Part shown: positions 1 through 64,000 of the stretch, piece after piece | Position numbering within the stretch: position 1 is the first letter of the stretch | Layout: every line of letters begins with the position of its first letter | Assembly: GCA_951799425.1 (NCBI GenBank) | Contig: OX637392.1 | Span: forward strand, 40,066,593 to 40,130,592 | Direction: 5' to 3' | Length of the DNA: 64,000 bases | Source of the DNA: Ilex aquifolium | Lineage: Eukaryota; Streptophyta; Magnoliopsida; Aquifoliales; Aquifoliaceae | Position numbers and translations under genes: made by a program | The notes under the pieces: model-generated | What the model was told of the DNA's origin: nothing | Databases searched by the model: none | What the model saw: the letters and a program-made list of their open reading frames with translations, nothing else

Positions 1-649
1 TATTATTATTGTTACGGAATGGTTTCCAACATGTGTTTGTGGAGGTATGGGACTCCACAAGGACCTGTTGGAAATGGTTATGGTGATAATTGTGACTGAG
101 CTTTACGGTTCATTTAAATTCTTGCGAACATTTAAACTTGAGATCTATTTAAAATATCCTGCTTTTCCTTCAAAATGGTATATATGCTATTTGTGAAAAT
201 GAGACCAACCTTTTATATGTTTTTCTAAACCTTGTTTGAGTGTGGGAAGATTTTGCTACAGAGCTTCGTGCTCATCCCCTACAAATTACATTTTTCAGAT
301 TTGGTGCTAGAGGAGGATCTCGGCATCGACGAGTCAGGGCATTGGGAGGCTCCACTCGAGGGGAACCTAGATCCCGAGGTGGATATGTAGAGATGTAGCT
401 TATTTTGTACTAGACTAGGTTATTCTTTTGGACACTGTAAGGTCTAGTTTCTTTTGCTATTCCGCTGTGCTACTTTAATTAATTTTTGAGATGTAAATGC
501 CATGGTTGGGCATATTCTTTTGGATAATGATGTAAATATTTTATGGATGATGAATGAAGTTTAATTTATTTATGGATGATATTAGTGCTCTCATGATGTA
601 AATGGTTTTAGTATGTAATGCCGTCCAGGGTGTGTTTTGGGGTGTTACA
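1..649 (+). repeat. 5' LTR, 3'-terminal 649 bp
   Basis: Ends in GGTGTTACA at 649, immediately before the primer-binding site. It equals positions 7065-7713 with substitutions near 48, 392, 460, 514 and 643. The promoter and palindrome cluster of this LTR lie upstream of the window. Confidence 0.95.
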
Positions 650-653
650 GATT

Positions 654-666
654 TGGTATCAGAGCC
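654..666 (+). other. Primer-binding site, tRNA-iMet type
   Basis: TGGTATCAGAGCC starts 4 bases after the LTR end. This is the standard complement of the 3' end of plant initiator tRNA-Met, used to prime minus-strand synthesis. Confidence 0.93.
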
Positions 667-850
667 TAGGCTTTAGGTCTTACATGGGAGTTGTAGGTTA
701 TGAATTACCACTAGAGACTTAGGTTTAGGGTGAAGGGAATTGTTATGTTAAATATTGTGTATGCCTTGTGCTTAAATCAAGACATCCTACCTATCACTTT
801 AGTTTATGTCTTGTACATCAATGAAACTAAATTGTGAATTGATGTGCAGG

Positions 851-1789
851 ATGGACGGTGAACGTGTACGTGGACGTGGACGTGGGCGTGGTCGTGGAGG
901 CCAAGCAAACCCACCACTGCCACCACCTCCCGATGCAATGAATGACATTTATCAATGCCACAGGGAGCTGACCACTCTGGTACAACACCAGAATGGGAAC
1001 AACCATAACGGTGGGGCTCATCCACTAGCCCAAGTACCGGGCAACGGAGAGGAGAATAGGAGAATGATAGTTCTCCGAGAGTTTCTGAGGCAACGCCCGC
1101 CTACTTTCCAAGGGAGCTCTAACCCTTTGGATGCGGATAGATGGATCCGCCGAGTGAAGAAGATTTGTGACGGCATGGGAGTTGCCGAGGACTTACGGGT
1201 GGGCTTAGCTATCTACTTGTTCGAGGGAGAGGCCGACCATTGGTGGGACTCAGTGAAACGAAGGACGAACACCGATGCACTTACTTGGGAGGAGTTCGAC
1301 CAAATCTTCCAAGACAAGTACTTCCCTGAATCAGTCAGGGACAAGATGAAGGCCGATTTCCTTGCTCTACGACAGGGTAGCCTGACAGTGGCCGAGTACG
1401 AGAGGAGGTTTGATGAGCTATCCTGTTACGCTACGGAGTTTATAGCTACTGAGGCCAACAGGGCCAAGCGCTTTGAGCAGGGCTTGAGGCCAACTATCAG
1501 GGAGAAGCTGGTGGCTCTCAAGATCCGAGAGTATGGGGATATTGTTGATAGAGCTACCCTAGTGGAGAGAGATATAGATGACAGCCAGCGACGACAGAGC
1601 TTCGGGAGAGGAGGTCCGATCAGGACGGGCCCTAGCACTAGTGGAGCACAGAGGGCGGCACCCTACCGTCGCCCAGATCAGGCAGGGGGACAGAGACCTC
1701 AGGTAGCTAGAGGAGCAGGAGGTGTACCGGGGAGGACAGCCACAGACCCTCGTCAGTGTTTCGCATGTAGAGGAGTGGGGCACCTTTGA
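851..1789 (+). pseudogene. gag: Gag of the Tekay-like element, stopped in the zinc knuckle
   Basis: Structural capsid/nucleocapsid protein of the retroelement. I prefer the ATG at 851 to the one at 806 because the protein then starts with the Arg-Gly rich stretch made by a CGTGGA-type hexamer repeat and a Pro run, as in related Gag proteins; the 15 residues between 806 and 851 look like leader. The central retrotransposon Gag domain is recognisable (WxRxxxxICDGMG, ADHWWDSV, TWEEFDQIFQDKYFP, FLALRQGSLTVAEYERRFDEL). The frame ends in a CCHC knuckle: CFACRGVGH is followed by Leu, then TGA at 1787-1789, then His-Asn-Cys-Pro in the same frame. The stop therefore occupies a variable position inside the knuckle. 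The frame continues open into pol, so Gag and Pol were one reading frame. Either a recent nonsense mutation or, less likely, a read-through stop. Confidence 0.88.
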
Positions 1790-1837
1790 CACAATTGCCC
1801 ATCGCTTCCACCGAGGGACAACCAAGCGACAAGACAA

Positions 1838-4800
1838 GTGGCTGCAAACAAGCCACTACAGCAGCAGAGGCCGTTGGGAGCTCTAGCCCCAGGCGGTGCC
1901 ACTCAGGGGAGGGTATTTGCTTTGACCCAAGCGGAGGAAGATGCCTCTCATGCCGTTGTGGAAGGTATCGTTCTTCTTTACAATTCTTGGGCCCGAATCT
2001 TATTCGATCCTGGTGCTACTCATTCTTTTATACGTACTGCATATGCTATGAATTTGGGATTGAGTTTCGAGAAGCTAGAACATGCATTGAATGTTGACTT
2101 GCCTACGGGAGAACGATTGGATACAACTAGGGTATGTAGAGAATGTGTGCTTCGCATTGGGGAGCAAGAGTTGATTGTAGATTTGGTTGTGTTAGACATG
2201 AAGGGGTACGACGTTATATTTGGGATGAATTTGTTGTCCGCTTTCCGTGCGGTGATGGATTATTTTCGCAAGCGGATCTCATTCCAATTACCGGGAGGGG
2301 TAGTCTTTACTTTCATGAATGATCGTAATTCTTTCCATCCATTTCCTACTACGGGTAGTAAATTCTTGAAAGCGAAGGCGGGAAGCCAGTTGAGTTTCTT
2401 AGCCAGCTTAATGGGAGATGATCGGGATAAATCCCATGCGGATGTAGTGTTGATAGTATCGGATTTTCTGGATGTCTTCCCTGACGAATTACCTGGGTTA
2501 CCTCCACAAAGGGAGATTGAGTTCAAGATTGATCTCTATCCAGGAACTGAACCCATATCCATTGCCCCTTATCGAATGGCACCTTTGGAGTTGAAGGAGC
2601 TAAGGAAGCAATTGGATCATCTATTGGCCATTGGGTTTATACGTTTGAGCACCTCACCTTGGGGAGCCCCGGTCCTCTTTGTGAAGAAGACAGATGAGAC
2701 ACTACGGTTGTGCACGGATTACCGAAGGTTGAATCGGGTTACAATGAAGAATAAGTATCCGTTGCCAAGAATTGATGACTTATTTGATCAGTTGAGGGGT
2801 TCGAAGTATTACTCCAAGATTGATCTTCGCACGGGGTATCATCAGCTGCGGATTAAGGAGGAGGATATTCCTAAGACTGCTTTCCGTACCCGGTATGGTC
2901 ATTTCGAGTATACGGTGATGCCGTTCGGATTGACTAATGCCCCCGCAGCCTTCATGGATTTGATTCATAGAGTCTTTCGGCCTTACCTCGATCAATTTGT
3001 CATTGTGTTTATTGATGACATATTGATTTACTCACAGACTCAGGAGGAACATGCTCGTCATCTCTCTATTGTGCTACAAAAATTGAGAGAACATAAGTTA
3101 TATGCGAAGATGAGCAAATGTGAGTTTTGGATGAAGGAAGTGAAGTTCTTTGGCCATGTTGTGTCCGAGAAAGGAGTAGCTGTTGATCCCCCAAAGATTG
3201 AGGCTGTGATGAAATGGGAACCACCGAAGAATGTGACCGAGATACGTAGCTTCTTGGGTTTGGCAGGTTACTATCGGAGGTTCGTAGAAGGGTTCTCAAA
3301 GCTTGCGATGTCGATGACTCGCCTTACAAAGAAGGGAGAAAATTTTGTGTGGACTCAAGCGTGTGAGCTAGCCTTTCGCACCTTGAAGGAGAAGTTGACG
3401 ACGGCTCCTGTCCTCATTATTCCTAGCAGTGGGGAGGGATATGATGTGTACACGGATGCTTCGCTACGAGGCTTGGGATGCGTTTTAATGCAAGGAGGGA
3501 AGGTAGTAGCTTATGGCTCGAGGCAACTCAAGGTGCATGAGCAGAATTACCCCACCCACGACTTAGAGCTTGCCGCGGTGGTCTTTGCTCTTAAGTTGTG
3601 GAGGTGTTATTTGTACGGGGAGAAATTTCAAGTGTTCTCTGATCATAAGAGCCTCAAGTATATCTTCACACAGAAAGAGTTGAATCTCCGGCAAAAAAGA
3701 TGGATTGAGTACCTAGAAGACTACGATTTCACACTCAACTACCATCCGGTGAAGGCGAATGTAGTTGCCGACGCACTTAGCAGGAAGTCTTGGGGTGAAC
3801 TCAACGTTTCCATAGGTGAATGGAAGTTGAAAGATGCCCTTGGAGATTTTGATCTATGGGTTGGAGAAGATGGATCCCGACCATGTTTGTTCAACCTTGT
3901 GGCTCAACCTACTCTCCAACGTAGGGTTGTGGAATTGCAAGGCTTGGATCCTGAATTAACGTCGATGCGAGCTAAATTGGAGAATGGAGAAACTATAGAG
4001 GGTTGGTCTTTGAGAAATGGAGAATTGAGATATGGGGAGAAGCTATGCGTTCCCGACGATTCGTCTCTAAATGAGGAGATACTTGGAGAGTGTCATCGCT
4101 CTAAGTTTGCTATCCACCCCGGTAGCACAAAAATGTATAGGGACATGAAGCGCCAATATTGGTGGAAGGGAATGAAGAAGGATGTGGCAAGGTTCATAGC
4201 ACGATGTGCGGTGTGCCAGCAGGTGAAGATTGAACATCAAAAGCCAGGAGGATTACTACAGTCTTTGCCTATCCCAGAGTGGAAGTGGGATCACATCACC
4301 ATGGACTTCGTATCTGGCTTTCCACGGACTTCACGAGGGCATAATGCCGTATGGGTCATTGTTGATAGACTCACCAAGTCCGCTCATTTCTTGAGTATGA
4401 AGACCACTGACACGTTAGAGACCCTGAGCAAGCTCTATATTCGCGAGATAGTGAGGTTGCATGGAGTTCCGCTATCCATTGTGTCGGATCGTGATTCTCG
4501 TTTCGTAGCGCAATTTTGGAAAAGTCTTCAAAGAGCTATGGGGACAGAGTTGCACTTCAGCACCGCCTTTCATCCCCAAACGGATGGCCAATCCGAGAGG
4601 GTGAACCAGATTCTAGAAGACATGTTGCGTGCTTGTGTGTTGGATTTCAAGGGAGGTTGGAGCGACCATTTACCGTTGGTGGAATTTGCATACAACAACA
4701 GCTATCAAGCAAGCATCGGAATGGCGCCTTATGAAGCATTGTATGGAAGACCGTGTAGATCTCCTACTTGTTGGTTGGAAGCCGGAAAGAGTAGCTTGTT

Positions 4801-5344
4801 CGGGCCGGACATTGTTCGAGAGATTACGGAGAAGATCCAACTAATCCGAGAGAGGCTACGGACGGCGCAAAATAGACAGAAGAGCTATGCGGACCACCGA
4901 CGAAGACCCTTAGAATTTAAGGTGGGAGACTATGTATTTCTCAAAGTGTCACCCAAGAAGGGCGTGTTTCGATTCGGCAAGAAAGGGAAGTTAGCGCCAA
5001 GATATACCGGACCATTTGAAGTGATCAAGGTTGTGGGCAAAGCAGCGTATCAGTTGCGGTTACCAGCTCAGTTGTCTGGGGTTCATGACGTGTTCCACGT
5101 GTCGATGTTGAGGAAGTGTCAATCGGATGCAACTCCAGTCGTGGATTTGGAGGATATTGAAATTCAGGATGGAGCAACATATGAAGAACAACCGGTGGAG
5201 ATTCTCGATGCCAAGGAAAAGGTGCTCCGCAACAAAATCATCCGACTAGTGAAGGTTTTGTGGCAACACCATGGAGTGGAAGAAGCTACTTGGGAACCGG
5301 AGCAAGAAATGCAGGAGAAGTATCCACATTTATTCGCTACTTGA
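1838..5344 (+). CDS. pol: Pol polyprotein: protease, RT, RNase H, integrase, chromodomain
   Basis: Replication and integration enzymes of the Tekay-like element; the frame is open from 1790 and is in phase with gag, 1838 being only the first Met. Domains by residue from 1838: aspartic protease near 55-65 ([10 protein letters not shown], Asp57; DPG in place of the commoner DSG); reverse transcriptase about 240-420 with FIDD (Asp393-Asp394) and the [12 protein letters not shown] motif; RNase H about 535-660 ([12 protein letters not shown]); integrase with an HHCC zinc site from His753 ([16 protein letters not shown]) and a DDE triad at Asp823, Asp884, Glu920 (35 residues between the last two); GPY-type C-terminal segment near 1040-1090; chromodomain-like end ([15 protein letters not shown]). 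No frameshift or stop over 1168 codons. With the gag stop upstream it would not be made as Gag-Pol without read-through or help from another copy. Confidence 0.93.
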
Positions 5345-5372
5345 GGTAAGTTTCGAGGACGAAACTTTCTTT

Positions 5373-5384
5373 AAGGGGGGTGGA
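5373..5384 (+). other. Polypurine tract
   Basis: AAGGGGGGTGGA lies directly before the 3' LTR start TGTAACACCCC; plus-strand primer site. The sequence AAGTTTCGAGGACGAAACTT just upstream (5346-5365) is itself a perfect inverted repeat with one central pair of differences, and recurs in every gypsy copy of this family in the window. Confidence 0.9.
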
Positions 5385-5898
5385 TTGTAACACCCCGAAT
5401 TTTCTTTTATATATTTATAGAAATATATATATAGTAAATAATATTTGTAAAGATGTAGATATATGTAGTGACATAAGAATAAACCGTAGGAATAAATGCT
5501 ATGGAGACAATTTGATTGGGAAGTTATGTGTCGAAGAGGTTTAAACTTGGAAAGGGTGATTAGACAAGTTTCTAAAAGTTTGTAGGTCAAAATAATGATT
5601 CCATTGAATCCGGAAGGTCGAAGAACATTGGGAGTGGTAATATGGATGTATTGGAAGTTAGGAAGTGTCTCGGAGTTAAAATACACTTTAGCGAGAATTT
5701 GGGTAAAAATGGGTATTGAACACTACTTAGTGTTTTGGCCATAACTTTTTATCCTTAAGTCCAATTGATCTGAAATTTTTACAGTAGATAGTAGACATCT
5801 AGGGCTACAAAAGTATATCTCATGAAAATTTTCCAATTCGACCTCTAAATGGGTCAAAACTGCATTGGAAGTTGGAACAAAAATCTGGAAGTCAAATC

Positions 5899-5996
5899 GT
5901 ACCGGTACGCGTACCGGTACGCTGAACTCCAGAAGCTAGATCGTACCGGTACGCTGGACTCCAGAAGCTCAACCGTACCGGTACGCGTACCGGTAC
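5899..5996 (+). promoter_or_regulatory. CCGG-palindrome cluster, GTACCGGTAC x5
   Basis: Five perfect copies of the 10-bp palindrome GTACCGGTAC at 5899, 5911, 5943, 5975 and 5987, two of the gaps being GC only, which makes longer nested palindromes. Spacers share the word GACTCCAGAAGCT. The cluster lies 54-151 bp upstream of the TATA box. Regulatory function is inferred from this position. Confidence 0.75.
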
Positions 5997-6049
5997 GCCC
6001 GATAGAAACCAGCCCGATCCGACTTCGGGTCTTTCTCCATTTCTTCCAC

Positions 6050-6057
6050 TATAAATA
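6050..6057 (+). promoter_or_regulatory. LTR TATA box
   Basis: TATAAATA in the context CACTATAAATACTT. The same context occurs 55-60 bp downstream of the palindrome cluster in the sister LTRs. Confidence 0.75.
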
Positions 6058-7713
6058 CTTAAGGCCGACTATTTGAGCCTCATTTCACCCATCCAAACCC
6101 TAGGCACCCTTAGAGAGCTAAAGAGGGAGAGAAAAACACAAAAATTGGGAGAGATTTACAAGATCAAAGCCCTAGTTTTCAAGATTTCACTTCTCCATCC
6201 ATTCCCTCTTCTATAATTTCACTTCACCCTCACTCAAACCTCTTAGAACCAAAAGAGAAAGTAGCAAGGGAGCAAGAAAAAGGGGAAAAGGGAGTCTTTA
6301 AAGCTTGGGTTGCTAGAGATACTTGGTTGAGGTAGGGGATTTCTTCCTATGTTCTTACATTGAGGCTAGGGCTACATTATATGTATTCTTTTGGTTTAAA
6401 AATCATATGTACTTGCTATTAAATACATGATTCTTGTTCCTCTTGAAATAAATGCCATGTTTTGAACATTGTGATGGGTGGGTAACTATTAAATTTCTCC
6501 TTTTCATCTTCAAACCTTGGTTTTAAAGAGAAATTGACTTTTCCCTCTATTTTCCCTTGGTATTGCTTTCAAAACTTTAGTGTTTGATATTGTACACCAA
6601 AATGTTACTTATGATGATCTCTTGCTCATTTTCTTCCATCATATTATGAAACATTATATTAGAAATTGTGAAATTTGGTAATTTCTTGAAATGTTGATGA
6701 ATTGAGAATATGTTGGTTTCCTCAATTGTATGGTTGTTGTGAGGGACTTGGATTGCCTTCGAGAGATGCCGTAGAGTGTTAGAGGTTAGTCTACCCCAGT
6801 GGGGGTGAGATGGTTTCCTAGCACTTGTAGTGGGTTGTCATTTGGTAATGAAACCACTATTGTTCACTGGAGTTCGAACAAGGGATAGTATACTTTTCCT
6901 AGGGAGGGACTTGTCACTGCCATTGGGATGGTAGACGCCCTTTCCTATAGTGCTTGTGATTATGATGTAAATAGGTGGACTAGGTATAATCGTTCGGTAG
7001 ATTCATGAGAAGCAATCAACATACATGGTACGGGGATGAATCAATATACATAAGAACATGAGATTATTATTATTGTTACGGAATGGTTTCCAACATGTGT
7101 TTGTGGAGGTATGAGACTCCACAAGGACCTGTTGGAAATGGTTATGGTGATAATTGTGACTGAGCTTTACGGTTCATTTAAATTCTTGCGAACATTTAAA
7201 CTTGAGATCTATTTAAAATATCCTGCTTTTCCTTCAAAATGGTATATATGCTATTTGTGAAAATGAGACCAACCTTTTATATGTTTTTCTAAACCTTGTT
7301 TGAGTGTGGGAAGATTTTGCTACAGAGCTTCGTGCTCATCCCCTACAAATTACATTTTTCAGATTTGGTGCTAGAGGAGGATCTCGGCATCGACGAGTCA
7401 GGGCATTGGGAGGCTCCACTCGAGGGGAACCTAGATCCCGAGGTGGATATGTAGAGATGTAGCTTCTTTTGTACTAGACTAGGTTATTCTTTTGGACACT
7501 GTAAGGTCTAGTTTCTTTTGTTATTCCGCTGTGCTACTTTAATTAATTTTTGAGATGTAAATGCCATGGTTGGGAATATTCTTTTGGATAATGATGTAAA
7601 TATTTTATGGATGATGAATGAAGTTTAATTTATTTATGGATGATATTAGTGCTCTCATGATGTAAATGGTTTTAGTATGTAATGCCGTCCAGGGTGTGTT
7701 TTGGGGCGTTACA

Positions 7714-8130
7714 TAGACCCCCTTCCTCTTTTGGCTTAGATATCTTATCCCAAGAACACCAATGACGTTTCCTGACTCCTGACTTTGCCGACCAAAGAAA
7801 AGAAGCCATAATTGAGTTTAGCCTGGCTAAAATTCCTTTTGGCAGATTCAAAGAAGCTAACAAATGGACTGGTATCGAGGACAAAACAGATTGAATAAGT
7901 ACTATTCTACCCATATTTGACAGGAGTTTTGAATACCATCCTTCCAATCTCGCTTGAAACTTCCCCACCAACTCCTCAAAATACCTCAGTTTCACCCTCC
8001 CTTTAATGATAGGACACCCCAAATAGATAAGGGGACAAGCTTTTAAGGGAATATTCGCAACTCGAGATAACATATGCCTCCTAGAAGCAGTGATTTTAGA
8101 AGAGCAATAAAGGGAACTCTTGCCTTTGTT
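7714..8130 (-). pseudogene. LINE (non-LTR) reverse transcriptase fragment
   Basis: Minus-strand reading gives the conserved stretch downstream of the RT catalytic core of plant L1-type LINEs: IYLGCPI, LEGWYSKLLSNMGRIVLIQSVL, SIPVHLLASLNLPKGI, FLWSAKSG, WDKISKPKEEGGL. The frame is open from about 8130 (upstream KSSLYCSSKITASRRH context) to the edge of the gypsy 3' LTR at 7713, where the coding is cut. Only this piece of the LINE is present, so it is a dead fragment that served as target for the gypsy insertion. The open frame that runs on into the LTR to 7672 is a chimaera without meaning. Confidence 0.85.
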
Positions 8131-8159
8131 TACTTTTTACTCCCTTTTAATTTATCGTT

Positions 8160-9081
8160 ATTTTACTATTCACTCGGGCCCGTATTAAAACAATGGGCTT
8201 ATATCCTATCAAAAAATGCTAATCAAATAAGGTAATATGTGGGCCCTACAATATTATTCTCTATTCCCAACAAACATGCCCTTATAATTGAGCATAACAT
8301 ATAGTGCAAATTAGAAGCCAATATAATATACCAATCTTTTTTGGCATTAAGGACAAACACAAATCTTTTAAGTCATTAATGGCATATAATTGCAATATAT
8401 AAGGTATGTGGTCCACACTTGTCATTTTGCATATTTTTAATGACAAGAATACCCTGTTCTTCATTAAATCGTTTATCTCTCTCCTCGATCCATTATTGTC
8501 TCTATTATCTATCTTTTTCGTCCCATTCTTTCTCTCTCCTCTCTCCTATCTCTTCCTATAATTGTTCTATCATCGATCTTTTGTCTTTCTCTCTTGTATA
8601 TTTTATTCAAATTTCTCTATTTCGTCTTTCTTTTCATCCCATTCACTCTTTTTCCTCTCCCTTTTATTCCACTCGTTCTCTCTTCTTACTTTTTTTACTC
8701 TTTATATCCTCTATCTTCCTTTAATTCCCTTCTCTCTCTCTCTCTCTCTCTCTCTCCATCTAACACAAAATACACTTGCAGAAGAATGGTTTAAAATATA
8801 TTATTTTCCATATTCAGTTTCTCTTCTTCCAATTTCGAAGAGATTTTTGGGTGCCAATTTTGAGTAGTAGTATGTGGAGGGTGTCACACCTTCTACCGAA
8901 GCTAATGGCGAGGCTTCTTCGAAACATTTTGTGTCTCAAATGCTCTCTATACGCACCATAGGTAATGTTTATTTTCCTATTGTAGTGGTTAAGTTTTACT
9001 AAATATTCAATTCGTATCTCAGTGTCATCTATCTCTCTCATCTCATTCTTTCTCTCTCCTCTATCTTCATTCAATTCATCT
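8160..9081. repeat. Dispersed repeat 'C' in the left arm
   Basis: Pyrimidine-rich sequence with a TC microsatellite at 8731-8756. It matches the right arm (22170-23060, inverted) and, more distantly, 56700-57230. I see no transposon termini and no coding; open frames here are only runs of Ser, Phe and Leu from the TC-rich tract. Confidence 0.6.
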
Positions 9082-9466
9082 TGTAAAACCCGGGTAAATT
9101 AGAACTTTTCTAAAAAAGTGTAAAATGGTAATTTGTCACTATAATGCGGATTTAAAATATGTATTTCTCTAGAGCTCGGATGATGAAACGGACCTCACCG
9201 TTGTATTCGTCTCGCGAAACCGAGTTGCCCATAAAATTTTCGTCCAATTCCGAGATAGTCGGATTTTGCGCGTTTTACAAAACGACGGTGTCGAATGACC
9301 TCACAAAGGTCCCCAAAAATGGAAATTATAAAATTTTCTTATAATTGAATTAAATTTCAAATAAAAATAATTTGAACTTAAACTGGGATGAAATTAATCG
9401 TTTCAGAGCGAAAACGGACCCGGACAAGGGGGGCGTGTGGTGCGACCTGCACCCAACATCAAGGGC

Positions 9467-9474
9467 TATAAATA
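9467..9474 (+). promoter_or_regulatory. TATA box of family-B LTR
   Basis: TATAAATA in GGGCTATAAATATCGG, 385 bp into the LTR. Equivalent position in copy 2 is near 27245. Confidence 0.6.
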
Positions 9475-11140
9475 TCGGTAAAAATCTGATTTTTTGAAGG
9501 AAATATCAGCTGATTCCAGTGTGTAAATGTGTGAGGGAGAGAGGAGAATAAAAACTAAAATTTCAAGGCTTCTCTCGACGATTCACGGAGTTCCGTCGGT
9601 CGGAATCCTTCGGACCAAGAGTTAAAGTCGATCACATCAACGAAAGCTACGCAACCATACCAAGAACGAAGGATTTCACCGAAGATCTAAGAGGAGACTT
9701 TGGGGAAATCAAGAGTTTTGAGGCTTGGAAGGTGTTCTTGAGGTTCTCCACACTTCATCTCACGCTCCAAGAAGTAGGGTTCCCTCATACTTTGGTTATT
9801 TACAACCTATGGTGTCCATAGGGAATGACTAGGGGTATAAAACTACCTATGCCTTGTCTTTTGTTATGGAAAATAGTCCATTGTTATGGAAATAAGAAAA
9901 TGGGTATAGAAATGGCTTGAACCAATTTCTAGCTTGGGTTTGATGTATGAAAATTCCTTGTGAAATTCTTGGAATGTGGTATTGTGTGGGCATGCTATTT
10001 GTTTAGATTGTGCTCTTGTGAGTGAAGTGTGTTTTGGACATAAATTGGGCAATAACATGCTTGTTATGATTATTGATATATGCTCTTTGATGTATTGACA
10101 TTGTGATGGAAAAAGGGTGATTATATGCATATGATATAAATTGTCACGGTACATGTTGATATGTGAAAATTGCTCATTTAGCATGCATTGCAATTTGGGC
10201 ATATAATTGGCATCACATTCATGGACATCAGTCATGAGTGTGGGTGTGTGTGTGCATGGTTGATCAAGCACCATACTTGGTGATTGATAAGTGGTCTCGG
10301 AAAGGTTGGATCGAAGATCCCTTTGAGGCGCATGGTTGCATGGAAAACTTGTGTCGGGTATAGCAAGAAGGGATAGACTCTCCCTCGGGTGCAAGACCCG
10401 GCTACATGGTTCATACACTTGCCGGCAGTGAAATTCCAGAAAAACGTAACGGTGTACGGAACCGGCGATGAGACTCCGAGAATCCGATACCCAACAAAGA
10501 CACTTGATTTTGTTTTATAACTTACTCATTCAATGGGTATCATCCAACAATGATTTGGTTTATAAATACATGATTTTTATTTAAAACGATTGTTGGATGG
10601 ATTTACGTCAATGACGGATTTACTTCACAAGTGCATTGCATTGTGTTGTGTGAGTCGGTGAGGACTTGGGGGTTGAAGTTGCATGAGTGAGTTTCATCTC
10701 AATTCATAACATGACATGAAAATTCCTATCATGAGATTTCATTCTCTTGATTGAAAGGAATGTTGCTCTTAATTTGTTGTATGTGAACATTCCATATGCA
10801 TCTAGGTTGAGGAGGATCCTCTGTAGGAGATACTCTATTGAGCGTAGCTCACCCTATATGGGAAAACATTTCAGGTGCGAGATACACACCGGTGGATGAC
10901 GCTTACTCGGGGCCCCTAGGATGAAGAGAGGCCGATATGTGGCTTACTTTGGGTTTTTTTGTAAACTAATCATGAAAACTTAGTTTATGACATGTAAATG
11001 TGTACAAGTGATTATAATAGAACTTATACGTATTAAGTTTTATGTGGAGAACTTCATCAAACATGTGTTGGATGATTGTGGAAATGTTTGGAATGGATTG
11101 GAAATGAAAAACAGGTGAAACAGGCAAAACTGGGCTCGGC

Positions 11141-11227
11141 GTACCGGTACAACGTGGTCCAGTAGGTACAGCGTACCGGTACGGCGTAGTCTAGTGGGCA
11201 CAGTGTACCGGTATGCCGTACCGGTAC
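11141..11227 (+). promoter_or_regulatory. CCGG-palindrome cluster in family-B LTR
   Basis: GTACCGGTAC at 11141-11150, 11173-11182 and 11218-11227, plus one decayed copy GTACCGGTAT at 11205-11214. It lies 283-369 bp before the LTR end, well downstream of the TATA box, so in this family the cluster is probably transcribed. Confidence 0.7.
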
Positions 11228-11515
11228 GCTTCCCAAAAATTAGAAATTTTTAAATTGTTTTGCCAAGCTTTTGGGCTATGTATTTTTTTCCTTTCAATGT
11301 TATAAATGGACAATAATAGAATACCAAAGATGGTATATTGGACCTCGGATGAGTCAATCAATCAAAGACATATAGACTTTATATTTTTTTAATCCCGGTA
11401 AAGGGGATGTGGTGTCGCAGTGTCGGGTTAACCGGCATCCACAGGTATTTCCGCGGGTTGATGGGTGATCAACGGACTTATAAATAACCCCCGGTTTTTG
11501 GGGCGTCACACATCT

Positions 11516-13326
11516 TTCCTCTCTTCCATCCCATAGATTCATTGTCCTCTATTTTGAGATGTAGATTTTATCAAGAAGTCGTATATACAATGGGCTTGTA
11601 TGTCTTTTTGCTGTAGATTATCCTTAATGCCCCATAAATTCACTAGTTGTCCTTATTGGCCAAAAAAGTCCAGCTTGATGTACAACCACCAAAAAAACCA
11701 AACGTATATGTATCATTAGACTATTTCATTAGCCTATTTTTCATAAACCCAAAATTCACTATGAATTCCGAGAGGCCCAATTTTAAATTTTGTTTGTAAC
11801 ACCTCAAACTCAACCTAGCCTAATAAAACTATCATCTTGGAACCTTGACGATTTTTATATCATTTACTAACATATAACCAATGCATTATACCAAAAATAA
11901 TAATTCTTTTGACATTGATTAAGATGTTGTAGTATACCAAGAAAATAACATCTCAACATATGATCCATTAAATATGCTATTTTGATTTCCTGTCCTCAAT
12001 ATGATTGCTCCTTAAGAACATGTTTTCACACTAAATTAGAATCCATCCGCTTCAATAATAAGGTAGTATGTCTATAAAGTTAAAATCTTGAGTTTTTATT
12101 AATAGTGTCATCAAAGACAAACTCCATTGAAAAAACTCATACTTGAAACAAATACTAAGCTTTTAGGTTTTGTACAACATGACATGTCATAAATTTGCAC
12201 ATATGATGTAATACTAACACAACACCAATAACAATGCGGATTGTCAATAACATTCACTATTGATCAAATAGATGTTTCTCCAAAATAAGGAAGGGCGACA
12301 TTGCTTATCTAATTAAATCAGTATGAAAGTTTAATAATAAATGAAGTCTTGCTAACTAATAAATTCATATGTTGTCAACATGTTTCAAAAAAATTATAGG
12401 TCTTAGTCCCTTTGTTAAAGTATCAGTGAGCATTAATTTTGTATCGATAACTTCGATTATAAGGTCACCATTCTTCACTAGGTCTCTTATTGCATAGTAT
12501 TTTATTTATGATTAGATATATTAAAATTATTATCATATTTTTCAGAAGAACACAGTAGCACTATTATCAGAATAAATTATTAGTGGTCTATAGACTGAGT
12601 TGACAACCAAAAGACCTGAAATTAAATTTCTTATCCAAATAGCATGCGTAGTAGTTTCATAACAAGTTACAAATTATGATGCTAATGAAAAAAGTTGCGA
12701 GAGTTTGTTTAACACTCTTCCATGATTTTACTTCTTAGAATATACGAAAATATATCCTAAAGTGGATTTCGTGGACAACATGCAAAAACCTAGATCGGCG
12801 TAACCAATCACCTCAAGGCTATCAATCCTCCTACAACAAGCAAGTAATCTTTCATCCTTTACAAGTATCTCATATATCTTTTGGCTGCCACCTAGTGATC
12901 TAATCGTGATTCATAACCCATGGGAATGAACTTACTTTCCCCCATTGGTTTGTCAGAGGAAATGAAGTTGAGTTTATATAGCCCTAGTTTGTTCTTTGCT
13001 GAGCCCCAAGGGTAAGCCATGAATTTAATTTTTGTGTTTGTCTGCATTTAAATTTAATTTGAATTTGGGTCTGTTCATTTGAAGGGCTACCATTGGCACC
13101 TTCTGGATTGTATCTATTCACATTATAATTGTTCCAAATAGTCGATAGTGTGCCTAAAAGGCACCCGAATTCATTCATTACACACATCATTTACTCCCAT
13201 CATTAGAGTGTTCTGTAGAGAGTTTAAAACTCACCTTCTAGTTCGTCAAGCACATAGATTGCAGTGTTTTTTTTGTATTATTTTTTTCGATACCATAGGT
13301 GTAAGACTCTTCAAGTTCCTGAAGCA
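11516..13326 (-). pseudogene. Decayed Ty1/Copia 3' end in the left arm
   Basis: Inverted copy of 20095-21880. On the minus strand 12350-12900 corresponds to the right-arm stretch whose translation resembles the end of Copia RNase H (NSVYRPLTIYFDN, then AIRDLVKNGDLIIE and DTLTKGL). Stops and frameshifts throughout, so no gene. The remainder is AT-rich and unrecognised. The right copy reads slightly better. Confidence 0.6.
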
Positions 13327-13335
13327 CTAGTGCGG

Positions 13336-14817
13336 GAGCTTTTACCCCAACCCAAGGGGTTTTCAAAAAAAAAATACCCAAAAAAAGGTTGTTTTGAAAG
13401 TATTTTCCAAACTCAGACACTTTTGAAAACGTTAGTGGAAATGACGTTTTTATACAAAAGACGTCAATTGGAATAAAGTTTTTAGCATAAAAACGTCAGA
13501 CCAATTGACGTTTTTTGTGCAAGACTGTATCCCATTTACACCTAAAAACGTCAGTACAATTGACGTTTTAGCTAAAAATGTCATTTAGACTGACGTTTTT
13601 AGCGTGGTGGAAGATAGAAAGATAAGGGATTTATGTCATGCAGTTGGACTTTGACGGTTTGGCTTGATTGGTGAAAAGAAGATCTAATCATCAAAAAAAC
13701 CTTTTGGGTAAATTATACTCACACCTCCTGACATTTGGTTTTATTACACGAACACCCCCTCACGTTTCTAAAATTACACTGAGACCCCAAATGCCGTCAA
13801 ATAATGGATGTCATTAACAAAAGTGAAAAAAATGACAATAATATCCTCCGTTCTAAGTTGGAAAAAAAAAGTGTAAATTACACTCACACCCCCTGACTTA
13901 GACCCTAATTAAATAAATTTAACACCAAAATGAAATTAAATTTAATACTAAAGCAAATTTAGCACCTAATCCAAATTAAACTTAATACTTAAACAAATTT
14001 AACACCTAATTCAAATTAAACCTTATGATTTTGTCATTGAATTCAATCTTATCTTTTCGATATTAAGTTAATTTTTTTGTTTTGGTCAATATAATGATCA
14101 TCACCTGCCACTTCAAGTCCACCGATTCTCACTACCACCACCATCACATTCATGAGGATAATGGTAAGCTGACTGGAACGCAAGAAGCATTAATTTTTTT
14201 TCAATTTATTTATTTTGATTTAGTCAAATAGAGGGGTGAGTTGGATAGATTGAATATGGGCATTGATAAATCTCAAGGATATATGAGGGTTAAAAAAGTC
14301 TTTTTAATGGAATTGTTAACGTCTGTCAGACAAAAGGGGTGCGACTGTCACACGTGTTCAAATGTCAAGGTGTCTCAGTGTAATTTTTGAAATGTGAGGG
14401 ACTGTCCATGTAATAAAATCAAATATAAGGAGGTGTGAGTATAATTTATCCAAACCTTTTTGCAGTATGTGTACTTAATAGATATATTCAAGCAAACTGT
14501 CAATGTCCAACTGCATGACATAAATCCCTTAGCTTTCTGTATTCCATCACCCTAAAAACGTTATTCCAAATGACGTTTTTAGCTAAAACGTCAATTGTAC
14601 TCATATTTTTAAGTGTAAATGGGCTACAGTCTTGCACAAAAAAAGTCAGTTGGTCTAACGTTTTTATGCTAAAAACGTTATTTTAACTGACGTCTTTTGT
14701 ATAAAAACGTCATTTCCACTGACGTTTTTAAAAGTACTTGGATTTGAAAAATACTTTCAAAACAACACATTTTTGGGTATTTTTTTTAAAAAACCCCCTA
14801 GGTTGGGGTAAAAGCTC
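13336..14817. mobile_element. Mutator-like foldback element, 9-bp TSD CTAGTGCGG
   Basis: Flanked by CTAGTGCGG at 13327-13335 and 14818-14826. Ends are inverted: GAGCTTTTACCCCAACC at the left and its complement at the right. Removing the nested element (13706-14451) leaves about 730 bp, nearly all of it one long inverted repeat (13336-~13665 pairing with ~14490-14817). A 9-bp duplication and long terminal inverted repeats are typical of Mutator-like elements. No transposase. The empty site is preserved in the right arm near 20086-20094. Confidence 0.9.
13706..14451. mobile_element. Nested Mutator-like MITE, 9-bp TSD AAACCTTTT
   Basis: Flanked by AAACCTTTT at 13697-13705 and 14452-14460; termini GG(G/A)TAAATTATACTC and complement, with inverted similarity extending about 90 bp. 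The terminal word is followed by 'cacacctcctga', a common plant repeat end. A second partial copy of that end lies at 13872-13900. No coding. It inserted into the unpaired centre of the outer foldback element. Confidence 0.87.
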
Positions 14818-14871
14818 CTAGTGCGGAGGTAAAATATGTCTCAAGGATAGTGTCAAACATTAGTCTTGATT

Positions 14872-15673
14872 AGAGGTGACAATCTTAACTCATTATCTAT
14901 TAACCCGCCCATAAATAAATGAGTTGGGTACCAATATTAATTAATATGAGTTCTAAATGAGTTGGGTAATATGATTCACTTTAATTAAGCGGGTTAATAT
15001 GGATTACAAATGGGTACCTATTGGGTTGAGTATTTATCTTTTTATTAAATAATACAAGTAATAAAATTAAATAAATATACTAATATACCAATAAATACAC
15101 ACACTATTACATAAAAAAAATACACACATATACACTAATACACCAAAACAGACACACACTAGTACACCAAAAAACACACACACTAATACACCATCCATGA
15201 CCCACAGGTCGACCCACTATCCACAGGTTGACCCGTGACCCACGACCCATGGGTTGACCCGTGACCCACAGACCAACCCATAGCCCACAATCGACCCCGA
15301 CCCATTATGTGTGTATTGTTTTTTTATTAAATGTGTTATAGTTTTTGTGTTAGTATATGTGTCTGCATTTTTAGTGTAGTGTGTATTTTAGGGTATTAGT
15401 GTGTATATTTTTAGTGTATTAGTTTGTGTGTGTTCTAGTGTATTAGTGTGTGTGTGTGTATGTTTGTATTTTGGTGTACTACTAATGTGTATGTGTGCTT
15501 TGATGTACTAATGTGTCTATTAAGAATTTTAATTATTTTATGGGTTAATCGGTTTAACCCAACCCGTTATAAACTCAAACCATTATAACTCATTTACTCC
15601 GTGAGTCAAAAATGGATTGAATTTATTTTAGCTCAATTCAATTTAACCCAACTCACCCATTTGCCACCTCTAG
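14872..15673. mobile_element. hAT-like foldback element (tentative)
   Basis: Ends are imperfect inverted repeats: TAGAGGTGACAAT at the left and, complementary, TAGAGGTGGCAAAT at the right, resembling hAT termini. The interior is a foldback: CA-rich 15092-15200 against GT-rich 15310-15500, separated by a block of repeated GACCCA/GGGTTGACCC words (15200-15300). I found no matching 8-bp target duplication, so the class is uncertain. The left end coincides with the inner end of the left inverted arm. Confidence 0.5.
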
Positions 15674-17159
15674 ATGCAACTAATGTAATTTGTTAATAAA
15701 TTACTTGCACCAATCAAGCTATTGTTGTACAATCTTTATCATGTTACGTCTGGGTTCATAGCATGTTCGTTTCACATAATTTGTGTGAGTATGAGTATTG
15801 TTATACATATATCATCTGCGTGTAACTTGTGAAATAGAATCGTAAGAGTATGACTTTTTCTATCTAAAACAAATGCATCCCACATAGATCATAATTTGAA
15901 AATCTACTCGAATCATCTTACCGAAGCCAAATAATATAGTGTTTAATTCTCAAATATTTAATATACATACTCCATCAAGAAATTCAAGTTAATTAGTTAG
16001 TCCTATCATTTCCGGTGGTAGCTAGCATAGGCGCTACCCTTTGAATGGTTATTAAATGTAGTATTTCCTATTTTCCATTAGAGAAAAAAAAAAAAAACCA
16101 AAAAATTCTTCTTGCACACACTACGGGCTCTTTGAACTATCCTGGAAAACAGCTGCTTGCAAATTTAATGTCAGATACCATGAACGGATTGGCAATCTTT
16201 AGGCTGTGTTCAGCTTTGTAGTTTTCTTCACACAGATTTAGGGATTGTAATTTTCGACGACTTCAATCCAAATATATAAATATAAGAACTGAATAGATTG
16301 AGTTTGTATTGAACATGTAAAAGTTTACGTTGATACTATCAATATATTTAATGAGTATTATATGAAAAAAGTAATATTTTAGGTTAATAGTACTTTTAGG
16401 CCTTAAAGTATGCATTTTCTATCAGTTTAGTCCTCATTATATTAATTTTGTCAATTTGGTTCCTAAAGTATTCAATTCGTGTCATTTTGGTCCCTAATCA
16501 TACAATCGGTCAAGTTTTATGACAAAAATGATCATGTGTCATTTTTTTTTTAGACAATATCACATGTCCAATCCGTGTATCATTCCGTCAAATGGATAAA
16601 TTCATACCTAGTGTACAAGTTTGAACACTGGATTTAGTCATGAAACCCCAACTTCAATATGAATGCGAGAACCCCAATTTGTGCATTCTTCGTCTCGAAG
16701 TTTATGCGTATATGAATTTCAACGTATTCACTTGCATCTTCATCCTCCTGTTTGTCTGCAGTTGGGAGAGAAGTAATATATGTTGAAATTAAAGATCAAG
16801 AATTTTCCACATAGGGAAAGAAAGTCAATATCTATGACCATTGAATAATCAGAAATCTTCATTAATTGCATTCTTCTGACTTGAGCGTGTTATAGCTCAT
16901 CAAAAGAATTTGTATTGCGAGATTTGAACCTCTTTAACATGTTTTTCCTAACTTGGACTCAGATGGATCTGTTATCTGTAACAAGGTCCTCCACCAATCG
17001 ATGATGCATGCACAGATCTGTTTTTTTGTATTCATGCTGACATCTGGAAGGATGACATTTTTGAAGGTTTCCTGAATAGGACACCTACAAGGAAAATGTC
17101 AAGCAAGTAGGGCTCTTCATATTTCTCTGTCGGCTACAAATCGCATAAAGCTGTGTAAT
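15674..17159. other. Intergenic, upstream region of the BBE-like gene
   Basis: AT-rich, no coding seen. 16370-16600 contains a dispersed-repeat word set (TTTTGGTCCCTAA and variants) that looks like one end of a further DNA transposon; I could not find the other end. Confidence 0.5.
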
Positions 17160-17160
17160 A

Positions 17161-17190
17161 TGAACGTTCAAATTCTTTGGTTCACCAAAG
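17161..17190 (+). promoter_or_regulatory. Two small palindromes upstream of the BBE TATA box
   Basis: TGAACGTTCA (17161-17170) is a perfect palindrome and CTTTGG-TTCA-CCAAAG (17175-17190) an inverted repeat. They end 19 bp before the TATA box. Possible dimeric transcription-factor sites; no factor assigned. Confidence 0.35.
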
Positions 17191-17208
17191 CTGTAACCTC
17201 AAACTTCC

Positions 17209-17216
17209 TATAAATA
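17209..17216 (+). promoter_or_regulatory. TATA box of the BBE-like gene
   Basis: TATAAATA in TTCCTATAAATAGCAGG, 44 bp before the start codon, which implies a very short 5' UTR. Confidence 0.75.
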
Positions 17217-17259
17217 GCAGGCCTTTAATCCTCTCTTTTGCACAAATCAACAAAAAGAA

Positions 17260-18861
17260 ATGAAGACTTCATACAATTCATTGCTTTCACTTCTCTTACT
17301 TTTTCTTTTCTCAACTTCGTGGGTGGCCTCAGCTGATACACATGAAGAGTTCCTTCAATGCCTTTCCCTTCATCCTCAGAACTCCACTTCTATATCCAAA
17401 GTCATTTACACCTCACAAAACTCTTCGTATTCATCTATCTTGCAATTCTCAATACAAAATCTACGATTCACATCGCTCAACACCCCTAAACCTTTAGTTA
17501 TTGTCACCCCATTATATGAACAACAGATTCAGGCGGTCATATATTGTTCTAAAAAACATGGCATGCAAATTAGAACACGAAGTGGGGGCCATGACTATGA
17601 AGGCCTTTCTTATGTTTCTGAAGTCCCATTTGTTATTCTTGATTTGATCAATCTCAGGTCAATCACAGTTAATGTTGAAAATGGCACAACATGGGTTCAA
17701 GCAGGTGCGACTATCGGTGAACTGTACTATAGTATTGCTGAGAAAAGTAGAACCCTTGGATTTCCTGCTGGAGTGTGCCCTACTGTTGGTGTTGGTGGAC
17801 ACTTTAGTGGGGGAGGGTATGGAGCGTTACTGCGTAAATATGGTCTTGCTGCTGATAATGTCATTGATGCACGTTTGATCAATGTTAATGGAAAAATTCT
17901 TGACAGAAAATCCATGGGGGAAGATCTTTTTTGGGCCATTAGAGGAGGTGGAGGTGCTAGCTTTGGAGTCATTCTTTCTTGGAAGATAAAGTTGGTCGTT
18001 GTTCCACCTACAGTCACTGTATTCACAGTCCCCAGGATTTTAGAACAGAATGCAACAAAGCTTATCCATCGGTGGCAATCTATTGCTCACAAGTTTCATG
18101 AAGATCTTTTCATAAGAATTCTCATAAGAAGTGTGGATTCAAATAAAGATGGTAAAAAAACTATACAAGCTTCGTTCAACTCCTTGTTTCTTGGTGGAGT
18201 TGATAGACTCCTCCCATTGATCCAAGAAAGCTTCCCCGAGTTGGGTTTGGCAAGAGAAGATTGCATTGAAATGAGTTGGATTGAGTCTATCCTGTACTTT
18301 GCTGGTTTCCCAAGTGGAGAATCACTTAATGTTTTGCTCAATAGGACTGCTCTATCTACGAGATATTTCAAGGCAAAATCAGATTATGTGAAGGAACCTA
18401 TTTCTGAAAATGGGTTGGAAGGGATATGGAAAATGTTTTATGAAGATGAGGCAGAGGCAGCAGAGATGATATTGAGTCCATATGGTGGAAGAATGAATGA
18501 GATATCCGAGTCCGCCTTACCTTTTCCACATAGAGCTGGGAATTTATATAAAATCCAACACTTGGTTTTTTGGGACGAAGCTGGAACGGAGGCATCTGAA
18601 AGGCATATAAGTTGGATCAGAAAGCTTTATACCTACATGGCTCCCTTTGTTTCCAAGTTCCCTAGAGCTGCATATATCAACTATAGGGATCTTGACATAG
18701 GAATAAACGATAGAGGCAACACAAGCTATACACAAGCAAGCATTTGGGGTGTTAAATATTTCAAAAATAACTTCAATAGGTTGGTTCATGTGAAGACTAC
18801 GGTTGATCCTAGTAATTTCTTCCGAAATGAACAAAGCATTCCACCTCTTTCAGCATGGTGA
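17260..18861 (+). CDS. Berberine bridge enzyme-like FAD-linked oxidase, secreted
   Basis: Intact single-exon gene, 533 residues, the usual length for this family. Hydrophobic signal peptide with likely cleavage after Ala25. Cys34 and Cys96 match the conserved N-terminal disulphide. FAD-binding domain (PCMH type) covers about 70-250: His111 in SGGHDYEG and Cys173 in GVCPTVGVGGH are the two residues that bind FAD covalently in the family. Val176 in CPTVGVGGH sits at the position reported as oxygen gatekeeper; Val there favours oxidase over dehydrogenase behaviour. GGGGASFGVI follows near 225-235. The C-terminal BBE domain is present (YINYRDLDIGIN near 472-483, then DPSNFFRNEQSIPPL). Several N-glycosylation sequons fit passage through the secretory route to wall or vacuole. 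Substrate cannot be read from sequence: characterised relatives oxidise oligosaccharides, monolignols, alkaloids or cannabinoid precursors. It lies alone in the loop of the inverted duplication. Start chosen because it is the first ATG after the TATA box and gives the signal peptide. Confidence 0.95.
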   Translation: MKTSYNSLLSLLLLFLFSTSWVASADTHEEFLQCLSLHPQNSTSISKVIYTSQNSSYSSILQFSIQNLRFTSLNTPKPLVIVTPLYEQQIQAVIYCSKKHGMQIRTRSGGHDYEGLSYVSEVPFVILDLINLRSITVNVENGTTWVQAGATIGELYYSIAEKSRTLGFPAGVCPTVGVGGHFSGGGYGALLRKYGLAADNVIDARLINVNGKILDRKSMGEDLFWAIRGGGGASFGVILSWKIKLVVVPPTVTVFTVPRILEQNATKLIHRWQSIAHKFHEDLFIRILIRSVDSNKDGKKTIQASFNSLFLGGVDRLLPLIQESFPELGLAREDCIEMSWIESILYFAGFPSGESLNVLLNRTALSTRYFKAKSDYVKEPISENGLEGIWKMFYEDEAEAAEMILSPYGGRMNEISESALPFPHRAGNLYKIQHLVFWDEAGTEASERHISWIRKLYTYMAPFVSKFPRAAYINYRDLDIGINDRGNTSYTQASIWGVKYFKNNFNRLVHVKTTVDPSNFFRNEQSIPPLSAW

Positions 18862-18896
18862 GGAAGAAAGATGACTAGGATCCTTAGGTGGGATAG

Positions 18897-18902
18897 AATA
18901 AA
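18897..18902 (+). terminator. Polyadenylation signal of the BBE-like gene
   Basis: AATAAA 36 bp after the stop codon; further near-matches at 18985-19000. Confidence 0.5.
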
Positions 18903-19416
18903 GTTGAATTAAATTTGTTGTATTATCTAATAGTAAGTGTCCATGGGACATCACAGTGGTGTTGATACTATTAAATTATATTTTATAATAAAATTTATGC
19001 TTGCTTACTTTCACGTGTGCTAGACCATGTAATTAATTTCATCTGCTTGATAAGATTGAAGCTTTAATCCTCCTTTTGTTTAAGACTAAAATTAAGAGAG
19101 TGGATCATGGTATCGCGGTATACCTAGTTTATTTTAACCTGAGCATCACAAATTTGACTTATAAAAACAACCACTCTCCAAACAAGGGCAAGGCTATGTA
19201 CTTCTTACCCTTTTCATATCGTGTAGCGACATGTGCATTGTGCCCTAGATTATCTTTGTTTCGGCATATGACATATCAAAGTGTAGGGATTGGTCGATCT
19301 CGTATTGACAGGAACATCATCCACTAGACTACCACTTTTTTAGTATGTGACATATTTCATTGCAAAGAATTGAGGAATAGATAAGGGATGATAGAAATTT
19401 CTTTAAACACAGATAA

Positions 19417-19602
19417 TTGGAAAATCAATTGTTAGAATACATGACCCATGTTTACCATGAAGGAAACCAAGTAGCGAAAAGACTAACAAATTGTGATATC
19501 ACTTTGGCAGGATTTTCTTGGTGGCACTCTCCTCTGGAATTTTTAGTATCGGTAGTAAATAGAGCTATTGTTAAACTTCATAATTTTTGTTTTAGACTTT
19601 GA
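19417..19602 (+). pseudogene. RNase H-like (RVT_3 type) fragment
   Basis: 61 codons resembling the end of the RNase H-like domain seen in plant LINE-related and domesticated reverse-transcriptase-like proteins: a HVYHEGNQVAKRLTN motif, then SPLEFL and a hydrophobic end. The upstream part of the domain is not readable in the same frame, so this is a remnant of a retroelement downstream of the BBE-like gene, not a functional gene. Confidence 0.5.
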
Positions 19603-19813
19603 TGTAATTCATTCTTCGCCTTGCATTGATTCCTTCATTTTTTTCCCATTGCATTAGATCATTGACGGGGTGAGGTTCATTATGCCCCCCTAGTTAGGCT
19701 TAATTTTTTTTTTTTCATTCTTAATAAATATTCATACACTGTCTAAGGTTTGCAAAAAAGAGTAAATTTTGAATCCCATTCCTTATTGTTGTACATGAAA
19801 ATAATTATTCTGC

Positions 19814-19979
19814 AAATATTTTGCTTAATACTATAAAAAGACAACAAAATGTGTATATATAGGGCAGTATACTTCTCATCATTTTGAAATTAAACAAAAT
19901 ATTTTGCTTAATACTATAAAAAGACAACAAAATGTGTATATATAGGGTAGTATACTTCTTGTGATTTTGAAATTAAACA
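19814..19979 (+). repeat. Tandem duplication, 2 x 83 bp
   Basis: 19814-19896 is repeated at 19897-19979 with few differences (CAG/TAG, CTCATCA/CTTGTGA). Each copy holds TGTATATATAGGG, a TATA-like word. No coding. Confidence 0.85.
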
Positions 19980-20499
19980 AGTAATGCAAGAATAGTAATA
20001 CATTAAAAGTTGATCGAATGCACAACAATAAATTGATCAAAACTAATGTTTGAAGCTATCCTTGAGACATATTTTACCTCCGCACTAGTGCTTCGGGATC
20101 TTGAAGAGTCTTACACCTATGGTATCGAAAAAAATCAAACAAAAGAAGCACTGCAATCTATGTGCTTGACGAACTAGAAGGTGAGTTTTGAACTCTCTAT
20201 AGAACACTCTAATGATGGGAGTAATTGATGTGTGTAATGAATGAATTCGGGTGCCTTTTAGGCACACTACCAACTATTTGGAACAATTATAATGTGAATA
20301 GACACGATCCAGAAGGCGCCAATGGTACCCCTTCAAATGAACAGACCCAAATTCAAATTAAATTTAATTGCGGACAAACACAAAAATTAAATTCAAGGCT
20401 ACCCCTTGGGGCTCAACGAAGAGCAAACTAGGGCTATATAAACTCAAATTCATTTCCTTTGACAAACCAATGGGGGAAAGTAAGTTCATTCCCTTGTGT

Positions 20500-21070
20500 T
20501 ATGAATCACGATTAGATCAATAGGTGGCAGCCAAAAGAGATATGAGATACTTGTAAAGGATGAAAGATTACTCGTTTGTTGTAGGAGGATTGATAGCCTT
20601 GAGGTGATTGGTTACGCCGATCCATGTTTTTGGATGTTGTCCACGAAATCCACTTCAGGATATATTTTGGTATTTTCTAAGAAGTAATACCATGGAAGAG
20701 TGTTAAACAAACTCTCACAACTTCTTTCATTAGCAACCTAATTTATAATTTGTTATGAAACTATGACGCATTCTATTTGGATAAGAAATTTAATTTCAAG
20801 TCTTCTGGTTGTCAACTCAGTCTATAGACCACTAACAATTTATTTTGATAATAGTGCTACTGTGTTCTTCTGAAAAATATGATAATAATTTTAATAGATC
20901 TAATCAGAAATAAAATATTATGCAATAAGGGACCTAGTGAAGAATGGTGACCTTATAATCGAAGTTATAGATACAAAATTAATGCTCGTTGATACTTTAA
21001 CAAAGGGACTAGGACCTATAATTTTTCAAAAACATGTTGACAACATATGAATTTATTAGTTAGCAAGGCT
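20500..21070 (+). pseudogene. Decayed Ty1/Copia RNase H end in the right arm
   Basis: Scattered readable pieces of the Copia RNase H C-terminus in order: STSGY-like (near 20650), NSVYRPLTIYFDNSATVFF (near 20815-20872), IKYYAIRDLVKNGDLIIE (near 20910-20965), DTLTKGL (near 20990-21010), FQKHVDN. Several stops and shifts. The 3' LTR is not recognisable. Confidence 0.65.
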
Positions 21071-22437
21071 TCATTTATGATCAAACTTGCATATTGATTT
21101 AATTAGATAAGCAATGTCGCCCTTCCTTATTTTGGAGATACATCTATTTGATCAATAGTGAATGTTATTGACGATCCACATTGTTGTTTCTATTGTGTTA
21201 GTGTTACATCATATGTGCAAATTTATGACATGTCATGTTGTACAAAACCTAAAAGCTTAGTATTTGTTTCAAGTATGAGTTTTTTCAATGGAGTTTGTCT
21301 TTGATGACACTATTAATAAAAACTCAAGATTTTAACTTTATAGACATACTACCTTATTATTGAAGCAGATGGATTCTAATTTAGTGTGAAAACATGTTGT
21401 TAAGGAGAAATCATATTGAGGACAGGAAATAAAAATAGCATATTTAACGGATCATATGTTGAGATGTTATTTTCTTGGTACACTACAACATCTTAGTCAA
21501 TGTCAAAAGAATTATTATTTTTGGTATCATGCATTGGTTATATGTTAGTAAATGATATAAAAATCGTCAAGGTTCCAAGATGATAGTTTTATTAGACTAA
21601 GTTGAGTTTGAGGTGTTACAAATAAAATTTAAAATTGGGCCTCTGGGAATTCATAGTTAATTTTGGGTTTTATGAAAAATAGGCTAAAGATACATATCTG
21701 TTAGGGTTTTTTGGTGGTTGTACTTCAAGCTGGACTTTTTTGGCCAATAAGGACAACTAGTGAATTTATGGGGCATTAAGGATAATCTACAAAAAAAAGA
21801 CATACAAGCCCATTGTATATACGACTTCCTCATAAAATCTACATCTCAAAATAGAGGACAACGAATCTATGGGATGGAAGAGAGGAAAGACGAATTGAAT
21901 GAAGAGAGAGGAGAGAGAAAGAATGGGATGAGAGAGATAGACGAGAGAAAGAGAATAATGCACATTTTAAAATTCAAATAAAATAAAATATCCTTCATTT
22001 TAGATCTTTCAAAATTATAACTCTCTCTCTCTCTCTCTCTTTATATAGATATATATATATACTATCACTGTCCTAGAATAGTGAATGTCATGGGATAGTG
22101 AAAGTGCCACAGTAATAGTACCGTTGTCACTATCTCTATCCTAGGTGTCACTATCTTGTGACACTGAGATACGAATCGAATATTTAGTAAAACTCAACCA
22201 CTACAATAGGAAAATAAACATTACCTATGGTGCGTATAGAGAGCATTTGAGACACAAAACGTTTCGAAGAAGCCTCGCCATTGGCTTCGGTAGAGGGTGT
22301 GACACCGTCCATTCGCACCCAAAAATCTCAAAACTCACAACTCGCACCCAAAAATCTCTTCGAAATTGGAAGAAGAGAAAATGAATATGGAAAATAATAT
22401 ATTTTAAACCATTCTTTTGCAAGTGTATTTTTTGTTA

Positions 22438-22440
<3 letters not shown>

Positions 22441-22486
<46 letters not shown>
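22441..22486 (+). repeat. (GA)n microsatellite
   Basis: About 22 uninterrupted GA units, within a purine-rich stretch 22440-22740 of dispersed repeat C. The matching left-arm tract (8731-8756) has only about 13 units, so the tract has changed length since the duplication. Confidence 0.9.
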
Positions 22487-22488
<2 letters not shown>

Positions 22489-23085
22489 GAATTAAAGGAA
22501 GATAGAGGATATAAAGAGTAAAAAAAGTAAGATAGAAGAGAGAATGAATGGAATGGAAAGGAGAGGAAAAAGAGTGAATGAGATGAAAAGGGAGACCAAA
22601 TAGAGAAATTTGAATAAAATATACAAGAGAGAATGACAAAAGATCGATGATAGAACAATTAAAGGAAGAGATAAGAGAGAGGAGAGAGAAAGAATGGGAC
22701 GAATGAGATAGATAAGAGAGACAATAATGGATCGAAGAGAGATAAACGAGTTAATGAAGAAAATGGTATTCTTGTCATTAAAAATATACAAAATGACAAG
22801 TGTGGACCACATACCCCATATATTGCAATTATATGTCATTAATGACTTAAAAGATTTGTGTTTGTCCTTAATGCCAAAAAATATTGGTATATTATATTGG
22901 CTTCTAATTTTCACTATATGTTATGCTCAATTATAAGGGCATGTTTGTTGGGATTAGAGAATAATATTGTAGGGCCCACTTATTACCTTGTTTGGTTAGC
23001 ATTTTTTGATAGGAAATAAGCCCATTGTTTTAATACGGGCCTGAGTGAACAGTAAAAATAACGGTAAATTAGAAGGTAGTACACT

Positions 23086-23446
23086 AAATTGAGTTTAATT
23101 GTAAAACAGTATACAAGAAAAAAATGTAAAGTAATGAAGTCCTTAATTTTAGATCTTAGTTGTGTACAAGTACATAATTTGAAATTTTTGAATTTTTCTT
23201 TGACATTTGTGTCCTCCCTTAACTCATGCGATTATTTTTGGAAACTATTTTTTTTTTTCAAATTATATTTATGCATTAAAAATCTCCTGATTTAATGAAA
23301 GATTTGATTCTTCCGTTTATTTTGAGGATAAATCAGTTTGTTTGAATTTTAAATTTTGCAACAATATCATTTGTTGTCTTCTTCTTTGGTCTGGAAGCAA
23401 TTTATTAGTACAAGTCTAAAGCAATTACAAGGTTTGAATTCATAAT
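23086..23446. other. Intergenic, nothing recognised
   Basis: AT-rich sequence with poly-T runs between the right inverted arm and an old gypsy LTR. No coding, no repeat boundaries seen. Confidence 0.5.
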
Positions 23447-25568
23447 TTTAACGCCTCAAATTCTACCCTGGAAGACATTACTATCTACAAACCATCCAAC
23501 CATGAGAGCAACTAAAAATAACCATTAAATAATAAACCATTCATCCATCTGTTAAAGAATAAATACTAAAGCCAATAAAATATCATAATTTCTCCAACTT
23601 ACAATTCAAAACCAAATAGTATCTAGCAACGAAATAATTAAACTAACTAAACTATTGTTTCACAAAAATCTCTCCAAATACAATAATCAGAACTACATCT
23701 CTAAGCCTCCACTTCAGGATCCTCATACTTACCCTCTCAATTCTCGAGATCAACCTATTCATTCAATTCGAGCTCTTCCTCTAGACTATAATTTGAAAAA
23801 GATGTGGTTTGTAGGGGATGAGCACTAAGTTTTGTAAGAAAATCCTCTCAAACTCGAACAAGATTTTAAAATATATAAAACAGGTCGGTCTCATTTTTCA
23901 AAATATCATATATAACTTTTGAAATAAAACAGTGACAGTTTATCAGATCTCAAGTTTATGTAGTAGCAAGAAATTAAATGAAGAAGCAAAACCAACTTAA
24001 CTTGCAGATCACAAACTATTACCAACACTGTATCTCAAGTATGTAGTAAGACTGAGCATGAATACACACATTGAGAATATCCTGGCCCACACACACACCC
24101 AATCCTCGTCAAGATACGCAACTTTAGGAAGGGCGTATACCGACGCATCGGCAGTGATGAATTCAACTCAGGAATAGTATACTAACCCTCAGACTCGATA
24201 CCCGTGAGCGAATAATGGTTTGTTCCTCGCAAGACACCAACCCCACTACGAGTGGTAGGAAACTTTCAAACCCACTCGAAATAAGAAACGTATCTACCTA
24301 CTCTACGATATCCGGTCAACGGTCACCCATGTTCATCAAAACATCCACACAAGAGATACAATACCAAACCAATTCACCAAATCACAGGTAAATCAAGAAC
24401 CATAATTCCACAGGTATTTTTTCAACATAACAACCCAAGAAAATATGCAAGAGATCATCAAGAAATATAATTTTATTTTTGCAACAAAACACTAGAGTTT
24501 TTAAATCAAAAACAATGGAATATCAAGGTAAAATCTATATTTCTTGAAAACTAGGGTTTTGATAACAAGAACGAGAATTTTTATTTCTATCAAACGATAA
24601 CCTTATTCAAGACATGATACGATTTGCAAGAAAACCAAGAAACAATGATTTCATAACATATATATATGATTTAAAATCAAAACATACATATATATTAACT
24701 CTAACCTCAATGAACAAGTTTAGAAAGAAACCCCTACCACGATTCCGTAGTTTTGTGTATAAATCTAGCGTGTTTGATCCGTTCCAACGTGAGAATCCCT
24801 TTTGTGTCTTTTATTTTCTCCTTCTTTCTTGCTCTCTAGGGATGCCTAGGGTTGAAAACTGATGAAACATGACTAAAGAGACATCCTTATGATATTTATA
24901 CGGAGAAAAACCCTAAAACTGATCGGGGCTATTTTTAGGGTAGCGTCCAAACGGTCCTTGGGCGTCCGGAAGGTTCAAAGTCACTGTTTTTGATGAAAAA
25001 TAATATTTTAAGGTAGGGAGTACCGTTCGGACCGTGCTTGGGGCGTCCGGACGGTGCCAACTTTTTGTCTAAACTTTCGGAGAAGTTTTCACCTGTTTAG
25101 AAGTCGATTTAGGAAAGTTTAGTGAAATACACTTTTGTAGCCCTTGAATTCTAGTTTCTACTGTCCAACAATCAGATCAATCGGAGTTAGGAGTAAAATG
25201 TTATGGCTAAAATACTACAGTAGTGTTAAATTCCTTCCTATCCGAATTTTTTCTAAAATGTGTTTAAACTCCGGAATACTTCCTAACTTCTAATACACCC
25301 CATATTACCTCGCCCAAGGTTTCTCGACCTTCCAAAATCAATGGAAACCTTATTTTGACCTAAAAATATTTAGAAACCTATCTAATCACTATTATCAAGC
25401 TTAAATACCTTGAAAACTAAGTTTGACCTGAAAGTCAATTCGTCCGAAACTCAAACTTCATGATCAATCTTTCAACAATGATTCTAAGTTTCTTCCATCA
25501 TTTTATTCATCTTAGGAGAACTCTTAAGGTAATAACATCCTTATTTAATTTTAATACGGGGTCGTACA
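23447..25568 (-). repeat. Old 3' LTR of a Tekay-type element
   Basis: Minus-strand LTR: ends in TACGACCCCGTATT next to a reversed polypurine tract and the AAGTTTCGAGGACGAAACTT block (25575-25610). The distal end (TTTAACGCC in place of TGTAACGCC) is decayed. Clearly related to the solo LTR at 50029-52167. TATA box at 24893-24900 (minus), palindrome cluster upstream. Confidence 0.8.
24949..25055 (-). promoter_or_regulatory. CCGG-palindrome cluster, decayed
   Basis: One perfect CGTCCGGACG (25044-25053) and decayed relatives such as GTCCAAACGG, GCGTCCGGAAGG and CCGTTCGGACCG, lying 49-155 bp upstream of the minus-strand TATA box. Confidence 0.6.
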
Positions 25569-26366
25569 ATCCACCCCCCTAAAAGAAAGTTTCGTCCTCG
25601 AAACTTAATCGTCGTGTTAGTCTAACTAATTCTCATTTGGCCATGATATCTCCACTTCTATTCATCCTTTAAACATAAAAGCCAAGATTAAAATAGAACA
25701 TCATATCCCAAATTTTAAATCCATCCCTTCAACTTATACCATCATTGCAGTTATTGAAGTCCCCAAGTTTACATTCATTCAATACTTTCGGTTGTTCTTT
25801 ATACTCAATAATTCCATGTGATTGTCTAAACGAATTTCATATCATGCATAACTACTGATCTTGAACTTTGTATGTTTATCAGATATCACTTCTCTTTTGG
25901 ATTCAACAATCATTTAAAAAAAAAAGTCTCATGTTTGCTTCTTACATGTAGCTTATCCATAATCATTTCACAACAACCAAATTCAATTTTCGCCAATAGG
26001 ATTACTCATCATTTCTATACCCAAATTATGGTAAAATCCAAAACTTAGTAATGCCATTACGGTAAGTTGTACAACGATTCCTTAAATAAATGCATCATTC
26101 TTAATGACTTTGTCTCTCACTAGATTAGAGAAACTCACAATACTTAAAATCTAATAACTTCACATCATATGAACACTTATCAATTTCTGTGGTTCGGTGG
26201 ACACTGCAAGATTCCCAACAATTATAACCATCAAACTATACACCGAGTTTTCCAAAAAATTGAATCTCACTCTTCAAGCTTATACTCTCTACATTCACCA
26301 CTGTAATCATAACTAATGGTTAATTCCACTTATATTAAATCTAATCCAATGGTTCACTGCGCACTC
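25569..26366 (-). pseudogene. Decayed interior of a Tekay-type element
   Basis: Begins with the reversed polypurine tract and ends near CACTCTGATATAAATT, a possible eroded primer-binding site (compare CTCTGATACCA at 38963). About 800 bp remain and I can read no protein domain, so nearly all coding has been lost or is beyond recognition. Confidence 0.45.
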
Positions 26367-26858
26367 TGATATAAATTATAATTCAATAATCATTAAGTAA
26401 AAACTAGCCTTAAGATAAGAATCCTCATAGGTTCGTAAGGTTTTATGAAGATACGTCATGTTTCACCACTTATGTTCTTTGATTATAACTTCCAATATGT
26501 GTTCACTAATGATCCATCTTTCTCCTCCAAATAAAATTTTAGTAAATAACACAAATATACTACTTGGGCTATGGGTCAAGTTATAACTCTAAAATATTAC
26601 TTTCAGTCCTCAATAAGGCTTAAAATCCCATTCATAACTCAAACACATTCAAATTCCTACTGTTAGATCAATCTGAATATCTTCACATTATTCACCAACT
26701 CAATTAACACTAATCATTTTCTCTATCTCCCAAATATTCCTTCTCAATCTCTAACCTTGAGCTAGAATCAACATCAATCCCTACCCACTTTCACACCCTC
26801 TTCCTTCTATTCGTTACATATAATCTTGAATTCCCATGATTCAATCCAAAATAAATAT
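26367..26858. other. Intergenic, nothing recognised
   Basis: AT-rich, many short pyrimidine runs, no open frame of note. Confidence 0.4.
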
Positions 26859-28320
26859 GTAAAACTCTGGTAAAATTGAACTTTTTATGAGAAAGGGCAA
26901 AACGGTAAATTCCCACTACGGTGCGGGTTGAGAACCCTTATTTTTCTAGAGCTCGGATGATGAAACGGACCTCACCATTGGATTCATCTCGCGAAATCTA
27001 GTTATTCAGACAAATTTCGTCGGATTCCAAGATAGTCGGATTTTTCATTTTTTACGAGGCGGTTGGGTCTCAGGTGACCCAAAAAACGAAATTTTTAATA
27101 AAATTTTGAAAGTTAGAAAATAATTTAGAGCAAGTTGAAATAAAAATATTTGAACTTGAACCGTAGGAAAATTTAATCATTTCGGGGCGAAAACGGGCCC
27201 GGGAAAGGGGGGCGTGTGGCGCGACGTGGACCAAGCGTTAAAGGGTATAAATAGGAACAAAATTCTGATTTTTTTTTACAAAAATCTCAGCTGATTCCAG
27301 TGTGTTAACTTTGGAAGAGAGGAAGGGGGAGAAAGGAAGAAAAAAAGATAGATTCAAGACTTCTCTCTACGATCTACGCCTCTCCGTTGCTCGAATCAAC
27401 TCGAGCCAAGAATTAAAGTCTGTCTCCTCGACGAGGGCTACGCTTACGTACCAAAAAGAGCGAATTTCACTGAAGTTTTCGAGACGGAATTTTGAAGAAA
27501 TCAAGGTTTGAGCTTGGGGGTGTATTCTTGGAGATTACCAACGTTCTTTTACGCTTCAAGAGGTAGAGTTTTCATCATACTTAGGTTTATTTCCAACCTA
27601 GGACGATTGTATGAAATAGGTAGGTTGTTAGATTTGATTTAACAAATGCCTATTGTATTGGAAATGTGAAATGGGTATTGACAATGGGTAGAATAAATTC
27701 TATCTTGACTTGAATACATATGAATTGCTAGATTGTGATTTCTTGGAATTTTGATAATTGGGTATGTGAAAATCACTAAATGTGATTTTTTGATTTGTGT
27801 GATGATTATGGGCATTTTTATGTGATAACATGATTTGGTGCCTTGAAGGTGTTTGACTAAATGACTATGTGAAAATTAAGTGTGTTATTGCATAGATTAT
27901 GTATGACATGCTTGGGAAAAATTGTTGTTAAATGTGAATGTGGTATATGCTTATGATATATTGACATTGTGATGACTTTATGGAAGTTATATGCTTTGGA
28001 TATAATTTGCCATGAAAGTGTTGAATGTGGTTAAATTAGCCCATATGACATTCATTACATATGTGACATGATATTGATATTGCAATGGTTCATTACATTG
28101 CTTATGCACGGAGACATCGCATTTGGTGGGTGTGTGTGCATGGTTTGATCAAAGATTCGACAATTGACTCATTCATTAAGTTGGATCGAAGATTCGACTG
28201 AGTCAATTGTCGATGGCCCGGTGTAATTCATTCGTAGAAGAAACTCACCAATTGCCATGATTCAAAGCCATGATGTGGAATGGATTGTAGCAATTCCTTG
28301 TAGTGATCCCAACAGTTATA
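26859..28320 (+). mobile_element. Family-B LTR copy 2, 3'-truncated
   Basis: Starts TGTAAAACTCTGG and follows copy 1 (9082 onward) through the conserved block near 26942-27060, a TATA region near 27245 and the ATG-rich leader, then stops matching near 28320 where an Athila-like gag begins on the other strand. The palindrome-bearing end of the LTR is therefore missing. Confidence 0.8.
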
Positions 28321-28323
28321 AAA

Positions 28324-28944
28324 TTACTCATTGGGCTTTTCCGAAAAGTTTTGGATTTGTTTTTTAAGAGCGGTGGTTCTAGGCACCGGAAAAAATTTGT
28401 TCAAAAAATTGGAAAATATTTGTGCCCAAGAGGTTATGGATCGAGGCCTCAAGGAATTCAACCACGTTTTGGATTTGTCCTTAAGGGAAAAGGGAAACAA
28501 TTTCAAGCGAGCTATGTCTTCCATAACATGATTAGTGAGGAAGGTTGCAACTATATCCTCGAATTCCTTAATATGCAAATAAGGATTCTCTCTTTCAATT
28601 CCGTGGAATTGAGGAAGTAGTTGCAACATTCCCAGCTTAATTAGGAAGGCATGAGCTTGGATCGGTAAGATAATGCATGAGGGAGTGGTGCTACGAGTGG
28701 GTTGGAGAAAATCCTGCATTGACCTCGCTGGAGGATTAATGGGGATATTGTTCCCTTCATTCCTAGGAGGGAAATGCATTCTAGGGTTTGACATTCTAGG
28801 GTTTTGCATTCCCTCACCCCTTTGGACATTAGCCTCCTCATTCTCAAAATTATCACTGGCATCCTCGAGTGGGTCTTGGTCAATATTCATGTTGGCGCCT
28901 AAGGGTCGCCTAACCAATCTATTTTGGTCATCCCGTCCCCACAT
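28324..28944 (-). pseudogene. gag: Athila-like gag fragment
   Basis: 206 codons, 5' part of gag of an Athila/Tat-type gypsy element: an acidic N-terminus, then the characteristic core FHGIERENPYLHIKEFEDI, LKLFPFSLKDKSKTWLNSL, SWAQIFSNFLNKFFP, LKKQIQNFS. Transcription would run leftwards from the LTR at 29118-30846, and the gag start lies about 140 bp after the primer-binding site. Frame is open but coding stops abruptly at 28324 against the truncated family-B LTR; no protease, RT or integrase follows. Dead fragment. Confidence 0.85.
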
Positions 28945-29080
28945 ACAAAAAAATATCTACAATTGAAAAACAAGCAAACAAGAGTATATACAAGGAGCAA
29001 CGTACCTCAACCTGTGATGAGAATTCACGGGACTTACCTCCGTTGTCCGAAAATCACCTTCTTAATTCAACGCTTTGCCT

Positions 29081-29098
29081 TCCCCGACAACGGCGCCA
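29081..29098 (-). other. Primer-binding site, tRNA-Asp type
   Basis: Minus strand reads TGGCGCCGTTGTCGGGGA, the form typical of Athila-type elements (complement of tRNA-Asp 3' end). Confidence 0.85.
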
Positions 29099-29117
29099 AA
29101 AAATACTTTAGTTATTA

Positions 29118-30846
29118 TGTTGACCCTATTCTTCGAACATGAACCCTCAATGTGTATATGACTTATGTGTGTGGGTGAGTGTCACTCTCACTCGGGTTCG
29201 ATGCAAGAAATGGGGTAAACGTGTGTGAATGAACAAAATGTGTGTGTATGTGAACAAAAGTGCACCTCAAGCGCATAGAGACTTTCGAGTGTCATGTTTT
29301 ACTTGGAATTCGTATTCCAATGTCGTCTCCCCAGGGAAGGAAGGTGAATTGTTTTGAAGGTGAATTGTTTGGTGAAAAAGGAAAAGTGCAAAAATCTTTG
29401 ATATTTGAGATTTGGTGAATTGTATTCTTGATGAAAATGAAATTGAAAGAAGTGTTGGCTAATCCAAAGAGGTCATTCCAATGGGAATGTCAAATCAACT
29501 CAAGACGTTCTTCCAATGGTGCCAAGACGTTCGATTGATTCGTAGGAAGAGCGGGACTAAAATGGAGGTGAGGATTTAAGCATACCTCGTGACAAGTCTA
29601 CGGTGTATCAAGAACTCTCAACCACGTCCACACTCAACCTAGTCAAACCAAACCGTCGTACAGTACGAGGAGGAATGAAAAAGAGTTGATTTAGCATACC
29701 CAAGAGGAATTCTCCATTGGATTAGCCAACTTAAAGCTTAGCTACTCATATTTAATGCAAGAATATAAATGAAGTGAAGAGACATTGTGAAGAAATGAAG
29801 ACTAGAACTTAAATTAATGCAAGAAAAGTTAAACTATGAAGTAGTGCATTGAATACCCATTTTAACAGCTTGAAATGAAGAAAACTCAGTACAACAATGG
29901 TAGAATCTAAATGATGTATCTAAACTTGTAATGCACTTGAAATAAATGACATTTAAGGTAATAAATGAAGCTTACAAGATTCTTATAGAAGATTACAAGT
30001 GAAATGGATAGAAGAGATGCAAAAATCTATGCTTTCTCTCTCTAAAACTATATTTTCTTCCTAGAGCTTATATCTCTATATCTCTACATTGCTCAATAAT
30101 ATGAAGTAATGCCTGCATTTTCGTCCATGGAGGTCCTCTCTGGTGTGTGACAGGCTTCCCATCAAGGGGGGGGGGGGGGAGGGGGGCTGAGTTGATGGCT
30201 TGGGCAAGCTAGGACAAGCCTAGCCTGCAATTTCCCTGGTTTGGCTCTTCTCTCTCTTCCTCATTAATGCTTGAGCCTCCAAAATCCAACTTGAAGTGAA
30301 GGGAGGCTTGTTTGTGTGTAAGAGATGTCAGGGGACAAGTGGGAGAAGCATAGGTGGGACCCCCAAATGGCAGAGCTTGAGTTGCAGGCTGTCTGGGATT
30401 TCTGGGCAAAACCTTCCGAAAGGTCGATATAAACCTTCTGGAAGGTTTGTGCAGGAACTGTTAAAACAGCAGTTCAGACAGCAAAACCTTCCGGAAGGTT
30501 CATTCCAGCGGACAAAACCTTCTAGAAGGTTTTGGCAGTGAATAGGCAGACCAAGTGCAAACCTTCTGGAAGGTTTATGGCCAAACCTTCCGGAAGGTTT
30601 TCATCCAATTTGTCTTTTTCTTGGTTTCTTCACCTTCCAATCCTTCCTTTAAGCTATCCCCTCATCTTCATTGACTTCAAACACTTCAATGGGGGCTAAA
30701 CTCAAACCATTTGCTTTCTTCACCTACATTCACACAAGATTTCATTAAAACGTAGATTAACCGCATTTATCCCCAATTTCACAACTAAAGCAAGTATAAA
30801 AGGGCATAACCACATACAATATATGCAATATTTTGTACTAATCACA
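29118..30846 (-). repeat. 5' LTR of the Athila-like element
   Basis: Minus-strand LTR between the primer-binding site and 30846, where it starts TGTGATTAGTAC. Left boundary at 29118 is the first TG after the primer site and is approximate. Contains the CAAGCGCA ... TCGTCTCCCC block common to this LTR class, a G run at 30167-30185 and the palindrome cluster 30409-30600. No 3' LTR or target duplication found. Confidence 0.65.
30409..30600 (-). promoter_or_regulatory. CCGG-palindrome cluster, AACCTTCCGGAAGGTT type
   Basis: Six units: 30409-30424 (imperfect), 30431-30448 (CTGG centre), 30485-30500 (CCGG), 30514-30533 (CTAG centre), 30559-30574 (CTGG centre), 30583-30600 (CCGG). Arms AAACCTT/AAGGTTT are kept while the central CpG has changed to TG or TA, as expected from deamination of methylated C. 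No canonical TATA box close by. Confidence 0.7.
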
Positions 30847-32043
30847 TTCCCACTGACGAAAAAATAAATCTCAATCTCTCTCTCTCTCTTTTCGCATCGG
30901 CGTTGCTAGATCAGATTCCTTCTTTTCTTCTTTTCTCATATCTTCTCCTCTTCCACACTAAAGCCCATGGTAGTCCACCCCTCTACTCAATTCCTCTCAG
31001 TTAAATTCCTCTTCATCACTAAAGCCGAGGTGAGAGGTTTTGTAATTGGAGAAGTGTTTGTTGGTGAAAAATGAGAAGTTGGCGTATTTGGGGTCGTGTT
31101 TCTTTGAATCGATTGGGGTGACAGAGTCAAAGAGGCAGAATAAGTTGGCAGTAGAGCAAAAAGAGGAGAGGTGGCTCTGAGCGGCGAGTTTGGTGAAAAA
31201 GGCAGAGTCGACGAAGGATATAGGGGAGTCTTTCTAGAGGGGAAATGGTGGTTTCGGGTGGCTGTTGGTGATGTGTTTGTTCTAATATCTAATCATAGAA
31301 GCCTTGGACGTAAAATGGGGTTTCTTTCAGGCTGAGTCTCTTGGATTTGATCAAAATTTTCACTGCCAATGAAACTTGGATGCAAGAGATAGAGAGAGAG
31401 AGAGAGAAAAAACAACCAATCTCAGGTAATTTTTTCCTAAATTTTGTCTGTACTTCGCAGATCCAACCTCAAAGTTAATGATTTGGGATTTTTTTTTCCT
31501 TTTCAAATATGAGTCAGCCTCTTGAGAAAAATAATAGTGTTTTTGCAGACCGAGTGTTTGTTAAAAATTAAAATGTATGAGAAAAATAAAAAATTGGTTG
31601 TCAAAACCAGAGTGTTTGTCAAAAGACTTCTCAGCCACACCCCACCTAGATTATACACTATAAGCTGCTAGTTTAGTCAATAAGGGAGATTATTAATCAA
31701 TTAGCAATTCAAAGAAGAGTAGTACTAAAATTCAAGCATTTTACATGTCTTTACTAGGTTTTGGCAAATTGTTAAATTGGAATAGTTTAACCCATGCCAA
31801 TTAAGCAAACACAGAGACATTAAATGGTCATTAACTTCAGTTTTGTTACTAATCAGAATTTATCTTACCTTTGGTTATTTAAGAATACTGAGTCATCACC
31901 ATTTCCCTAACATTAAGTCTATAACCAAGTCATGTCTACTTCGGCAATAAAAACAATCCAAGCATTGTTTCCGTGTCACACACACATACACATTTATAAG
32001 GATAAAATCAAAAATATTGTGGTGCTTGTACTAGTTTAGTCCG
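30847..32043. other. Intergenic with one gene-like fragment
   Basis: Between the Athila-like LTR and the first Copia element. Besides the fragment at 30999-31290 it holds CT and GA microsatellites (30874-30890, 31388-31410) and AT-rich sequence in which I recognise nothing. Confidence 0.5.
30999..31290 (-). pseudogene. Unidentified protein-coding-like fragment
   Basis: The minus strand gives about 95 codons with one internal TAG (near 31234) and protein-like composition, unlike the surrounding repeat: SFVDSAFFTKLAAQSHLSSF, then CLFDSVTPIDSKKHDPKYA, then FFTNKHFSNYKTSHLGFSDE, ending in an acidic EEEFN and a stop. GC content is higher than the flanks. I do not recognise the family. It may be an exon of a host gene carried or stranded among transposons, or a decayed host gene; a chance open frame is possible but the residue pattern argues against it. 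Confidence 0.4.
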
Positions 32044-32053
32044 TATAAGCTGC

Positions 32054-32143
32054 TTGTACTATAAATACACGTCCTCATGCAAATTATAGATTACACCAAA
32101 GCAATATACAATTGATATTCGCTTTCTATTCTCTTCTTTCACA
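32054..32143 (+). repeat. 5' LTR remnant of Copia element 1
   Basis: Matches 48317-48406. Similarity fades upstream of 32054, so the LTR start is not located. Contains ACTATAAATACAC, a TATA box. Confidence 0.75.
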
Positions 32144-32156
32144 TGGTATCAAAGCC
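32144..32156 (+). other. Primer-binding site of Copia element 1
   Basis: TGGTATCAAAGCC directly follows the LTR; one base off the tRNA-iMet complement. Confidence 0.8.
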
Positions 32157-32512
32157 TAGGCTCATGAATCCTTCTAGCCAAGGATACTATGCTCTGTGGA
32201 TGCCCTACGAGGGATCCTCTACATCATAACTCTTTAGGCTCTTTGTCCTTTCGATTGTATTTCAACAACCTCTTTCGGCCATCCTCTGGCGATCTTCCGG
32301 CATGCTTTGGCAACTCTTCGACCATCCTCCAGCCACCTTCTAGCCATTCTATGGTGACATTCTAATCTACCCCCTCGACCATTTCCCGGCAACCTTTCGA
32401 CGATATTTTGATCACCTCCGATCATCCTCTGGCGACATTCCGATCACCTTTCAACCATCCTTCGACGTCCTCAGGCAACCTTCCAATCGTTCACTGATAG
32501 TCCAAATCCACC

Positions 32513-33404
32513 TTGGCACTATCTGATATGATCCAGTCTCACTGCTCATATTGTCATAAGTGTGGTCATGCTCTACTCAACTATCCTACTCCAGTTTGCA
32601 AGTCCTGTCACAAAAAGAGCCCAAGCCACTATTTGAGTAACTGTCCACATAATTTGTACCATAATGCACCCAAGAATGGAAGACCTAACACCAACCAGCA
32701 GTATATATCTGACAATCAGTCCATCGACAAGTCTATGCCTATTTCTCACACTACTGCTTCTACTATTAATAACTCTAGTCCTCCAAAGTCTCTTTCTTCG
32801 ACCTTTAGTGCCAGTGACCTTGCGGCTATCCTCAAACAGGTTCTTTTTGTATCAGTTAATCCATCTTCTACTGTTTTGTCTATCACTTCAAGTAAATCAT
32901 CTTGGTTCTTTGACTCTGCATGTTGTAACCACATGACCCTTGATAAATCATTGTTTTCTTCCACACAATCTGTTGGCTCTGTTCCACCCATTCACACTGT
33001 AGATGGCTCACATATGCATGTCAATCACGTTGGACATATCTCTACATCCCATGTGTCACTTCCCCATATTTATCACTTGCCTAATCTTACTCTCAATCTC
33101 ATATATATGGGTCAACTTTGTGACCTCAGACTCACTGTTTTGTTCTCTTCTACTAGTTGTATTGTCCAAGATCCACGGATAGGACAGACCCTTAGGATAG
33201 GTCATAAGCATGGAAGTTTGTTTGAGATAATCCATCTTCGTCTTCCACAACGACTATTTTCCTCCGTCCTTTCTACTGTTGCTGCTTCCACCCTGATCAA
33301 CTCTCTTTTTAATCTTTGTCATTCCCCTTTAGATCATGTTTCTTCAAGTTGTCTACAGTGTTTAATTTTTAGGGGTCAGTTAGGGCATGTTCACAGTGAA
33401 AAAC
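32513..33404 (+). pseudogene. Copia gag end, protease and pre-integrase segment
   Basis: Two zinc-knuckle-like motifs near residues 12-45 (the first lacks its last Cys, CSYCHKCGHALLNY; the second CKSCHKKSPSHYLSNC). Protease motif WFFDSACCNHM at about residues 131-141 has Ala where the catalytic D-S/T-G has Gly. A pre-integrase segment with LGHVHSEKL is cut at 33404 by the gypsy insertion; its continuation (Cys-Leu-Ser-Cys zinc half, then LAKQPALSF) starts at 41393 in the same coding order. The open frame upstream of the first ATG is lost, so gag N-terminus is missing or decayed. Confidence 0.8.
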
Positions 33405-35815
33405 TGTAACGCCCCCAAAACCACCCTGGACGGCATTACATACTAGAACCATTTACATCATGAGAGCACTAAGATAAATCATCCATAAATAAGACTTCAT
33501 ATCAATCATTCCTTAATTTAACAAAATTCGGGCAGAGTCTCCTTTGTTCGGGGAGCTCTACCCAAAACACAACTTGTGCAATTCTACTGTAATGACCACA
33601 CCGGGTCCATTTAACTACCATAAAATTAATATATCAAATTTACATGTTATCCCAAAAGAATAGGCCAAGCTAGGGCCTTTACATCTCCACAAAAGTACTA
33701 TAATACACAGCGGAATTTACAAAATAAAACTAGGCTATACAATTCTCCCAAAAGATTATCCAAGTCTATAACAAAAGAAAGGGGGGGTCGCTCTACGCGT
33801 CCACCTCGGGATCCACGCTCTCTTCTGTCGGAGTCTCCCAATGTGTCGGCCCCTCGACTCCCAGCTCCTCGTCAAAGGCAAAATCTGAAAGGTGGGGAAG
33901 TAAGGGGGGGTGAGCACAAGGCTCTGTAGGAGGATTCTTCCAAACTCATTCAAGGTTTTGAAATCAAGTAAAACAGGTAGGTCACATTTCGCACATACAT
34001 ATAAATAAATTTCTAAAATAAAATAAGGACATTTTAAAGGAGATCTCAAGTTTGTACAATAATAAGGAATTGAAAGAGAATAAAACCACGTTTAATTGAC
34101 AAACAATTTCCAACATAATCCACTCCACCATACACCATTTCCACAAGTTATCGCGGCATCTCATACTACCCGAAACTCTTGGAGAAATAATATTTGGTAC
34201 AATGAACAATAATTTCTATTTGGTACCACTCAAGTAGGTTGTCGCTTCTCATGAATCTACCCGACGATTCTACCTCGTTCACCCATTTCCACTAACAATC
34301 ACAGACCAATTTAGGAAGGGCGTGTACCGTCTCATACGGCATTGACGAGATCCTCACAAGGTGTCTAGTATACTAACCCTTTTCCCCGGTATCCGTGAAC
34401 AATAGTGGTCACTGTCACCACAATGATCCACTACGAGCATTAGGCAACCATCTCACCCCCCATTGGGATAGACTAACCTCTAACGCTCTGCGGCAGTTTT
34501 CGAAGGTAATCCAAGTCCCTCACAACACCATACACAAGAGTGACATACCAACAATATACTCAACCTCATATACAAGCAAATTCCATGATTTTCCTCAATT
34601 TTCACAAGCAAGATACATAATAGAACAATTTAAGAAAACATACCCATTTCGCAAATCATGTTACAAGAGACAAGGTTAAAGGAAATAAGCATGAGATCAT
34701 CAATACAATCATTTTACTACCCAACACAAAGTTCTAGAATTTTCGAAATCAAGATGATGTGAAGATATAGAGAAAAATCCATATTTCCCCAAAAAACTAG
34801 AGTTTGATGGATTTTCAACCATCATTTTGTTCAAATCATGTAAATGTTTGTAAACATACCAAGGAACAAGGAACCCATAAAAAATACATACTATTAAGAG
34901 CCAAATTCTACATGTATAATAACCCTAACATCAATGGACAAGAATGGAAGAAAACCCTACCTTAATGTTCTTGGAAAAATTAGGGCTTTGATCTTGAATC
35001 AACCATTCAATCCCTTGTTTTCTCTTGATCTTGTGTTTCTCTCTTTCTCTCTTCCTCTCTTATGTTTTCTAGGGTTTGGAGTGGTGTAAGGAAGGCTAAG
35101 AAGGTGACAAAATGTATTTATAGTGGAGGAAAAATCGAGGGTTCGCGAACAGAAAAATTCGGGTTTTTACAGTGGCTACCGGTAGCTGATTTTGGCTACC
35201 GGTAGCTCGGACACACGGGACCCTCGACTACCGGTTGGCTACCGGTAGCTGATCTTTACTGGACCATTGGCTACCGGTAGCTGATTTTGGCTACCGGAAG
35301 CTGATTTTTGGCTACCGGTAGTCACTACCCAGATTTTCTACTTCCACTTCCAATGCATTTTTTACCCATGTAGAGGTCGAATTGGAAAATTTTCATGAGA
35401 TACACTTTTGTAGCCCTAGATGTCTAATATCTACTGTAAAAATTTCAGGTAATTTGGAATTAAGAATAAAAAGTTATGATCGAAATAGTAGACAGTGTCC
35501 AAAATCCTTTATACCCAAATTTTCTCTAAAATGTGTTTTAACTCCAAAATACTTCCTAACTTCTAATACACCCCATATCACCTCTCCCGAGGTTTTTTGA
35601 CCTTCCGGACTCAATGGAAACCTTATTTTGACCTAAATCCATTTAGAAACTTACTTAATCCCTCTTCTCAAGCTTACACACCTTCAAAACTTCAACTTCC
35701 AAATTAATTTGCATCTCTAGTTTATTCCTACCATCACTACACATATCCACATTTTTACCACTATTATTTAATATATATCTATATACATATATAAATGAAA
35801 ATGCGGGGTGTTACA
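33405..35815 (-). repeat. 3' LTR (left copy), 2411 bp
   Basis: On the minus strand starts TGTAACACCCCGC and ends GGGGGCGTTACA. Against 38977-41387 I count five substitutions and two 1-base indels. TATA box 35115-35122 (minus) and palindrome cluster 35175-35322. Open frames shared with the other LTR (for example 34395-34679) are LTR sequence, not genes. Confidence 0.95.
35175..35322 (-). promoter_or_regulatory. CCGG-palindrome cluster, GCTACCGGTAGC type
   Basis: Perfect 12-bp palindromes at 35175, 35195, 35238 and 35270, with imperfect units near 35227, 35290 and 35311. Spacers repeat TGATTTTG. Distance to the minus-strand TATA box is 53-200 bp. The flank toward the LTR start is homologous to that of the 5386-7713 LTR, although the palindrome differs. 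Confidence 0.78.
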
Positions 35816-35835
35816 ATCCACCCCCCTTAAAGAAA

Positions 35836-36398
35836 GTTTCGTCCTCGAAACTTACCTCAAGTAGCAAACAAATATGGATGCTTCTCCCGCCTTTCTTGCT
35901 CCGGTTCTCATGTAGTTTCCTCCACTCCATGGTGTTGCCACCAAACCTTTACCAAGATGATAACTTCGTTGCGAAGCACTTTTTCCTTAGCGTCGAGAAT
36001 TTCTACTGGTTATTCTTCGTAGGTTGCTTCGTCTGGACTTTCAATCTCCTCCAAGTTCACGACTGGAGTTGCATCCGAGTGACACGTCCTCAACATCGAC
36101 ACGTGAAACACGCCATATACTCCAGATAGCTGGGCTGGTGGTCGAAGTTGATACGCCGCATTGCCTACTGTTTTGATCACTTCCAACGGTTCGGTATATC
36201 TTGGCGCTAACTTCTCCTTCTTGCCGAATCGAAACACGCCCTTCTTGTGTGACACCTTGGGAAACATGTAATCTCCCACTTTTAATTCCAAGGATCTTCT
36301 TATGTGGTCCGCATAGCTCTTCTGTCTACTTTGCGCCGTGCGTAGCCTCTCCCGGATGAGTTGAATCTTCTCTGTAGTTTCCCCATTGTAGTCCTTAC
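35836..36398 (-). pseudogene. Pol 3' remnant: integrase C-terminus and chromodomain
   Basis: Minus strand reads the GPY-type integrase end (LELKVGDYMFPKVS, FRFGKKEKLAPRYTEPLEVI, AAYQLRPPAQLSGVYGVFHVSML) and then a shifted, decayed chromodomain region. It is the counterpart of 4850-5344 in the first element. Coding ends at about 36398, where unrelated non-coding sequence begins. Confidence 0.85.
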
Positions 36399-36589
36399 TC
36401 CGTTAGTTCGCTGCGCACTCTGATATAAATTACAATCCACCAAAGGTTACAGTTGAAACCTAACCAGACCTGTCCTCCCATCTTAGCTTCCAAATCCATA
36501 TACAAATTACGAAATAATTTAAGAAAAATTAACATAATATCATCGAAAATACCATTTTAGTGGTCACTACCAATCACTAGAGTTTTGAA

Positions 36590-37620
36590 TTCATGGGCAA
36601 ATAAATAATCAAGCTTTGGAAATCAAGAACAAAAGAACAAGCAAGATTTGAAATGAATAACAAACGAATCTCAAGTTTTTGGAATCCAAAATAAAGGAAC
36701 AATCAAGTCTCGAATTCCATAACAAACCCATATCAAGCTTTGAAATCAAAATAAGAAACAATCAAAGCTTGAAATCAAAAACAAAGTAACAATCGAGTCT
36801 TGGAGTCAATAACAGATGCATATCAAGCTTTGTAACCAAGAACTAAAGAGTATCAAGTTTTCAACTCAAGGACAAGGAGAAATCAAGTATTGAAATCAAG
36901 AGCAATTAAATGTCAAGTCTTGAAATCAAGAACCAATGAATATCAAGTATTGCATATCAAGAATAAATGAATCACAAGGGTTAGAATCAATAACAAATGA
37001 ATATTAAATTTGGCTATCAAGAACCAATGGATCATCAAGCCTGGGGAAATTAAAAACAAAGGAACAACCAAGTCTTGAAATCAAAAACCCAAGGATGTCA
37101 AATATTGAATATCAAGAATACATGAATTACAATAGTTAGAATCAATCAAATGAATATCAAATTTGACTATCAAGAGCAAATGAATATTAAGCTTGGAAAT
37201 CAAGAATAAAAGGTTATCAAGCTTAGATCTCAAGAACAATTGAATATTAAGGTTAGAATTCAATAACAAATGAATAACAAGTTTTGATCTCAAGAACCAT
37301 TGAAGATTAAGGTTTGAATTCAATAACCAATGAATAACAAGTTTTGATCTCAAGGACAATTGAATATCAAGGTTAGAATTCAATGACAAATGAATATCAA
37401 GTTTAGATCTCAAGAACAATTGAATATTAAGGTTAGAATTCAATAACAAATGAATAACAAGTTTTGATCTCAAGAACCATTGAAGATTAATGTTTGAATT
37501 CAATAACCAATGAATAACAAGTTTTGATCTCAAGGACAATTGAATATCAAGGTTAGAATTCAATGACAAATGAATATCAAGTTTAGGTCTCAAGAACAAG
37601 GAAGGAATCAAGAGAAAACC
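36590..37620 (-). repeat. Minisatellite, 60-bp unit with 180-bp higher order
   Basis: Diverged repeats from about 36590; regular 60-bp periodicity from about 37200. Units at 37261-37320, 37321-37380 and 37381-37440 recur as 37441-37500, 37501-37560 and 37561-37600, giving a 180-bp super-unit. Words such as ATCAAGAACAA and AACAAATGAATA resemble an LTR leader segment (compare 51125-51145), so the array may have grown from an LTR fragment. Because 60 is a multiple of 3 the minus strand keeps an open frame (37081-37623) encoding a 20-residue repeat rich in Leu, Asn and Ser. Confidence 0.85.
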
Positions 37621-37999
37621 CACTTTTCCTTGAAAATCAAGGTTTCGAAGGCATACAACGAGAATTAGTGGTTACCCAAGCATAATATAGTTAAAACAAG
37701 GTAAGATTTAAGGTTTGGAATCAAGAACAAATGAGAAATCAAGAGAAAAAAACACATCTCCTGTGTAAACTAGGGTTGTGAAGGCATAAGATAATATTTA
37801 GAGTTTACCCAATCATAATATATTTTAGAACAAGGTAATATTAGCAAGAATGACAAGACATGATGATTTCCTTGCAAGTAGATATAATTTAGAGTCAAAG
37901 ATTACATATATATAATAACCCTACTGGTATCCCCTTGTTCTTCCGTAGGCAAATTAACATATACCGTAAGTTCTATTTCCTCGAAACCCAATCCAAATT

Positions 38000-38700
38000 T
38001 CACAGCATATGCAGTACGTACAAAAGAATGAGTCGCATAGGAATCCAATACATTCGGGCCCAAGAATCATAGAAAAGAACGATACCTTCCACGATGGCGT
38101 TGGAGGCATTTTCCTCCGGTTGAGTCATAGCAAAAACCCTTCCTTGATTGGCGCCGCCGGGGGCATGAGCTTGTAACGGTCTATGTTGTGGTAATGGCTG
38201 TCGTAGCGGTGGCCTATTTCCATTCACTCGCCCCGTTGCTTGGTTGGTCTTGGTGGAAAGCAATGGACAATTATCTTTGAAGTGCCCAACACCTCCACAG
38301 GCAAAGCATCGGCGTGCATCCGTGCCTACTCTCTCTGGTACGCTTCCCGCTCCTTGAGCTATCTGAGGTCTCTGCTGTGTTGGCCTTTGTAGAGGCGGCT
38401 TGTTTGTTGGTACTTGCTCGGTTGCTTGCTTGGTCCTTGGGGGAAACGAGGGGCATCTATGTTTGAAGTGCCCATACTCTCCGCATGCAAAGCATTGGCG
38501 CGGGTCAGTGCTTGTTCTACTCTGAGTCACTTCATCTTCTCGAACTATCTGAGGTCTTTGTCCAATCACGTCCACGTCCACGTACACGTCCACGTTCAAG
38601 TTCACGTCCTCGTTCACGTCCACCGACACGTACACGTCCACGTCCTCGTTCTCGTCCACGGACACGTACTTGTATTCTCGAATTCAGAGTGTAACCAGCT
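38000..38700 (-). pseudogene. Gag remnant with two zinc knuckles
   Basis: Minus strand: a hexamer-repeat region (38566-38670, ACGTCC type) that in the first element encodes the Arg-Gly start, then two CCHC knuckles, CFACGEYGHFKHRC and CFACGGVGHFKDNC, then a segment like the start of pol (ATNQGR-like, NAIVEGIVLFYDSWAR). Reading frame shifts before the protease site by one base. In this copy the hexamer tract is in a frame giving Val-Asp repeats. Two knuckles suggest a local duplication compared with the single knuckle at 1755-1800. Confidence 0.8.
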
Positions 38701-38960
38701 TCTCTCCGATGGAAGACCTCAAATCTTGTTCAAAGCGTTTTGCCCTCCTTGCCTCAATGACCACAAACTTGATTGTGTAGCGAGACAACTCATTGAATTC
38801 GAACAAATAATTAACCCTTAACCTAAATATAAAATGAATCTAACCTATCTGATCAACACCTAGCTTCAACCCAATACAAGCCTACGGTTCCTTCAACCTA
38901 GTCCTACCTTTCCAGTGGTAATCCATAACCTACAGCTCCCATGTAAGACCTAAAGCCTAA

Positions 38961-38972
38961 GCTCTGATACCA
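38961..38972 (-). other. Primer-binding site of the minus-strand element
   Basis: Minus strand TGGTATCAGAGC, 4 bases from the LTR, tRNA-iMet type; the following leader matches 667-720 of the first element. Confidence 0.9.
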
Positions 38973-38976
38973 AATC

Positions 38977-41387
38977 TGTAACGCCCCCAAAACCACCCTG
39001 GACGGCATTACATACTAGAACCATTTACATCATGAGAGCACTAAGATAAATCATCCATAAATAAGACTTCATATCAATCATTCCTTAATTTAACAAAATT
39101 CGGGCAGAGTCTCCTTTGTTCGGGGAGCTCTACCCAAAACACAACTTATGCAATTCTACTGTAATGACCACACCGGGTCCATTTAACTACCATAAAATTA
39201 ATATATCAAATTTACATGTTATCCCAAAAGAATAGGCCAAGCTAGGGCCTTTACATCTCCACAAAAGTACTATAATACACAGCGGAATTTACAAAATAAA
39301 ACTAGGCTATACAATTCTCCCAAAAGATTATCCAAGTCTATAACAAAAGAAAGGGGGGGTCGCTCTACGCGTCCACCTCGGGATCCACGCTCTCTTCTGT
39401 CGGAGTCTCCCAATGTGTCGGCCCCTCGACTCCCAGCTCCTCGTCAAAGGCAAAATCTGAAAGGTGGGGAAGTAAGGGGGGGGTGAGCACAAGGCTCTGT
39501 AGGAGGATTCTTCCAAACCCATTCAAGGTTTTGAAATCAAGTAAAACAGGTAGGTCACATTTCGCACATACATATAAATAAATTTCTAAAATAAAATAAG
39601 GACATTTTAAAGGAGATCTCAAGTTTGTACAATAATAAGGAATTGAAAGAGAATAAAACCACGTTTAATTGACAAACAATTTCCAACATAATCCACTCCA
39701 CCATACACCATTTCCACAAGTTATCGCGGCATCTCATACTACCCGAAACTCTTGGAGAAATAATATTTGGTACAATGAACAATAATTTCTATTTGGTACC
39801 ACTCAAGTAGGTTGTCGCTTCTCATGAATCTACCCGACGATTCTACCTCGTTCACCCATTTCCACTAACAATCACAGACCAATTTAGGAAGGGCGTGTAC
39901 CGTCTCATACGGCATTGACGAGATCCTCACAAGGTGTCTAGTATACTAACCCTTTTCCCCGGTATCCGTGAACAATAGTGGTCACTGTCACCACAATGAT
40001 CCACTACGAGCATTAGGCAACCATCTCACCCCCCATTGGGATAGACTAACCTCTAACGCTCTGCGGCAGTTTTCGAAGGTAATCCAAGTCCCTCACAACA
40101 CCATACACAAGAGTGACATACCAACAATATACTCAACCTCATATACAAGCAAATTCCATGATTTTCCTCAATTTTCACAAGCAAGATACATAATAGAACA
40201 ATTTAAGAAAACATACCCATTTCGCAAATCATGTTACAAGAGACAAGGTTAAAGGAAATAAGCATGAGATCATCAATACAATCATTTTACTACCCAACAC
40301 AAAGTTCTAGAATTTTCGAAATCAAGATGATGTGAAGATATAGAGAAAAATCCATATTTCCCCAAAAAACTAGAGTTTGATGGATTTTCAACCATCATTT
40401 TGTTCAAATCATGTAAATGTTTGTAAACATACCAAGGAACAAGGAACCCATAAAAAATACATACTATTAAGAGCCAAATTCTACATGTATAATAACCCTA
40501 ACATCAATGGACAAGAATGGAAGAAAACCCTACCTTAATGTTCTTGGAAAAATTAGGGCTTTGATCTTGAATCAACCATTCAATCCCTTGTTTTCTCTTG
40601 ATCTTGTGTTTCTCTCTTTCTCTCTTCCTCTCTTATGTTTTCTAGGGTTTGGAGTGGTGTAAGGAAGGCTAAGAAGGTGACAAAATGTATTTATAGTGGA
40701 GGAAAAATCGAGGGTTCGCGAACAGAAAAATTCGGGTTTTTACAGTGGCTACCGGTAGCTGATTTTGGCTACCGGTAGCTCGGACACACGGGACCCTCGA
40801 CTACCGGTTGGCTACCGGTAGCTGATCTTTACTGGACCATTGGCTACCGGTAGCTGATTTTGGCTACCGGAAGCTGATTTTTGGCTACCGGTAGTCACTA
40901 CCCAGATTTTCTACTTCCACTTCCAATGCATTTTTTACCCATGTAGAGGTCGAATTGGAAAATTTTCATGAGATACACTTTTGTAGCCCTAGATGTCTAA
41001 TATCTACTGTAAAAATTCAGGTAATTTGGAATTAAGAATAAAAAGTTATGATCGAAATAGTAGACAGTGTCCAAAATCCTTTATACCCAAATTTTCTCTA
41101 AAATGTGTTTTAACTCCAAAATACTTCCTAACTTCTAATACACCCCATATCACCTCTCCTGAGGTTTTTCGACCTTCCGGACTCAATGGAAACCTTATTT
41201 TGACCTAAATCCATTTAGAAACTTACTTAATCCCTCTTCTCAAGCTTACACACCTTCAAAACTTCAACTTCCAAATTAATTTGCATCTCTAGTTTATTCC
41301 TACCATCACTACACATATCCACATTTTTACCACTATTATTTAATATATATCTATATACATATATAAACGAAAATGCGGGGTGTTACA
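38977..41387 (-). repeat. 5' LTR (right copy), 2411 bp
   Basis: Twin of 33405-35815. Its palindrome cluster is at 40748-40895 and TATA box near 40688-40695. Confidence 0.95.
40748..40895 (-). promoter_or_regulatory. CCGG-palindrome cluster, twin LTR
   Basis: Same units and spacing as 35175-35322, first unit at 40748-40759. Confidence 0.78.
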
Positions 41388-41392
41388 AAAAC

Positions 41393-42115
41393 TTGATTGT
41401 TTGTCTTGTAAACTTGCAAAACAACCAGCTTTATCTTTCAGTAACAGTAACTCTTTGTCTTCTACCTCTTTTGATTTGGTTCATTATGATATTTGAGGAC
41501 CTACTCCAACTATCACTATGGGAGGGTCAAAGTACTTTGTCATTTTTATTGATGACTATTCTCGCTTCACTTAGATTTAAAGTCTTTAGATCTGATAATG
41601 CCATGAAATTTAGAGACACCACCTTCCTTTACTTTCTCAGTCAACATGGCACTATTCCTCATCGTTCTTGTCTTGGCACATCTCAACAAAATGGACGTGC
41701 TGAGTGCAAACATCGTCATATTCTTGATACTGTTCATACTCTTTTCATCTCTTCTTTGGGTCCGGAGCATTTTTGGGGTGAAGCTGCTCTTACTGTTATC
41801 TATACCATCAAGCATATTCCCTCTCCTATTAGTGGGAATCAATCTCCATATGAGTGATTATATGGCACTTCTCCTAATTACCACTCTCTTTGAGTCTTTG
41901 GTGGTGCATGTTTTGTCTTACTCCAGCCTCATGAGTGTACAAAGTTAGAACCTCGGGCAAGGCATTGTTGGTTCTTGGGTTATGGGATTGAACATAAGGG
42001 TTGTCGTCGTTGGGATCCATATTCCAAGCGTCTTCGTGTTTCTTGACGTGTCGTCGTTTGGGAACACAAGATGGTCTCCTCCTTGTCTCAGTTTTAGCTT
42101 TCGTCATCCCTTACT
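41393..42115 (+). pseudogene. Copia integrase, broken
   Basis: Continuation of Copia element 1 after the gypsy insertion. Zinc half-site CLSCKLAKQ, then the integrase start with a stop replacing the Trp of the usual H-Y-D-x-W-G motif (near 41490), GGSKYFVIFIDDYSRF, then SDNAMKF (second catalytic Asp), GTSQQNGRAECKHRHI (catalytic Glu region) and HFWGEAALTVIYTIKHIPS. A segment between DDYSRF and the second Asp is missing. Stops at several points; non-functional. Confidence 0.85.
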
Positions 42116-44387
42116 TGTAAACCCCCACATGTTTATATTAATACAGTAATGTAATTGTTTATTAATTCTAATATATGTAATGATGTAAGAGTGAACCATA
42201 TATATTATAACAGTAGGAATAAATACTTGGGAGACAAATTGATTGCGAAGTTTAAGTTTCGAAGGCGTTTAAGCTTGGGAAGAGTGGTTAGGTAAGTTTC
42301 TAAATATTTTTAGGTCAAAATAAGATTTTTATTGAATCTGAAAGGTCTTGCAACCTTGGGAGAGGTAATATGAGGTGTATTAGAAGTTAAGAAGTATTAT
42401 GGAGTTAGACCGCATGTTAGAAAGAATTTGGATATGAAGGAATTTGACACTACCTTAGTATTTTAGCCACAACTTTTTATACTTAACTTTGATTGATCTG
42501 ATTTTTGGACAGTAGAAACTAGACTTCAAGGACTACAAAATTTTATTTCATTAAAATTTTATGAATCAACTTCTAAATAGGTCAAATAGACCTGGAAGTT
42601 GAGGGTATGCAGTCACCCGCGTCCGGACGGGAATAGACACGCGTCCGGACGCGATTGGCAGAAAGTTGGGTGAAGAAACACGCGTCCGGACAGTAAAAAG
42701 CACGCGTTCGGATGCACCAAACCGAGGGCTTCACGTCCCAGACCTGCTTTGGGTGTTATCTCCAATTTTTCCGCTATAAATACCTATGGAACACCCCTTA
42801 GGCTTACTTTCATCAATATTTCGTCAATTCTAACCACTAGAGAGCCTTTGGAGAGTAAGAAAAAAGGGGAGAAATACAAGATTGAAGGGAATTTTCACAT
42901 TGGATCGGATCAAAACCTCAAAATTTTCACACAACACTAAGGAAACAAGGTAGGGGATTCTTCTCAAGTTCTTTCATTGAGGCTTAGGGTATTGCATATG
43001 TATGTTTTCAATATTCTTGATAGTTATATAATAAATACTTATGAGTTCTTTGTTTCTTTGTTATTGAAACATAGTTTTGAACAAAATACATGTTTGGGAT
43101 CAAGAAACATTGTTCTTGAATTTCCAAAATCTTAGTTTTGCTAAATACATGTTTGGTTATGAAAAATACATGGATTCTTGATTTCTAAATTCCTATTCTT
43201 GATTAAAACATGTTTTCATCTAATAATTGTTCTTATTCCAAGAAATTATGATTTTTGGCAAAACCCTAGAATTCTGAATATCGAAATTGTGAAGGTTTTC
43301 TTGATATGATCTCTTGCATATTTTAATTCATTTATTATTGTAGAATATTGAGAATTATGCAATTGTGATACTTGAATAGTTAATAAAAATTTTGATTGGT
43401 TAAGATTGTGGTTGTTGAGAAAGTTGTTGTTTCATCTCTCGTATGGTTTGTTGTGACGGACTTGAATTGCCTTCGAGAGCTGCCGTAGAGTGTTAGATGT
43501 TAGTCTATCCCAGTGGGGGTGAGATGGTTGCCTAAAACTTGTAGTGGATTATTGTTTGTGAGAGCAACTACTATTGTTCACATAAGTTCGAGGCTGAGGG
43601 ATGGTATACCTTTCCTGGGAAGGATTTATCAATGTTGTGGGAGACGGTATACGCCCTTCCTAAAGTGTCTGTGATGTGCCCTGCGGGGAATGATTAAGAT
43701 TGTGTGGTTGTGATGGGTGAACGAGGTAGAATTTTTGTGTAGATTCCTGAGAAGCAACCAACCTACATGACAATGAGGATGAACCAACATACATGAGAAT
43801 ATGGAATGATGTTACTGAGTTATTTATTGATTGCTTTAATTTCTTGTAAGTTTATTCATGTCATTGATTTACTGTATTTCGTACACTTTTGATCATTACA
43901 ACTATCATGGTTTATTCTCAAAATCTATAGATGCTGTTTTCCAAAAGAGACTTGCCATCTTTTATTTGTTTTAAAACTTTGTTAGGATTTGAGAGAGATT
44001 TCCTACGGACTTTTGCTCACCCCCTACAATACCACTTATAGATTTTGGCATAGATGAGAATGTCAATGTGGATGAGCAGACTGATTTCGAGCCATTGGAG
44101 GATCAAGATGTGGATCCTACCTTAGAGGAATAGAGTTGATCTATTTTTGGTTTAGAGTTTGAGAGATTTTTATGAAACAATGTTTTAGCTAGATTTATTA
44201 TTCCGCTACTAGATATTTTTGGTTTTGAATTGTAAGCTGGAGAAGTTTCAATGTTTTAATGGCTTTAGAATTTATTCTTTGTCAAATGGATGAATGATTT
44301 ATTACTTAAGGGTTATTTTTAGTTGCTCTCATGGTTGGATGGTTTGTAGATAGTAATGCCTTCCAGGGTGGATTTTGGGTCGTTACA
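42116..44387 (+). mobile_element. Solo LTR, Tekay-type, TSD TTACT
   Basis: 2272 bp, starts TGTAAACCCCCAC, ends TTGGGTCGTTACA, exact duplication TTACT at 42111-42115 and 44388-44392. TATA box 42775-42782; palindrome cluster 42620-42715. Homologous to the solo LTR at 50029-52167 and more distantly to 5386-7713. No interior. Confidence 0.95.
42620..42715 (+). promoter_or_regulatory. CCGG-palindrome cluster, CGCGTCCGGACGCG type
   Basis: CGTCCGGACG at 42620-42629, CGCGTCCGGACGCG at 42640-42653, and two decayed units (42681-42693, 42703-42715). It ends 60 bp before the TATA box. Bases 42639-42668 are identical, as reverse complement, to 62290-62319. Confidence 0.78.
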
Positions 44388-44428
44388 TTACTTCTCCTCT
44401 CTTTACTAATCCATCAATGGATCTATAT

Positions 44429-46285
44429 TGTCACACCCCCACCCCGGATCACATAGGGTGGGCGGCGGACCGGCCACCAAGGCCTTAACCAACCAACTAT
44501 GTGCATTATAAATGCAAAATACAACGGAAGACAAATAAAGAAGTGATTCATTCCACCGACCTAATGAATACCAGAAGAATAAACTAAACACCACCAATAT
44601 CATTACTAAACTCATTTAAAACAATAATTAAACCATAAGGTTCACTACTCTAAACATAAACAATATTGTTCTCAAAATAATTAAGCATTTGTCTCAAAAC
44701 TATAAAAGACTTTTATTCTTGAAGACCTACAATAAAATAAATCTTCGATTCTTCTAATCCCTTGTTTATTTGTGGACTTACTCCTCATCCTGATCCTTAC
44801 CTGAAAAATGTTAAATGCTTGGATGAGCACAATTACCCATGAATAGCAACCACCTCTAATGAGGTGTGAAAATAAATCTCACAGTTTATATACAAAAATA
44901 AAATTTGATACACACATGTACCCCAAACCCTCCCACATAATCATTTAAACAAAATGATTTCATGATCACAAATAACTTTATAAGTGAAAAGTAATTTATA
45001 ACCCAAAACACTCACACACACATTCAGTTCCAAATATATTTGTCAAATCATGTTTGTTACCACTATCCTGGTAACTGGCCCAGTCTCTTGTTACCACTAG
45101 CCTGGTAACTGGCCCAGTCACTTGTCATCACTAGCCTGATGACTGGCCCCGTCTCTTGTTACCACTAGCCTGGTAACTGTCACAATCTCTTGTCATCACT
45201 AGCCTGATGACTGGCCCAGTCTCTTGTTACCACTTAGACCTGGTAACCCCAGTCCCCGTCTCATAAACATGATTTTCACACACACCAAAACTGTAGTTTT
45301 AATCCCAACGCACACAAAATTTCCCTTTCATCACCAAAGCAATGATATAAAATTATCCCACAAGTTTTTCAAAATTCACATGTATAACAGTTCACAATTT
45401 CAAAACATTCAATTGCAACCCCAAACATAAACACATATATCATATATGTGAAAATTCACATGCACGCACTCACACATTTGATATTGAAAATTCTCCTAAA
45501 AGAAGTAGTAAACTACTCACCTTAATTCCCAAAATCCAATTCAAATCACTCTTTTTCAACCTCAATGCAATCACCATCTAATCCAAAATAACATATAACA
45601 ATCAATCACTATTCCTAACTTCGTCATTTCACGATTCTATATTTAATTTACGTACTTCCTATCCATTGATATATACTTAATATATCATTTACATATAAAT
45701 ATCATTTCTAATACGAGGTAATATGGTATAGAAGTATTCTGGACTGTTTAGAAAAAAATTCTAAAGTTTTGAGGTCAAATCATAATTTTTGAAACTTTGG
45801 GGGTCAAAGTGTAATTTCTTTGAAAAACGAATTTTCTGTTTTCGGGACTGCCATAAATTTCTCAAAATTCTATTCTTCCAACTTACCAAGTAAAACAGTG
45901 ATTAAAATTAAATTTCAAAAAAATATAGGGGTCAAACTAAAGTTCCTTGAAGTCAAAGGGGTGAATTATGTAATTTCAGGACTTTGTCTTCTTCAACCAA
46001 CGACATCATCCAGCTTGTATATTCTGCAACTTCAAATCAAATCCCTTTTTTTTTTCTTTCTCTTCCCAACACATTAATTAAACTCAATCAATTTCAAACA
46101 ACTATAAATTTAAAGTTCAACCTAATAACTTCAATATATATGTATGTAACACCAACATCAACATTATAAATCGTATACCATCTAATTGAATAAGAATATA
46201 AAACTCATAAGAGAAGTAATCAATTCATACCTTTAATGGATTCAACCCTTTTTCTTTTTTGTTCTTCTTTTCTTTCTTCTTTCCT

Positions 46286-46323
<38 letters not shown>

Positions 46324-46600
46324 TCACTGGATAGATGTCTTCACAAGCTTTCTCACTAAAAACAATCATATCAAACCTAAATATATCTATATCTATATAT
46401 TAAGAGTTTGATCTATCCAACAATACTACCATATTTAAAACACATGTAGAAGAGTCTTAATATATATCTCTAGGGCAAGACTTTTATTAGAGACACATTA
46501 GTCTTCTTTTAATTATTTTATCCTTATTTATATATAATTACTCCTAGGTAGCCAATGCACCAAAATAATATAATAATTTTTTTTTATATGGGTAATTACA
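44429..46600 (-). mobile_element. Solo LTR of another family, TSD TATAT
   Basis: 2172 bp; plus strand starts TGTCACACCCCCACC and ends GGGTAATTACA, with TATAT at 44424-44428 and 46601-46605. The duplication is low in complexity but exact, and the flanks rejoin Copia element 1. Minus orientation is inferred from resemblance of the order of elements (a gagcac block near 44825, pyrimidine tract near 46250-46310) to the oriented LTRs. Holds the hairpin minisatellite 45055-45265. No CCGG-palindrome cluster seen. Confidence 0.85.
45055..45265. repeat. Six-unit hairpin minisatellite with covarying stems
   Basis: Unit of about 34 bp, six copies. Each has a stem-loop followed by CTGGCCCAGTCTC. Four units have stem GTTACCA/TGGTAAC, two (the third and fifth) have GTCATCA/TGATGAC, around the loop CTAGCC. 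Both stem arms change together. The last unit has a longer loop (CTTAGACC). Confidence 0.9.
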
Positions 46601-46605
46601 TATAT

Positions 46606-48240
46606 CTTGATGACCCACATCCATAATCTTCTAAGCTCCCATCTACAGACCATCTAGAGGCTTTTATCATGCCTCCTAATCCTGATCCTACTCCTGCCCC
46701 ATTTCATACTGATTGTGATCTTGCCTCAGCTCTTGAACCCTCTACATTATTTCCTGGTGATGCTCATTCTCCTACTCATCAGCAGCATCATTCTACTCGG
46801 GTATGGAACATTCTTGTTTGTTTCTTTGCATGATTATCATTTTTTCCACTGTTCTATCTTAGCATGAGCCCCACTCTTATTGTGAGGCTAGCTCTGACTC
46901 TCATTGGCAGCAAGCAATGACAGAGGAATTGCAGGCACTAGCCGACGCACATACTTGGGATTTGGTTAATCATCCTCCTAACCAAAAGGCTATTGGTTGT
47001 AAATGATTTTATAAGATCAAGACTCACTCTGATGGTTCTATTGAGTGTTACAATATGCTTCTAGTGGCCAAAGGCTTTACACAGGAGTATGGTATTGATT
47101 ATGAGAAGACTTTTGCTCTTGTTGCGAGGTTCACTTCAATTCGAAGCCTACAAGCTGTTGTTGCGACCCGCCAGTGGAAATTATATCAGATGGATGTCAA
47201 AAATGGATTTTTCAATGGTGACCTTACTGAGGAAGTCTACATGCAGCCTTCTCCTGGCTATCCTCATTTACCACATCAGGTTTTTCAACTTTGTTGTGCA
47301 CTATAGGGCCTCAAGCAAGCCCCTAGAGCTTGGTTTGCAAAGTTTAGTGCTACCATTGGAGATTTTGGTTTCTCTTCCAGCCCTTATGATTCGACTCTCT
47401 TTGTTCGTAAGTCTGAGCATGGCAATACTCTATTACTTTTCTATGTTGATGATATGATTATCACTAGGATGATGTTTCTAGTATTTTTGATCTCAAACAT
47501 CTTCTCCATACAAACTTTGAGATGAAAGATCTTGGTTCTCTCAGTTACTTCTTGTGCCTTAAGATCTCGTCTGACTCCAGTGGCTATTATCTCCCTCAGA
47601 CCAAGTATGTATCTGATCTTCTTACTCGTGCTGGACTTTCTGATTGCAAGACTGTACCTACCTCATTAGAGCAAAATGTTCGACTTACTCCTTTGGATGG
47701 CACACTTCTCTCTGATGCCACTTTTTATTGCTAGTTGGTAGGTAGTCTCGTCAGCCAATTTTTGACTACCCCTCGCTCTACTCATTATACTACTGATCGT
47801 ACTGAACATCGTTCTATCGTTGGTTATTGTTTCTTTCTGGGCGATTCTCTCATCTGTTGGCACAACAAGAAATAGAATGTTATCTCTCGATCCAGTATAG
47901 AGGCAAAGTACCGTGCTCTTGTTGGCATTACCCAAGAGTTTTTTTTGGCTTCATTGGCTATTAGAATATTTAGGTGTCTCTCATTCTGGTGCTACTATTC
48001 TTTACTGTGACAATCAGAGTGCGATACAGATTGCTCCAATGATGTTTTCAATGATCGCACCAAGCATATTGAGTTTGACTGTCATTTTGTGTGACAACAT
48101 GTGGCTCGAGGCACAATTCATCTTCTCTCTGTTTCTTCATCTGACCAGACTCCTGACATCTTCACCAAGGTACATCCGTCGGGCCGATTTCATGATTTGG
48201 TTTCCAAACTCAAGTTGATTTTACTATACCTCCTTGAGTT
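46606..48240 (+). pseudogene. Copia reverse transcriptase and RNase H, broken
   Basis: Last part of Copia element 1. RT: WQQAMTEELQALADAHTWDL, LVAKGFTQEYGIDYEKTFALVARFTSI, YQMDVKNGFFNGDLTEEVYMQPSPGY, GLKQAPRAWF and the active site YVDDM (47442-47456). Stops near 47005 and 47306 and frameshifts after YVDDM. RNase H pieces: SRSSIEAKYRAL (near 47885-47920, one stop just before) and YCDNQSAIQIA (near 48005-48035). Not functional. Confidence 0.88.
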
Positions 48241-48406
48241 TGAGGGGGGATATTAATGTATATAACAATAATATGTTTGTCCAATATCGGTTAGACTAGA
48301 AAGCCTCACTACTCTCTTGTACTATAAATACACCTCCTCATGTACATTATAGATTATACCAAAGCAATATACAATTAATATTTACTTTCTATTCTCTTCT
48401 TTCACA
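48241..48406 (+). repeat. Polypurine tract and 3' LTR of Copia element 1
   Basis: TGAGGGGGGA (48241-48250) followed by a 156-bp LTR that starts TATTAATG (probably TG changed to TA) and ends TTTCACA at 48406. TATA box in ACTATAAATAC at 48321-48330. Confidence 0.8.
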
Positions 48407-49656
48407 GTTAATTTCTTAGAGAAACCTTTTTGGTCTTTGTTAATGAAAACAAGATAAGATAAAGATCTTTTGTTTTTTAGATGAACCTTTTTGGCCTTTG
48501 TTAATATAACTTTCTTGTTCGCTAGTGCAGAGATTGACATGACATGCATCTCTCATTAGTGCAGAGATTAAGGAGGAAACAATTGTGTTTTTCCACGCAA
48601 TTGATGTCAATGTTGTAGTCTGAGATTTAAAGAAAAGGATTTTGTGGTTGTCGATATGTGTCCCTTACACCGGATGGTAGATGGAGGGTTTGTTCTTTGA
48701 GGGGCATGTGCAGCCAAGGTATTTATGATGGCTACCTACAACTGTCAAGATAGAGTTTTGAATGATCTTGAGGAAAGTGTGGATGCATGATCATAGAGAA
48801 AGACCTTTTTTGGGGACTAGTATATGATTCGGTATTATATTTTAAAAGATAGACCGAATGTAATTCTTTTAAATTGGATGGCAACTATAAGTGACAAGCT
48901 AATGGTGCGTGATAGGCTTTATTTTTGTTATTATGGATATTCATGTAAATCAAATTATTAATGTTGATTCCGTGTATGAAAGTTTAATTTATATGTGAAT
49001 TTCTATTTATTAAAATTTAGATTGGAATAAATTTGTCATTGTTTTTAGGTATTTTGTTTTTTTTGGTATGATTTTATGTATTATACGTCCATTGAATTTG
49101 TAGGTGGTTTAATAAATAAAAATATAACTTTGAAAAAAATTATTGCTTTTTCTAAATAAATATTTCCTCGTAAAAGTAAGCCTTATACTAAGCAATTTTT
49201 TTTTACCTAGAAAAATAATTTGTTCTCATTAACTTCTTGATATTTTTGACTACTAAGTAAAATAGGAGTGTGGGGATTGTACAATTTTATTTTGTTTGTC
49301 AAGTTTTAAAATTAATAGGTATACTTATTGTAAGGGAGGATGTTATGCGAATTAAGTTGAAATTTTATAGTTATTTTTTTAAAAAAATTTCATTCCATTT
49401 GAGTAAAAAATATTCTAAGTTTCATTCTATTCTACTAAGAATTATCTTATCAAATTTGGGGATTGAATTGAATACAATCATTGGAACTCACAACTGATTT
49501 AATGATTGCATTGAAGCCACATCATTAGATCCTCAAATTTAGTCCTCAAATTAGGTCCCTATAGCATTGCTCATATTCATTTATCTCTTATTTCCTACCA
49601 AAACTTTTGGTATTAGCGGATGATAGGTTTCACATAGGTCTACCCGAAAATGACCA
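48407..49656. other. Intergenic, nothing recognised
   Basis: AT-rich. A word set GAACCTTTTTGG(T/C)CTTTGT occurs twice (48421 and 48484 regions). No coding supported. Confidence 0.5.
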
Positions 49657-50028
49657 AAGATATTAGGGTAAACAATATAAATGACCCCTGAACTTTAGTC
49701 TTTGTATTAAATTGCACCCTAAACTTTTAATTTTTTTAATGTACCCCCTGAACTATGTAAATCGTTTTAATCGGGTCCTTCTGTTAGATTTTGACGTTAA
49801 ATGGGGATGAAACCCTAACGTTGATAGGTATGGAAGGGCATTTTAGTCCATTCAGGTAATATATATAATTGGGTTGAATAAAGAGTGCCAAAATCTCCCT
49901 CCCATTCTCCTCAGTATATTACACCCATCACAACAAAAAACAAGTAGCTCTACTCAGTCTAGTTGACTGTTGTTGTGGGAGGGAGGAAGGCAAGCCATGG
50001 ATGTTTATTGCCACTGTGGGAGAAGAGT

Positions 50029-52167
50029 TGTAACGCCCCAAAATCCACCTTGGGAGACATTACTGTCTATAACCATTCATATAATAAGAGCAACTAACAA
50101 AATTCATAAATAAACGAATTTCCATTCATCATCCATAATAATTAAAACATCATCTAAAATAATTACACCAAACTATGGCGATTACATCCCAAATATTAAC
50201 TATTATCTTGCAGTGGAATAAAGAAAATATTAACCTTAACATTAACTCAAAATGTGCCCCCCAATCTAGAACATAAATAGCTCTAAATGTCCACCTCAGG
50301 ATCCCTATTCCCATCAATTTGGGCTTCCCAATCCATTTGCTCCTCAACTCCGAGCTCTTCCTCTAAACCATAATCTGAAAAAGATATTGTTTGTAGGGGG
50401 TGAGCACTAAGCTCTGTAGAAAAATCCTTCCAAGCTCGAATAAGATTTTGAAAACATATAAAACAAGTCGGTCTCATTTCACAAATATCATATATAACTT
50501 TTGAAAGAAAACAGTGACAGTTCATCCGATCTCAAGTTTACGCGGTGGCAATAAATTAAATGAAGAAGTAAAACCAACTTTCAAACAATGAACCATTTCC
50601 AACATTTTATATCATTTCCAACAATTTTGTATCATTATCCCCAATTGTATCTCAGGTAGAAAGTAAGACTACACATGAATACACACATTGAGAATATTCT
50701 GGCCCACACGCACACACCCAATCCTTGCAAGGATACCCTAATTTAGGAAGAGAAAATACCGACGCATCAGCAGTGACGATCCAACCTAGGAATAATATAC
50801 TAACCCTAAGCCTCGATACCACATGAGCGAATAGTGGTTTGGTCCTCGCAAGGCACCAAACCCACTACGAGTGGTAGAGAACCTTCAAATTCACTCGGAG
50901 TAAGAAATGCATCTACCCACTCTACGATACCCAGTTAACGGTCACCTATGTTCATCTAAACATCCACACAAGAGATACAATACTCAACCAATTTCTCAAA
51001 TCACAAGTAAATCAAGAACCCCAAATTCCACATGTATTTTTCCAACATAACAACTCAATAAAATAAGTAAGAGATCATCAAAATATATAATTTTATTGTT
51101 CCAAATAAAGCACTAGAGTTTTTGAATCAAGAACAATGGAATATCAAGAGAAAAATCTCTATTTCTTGAAAAACAAGAGTTTTGAGATAAAAAAACAAGG
51201 ATTTTATGACTATCAAACCATAATTTCATTCAAAACATGATATGATTTGCAAGAACATCAAGAAAAAAAGATTCCATAACAAATATCTATGATTGAGAGT
51301 CAAAATATACATATATATAAACCCTAACCTCGATGGACAAGATTAGGAAGAAACTCATACCTTACTTCCTTAGTGTTGCGTGAAAAACTAGAGATTTTGA
51401 TCCGATCCAATGCGAAAATCCCCTTCAATCTTGTGTTTCTCCCCTTCTTTCTTACTCTCCAAGGCTCTCTCTAGGGTTAGAATTGATGAAATGGGGCTAA
51501 GGGAGGTGTCCTTAGGTATTTATAGTGTAAAAATTGGAGAGAACACCCAAAACAGGTCCGGGACGTGAAACCCCCGGTTCGGTGCGTCCAGAAGCGTGTT
51601 TTTTACTGTTTGGACGCATGTTTCTTCGTCCAACTTTCTGCCAAATGCGTCTGGACGCGTGTCTATTTTCGTCCGGACTCGGGTGACAATATACCCTCAA
51701 CTTCCAGATCTATTTTGACCTATTTAGAAGCCGATACAGAAAAGTTTCGTGAAATACACTTTTGTAGTCCTTGAAGTCTAGTTTCTACTGTCCAAAAATA
51801 AGATTAATCTGATTTAGGAGTAAAAAGTTATGGCTACAATACTAAGATAGTATCAAATTAGGTTTTAACTTCGGAATACTTCCTAACTCCTAATACACCC
51901 CATATTACCTCTCCCAATATTTTTTGACCTTTCGGATTCAATGAAGGCATTATTTTGACCTAAAAACATTTAGAAACTTACCTAATCACCCTTCTTAAGC
52001 TTACACACCTTCAAAACTAAGTTTGACCCGAAAGTCAATTCGTTCGAAACTCAACTTCATGATCAATCTTTCAACAATGATTCTAAGTTTCTACCATCAT
52101 TTTATTCATATTAGGAGAACTCTAAAGATAATAGTATTCTAATTTAATTTTAATACGGGGTCTTACA
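50029..52167 (-). mobile_element. Solo LTR, Tekay-type, inside the Mutator-like element
   Basis: 2139 bp; plus strand starts TGTAACGCCCC and ends GGGGTCTTACA. Flanks AGAGT (50024-50028) and AGAGC (52168-52172) form a duplication with one change. Minus-strand TATA box at 51517-51524; decayed palindrome cluster upstream. Same subfamily as 42116-44387. Confidence 0.9.
51576..51675 (-). promoter_or_regulatory. CCGG-palindrome cluster, decayed
   Basis: Units such as GCGTCTGGACGC and CGTCCGGACTCG, with spacer CAACTTTCTGCCAAATGCG close to that at 42650-42668. Lies about 52-150 bp upstream of the TATA box. Most changes are C to T or G to A at CpG. Confidence 0.6.
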
Positions 52168-53243
52168 AGAGCTATAATGAAGACCTTCTGGAAGGCAAGA
52201 GGTTCTTCTCTTGCTCCATGTCCATGGTAAGTTTCATCATGTTTATATCTCATTTGTTTCAAACTGTTTGATGGAAAATCTAAAGAAACTGAAAATTTCA
52301 TGATTGATAATATGGGCATTATCCAGGAGTTGATATGTTGGAGAAGCATCAACAAACATAGAAGGTCAATATGAACCATATGTAAAAGTTTAGTAAGAGT
52401 AATTGAGAGTTAAATTCAGTTATGTGGAGAAAAGGGTATTATTGTTGTATCGTTTTGATGGTTTGTGAAGTTATTAATGATGTATGTTAATTAGTAATGG
52501 AAATATGTATTTGGCAACTACCATTTGTTTGTCTTTCTGTGGATGAAATGGTCCTTGTTATGCTCCGGATGAATCTGTCCCTTGAAACAGAGCTGGAACT
52601 TTAGACAAATAATTTGATGATTGAGACAAAAATTTGATGCTTCAGACAAATGAAATCTCCACAAGTGACTCACAAAACATATTATCATAATGAGTTCACA
52701 AAAAGTAGTACATTAGTTTCATCTGATACAAGTTTGGGTTATTCAGTTCTACAACAAAAGGAGTTCTTCAGTTCTGGCATGTTACCGAGTTGAATGTCCT
52801 CCATTCTTTTTCTTCTCCCATTGCTTCAGCTTTTTTTTTTTTTTTTTGGTAATGAAGAGCACTATTACAACCCTAAGATTTTTGAGTCTAGGTATGGGAT
52901 GCATATTTGGAATGGAGATGAAGAATTTGGGAGTCTGGTATGGGATACATATCGGGGAAGGAGATGAAAGATTTGGTAGAGATATGTGAGACGATTTGGG
53001 AGAGAGCTTTGGTGCCCTTTCTTCAACCTAACTATACATATTACCTAAATGGACTAAAATGCCCTCCACCAACTGCGAAAGGTTAGGGTTTCATTCCAAT
53101 TTAACACCAAAATCTAACAGAAGGACCAGATTAAAATGATTTACATAGTTCAGGGGTACATTAAAAAAATTGATAGTTTAGGGTGCAATTTAAAACGAAG
53201 TCTCAAGTTCAGAGGTTATTTATGTGGTTTACCCAAGACATTA

Positions 53244-53518
53244 TCATTTCGGTCATGGTGACAATCCCACTATTGTGAAGTTGGTCCACTATTGTGAAAT
53301 TTTAGGAGAAGAAGTTTAGGCGTAAACTTTTTGGGATTTTAAGGAGAATCACGTGTGCAAAGATGGAAATAACCCTATTCAAAATACACAATTCAAAATT
53401 CAAACAAAATCAAATATGTTTAATTTTAGATTTTTCATAATTGAACTATCGATAAAAAAATCACATTTTAAAATTTAAAATAGATTCAAATATCCTATAT
53501 TTTAGACTTTTTAAAATC

Positions 53519-53572
<54 letters not shown>

Positions 53573-53697
53573 CATATATATGCATCACAGTGTCGTAATG
53601 TGTGTTTTTTACTTTTGTATAACAGTGCCTCTGTTACTGTCCTGAAATAGTAAAAATACTCCACTATTAATGTCTCCGAGACAGTGACAATACCATT
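53244..53697. repeat. Dispersed repeat with (AT)n tract
   Basis: TA microsatellite at 53521-53582, then words CTGTTACTGTCC and GACAGTGAC that continue across the solo LTR at 56168. Similar words occur at 22060-22165. No coding. Confidence 0.6.
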
Positions 53698-53702
53698 GTT
53701 AT

Positions 53703-56167
53703 TGTGACACCCCAAAATCCGGGGGTCCTTTATACACCGTTGACCATCCGTCAACCCGCGGAAATACTTGTGAATGTCGCTTAACCTGACACCCCGTCAC
53801 CACATTCCCTTTACCGGGATTTATAATGATATATAAAAGAATTACTAGCCCAACTTCTTCTTGGTTGGTTAACCCATCCGAGATCCAATATACCACCATT
53901 GGCATCTTATTATTGTCCATTTATAACCTTTAAAGGAAGGAAACAATATCCCCAGAGTTTGGCAAACAAAACAAGAAAAATAAAATTTTGGAAAAATTTG
54001 GCGGGCGTACCGGTACGCGTACCGGTACGGTGTACCCACTGGACCTCGACGTACCGGTACGCGTACCGGTACGCTCTGCCTTCTGCCTGTCTCCGTACCG
54101 GTACGCGTACCGGTACGGTTTTGCCAGTTTTGCCTTTTTCCTTTGTTTTTCACTTCCAATCCATTCTAATGCATTCCAAACTCACCCTACACATGCATAA
54201 TGAGGATTTCCATATAAAACATGTTTTATACAAGTTCCATTACAATTAATTCCATGTATTTACATATCAAAATGGAATTTTAACAAAAGCTTTACAAAAT
54301 AACCATAAAAAGCCACAAGTCGGCTTTCTTCAACTTTGGGGCTCGTAATGGGAGCCGTCCGCCGGTGTGTACCCCGCACCTGAAATGTTTTTCCCACAAA
54401 GGGTGAGCCACGCTCAATAGGGTATCTCCTAATGAGGCTACTCCCCAACCTATATGCATATGAAATGTTCACATGCCACAAAACAACAATTCATAACATT
54501 CCAAGCAATAAACGTATTCAATGTTGGAATTTCACAATGTCATGCCATGTAATGAGGTGAGACTCACACATGCATATCACCCGAGCCCTCCCCGGCTCCT
54601 CTACACATGCAAACGCCAATGTGTACCAATCCGTCATTTATGTTGCACATCAAATGACATTTTCATTCTAGGGTCTTTCTTGGGGTGGATATTTATGGAC
54701 TTACACCAACGGCACCCAACCGACACGGAATTTATGGACTTCCACCAACGGTTCCGCGTACACCGACACACTTTATGGGCTCTATACCAACGGAGTGCGT
54801 CTCCGATCACCGGGTCTCTCACCCGAGGGATAGTCTAGCCCTTCTTACTACCCCAACCCTAACAACCATGCAAACCGTGAGACTCGACTAGGTCATCGAC
54901 CCATATTACCCGAGCCCACTTGTCATCCACCAAGCGTGGTGAAGACAACCACCATGCACACACACCCACCAAATGCGATGTTCCCGTGCATATGCAATGT
55001 GATGCTCCATTGCGACAATATGATCATGTTCAATATGCTATGAGTAACACATGAACATTCTAATCACATTTCACATATTTCATGGCAAAATTATATCATA
55101 CGCATATAATTTCCATAATTCTCTACAATGTCAATATATTACAAACATGAAAATATATCAACATTTAATCTTAATCAACACCCAAGCATGTCATCACATT
55201 ATCAAGAAATAACATACTTCAATTTCAAGGCATAAGATAAACACATAGCATGCCCACACTTCACATAGCCCAAGTGTCACATTGGGTTAATTTCATATAC
55301 TCAATCCTAGAAATTTCATTTAGAAACTTCTAATTACCAATCCAATTAGAATTTATTTCAACCCATTTCACCCAATTTCACAACCATAGGCAAATGACAT
55401 ATACATATACATATCTATTCATTTACCCATTTCACCTAAGCATTCTAGGTGTGGAATAAACCTTGGTAGGAGGGAACCCTACCTCTTGAAGCGTAAGGAA
55501 CGACGTTGAGAAGCCTCCTAGACCCGATTCGAGCTCAAAGCCCTAGCCTCCAAAAATCCCGTCCTTGAATTCTCTCCAAAACCCGACCTCCTTGGTATGG
55601 TTTTGTAGCTCTTGGCGAGGGGAACAACTTTCTCTCTTGGCCCGAGTGGATTTGAGCTCCGTGGAGACGAGGATCTTAGAGAGAAGGTGGAGAAAACCTA
55701 GCTTTTCCCTCTCCTCTTTCTCACGCTAAAACCGGCTGAACAAATGGGGAGAAAATCTGGTTTTCTCCCCTTTAAATACTCTTGGAACACTTGGCCCACA
55801 ACGCGCCACACGGCCTCTCTTTTCCGGGTCCGTTTTAACCCCGAAACGATTAAATTTCGTCCCAGTTTAAGTTCAAAATATTTTTATTTTAACTTGTCTC
55901 TAATATTTCCCCAAACTTGGAAATTTTATAAAAATTTCGTGTACGGGGTCACCCGAGGTCCGTTCGTCTCGTAAGACGCGAAAAATCCGACTATCTCGGA
56001 ATTCAATGAAAATTGACAGGATAACTAGTTTTCGCGAGACGAATCCAACGGTGAGGTCCGTTTCGTCATCCGAGCTCTAGAAAAATTCAGGTTTACAACC
56101 TGTACCATAGTGGCAAATTACCTTTTTGCCCTTTTTCTCAAAAGTTCAAATTTTCTCGGGTTTTACA
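53703..56167 (-). mobile_element. Solo LTR, family B copy 3, TSD GTTAT
   Basis: 2465 bp; plus strand starts TGTGACACCCCAAAA and ends CGGGTTTTACA. Exact duplication GTTAT at 53698-53702 and 56168-56172. Same family and architecture as 9082-11510: conserved block near its start (55970-56085) and a palindrome cluster near its end (54007-54116). Confidence 0.94.
54007..54116 (-). promoter_or_regulatory. CCGG-palindrome cluster, GTACCGGTAC x6
   Basis: Perfect GTACCGGTAC at 54007, 54019, 54051, 54063, 54095 and 54107, as three pairs each with a GC spacer, the pairs 44 bp apart. Positions 304-413 from the LTR end. Bases 54002-54031 equal, as reverse complement, 5972-6001 of the Tekay-type LTR. Confidence 0.78.
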
Positions 56168-56383
56168 GTTATTGTCCTAGGATTGTGAAAATACTCAATT
56201 GTTACTGTCCTCGGGATATTGATAATGCCACTGTTACTGTCCAGGACAGTAACATTTACTCAAACGTCTATCCCACAAAAAGAACGAATGCCAAAAAGTG
56301 AAAAAAATTAAGATAAAATTTTCTTAATACACAGTGTCAATGTGCCTGTCACTATGACACACCCACAGTGACACTGTGTATGT

Positions 56384-56466
<83 letters not shown>

Positions 56467-57250
56467 CGTGTCCTAATTTGGAGAGAAAAATGAGCTCACA
56501 TGGTTATTACTGATGAATTCAACAAATATTGTCAACATGAGCTGCGCAAAGAACATCACCACCACGAATTCTTTGAATTTGCAACAACTATGGATGATTT
56601 TTTGAAGGCAAAGATTGATACAATCTCTCAACAACACATTGTGGAAAAAAGAGATAAAAGTAAGAAAATAGAAGGAAATGAGTGAAGAGATAGATAGTTG
56701 AAAGAAAAAAGATAAGATAAAGAAAGACAAAAATTTAAATAAGGTATGAGAGATAGGGGAAGGGAGAGATAAAGAGTGATATAGAATATACAGAAGATAA
56801 AAGAATTTAAATAAATGATATATTAGAGAAGAACGTTAAAGTCAGAGTTAGACAGAGAAATTAAAGGTATAGATAGGAGAGAGAAATTAAAGGGATGGAA
56901 GAAAGAGAAGAGAGCATTTGTGAAATGGAAGATAGATGAGAGATAAATTAAAGAAGAGAGAAATAGTTAGACAGATAAATTAAAGGATGAGACAGGAGAG
57001 AGGAGAGAGAAATTAAAGGAAAAGATAGGAGTTTTGAAAAATATGCGTGATCCACTTAAGGTCAAAATAGAAAATAAAGAAAAAAAGTAAAGGGACTATT
57101 AGACCTACTTACGAAAAAGTACATAAGATGTGTCTTTAATAACCCAAAGAGATTGTGACCATCCTTATTGGCAAAAGAGATCCCTATATTATACTTAGTT
57201 CCAATTTTCACTATTTAAAACCACAGTCAAACACGTCTTTGTTTTTAGGA
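56168..57250. repeat. Dispersed repeat 'C', third copy, with (AT)n(AG)n
   Basis: Starts with GTTACTGTCC hairpin words, a long AT then AG microsatellite (56384-56466), then purine-rich repeats (56700-57020) and an end (57130-57230) that resembles the right inverted arm (22850-22940): CCAATTTTCACTAT and neighbouring words. The small open frame 56500-56685 has His and Lys rich, unremarkable residues; I do not call it a gene. Confidence 0.6.
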
Positions 57251-57261
57251 CAACACTGTGG

Positions 57262-57552
57262 ATGAGCAATTTTCACTTGCCTAATCTGGAACTTGTATAC
57301 CAGCTTCAGTTGGCCGCTGTTGGAAAACCCATTGATGAGGAAGACCTAATTTATTTCATCACAAGTGGTCTAAATTCTTCTTTTAACTCCTTTGTTACAA
57401 CATTCTTCTTTGTTGCTAGAGATAAGCATTTCACATTTGATGACTTTCAAGCTGAGTTGCTTAGCCATGAAATGCTTGTTGAACATCAACAACAGTCCAT
57501 TTCGTCGAATGCAAGTAACTTTGCATTGTCTGCACCTAAATCTAGACAGTAG
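57262..57552 (+). pseudogene. Copia gag (UBN2-type) fragment
   Basis: 96 codons resembling the middle of plant Copia Gag: AAVGKPIDEEDLIYFITSGL, FVTTFFFVARDKHFTFDDFQ, AELLSHEMLVEHQQQ. Stop at 57550. Zinc knuckle further on is shifted and not readable. Confidence 0.8.
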
Positions 57553-57776
57553 CCTCCTTATCACAAATCCTCAGCACCCCAGCAAAAATATAGTTCTCAG
57601 TCCAATCGATCATCATCTCAAAAAAGGCCTCAAAGAAATGCTTCTTCCCCTCAACCACCAAACAATTCACTCGTTCACGATCACCTTGCCAAATTTGTGG
57701 GAAAAACAATCACTAGGCACTTGATTGTTACCATAGAATGGACTATGCCTATCAAGGTCGACATTGACTTGCTCAA

Positions 57777-58576
57777 TTGGTTGCTATGGTTTCCCATTCA
57801 AATATGGCAAATGAAGATCACACATGGTATATTGATAGTGGTTCTAATAATCATGTTACACCTGATCCCACGACAATTGAAGCAAAGGAACCTTATCATG
57901 GGCAAGAATTTGTCACTGTTTGTAATGGTGATGGACTTCAAATCTCTCAAACTGGCTCTACGTAATTTTAAGTTTCTCATTTTCATTTACATTTGAAAAA
58001 TATTTTTCATTGTCCATCTGCTTCCACTAATTTATTATTTATTCAATGTTTTTGTGAAGACAGTAATTGTTTCTTTGTTCTCACTGGCAAACGTTTTCTT
58101 GTGAAGGACATGGAAACAACAACCATGCTATTGGAATGCAAAGTGAAAATGGTTTATATCCCATCTATTTAAGGCAGATTTTCATCAAAAATAAAACTGC
58201 ATGCTCACTTGCTGCCTTGTTGGGCATTAGGACTTCGTTTTTTGGGTGGCATTCTAGACTTGGTCACCTATCTGATGTCATTGTTAAAGCTATAATAAAT
58301 TCTAGCCATTTACCTATTTTTCTCAATGGTAATAATAATGCACCTTCTCTTTGTGAATCTTATCAATTTGGTAAAAGTAAGAAACAACCCTTTCCCCACT
58401 CTCTTCATGTGACAAAACAGCCACTTGAACTTATCTATTCGGATGTCTGGACTGCACCAATTTCGTCTATGAGTGGCTGCAATTATTATGTTGCCTTCAT
58501 TGACGATTTTTCCAATCTCACTTGGATCTACCCTTTACATCACAAATCTGACGTATTTGAGAATTCATTAAATTAA
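57777..58576 (+). pseudogene. Copia protease, pre-integrase and integrase start
   Basis: Protease WYIDSGSNNHVTPD near 57815-57860 with an intact D-S-G. After a frame change, the pre-integrase segment WHSRLGHLSD, a zinc half (SLCESYQFGKSKKQPF, with the expected second Cys replaced by Tyr-Gln-Phe context) and the integrase start LELIYSDVWTAPI, YYVAFIDDFSNLTWIYPL. Ends at 58576; part of the core is missing before the next block. Confidence 0.82.
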
Positions 58577-58714
58577 AGTGCTTGGTAGAAAGCTTGTTGT
58601 CCACTAAAATCAAACCATTCCAATCTGATGAAGGCAGTGAATTTAACAAAAATGAGTTCAAAGTCTTTCTTACCAAACATTGGATTCTTACATCGACAAT
58701 CTTGTCCTCGCACC

Positions 58715-59243
58715 TCAAAAAAAAAATGGCCTTGCAGAGGAAAAACTGAGACACAACCTTGAAGTTGGTCTCACTTTACTTGCTCAATCCCGACTTCCAC
58801 AAAAATATTGGGTGGATGCCTTTGTCATGGTATTATACCTTATAAATCACTTGCCCACACCAATTCTTCATGGTTTTAGTCCATTCCAAAGATTGTTTCA
58901 TTCTGTCCTAGATTACTCCCATCTTTGCATATTTGGTTGTAGGTGTTATCCCCTTCTAAGACCCTACACTGCTAAAAAACTAGATTACCGTACCACACAT
59001 TGCATTTTTCTTGTGTATTGCTCTTGTCACAAAGGATATCGATGTCTTGACCTTTCCTCCAACAAGGTTTATATCTCAAGGCATGTAATTTTTTATGAAC
59101 ACTTATTCCCAGGATTGGAACAACACAATTCTTCTCTGCCTTCGACTAGTTTGGCTCCACCTGTCACCCAAGTAAGTTTTCCACCCTTCCATTTACCTCA
59201 ATCACATTCTGATTCTAATAGTTCTCTGTCTCCTACACCATAA
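58715..59243 (+). pseudogene. Copia integrase C-terminal part
   Basis: GLAEEKLRHNLEVGLTLLAQ stands where N-G-x-A-E-x-x-H-R-H normally occurs, then YWVDAFVMVLYLINHLPTP, FGCRCYPLLRPYTAKKLDYRT, GYRCLDLSSNKVYISRHVIF. Frame ends in the Ser/Pro-rich linker. The second catalytic Asp region (58620-58680) is out of frame. Confidence 0.82.
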
Positions 59244-59569
59244 TTTTTGAATCTACAGCCCTCTCCTATACTTGCACCAAGTCTCCTTGAGTAACCAACA
59301 AACCCATCACCTTCCTATACACGCAACCCCAATCTTAACACGACCATTATTACATCTCCCTTTATCTCATCTCCATCCTTCTCTCCACCACTGTATCCCT
59401 CTTTTTCAGTTGTGCCTCGTCATTCTATGACTACTCGTTCACACACAGGAACCCTTCGACCCAAATCATATCCTAACTACACCCTTTACTACTCCACCTG
59501 ACACCCCATTAAAGCCTTTTCCTTCACAAAGTGGAGCCCTCCTCCTACTCTCAAGCAGTCACTGATTCA

Positions 59570-60180
59570 CATTGGCAAGAAGCAATGAAACAAGAATATT
59601 AGGCACTTATTACTAATGGAACGTGGACTCTTTGTTCCCGTCCTTTCCATCGGAATATCATTCGCACGAAATGGGTATGCAAAATCAAATAAAAGCCCGA
59701 TGGTTCTATTGATCACTGCAAAGTGCGGTTAGTTGCGAAGGGATTTCAAACAGTAAAATGGTGTAGACTATACTAAGACTTTTAGTCTAGTCATTAAACC
59801 CACCACTATTCCTACAATGCTAGCCATTGCAACTCAATTTAAATGGGTCATCTGAAAATTGGATGTCTCTAATGTGTTTCTACATGGAACCCTTGATGAA
59901 GCAATATTCATGGAACAACCACCAGGCCTTATAAGCCTCACTCATCCAGATTATGTTTGCAAGTTACATAAGGCAATTTATGGACTCAAACCAGCACCAC
60001 GGGCATGGTTTCACAGGCTATCTAATGTCTTGATGGATCTTGGTTTTACGGCTTCCTTGGCTGACTCTTCCTTATTTTCTTTCCATGCAACTCATGTGCA
60101 CATCTTTATACTTATGTATGTTGATGACATCCTTGTAATTGTTAACAATGCTATTGTTATTTCGTCTCTCATTCTCTAAT
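59570..60180 (+). pseudogene. Copia reverse transcriptase
   Basis: First part (59570-59850) has stops and a frameshift; from 59859 the frame is open: DVSNVFLHGTLDEAIFMEQP, GLKPAPRAWFHRLSNVL and the active site YVDDILV near 60117-60137. Non-functional as a whole. Confidence 0.85.
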
Positions 60181-60922
60181 TGCAGCAAATTTTTCCACTT
60201 AAGGACTTGGGTCCACTATGCTATTTTCTCGGCATACAGGCTACCAGAAATCCACGAGGTCTCCATATTTGTCAATCTAAATATATTTTGGATCTTTTAC
60301 ATAGGACGAAAATGGTTGGTGCAAAGCCTTATGTTGCTCCATGTGTCTCAGGCATGAAACATTCTAAGTTTGATGGTGTATTACTTCTTGATCCTACTGA
60401 ATATTGGCATGTCATGGGTGCCCTTCAATATTGCACTATAACTCGACCAGACATTGCCTCTTATGTTAACCAACTCTGCCAACACATGTAGTCACCTACA
60501 ACTGGTCATTGGATTATTACTAAGTGAGTGTTGTGGTATCTCAAAGGGACAATTGATCATGGACTCTTCTACACACCTGGTGCTCTTACTCTAACCGCCT
60601 ATTGTGATGCAGACTGGGTAGGAAACCAGATGATCGCAACTCCACGACTTGCTTCAATATTTGACTTGGTTCTTGTCTTATGTCTTGGGGTGCTAAGAAA
60701 CAAGCTGTTGTCTCTCAGTCTAGCACAGAGGCCAAATATTGTGCAATGGCCATAAGCACAACCGAACTCTATTGCCTTCGCATGCTTTTGAAGGAGTTAA
60801 GGGTTAGCCTCAATTCCCCTCCTATTCTTTGGTGTGACAATGTCATTGCCTTAGCCTTGGCTTCGAATCCCGTTTTTCATAGTCGCACAAAACACATCGA
60901 GGTGGAATATCATTTTGTTTGA
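60180..60922 (+). pseudogene. Copia RT end and RNase H
   Basis: FPLKDLGPLCYFLGIQATRN, then LKGTIDHGLFYTPG, AYCDADWVGN, VVSQSSTEAKYCAMA, ILWCDNVIALALASNPVFHSRTKHIEVEYHF. Interrupted by stops at 60489 and near 60530 and by a shift near 60660. The C-terminal tail continues in the next frame to about 61030. Confidence 0.85.
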
Positions 60923-61061
60923 GAAAATGTGGTTAATCGGGGCATTTTGGTTAAATTCATTTCCTCCCTTGATCAGATTGCTAACGTTTTTACCAAGGGT
61001 CATACTACCACTTGTTTTGCTCAACTCAAAACCAAGATTCTGGGGTGTCCACCCCCATACG

Positions 61062-61326
61062 CTTGCGAGGGGATGTTAGAGCCTCAGATCATCAAGCAAC
61101 AAATCTAGAAGATCATCATGATCTTGATCCATGTGATCCAGTGTTTCAATCCTATGTTACTTGATTATGCATGTCATTTGTAAATTTTATCCTTATCACA
61201 ACCATTGTAATCCCTTGAATCTTGGGAACGTTGCTTAATATTTGTGTATATAACTCAGCCTAGCTGAGCATACATTGTAATCAAAAAATTTATTTTAATA
61301 AATATCAATTTCTTCTTTCCTCTTTC
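61062..61326 (+). repeat. Polypurine tract and 3' LTR of Copia element 2
   Basis: GCGAGGGGA at 61065-61073, then an LTR of about 253 bp beginning TGTTAGAGCCTC at 61074 and ending near TTTCA at 61326 (right end approximate). Confidence 0.7.
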
Positions 61327-61487
61327 ATGAAGTAAAGCTTAAACCTGTTGTTTATTGATCAACACATGACTAGTAGCATCTAGATCGAATACCATAGATG
61401 TCATAGCCCTCAAGTATTATTTTATTGTAAGCTCTGACTTCTTTTGATACGAGTCAAACATCATGGTCAATGCTTCAACTTTAAAAG
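61327..61487. other. Short intergenic stretch
   Basis: Between Copia element 2 and the next LTR; contains decayed Copia-like wording but nothing I can name. Confidence 0.4.
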
Positions 61488-62546
61488 TGTAAACCCAAGC
61501 GCAGGTTGAGCAAAGTAATATAATCTCGGAAGTCCGAGGTCGATCCCACGAGGAATTGTAACAAGGAACAATCACACAAACAACAAAAGTAATTTGAACG
61601 GAAAAGGATTTGTTTGGAAAGTTGTTGATTGGAGAAAAGTGATTTTTGGTAATTAAAACAGTAATAAATAAAATACTAGAGCATCAGGTACTCCCTCTCA
61701 ACTTCATACAATAATAGTTAAAGAATCAAAGCTTGACTTGAAAGAGGAATTAAATGTCAGTTAATCCGATTAACAAAGCAAGTGATAAATCCAAAGGTTA
61801 TAATCAAAAGACTACCAGAAACCTGAATAATCATTCAATCATATTATTTTATGAAATAATGTTAATCCTTCCAGCATGGAATAACCAGTGATTTATACGC
61901 AGGGAAAATCAAGCAATCGATGTACGTGGCACAACAACTCAAGAGTTTATACAGCATAAACACTTTGCTAAAAGATTAGGGATTAAATTAACATAATAAC
62001 ATAAATCTTTAAGTACAAGAGTCAATAACAATACCGTATTCCGTTGAGAGGTTTTCCCCTAGCCCTAGCTTAGCGTTTTAGCCAGACATGGTAAAGGATG
62101 CAGAAAATAGACTAAAAACCAAGAGGATCCCCCTTTTCAAAGTCCTAGGTTCGTATTTATAAATTACATTCCCAAGAGATTGCATCCCACTAGGATTCTA
62201 AATTCGGTAGCAGAAGCTTGACACGCGTCCGGATGCGCCTTTCTCAACCGTCCGGACGCAACTTCCAGAATGGTCCTTCCTCCGTTTATCAACTTTCTGC
62301 CAATCGCGTCCGGACGCGTATACTTCCTCCGTCCGGACGCATACTCCAGTGTGATCTGTCCCGAGCTATGCTTCCTTTCTTCTCATAACTTCACTCCAAT
62401 TTTGCACTATTAACCTGCAAAACAACACAACTCATCTTTTATTCACATAGCCTTAATCCTCAATTAAATCAACATAAACATCACACTTTCACAATAAAAT
62501 GATCAATATTACCTCTGACAAATGTAAATATTAGACCTGAATCACA
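61488..62546 (-). repeat. 3' LTR of a minus-strand LTR element
   Basis: 1059 bp; plus strand starts TGTAAACCCAAGCGCAGG and ends CTGAATCACA, followed by a C-rich run that on the minus strand is a polypurine tract (AAGTGGGGGGG). The AAGCGCA ... GGTCGATCCC block resembles the LTR at 29118-30846, so the element is probably of the same broad class. TATA box 62154-62161 (minus); palindrome cluster 62223-62339. Confidence 0.75.
62223..62339 (-). promoter_or_regulatory. CCGG-palindrome cluster, CGCGTCCGGACGCG type
   Basis: CGTCCGGACG at 62249-62258, CGCGTCCGGACGCG at 62305-62318, CGTCCGGACG at 62330-62339 and a decayed unit at 62224-62236. It lies 62-178 bp upstream of the minus-strand TATA box. Bases 62290-62319 match 42639-42668 of a Tekay-type LTR exactly as reverse complement, in the same orientation relative to each element. 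Confidence 0.78.
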
Positions 62547-64000
62547 CCCCCCCACTTAGACCTTGCTAGTCCCTAGTAAGGCAAGCAAATAAACATATAA
62601 TACTAACTATAAACAAAAAAAAAACCACTCTCATAGGATTCACGATTGCATTTAGCATATGCAACAAGCCTTTAAACCCCTAGGTTTCCCCTAGTGGACG
62701 AGTATAGTCTCGTGAGGGTTTCCATAGATGATACCCACAAACATCACCTTGTGCTCAAACATCTGAATAACAATTTTATAATATAATATAAGTTGCTACC
62801 ACAATATTGAAATTTTAAGACACAAACTTCTCATTAGCACATGCAAAACAACACATAAAACTATGCGGTATATAAATGTATGCACTTATCATATTCTCAT
62901 ATAAACTCGTGTGTAGTGTGAATTAACTGTACCAAGTCAGTAATTTATCCGGTAATCACCTCTACAACTATCAACTATTCGTCTCAATGCCAAATCTCAC
63001 TAGATAATTCACTCATGACTAATTCTCTCAGATTATAGTAGTTATACACTCAAGTATCACATGTGAGTGGAGGATATTTAAATCAACACAAAATAATGCT
63101 CACATGTTCCATTAAGAAGAACGTAATCCAAAAGAAAAGGATTTGACATAATCTCATAAAAGGAAATCAACACACCATAAGTAAATACTCACCCTTCTCT
63201 TCCTTATTCACACAAGTCATGCATCAAACAATACACTCTTGAGATCAAATAGGTCTTTATTTAAGGTTGTAATGGGGCCTTGGGATTAGGGTTTTGAAAC
63301 GAAGGATATTCAGGAATTCAAAAGATCATCCCGAGAGAACATGTACATTACACAACCGAACTTCTTTCCATAGCCTTTCACTCTCCCTCCTTCAGAAGCA
63401 CAATTTACATCTCTTGCTCATATTTTTTTTTTCTTTTTTTTTTTTTTTCACAGCTAGACATATTGTTTTTTTTTTTTTTCTTAAGACATCCAATGCAAAT
63501 ATTCACAAGTATGTAAAACTTCTTTTTTTCTTTTCTTTTCTTAACCAACATCTCCCAAATTACATAAACAATAAAAGTCCAATCTCAGGATAACCAAGGG
63601 TAAAAGATATTATTATTATTATTATTTTTTTTTCATTGGCTTGGTTATTATATGTTGGGTATACGAAATAAAATTTTGCTTTAAAGGCTCAATCATGGCT
63701 CCTAGGGATTATAATATTCAAAGAATAAAGTTTAGGCTCAAATAATGACAAAGATGGCCTAAAATCATATCTCAAGAGCTATTGATAACACACTTCTCAT
63801 GCAATTAATTCGAAGTCAAGCAATCATTCACAATATGGGTGTTAACCAAAACAAAAATAATGAGACTATTGAAAGAGGTTAGCAGAAATGAAATATTTAT
63901 TGAGTAAATGTAAATAACCCTCCAAGAAAGATTGGAGCAAAACTCACTAGGGTTTTTATGCATCTCCACTATATGTTTCAAGTTCTCAAAGTACAATACC
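62547..64000 (-). mobile_element. Interior (3' part) of the minus-strand LTR element, non-coding
   Basis: Starts at the reversed polypurine tract and the words CTTGCTAGTCCCTAGTAAGG, a common feature next to the 3' LTR in this class. It continues to the window end with poly-T and TTA repeats (63421-63480, 63611-63632) and no recognisable domain. Open frames are T/A-tract artefacts. Confidence 0.5.

Follow-up and report, generated by a model that had tools for sequence, protein, structure and literature searches.

The LTRs of Sireviruses contain family-specific, CpG-rich short palindromes, which are present in many copies and clustered upstream of the TATA box; in some Sireviruses internal palindrome copies are found upstream of the env-like gene (PMC2829016, passages drawn on here). 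In the same passages the motif is called Sirevirus-specific with respect to the other copia elements compared (Bousios et al. 2010, PMC2829016). Del (Tekay) elements of grass groups have plastic 5' CpG islands, which were absent from the eudicots sampled according to the sections used (Cruz et al. 2014, PMC4029996); the string "palindrom" is absent from the main text of that article. Like the arrays described below, VANDAL elements have non-coding DNA with short repeated motifs, which vary from family to family (PMC12844716, part cited). They are DNA transposons with a factor of their own, VANC, whereas the Tekay copy analyzed here has no such ORF.

Here we describe a window of 64,000 nucleotides from Ilex aquifolium (contig OX637392.1, positions 40,066,593 to 40,130,592), for whose palindrome arrays the original prediction knew of no described system that fits. 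Palindromes of maize Sireviruses are reportedly small-RNA hotspots, and their silencing is said to have been studied by Bousios et al. in 2016. The present arrays likewise form a palindrome-rich, fast-evolving LTR cis-region; the maize case differs in concerning copia elements and a silencing effect.

The claim that nothing fits went too far. Both the Sirevirus LTR palindromes (PMC2829016) and the grass Del/Tekay CpG islands (PMC4029996) come close, as far as the passages cited go, and the arrays look like the Ty3 counterpart, in a eudicot, of the Sirevirus palindromic repeats and the Del islands. As in Sireviruses, LTR palindromes are clustered upstream of the TATA box in Tekay-type LTRs, the picture in other families being mixed, and the Tnd-1 motif ACAATCGATTGT, a perfect 12-mer with CG at its centre, resembles the present palindromes (PMC2829016, motif passages). 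Sireviruses, however, are Ty1/copia elements, whereas the elements with arrays here belong to Ty3 wherever their pol was read (RVT_1). Furthermore, the Sirevirus core is given in these passages as CGG...CCG (except for Tnd-1), often with bases in between, whereas here CCGG or TTCGAA occupies the exact centre; a CGG-CCG core was not found in our arrays, CCGG overlapping CCG/CGG in four types and CGTTCGAACG having neither. The Sirevirus description, in the part cited, includes no type exchange, no fixed TATA distance of a single copy and no TCCAGT spacer motif (PMC2829016). The Del islands belong to the same lineage and are a CpG-rich, length-variable and poorly conserved 5' LTR region (PMC4029996, sections used). 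A CpG-rich, length-variable segment was found in the 5' LTR part here as well, with the difference that it lies in a eudicot and is built of palindrome arrays.

Results

The features of the window are collected in Table 1. The LTR repeats of the Tekay copy (1-649 and 7065-7713) are 99.2% identical and have the ends TGTAACACCC...GTTACA; a long LTR starting with TGTAACACCC, as seen in 5386..7713, we take to be the label of a Del/Tekay chromovirus. The copy contains Retrotrans_gag and RVT_1 in the Ty3 domain order, and the C-terminus of its pol gave a weak chromodomain match (PF00385, E 2.3e-4, 21.5 bits, below the 25.1 cut-off). Apart from a 130-aa antisense frame, nearly all of which falls inside the LTR, no ORF of at least 110 aa was found between the LTRs beyond gag and pol; a factor encoded by this Tekay copy is therefore unlikely.

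Table 1 Palindrome arrays and associated features of the window.
Feature	Position	Strand	Remarks
Tekay/Del-like Ty3 LTR	5386..7713	+	gag 806-1789 and pol 1838-5344 upstream
GTACCGGTAC-type array	5898..5998	+	5 copies, centre spacings 12/32/32/12
TATAAATA	6050..6057	+	58 bp from last palindrome centre
Solo LTR housing the 11141..11228 array	9082-11510		target-site duplication AGATG
GTACCGGTAC-type array	11141..11228	+	4 cores; TATA-like box 78 bp downstream
Intact CGTCCGGACG, single	25044..25053	-	decayed array of 23447 LTR
AACCTTCCGGAAGGTT array, 29118 LTR	30430..30610	.	2 exact copies and CTGG-/CTAG-centred relatives
GCTACCGGTAGC-type array	35175..35321	-	5 exact copies; TATA box 58 bp downstream, minus strand
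GCTACCGGTAGC-type array, partner LTR 38977	40748..40894	-	same element as 35175..35321
CGTCCGGACG-type array, Tekay-type LTR 42116	42620..42720	+	3 exact and decayed copies; TATA box 87 bp downstream
Decayed CGTCCGGACG-type array, LTR 50029	51585..51678	-	one exact 8-nt core
Family B solo LTR	53703..56167	-	target-site duplication GTTAT
GTACCGGTAC-type array (family B)	54005..54117	-	6 copies, spacings 12/32/12/32/12
CGTCCGGACG-type array, non-Tekay Ty3 LTR (61488 family)	62224..62339	-	3 exact and 1 decayed copies; TATA-like box 92 bp downstream, minus strand

For the family B solo LTR we infer the minus strand from the orientation of the spacers and from a TATA box 86 bp away; on the plus side, too, there is a TATA-like word, at 101 bp. 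A copia origin of the 61488 LTR, which copia gag and RVT_2 pieces adjoin, was rejected because its minus-strand match is an LTR beside Ty3 pol pieces. The motif ACCCGGGT at 9088-9095 was discarded as lying outside the array of the 9082 LTR (11141-11228). RVT_1 is present in a GTCC element piece (L138), and two arrays, in L139 and L141, are flanked by LTR-like arrays and seem to be internal to elements.

The palindrome clusters are genuine and genome-wide. In the window, 32 exact CCGG-centred palindromes of at least 10 nt were found versus 1.3 expected from first-order Markov sequences, and they cluster at the LTRs that the prediction had named. The window and 120 kb of other loci contain 18 arrays with at least three identical 8-nt palindrome cores (among them the 53703 array in a second register; 33405/38977 are a single LTR pair) versus none in 20 Markov shuffles. 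In 800 Mb of the genome, GTACCGGTAC occurs 51,910 times versus 907 times for its reversed control, and matches with a second copy 2-60 bp on (GTAC pairs) number 36,608 versus 1. Genome-wide, adjacent pairs 2-60 bp apart amount to 12,455 versus 0 in the reversed control for CTAC, 16,901 versus 0 for TTCG, 16,152 versus 1 for TTCC and 4,492 versus 1 for GTCC, resulting in 86,608 matches for the five types in one genome. The reversed control patterns are palindromes too. The predicted enrichment was thus confirmed against Markov sequences in the window and against reversed controls genome-wide. At least three palindromes per LTR had also been proposed, which holds for 7 of 10 LTRs when exact palindromes of at least 8 nt are counted, but not for 29118, 23447 and 50029, the latter two having one exact palindrome each amid decayed ones. 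A CCGG centre in all clusters was contradicted genome-wide by a fifth type, CGTTCGAACG, which has another centre; CCGG is therefore not universal.

In a sample of 60 homologous Tekay-type U3 regions, all from one contig, 52 contained intact palindromes of one of five types, with the cores GTACCGGTAC, CTACCGGTAG, CTTCCGGAAG, GTCCGGAC and GTTCGAAC, and none of these 52 mixed the five types. Strict exclusivity of all palindromes was ruled out by GTTCGCGAAC, which also occurs in eight CTAC-type U3s; exclusivity is therefore limited to the five array types. Eight of the 60 anchored U3s, six of them one subfamily, are without an intact palindrome of the five types, and others have only one copy (4 of the 52) or two (12), so the array is not indispensable. 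Copy number is variable, units are homogeneous inside arrays and types cluster on trees.

The distance between the last palindrome centre and TATAAATA is 57-59 bp in 35 of 42 cases (32 of 36 sampled, 3 of 6 window rows), and the first palindrome centre lies 57-225 bp from TATA in Tekay-type LTRs. At 38-68 bp from TATAAATA, 2,054 GTAC sites were found upstream versus 11 downstream, and 1,106 TTCG sites upstream versus 48 downstream; among the TTCG matches listed, 98 of 100 are at 57-59 bp. Spacing and upstream bias bear out, for Tekay-type LTRs, the predicted position of the array upstream of TATA. The 58-bp spacing is common to related sequences and could be partly inherited; in GTCC-type Tekay LTRs it is held in only one of six, perhaps owing to decay. 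For comparison, 26 arrays with at least two cores and without Tekay anchor were analyzed: ten lacked a TATA-like word in the 220 bp to each side, and in the other 16 it was 18-203 bp off, in some on both sides. Uniform helical phasing was rejected, spacings of 21, 32 and 42 bp fitting whole turns and those of 12-13 and 17-18 bp not.

Analysis of the spacers unveiled TCCAGT, on either strand, in 42 of 94 distinct spacers versus a shuffled mean of 1.3 (maximum 5). TCCAG is present with all four core groups, and TCCAGT was not found on the strand examined in six GTCC-type Tekay U3s. Outside the core, a flank-pair test, which has little power where one base dominates, gave no clear excess of symmetry past 10-12 nt. 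One extra symmetric base is in excess for GTACCGGTAC (48 of 95 distinct flank pairs versus 36.1 expected), with no excess at further positions (21 of 48 versus 22.4; 6 of 21 versus 5.6), and other cores have little or no extra flank symmetry, at small numbers. Selection for long hairpins or cruciforms was rejected on this ground. A 26-nt palindrome in L019/L069, considered as a counter-example to short symmetry, is confined to a single subfamily. Symmetry that ends at 10-12 nt is what a protein site would be expected to have.

Array type requires four changes with respect to the downstream core promoter, which is the minimum, and seven with respect to the upstream U3; the upstream tree has 10 type changes versus a minimum of 5. 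Type thus tracks the downstream core promoter better than the upstream U3, and array and promoter have consequently been swapped as a block. For example, L019 (CTAC) is 95.2% identical upstream and 75.6% downstream to the GTAC element 5385, and 85.4% upstream and 94.1% downstream to the CTAC element 33405. Homology of both flanks across types had been predicted; the upstream flank is conserved, in common with TATA, among the Tekay types, but the downstream side sorts with type, and the downstream tree contradicts conservation of both. Between families, BLAST aligns the 61488 LTR with the Tekay LTR 42116 over nothing but 51 bp of array, at 88%, and family B matches Tekay 5385 in the array only. 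In the pairs tested, the BLAST homology of the second Ty3 family and of the unclassified family B to Tekay LTRs does not extend beyond the array. L019, the genome-wide pairs, the fixed position relative to TATA in Tekay-type LTRs and this array-only homology support a modular promoter-proximal element exchanged between LTR backgrounds. The clusters appear to have been exchanged between families as well, and their versions, at least five and mutually exclusive, suggest sockets for several different control proteins.

The arrays share a CpG-island-like composition with Sireviruses, CpG o/e being 1.63 for the 52 arrays with at least two palindromes, taken from sampled and window rows, versus 0.59 upstream and 0.47 downstream. 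Among one-mismatch copies, the difference is C-to-T or G-to-A in 51 of 73, but in only 2 of 11 of the CTAC type. CpG-dense arrays and such copies make the suggested methylation-sensed switch possible.

Discussion

The best explanation, which on sequence evidence we rate somewhat better than even, is that the array is an upstream activating cluster with sites for homodimeric DNA-binding proteins, whose specificity is swapped by recombination. Each perfect palindrome copy of 10-12 bp would be the site of a homodimeric sequence-specific protein, for which the host plant is the likeliest source, and TCCAGT, located between many of the palindromes, would be a second shared site. In Tekay-type LTRs the promoter-nearest copy would be held 58 bp from TATA, with outer copies gained and lost, and the palindrome sequence would determine which factor, and thereby which expression condition, drives the element. 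Subfamilies may switch type by recombination, probably by template switching in reverse transcription, which would move array and core promoter as a block; array segments would also have crossed between distinct families. Both a benefit to the element and the direction of the transfers are presumed here, and the CpG centre probably renders the sites methylation-sensitive. The proposed dimeric host factor is the best reading of the arrays, but the palindromes matched no known plant factor. Among the matches listed, a literal motif search of the literature gave no plant-retrotransposon title, and the papers listed on LOB-domain sites and modular LTR palindromes gave nothing usable.

Alternatively, the arrays might act through RNA or DNA secondary structure, self-complementary units pairing in U3 transcripts and the hairpins becoming hotspots of small RNAs and silencing, a role already put forward for maize Sireviruses; any repeated palindrome would then serve. 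When 39 of 58 arrays were folded (at least three exact 10-mers, no GTCC type), their stability far exceeded that of mononucleotide shuffles, with type means of z between -6.5 and -9.2. Stability also fell somewhat when the spacers alone were shuffled (z -0.3 to -2.0 on average, down to -5.2 in single arrays), and small-RNA hotspots over Sirevirus palindromes were reported (PMC5311732, PMC10760457, parts cited). However, the folding originates mostly from the palindromes themselves, symmetry past 10-12 nt is not clear, and structure does not predict a fixed TATA distance, a strong upstream bias or a shared TCCAGT. RNA folding does not settle the function, and we consider this explanation unlikely. 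Less likely still is a factor encoded by the transposable elements, in analogy to VANC on VANDAL motifs, possibly by a Retand-like additional ORF acting in trans on other families. Non-coding motif arrays that differ between families would fit it, as would the apparently internal arrays of L139 and L141; according to the parts cited, TRP28, a putative DNA-binding protein, is common among Retand elements as an encoded product (PMC11963269), and VANC and the additional ORF of active sunflower Tekay elements are mentioned (PMC12844716). The internal region of the Tekay copy, however, holds no third ORF of at least 110 aa.

If all these LTRs had inherited the array from a common ancestor, with ordinary divergence of the arms and no exchange, an upstream flank and TATA conserved across Tekay types would be accounted for. 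Recombinant LTRs such as L019 and L069, the 51 bp at 88% between LTRs without other BLAST match and the excess of type changes on the upstream tree (10 versus 5) make such common descent improbable. We give the least credence to neutral tandem-repeat turnover, in which slippage amplifies any short U3 unit and palindromes hitchhike with successful subfamilies. Variable copy number, homogeneous units per array and the grouping of types on trees are consistent with it, but five different units, all CG-centred perfect palindromes, occupy one slot, and the reversed controls, palindromes as well, give only 0 or 1 pairs. The fixed TATA distance, the shared co-motif and the restriction of cross-family homology to the array in the pairs tested also argue against turnover.

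Going beyond the preferred activating cluster, the five palindromes might form an address code, an extension of the sequence data that we regard as conceivable and rather doubtful. Each palindrome would then serve as operator for a dimeric factor of its own, all of these factors diverging fast. A retrotransposon family would move to a new address by exchanging its array-promoter block, even with another Ty3 family, and would in this way keep an activator or escape a silencer. If true, this would be a plant cis/trans arms race with one code read by several families at once.

Palindromic promoter repeats, earlier a Sirevirus speciality among copia elements according to the passages cited (PMC2829016), occur here in Ty3 elements. 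The versions number five and exclude one another; they are tied to TATA in Tekay-type LTRs, have apparently passed from family to family, and amount to a regulatory code that can be tested. The 86,608 adjacent-pair matches would hold regulatory sites in large supply and ready for use, and would offer a natural experiment in which selfish elements alter the specificity of their promoters.

Palindrome arrays in the window and the genome

The window, at G000:C2:40066593-40130592, holds 32 exact CCGG-centred palindromes of at least 10 nt against 1.3 expected, and twelve other 10-kb stretches contain 53 against 2.3. In these twelve stretches TCGA-centred palindromes numbered 20 (5.8 expected) and GTAC- and ACGT-centred ones were about twofold over expectation; AT repeats were likewise in excess. 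When the window and the twelve stretches (184 kb) were searched together, with words of only one or two letters excluded, 18 arrays with at least three identical 8-nt palindrome cores were found against none in 20 Markov shuffles; one is a second register of the array in the 53703 solo LTR (unclassified family B), two belong to the LTR pair of one element, and every one of the 18 is CG-centred.

Genome-wide (800 Mb, 103 contigs, window included) the GTAC-type palindrome GTACCGGTAC occurs at 51,910 sites, the reversed control at 907. Pairs spaced 2–60 bp apart gave 36,608 matches for GTAC, 12,455 for CTAC, 16,901 for TTCG, 16,152 for TTCC and 4,492 for GTCC (reversed controls 1, 0, 0, 1 and 1, respectively). 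As the reversed patterns are palindromes too, GGCC- or AGCT-centred, the enrichment is not one of symmetry alone. The shuffles and the pair counts bear out the clustering first described.

Five palindrome types in one U3 slot

A 27-base anchor of the Tekay-type U3 occurs 1,942 times in the genome (control 0). Among 60 sampled copies, all from one contig, 20 U3s carried the GTAC type, 15 TTCG, 8 CTAC, 6 GTCC and 3 TTCC, and 8 had no intact palindrome of these types. The TTCG type is TTCGAA-centred, which rules out CCGG as a universal centre. None of the 52 U3s with intact palindromes mixed types; exact copies numbered at least three in 36 of them, two in 12 and one in 4. Centre spacings differ by type, being mainly 12–13, 31–32 and 44 bp for GTAC, 20–21, 32 and 43 bp for CTAC, 21–22 and 42 bp for TTCC, and 17–18 and 67–68 bp for TTCG. 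Eight CTAC-type U3s carry a further CG-centred palindrome, GTTCGCGAAC, between array and TATA. Seventeen anchor copies follow one another on one strand at intervals of about 5,094–5,124 bp, so that units containing LTRs are repeated in a long tandem array.

Palindrome symmetry showed no clear excess past 10–12 nt. Of 94 distinct spacers, 42 contain TCCAGT on one strand or the other, where shuffling gives 1.3 on average and 5 at most, and TCCAG accompanies all four core groups; TCCAGT is absent from the examined strand of the six GTCC-type Tekay U3s. The CpG observed/expected ratio is 1.63 in the arrays, 0.59 upstream and 0.47 downstream. Of the 73 copies with one mismatch, 51 show a C-to-T or G-to-A change, but in the CTAC type only 2 of 11 do; older palindrome copies may be methylated.

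Position relative to the TATA box

In 35 of the 42 U3s with the TATA-box word TATAAATA (36 sampled, 6 from the window) the last palindrome centre lies 57–59 bp upstream of it (GTAC 8/8, CTAC 9/10, TTCC 3/3, TTCG 14/15, GTCC 1/6), the first centre lying at 57–225 bp; none of their 163 palindromes lies downstream. The remaining 16 of the 58 palindrome-bearing U3s comprise seven with TTTTAAAACACC and nine with neither word. In those seven, TTTTAAAACACC stands inside GGTGTTTTAAAACACC downstream of the array, with no TATAAATA listed. Genome-wide, 2,054 GTAC sites lie 38–68 bp upstream of TATAAATA against 11 downstream, and 1,106 TTCG sites against 48. Among the matches listed, 98 of 100 TTCG sites fall at 57–59 bp, as do 60 of 100 GTAC sites; merging listed GTAC rows with a common TATA (one strand only) gives 60 of 79, with 17 copies of one tandem array among them.

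Outside the anchored LTRs the link is looser: of 26 arrays with at least two cores, 10 lack a TATA-like word within 220 bp, and in the other 16 such a word stands at a distance of 18–203 bp. The promoter-proximal position first described holds for Tekay-type LTRs and more loosely beyond them. In both seemingly internal arrays read (L139, L141) the last centre lies 18 bp before a TATA-like word; there are hints, from sequence, of a second, internal promoter in such elements.

Features and carriers by location
Feature	Location	Carriers or remarks
Berberine-bridge-enzyme-like ORF	window 17260-18861	intact, flanked by retrotransposons
Minisatellite	window 36581-37842	30-bp period, between the 33405 and 38977 LTRs
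L139	G000:C1:9555900-9556300	array apparently inside element
L141	G000:C1:12991000-12991400	array apparently inside element
Tandem array of LTR-containing units	G000:C1:28180288-28262147	
Tekay-type U3s with TTTTAAAACACC		L030, L036, L043, L044, L062, L072, L076
GTTCGCGAAC carriers		L027, L039, L046, L056, L057, L068 and window CTAC LTRs

The ORF shares 92% identity with a protein of Ilex paraguariensis, against 79% for the runner-up among the 120 matches listed, and the plant is on this ground probably a holly.

Homology across families and exchange of the array as a block

A minus-strand match of 78% over 814 columns links the 61488 LTR to the sampled locus L140, and L138, which is flanked by L137 and L140 and presumed to be the interior of the element they bound, carries RVT_1, RNase H and integrase pieces; the 61488 family is therefore assigned to Ty3. 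Compared by BLAST (E up to 1e-3) with the Tekay LTRs 42116 and 5385 and with B, the 61488 LTR gave a sole match, with 42116, covering 51 bp of array at 88%. The match between B and Tekay 5385 is confined to the array, and B has none to Tekay 33405 at this cut-off.

On a tree of the upstream U3 (66 rows) the type needs 10 changes, the least possible being 5 and the shuffled mean 39.1. For the 58 palindrome-bearing rows, 4 changes suffice on the downstream tree, which is the minimum, versus 7 on the upstream tree. With gap columns excluded, the upstream part of L019 is 95.2% identical to the GTAC element 5385 and 85.4% to the CTAC element 33405, and its downstream part 75.6% and 94.1%, respectively; by these identities L019 is clearly a recombinant.

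The simplest reading is that the array would be a promoter-proximal cluster of putative sites for dimeric factors, held in Tekay-type LTRs at a fixed geometry to TATA and sharing a partner site, whose specificity recombination could change; binding, the factor and a gain to the element are what we infer. Simple descent of the arrays and their neutral turnover rank below this reading, as do a hairpin or small-RNA role and a factor encoded by the element itself.

Among the papers listed, the closest described system is the palindromic repeats of Sireviruses (PMC2829016). The plastic CpG islands of Del concern the same lineage as the Tekay-type LTRs, in grasses (PMC4029996). Among the matches listed in the open-access literature, neither palindrome arrays in Tekay nor type exchange was described. 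One Tekay-type subfamily (L018, L020, L023, L026, L073, L075) shares the anchor, lacks a palindrome array and provides a natural control for the array.
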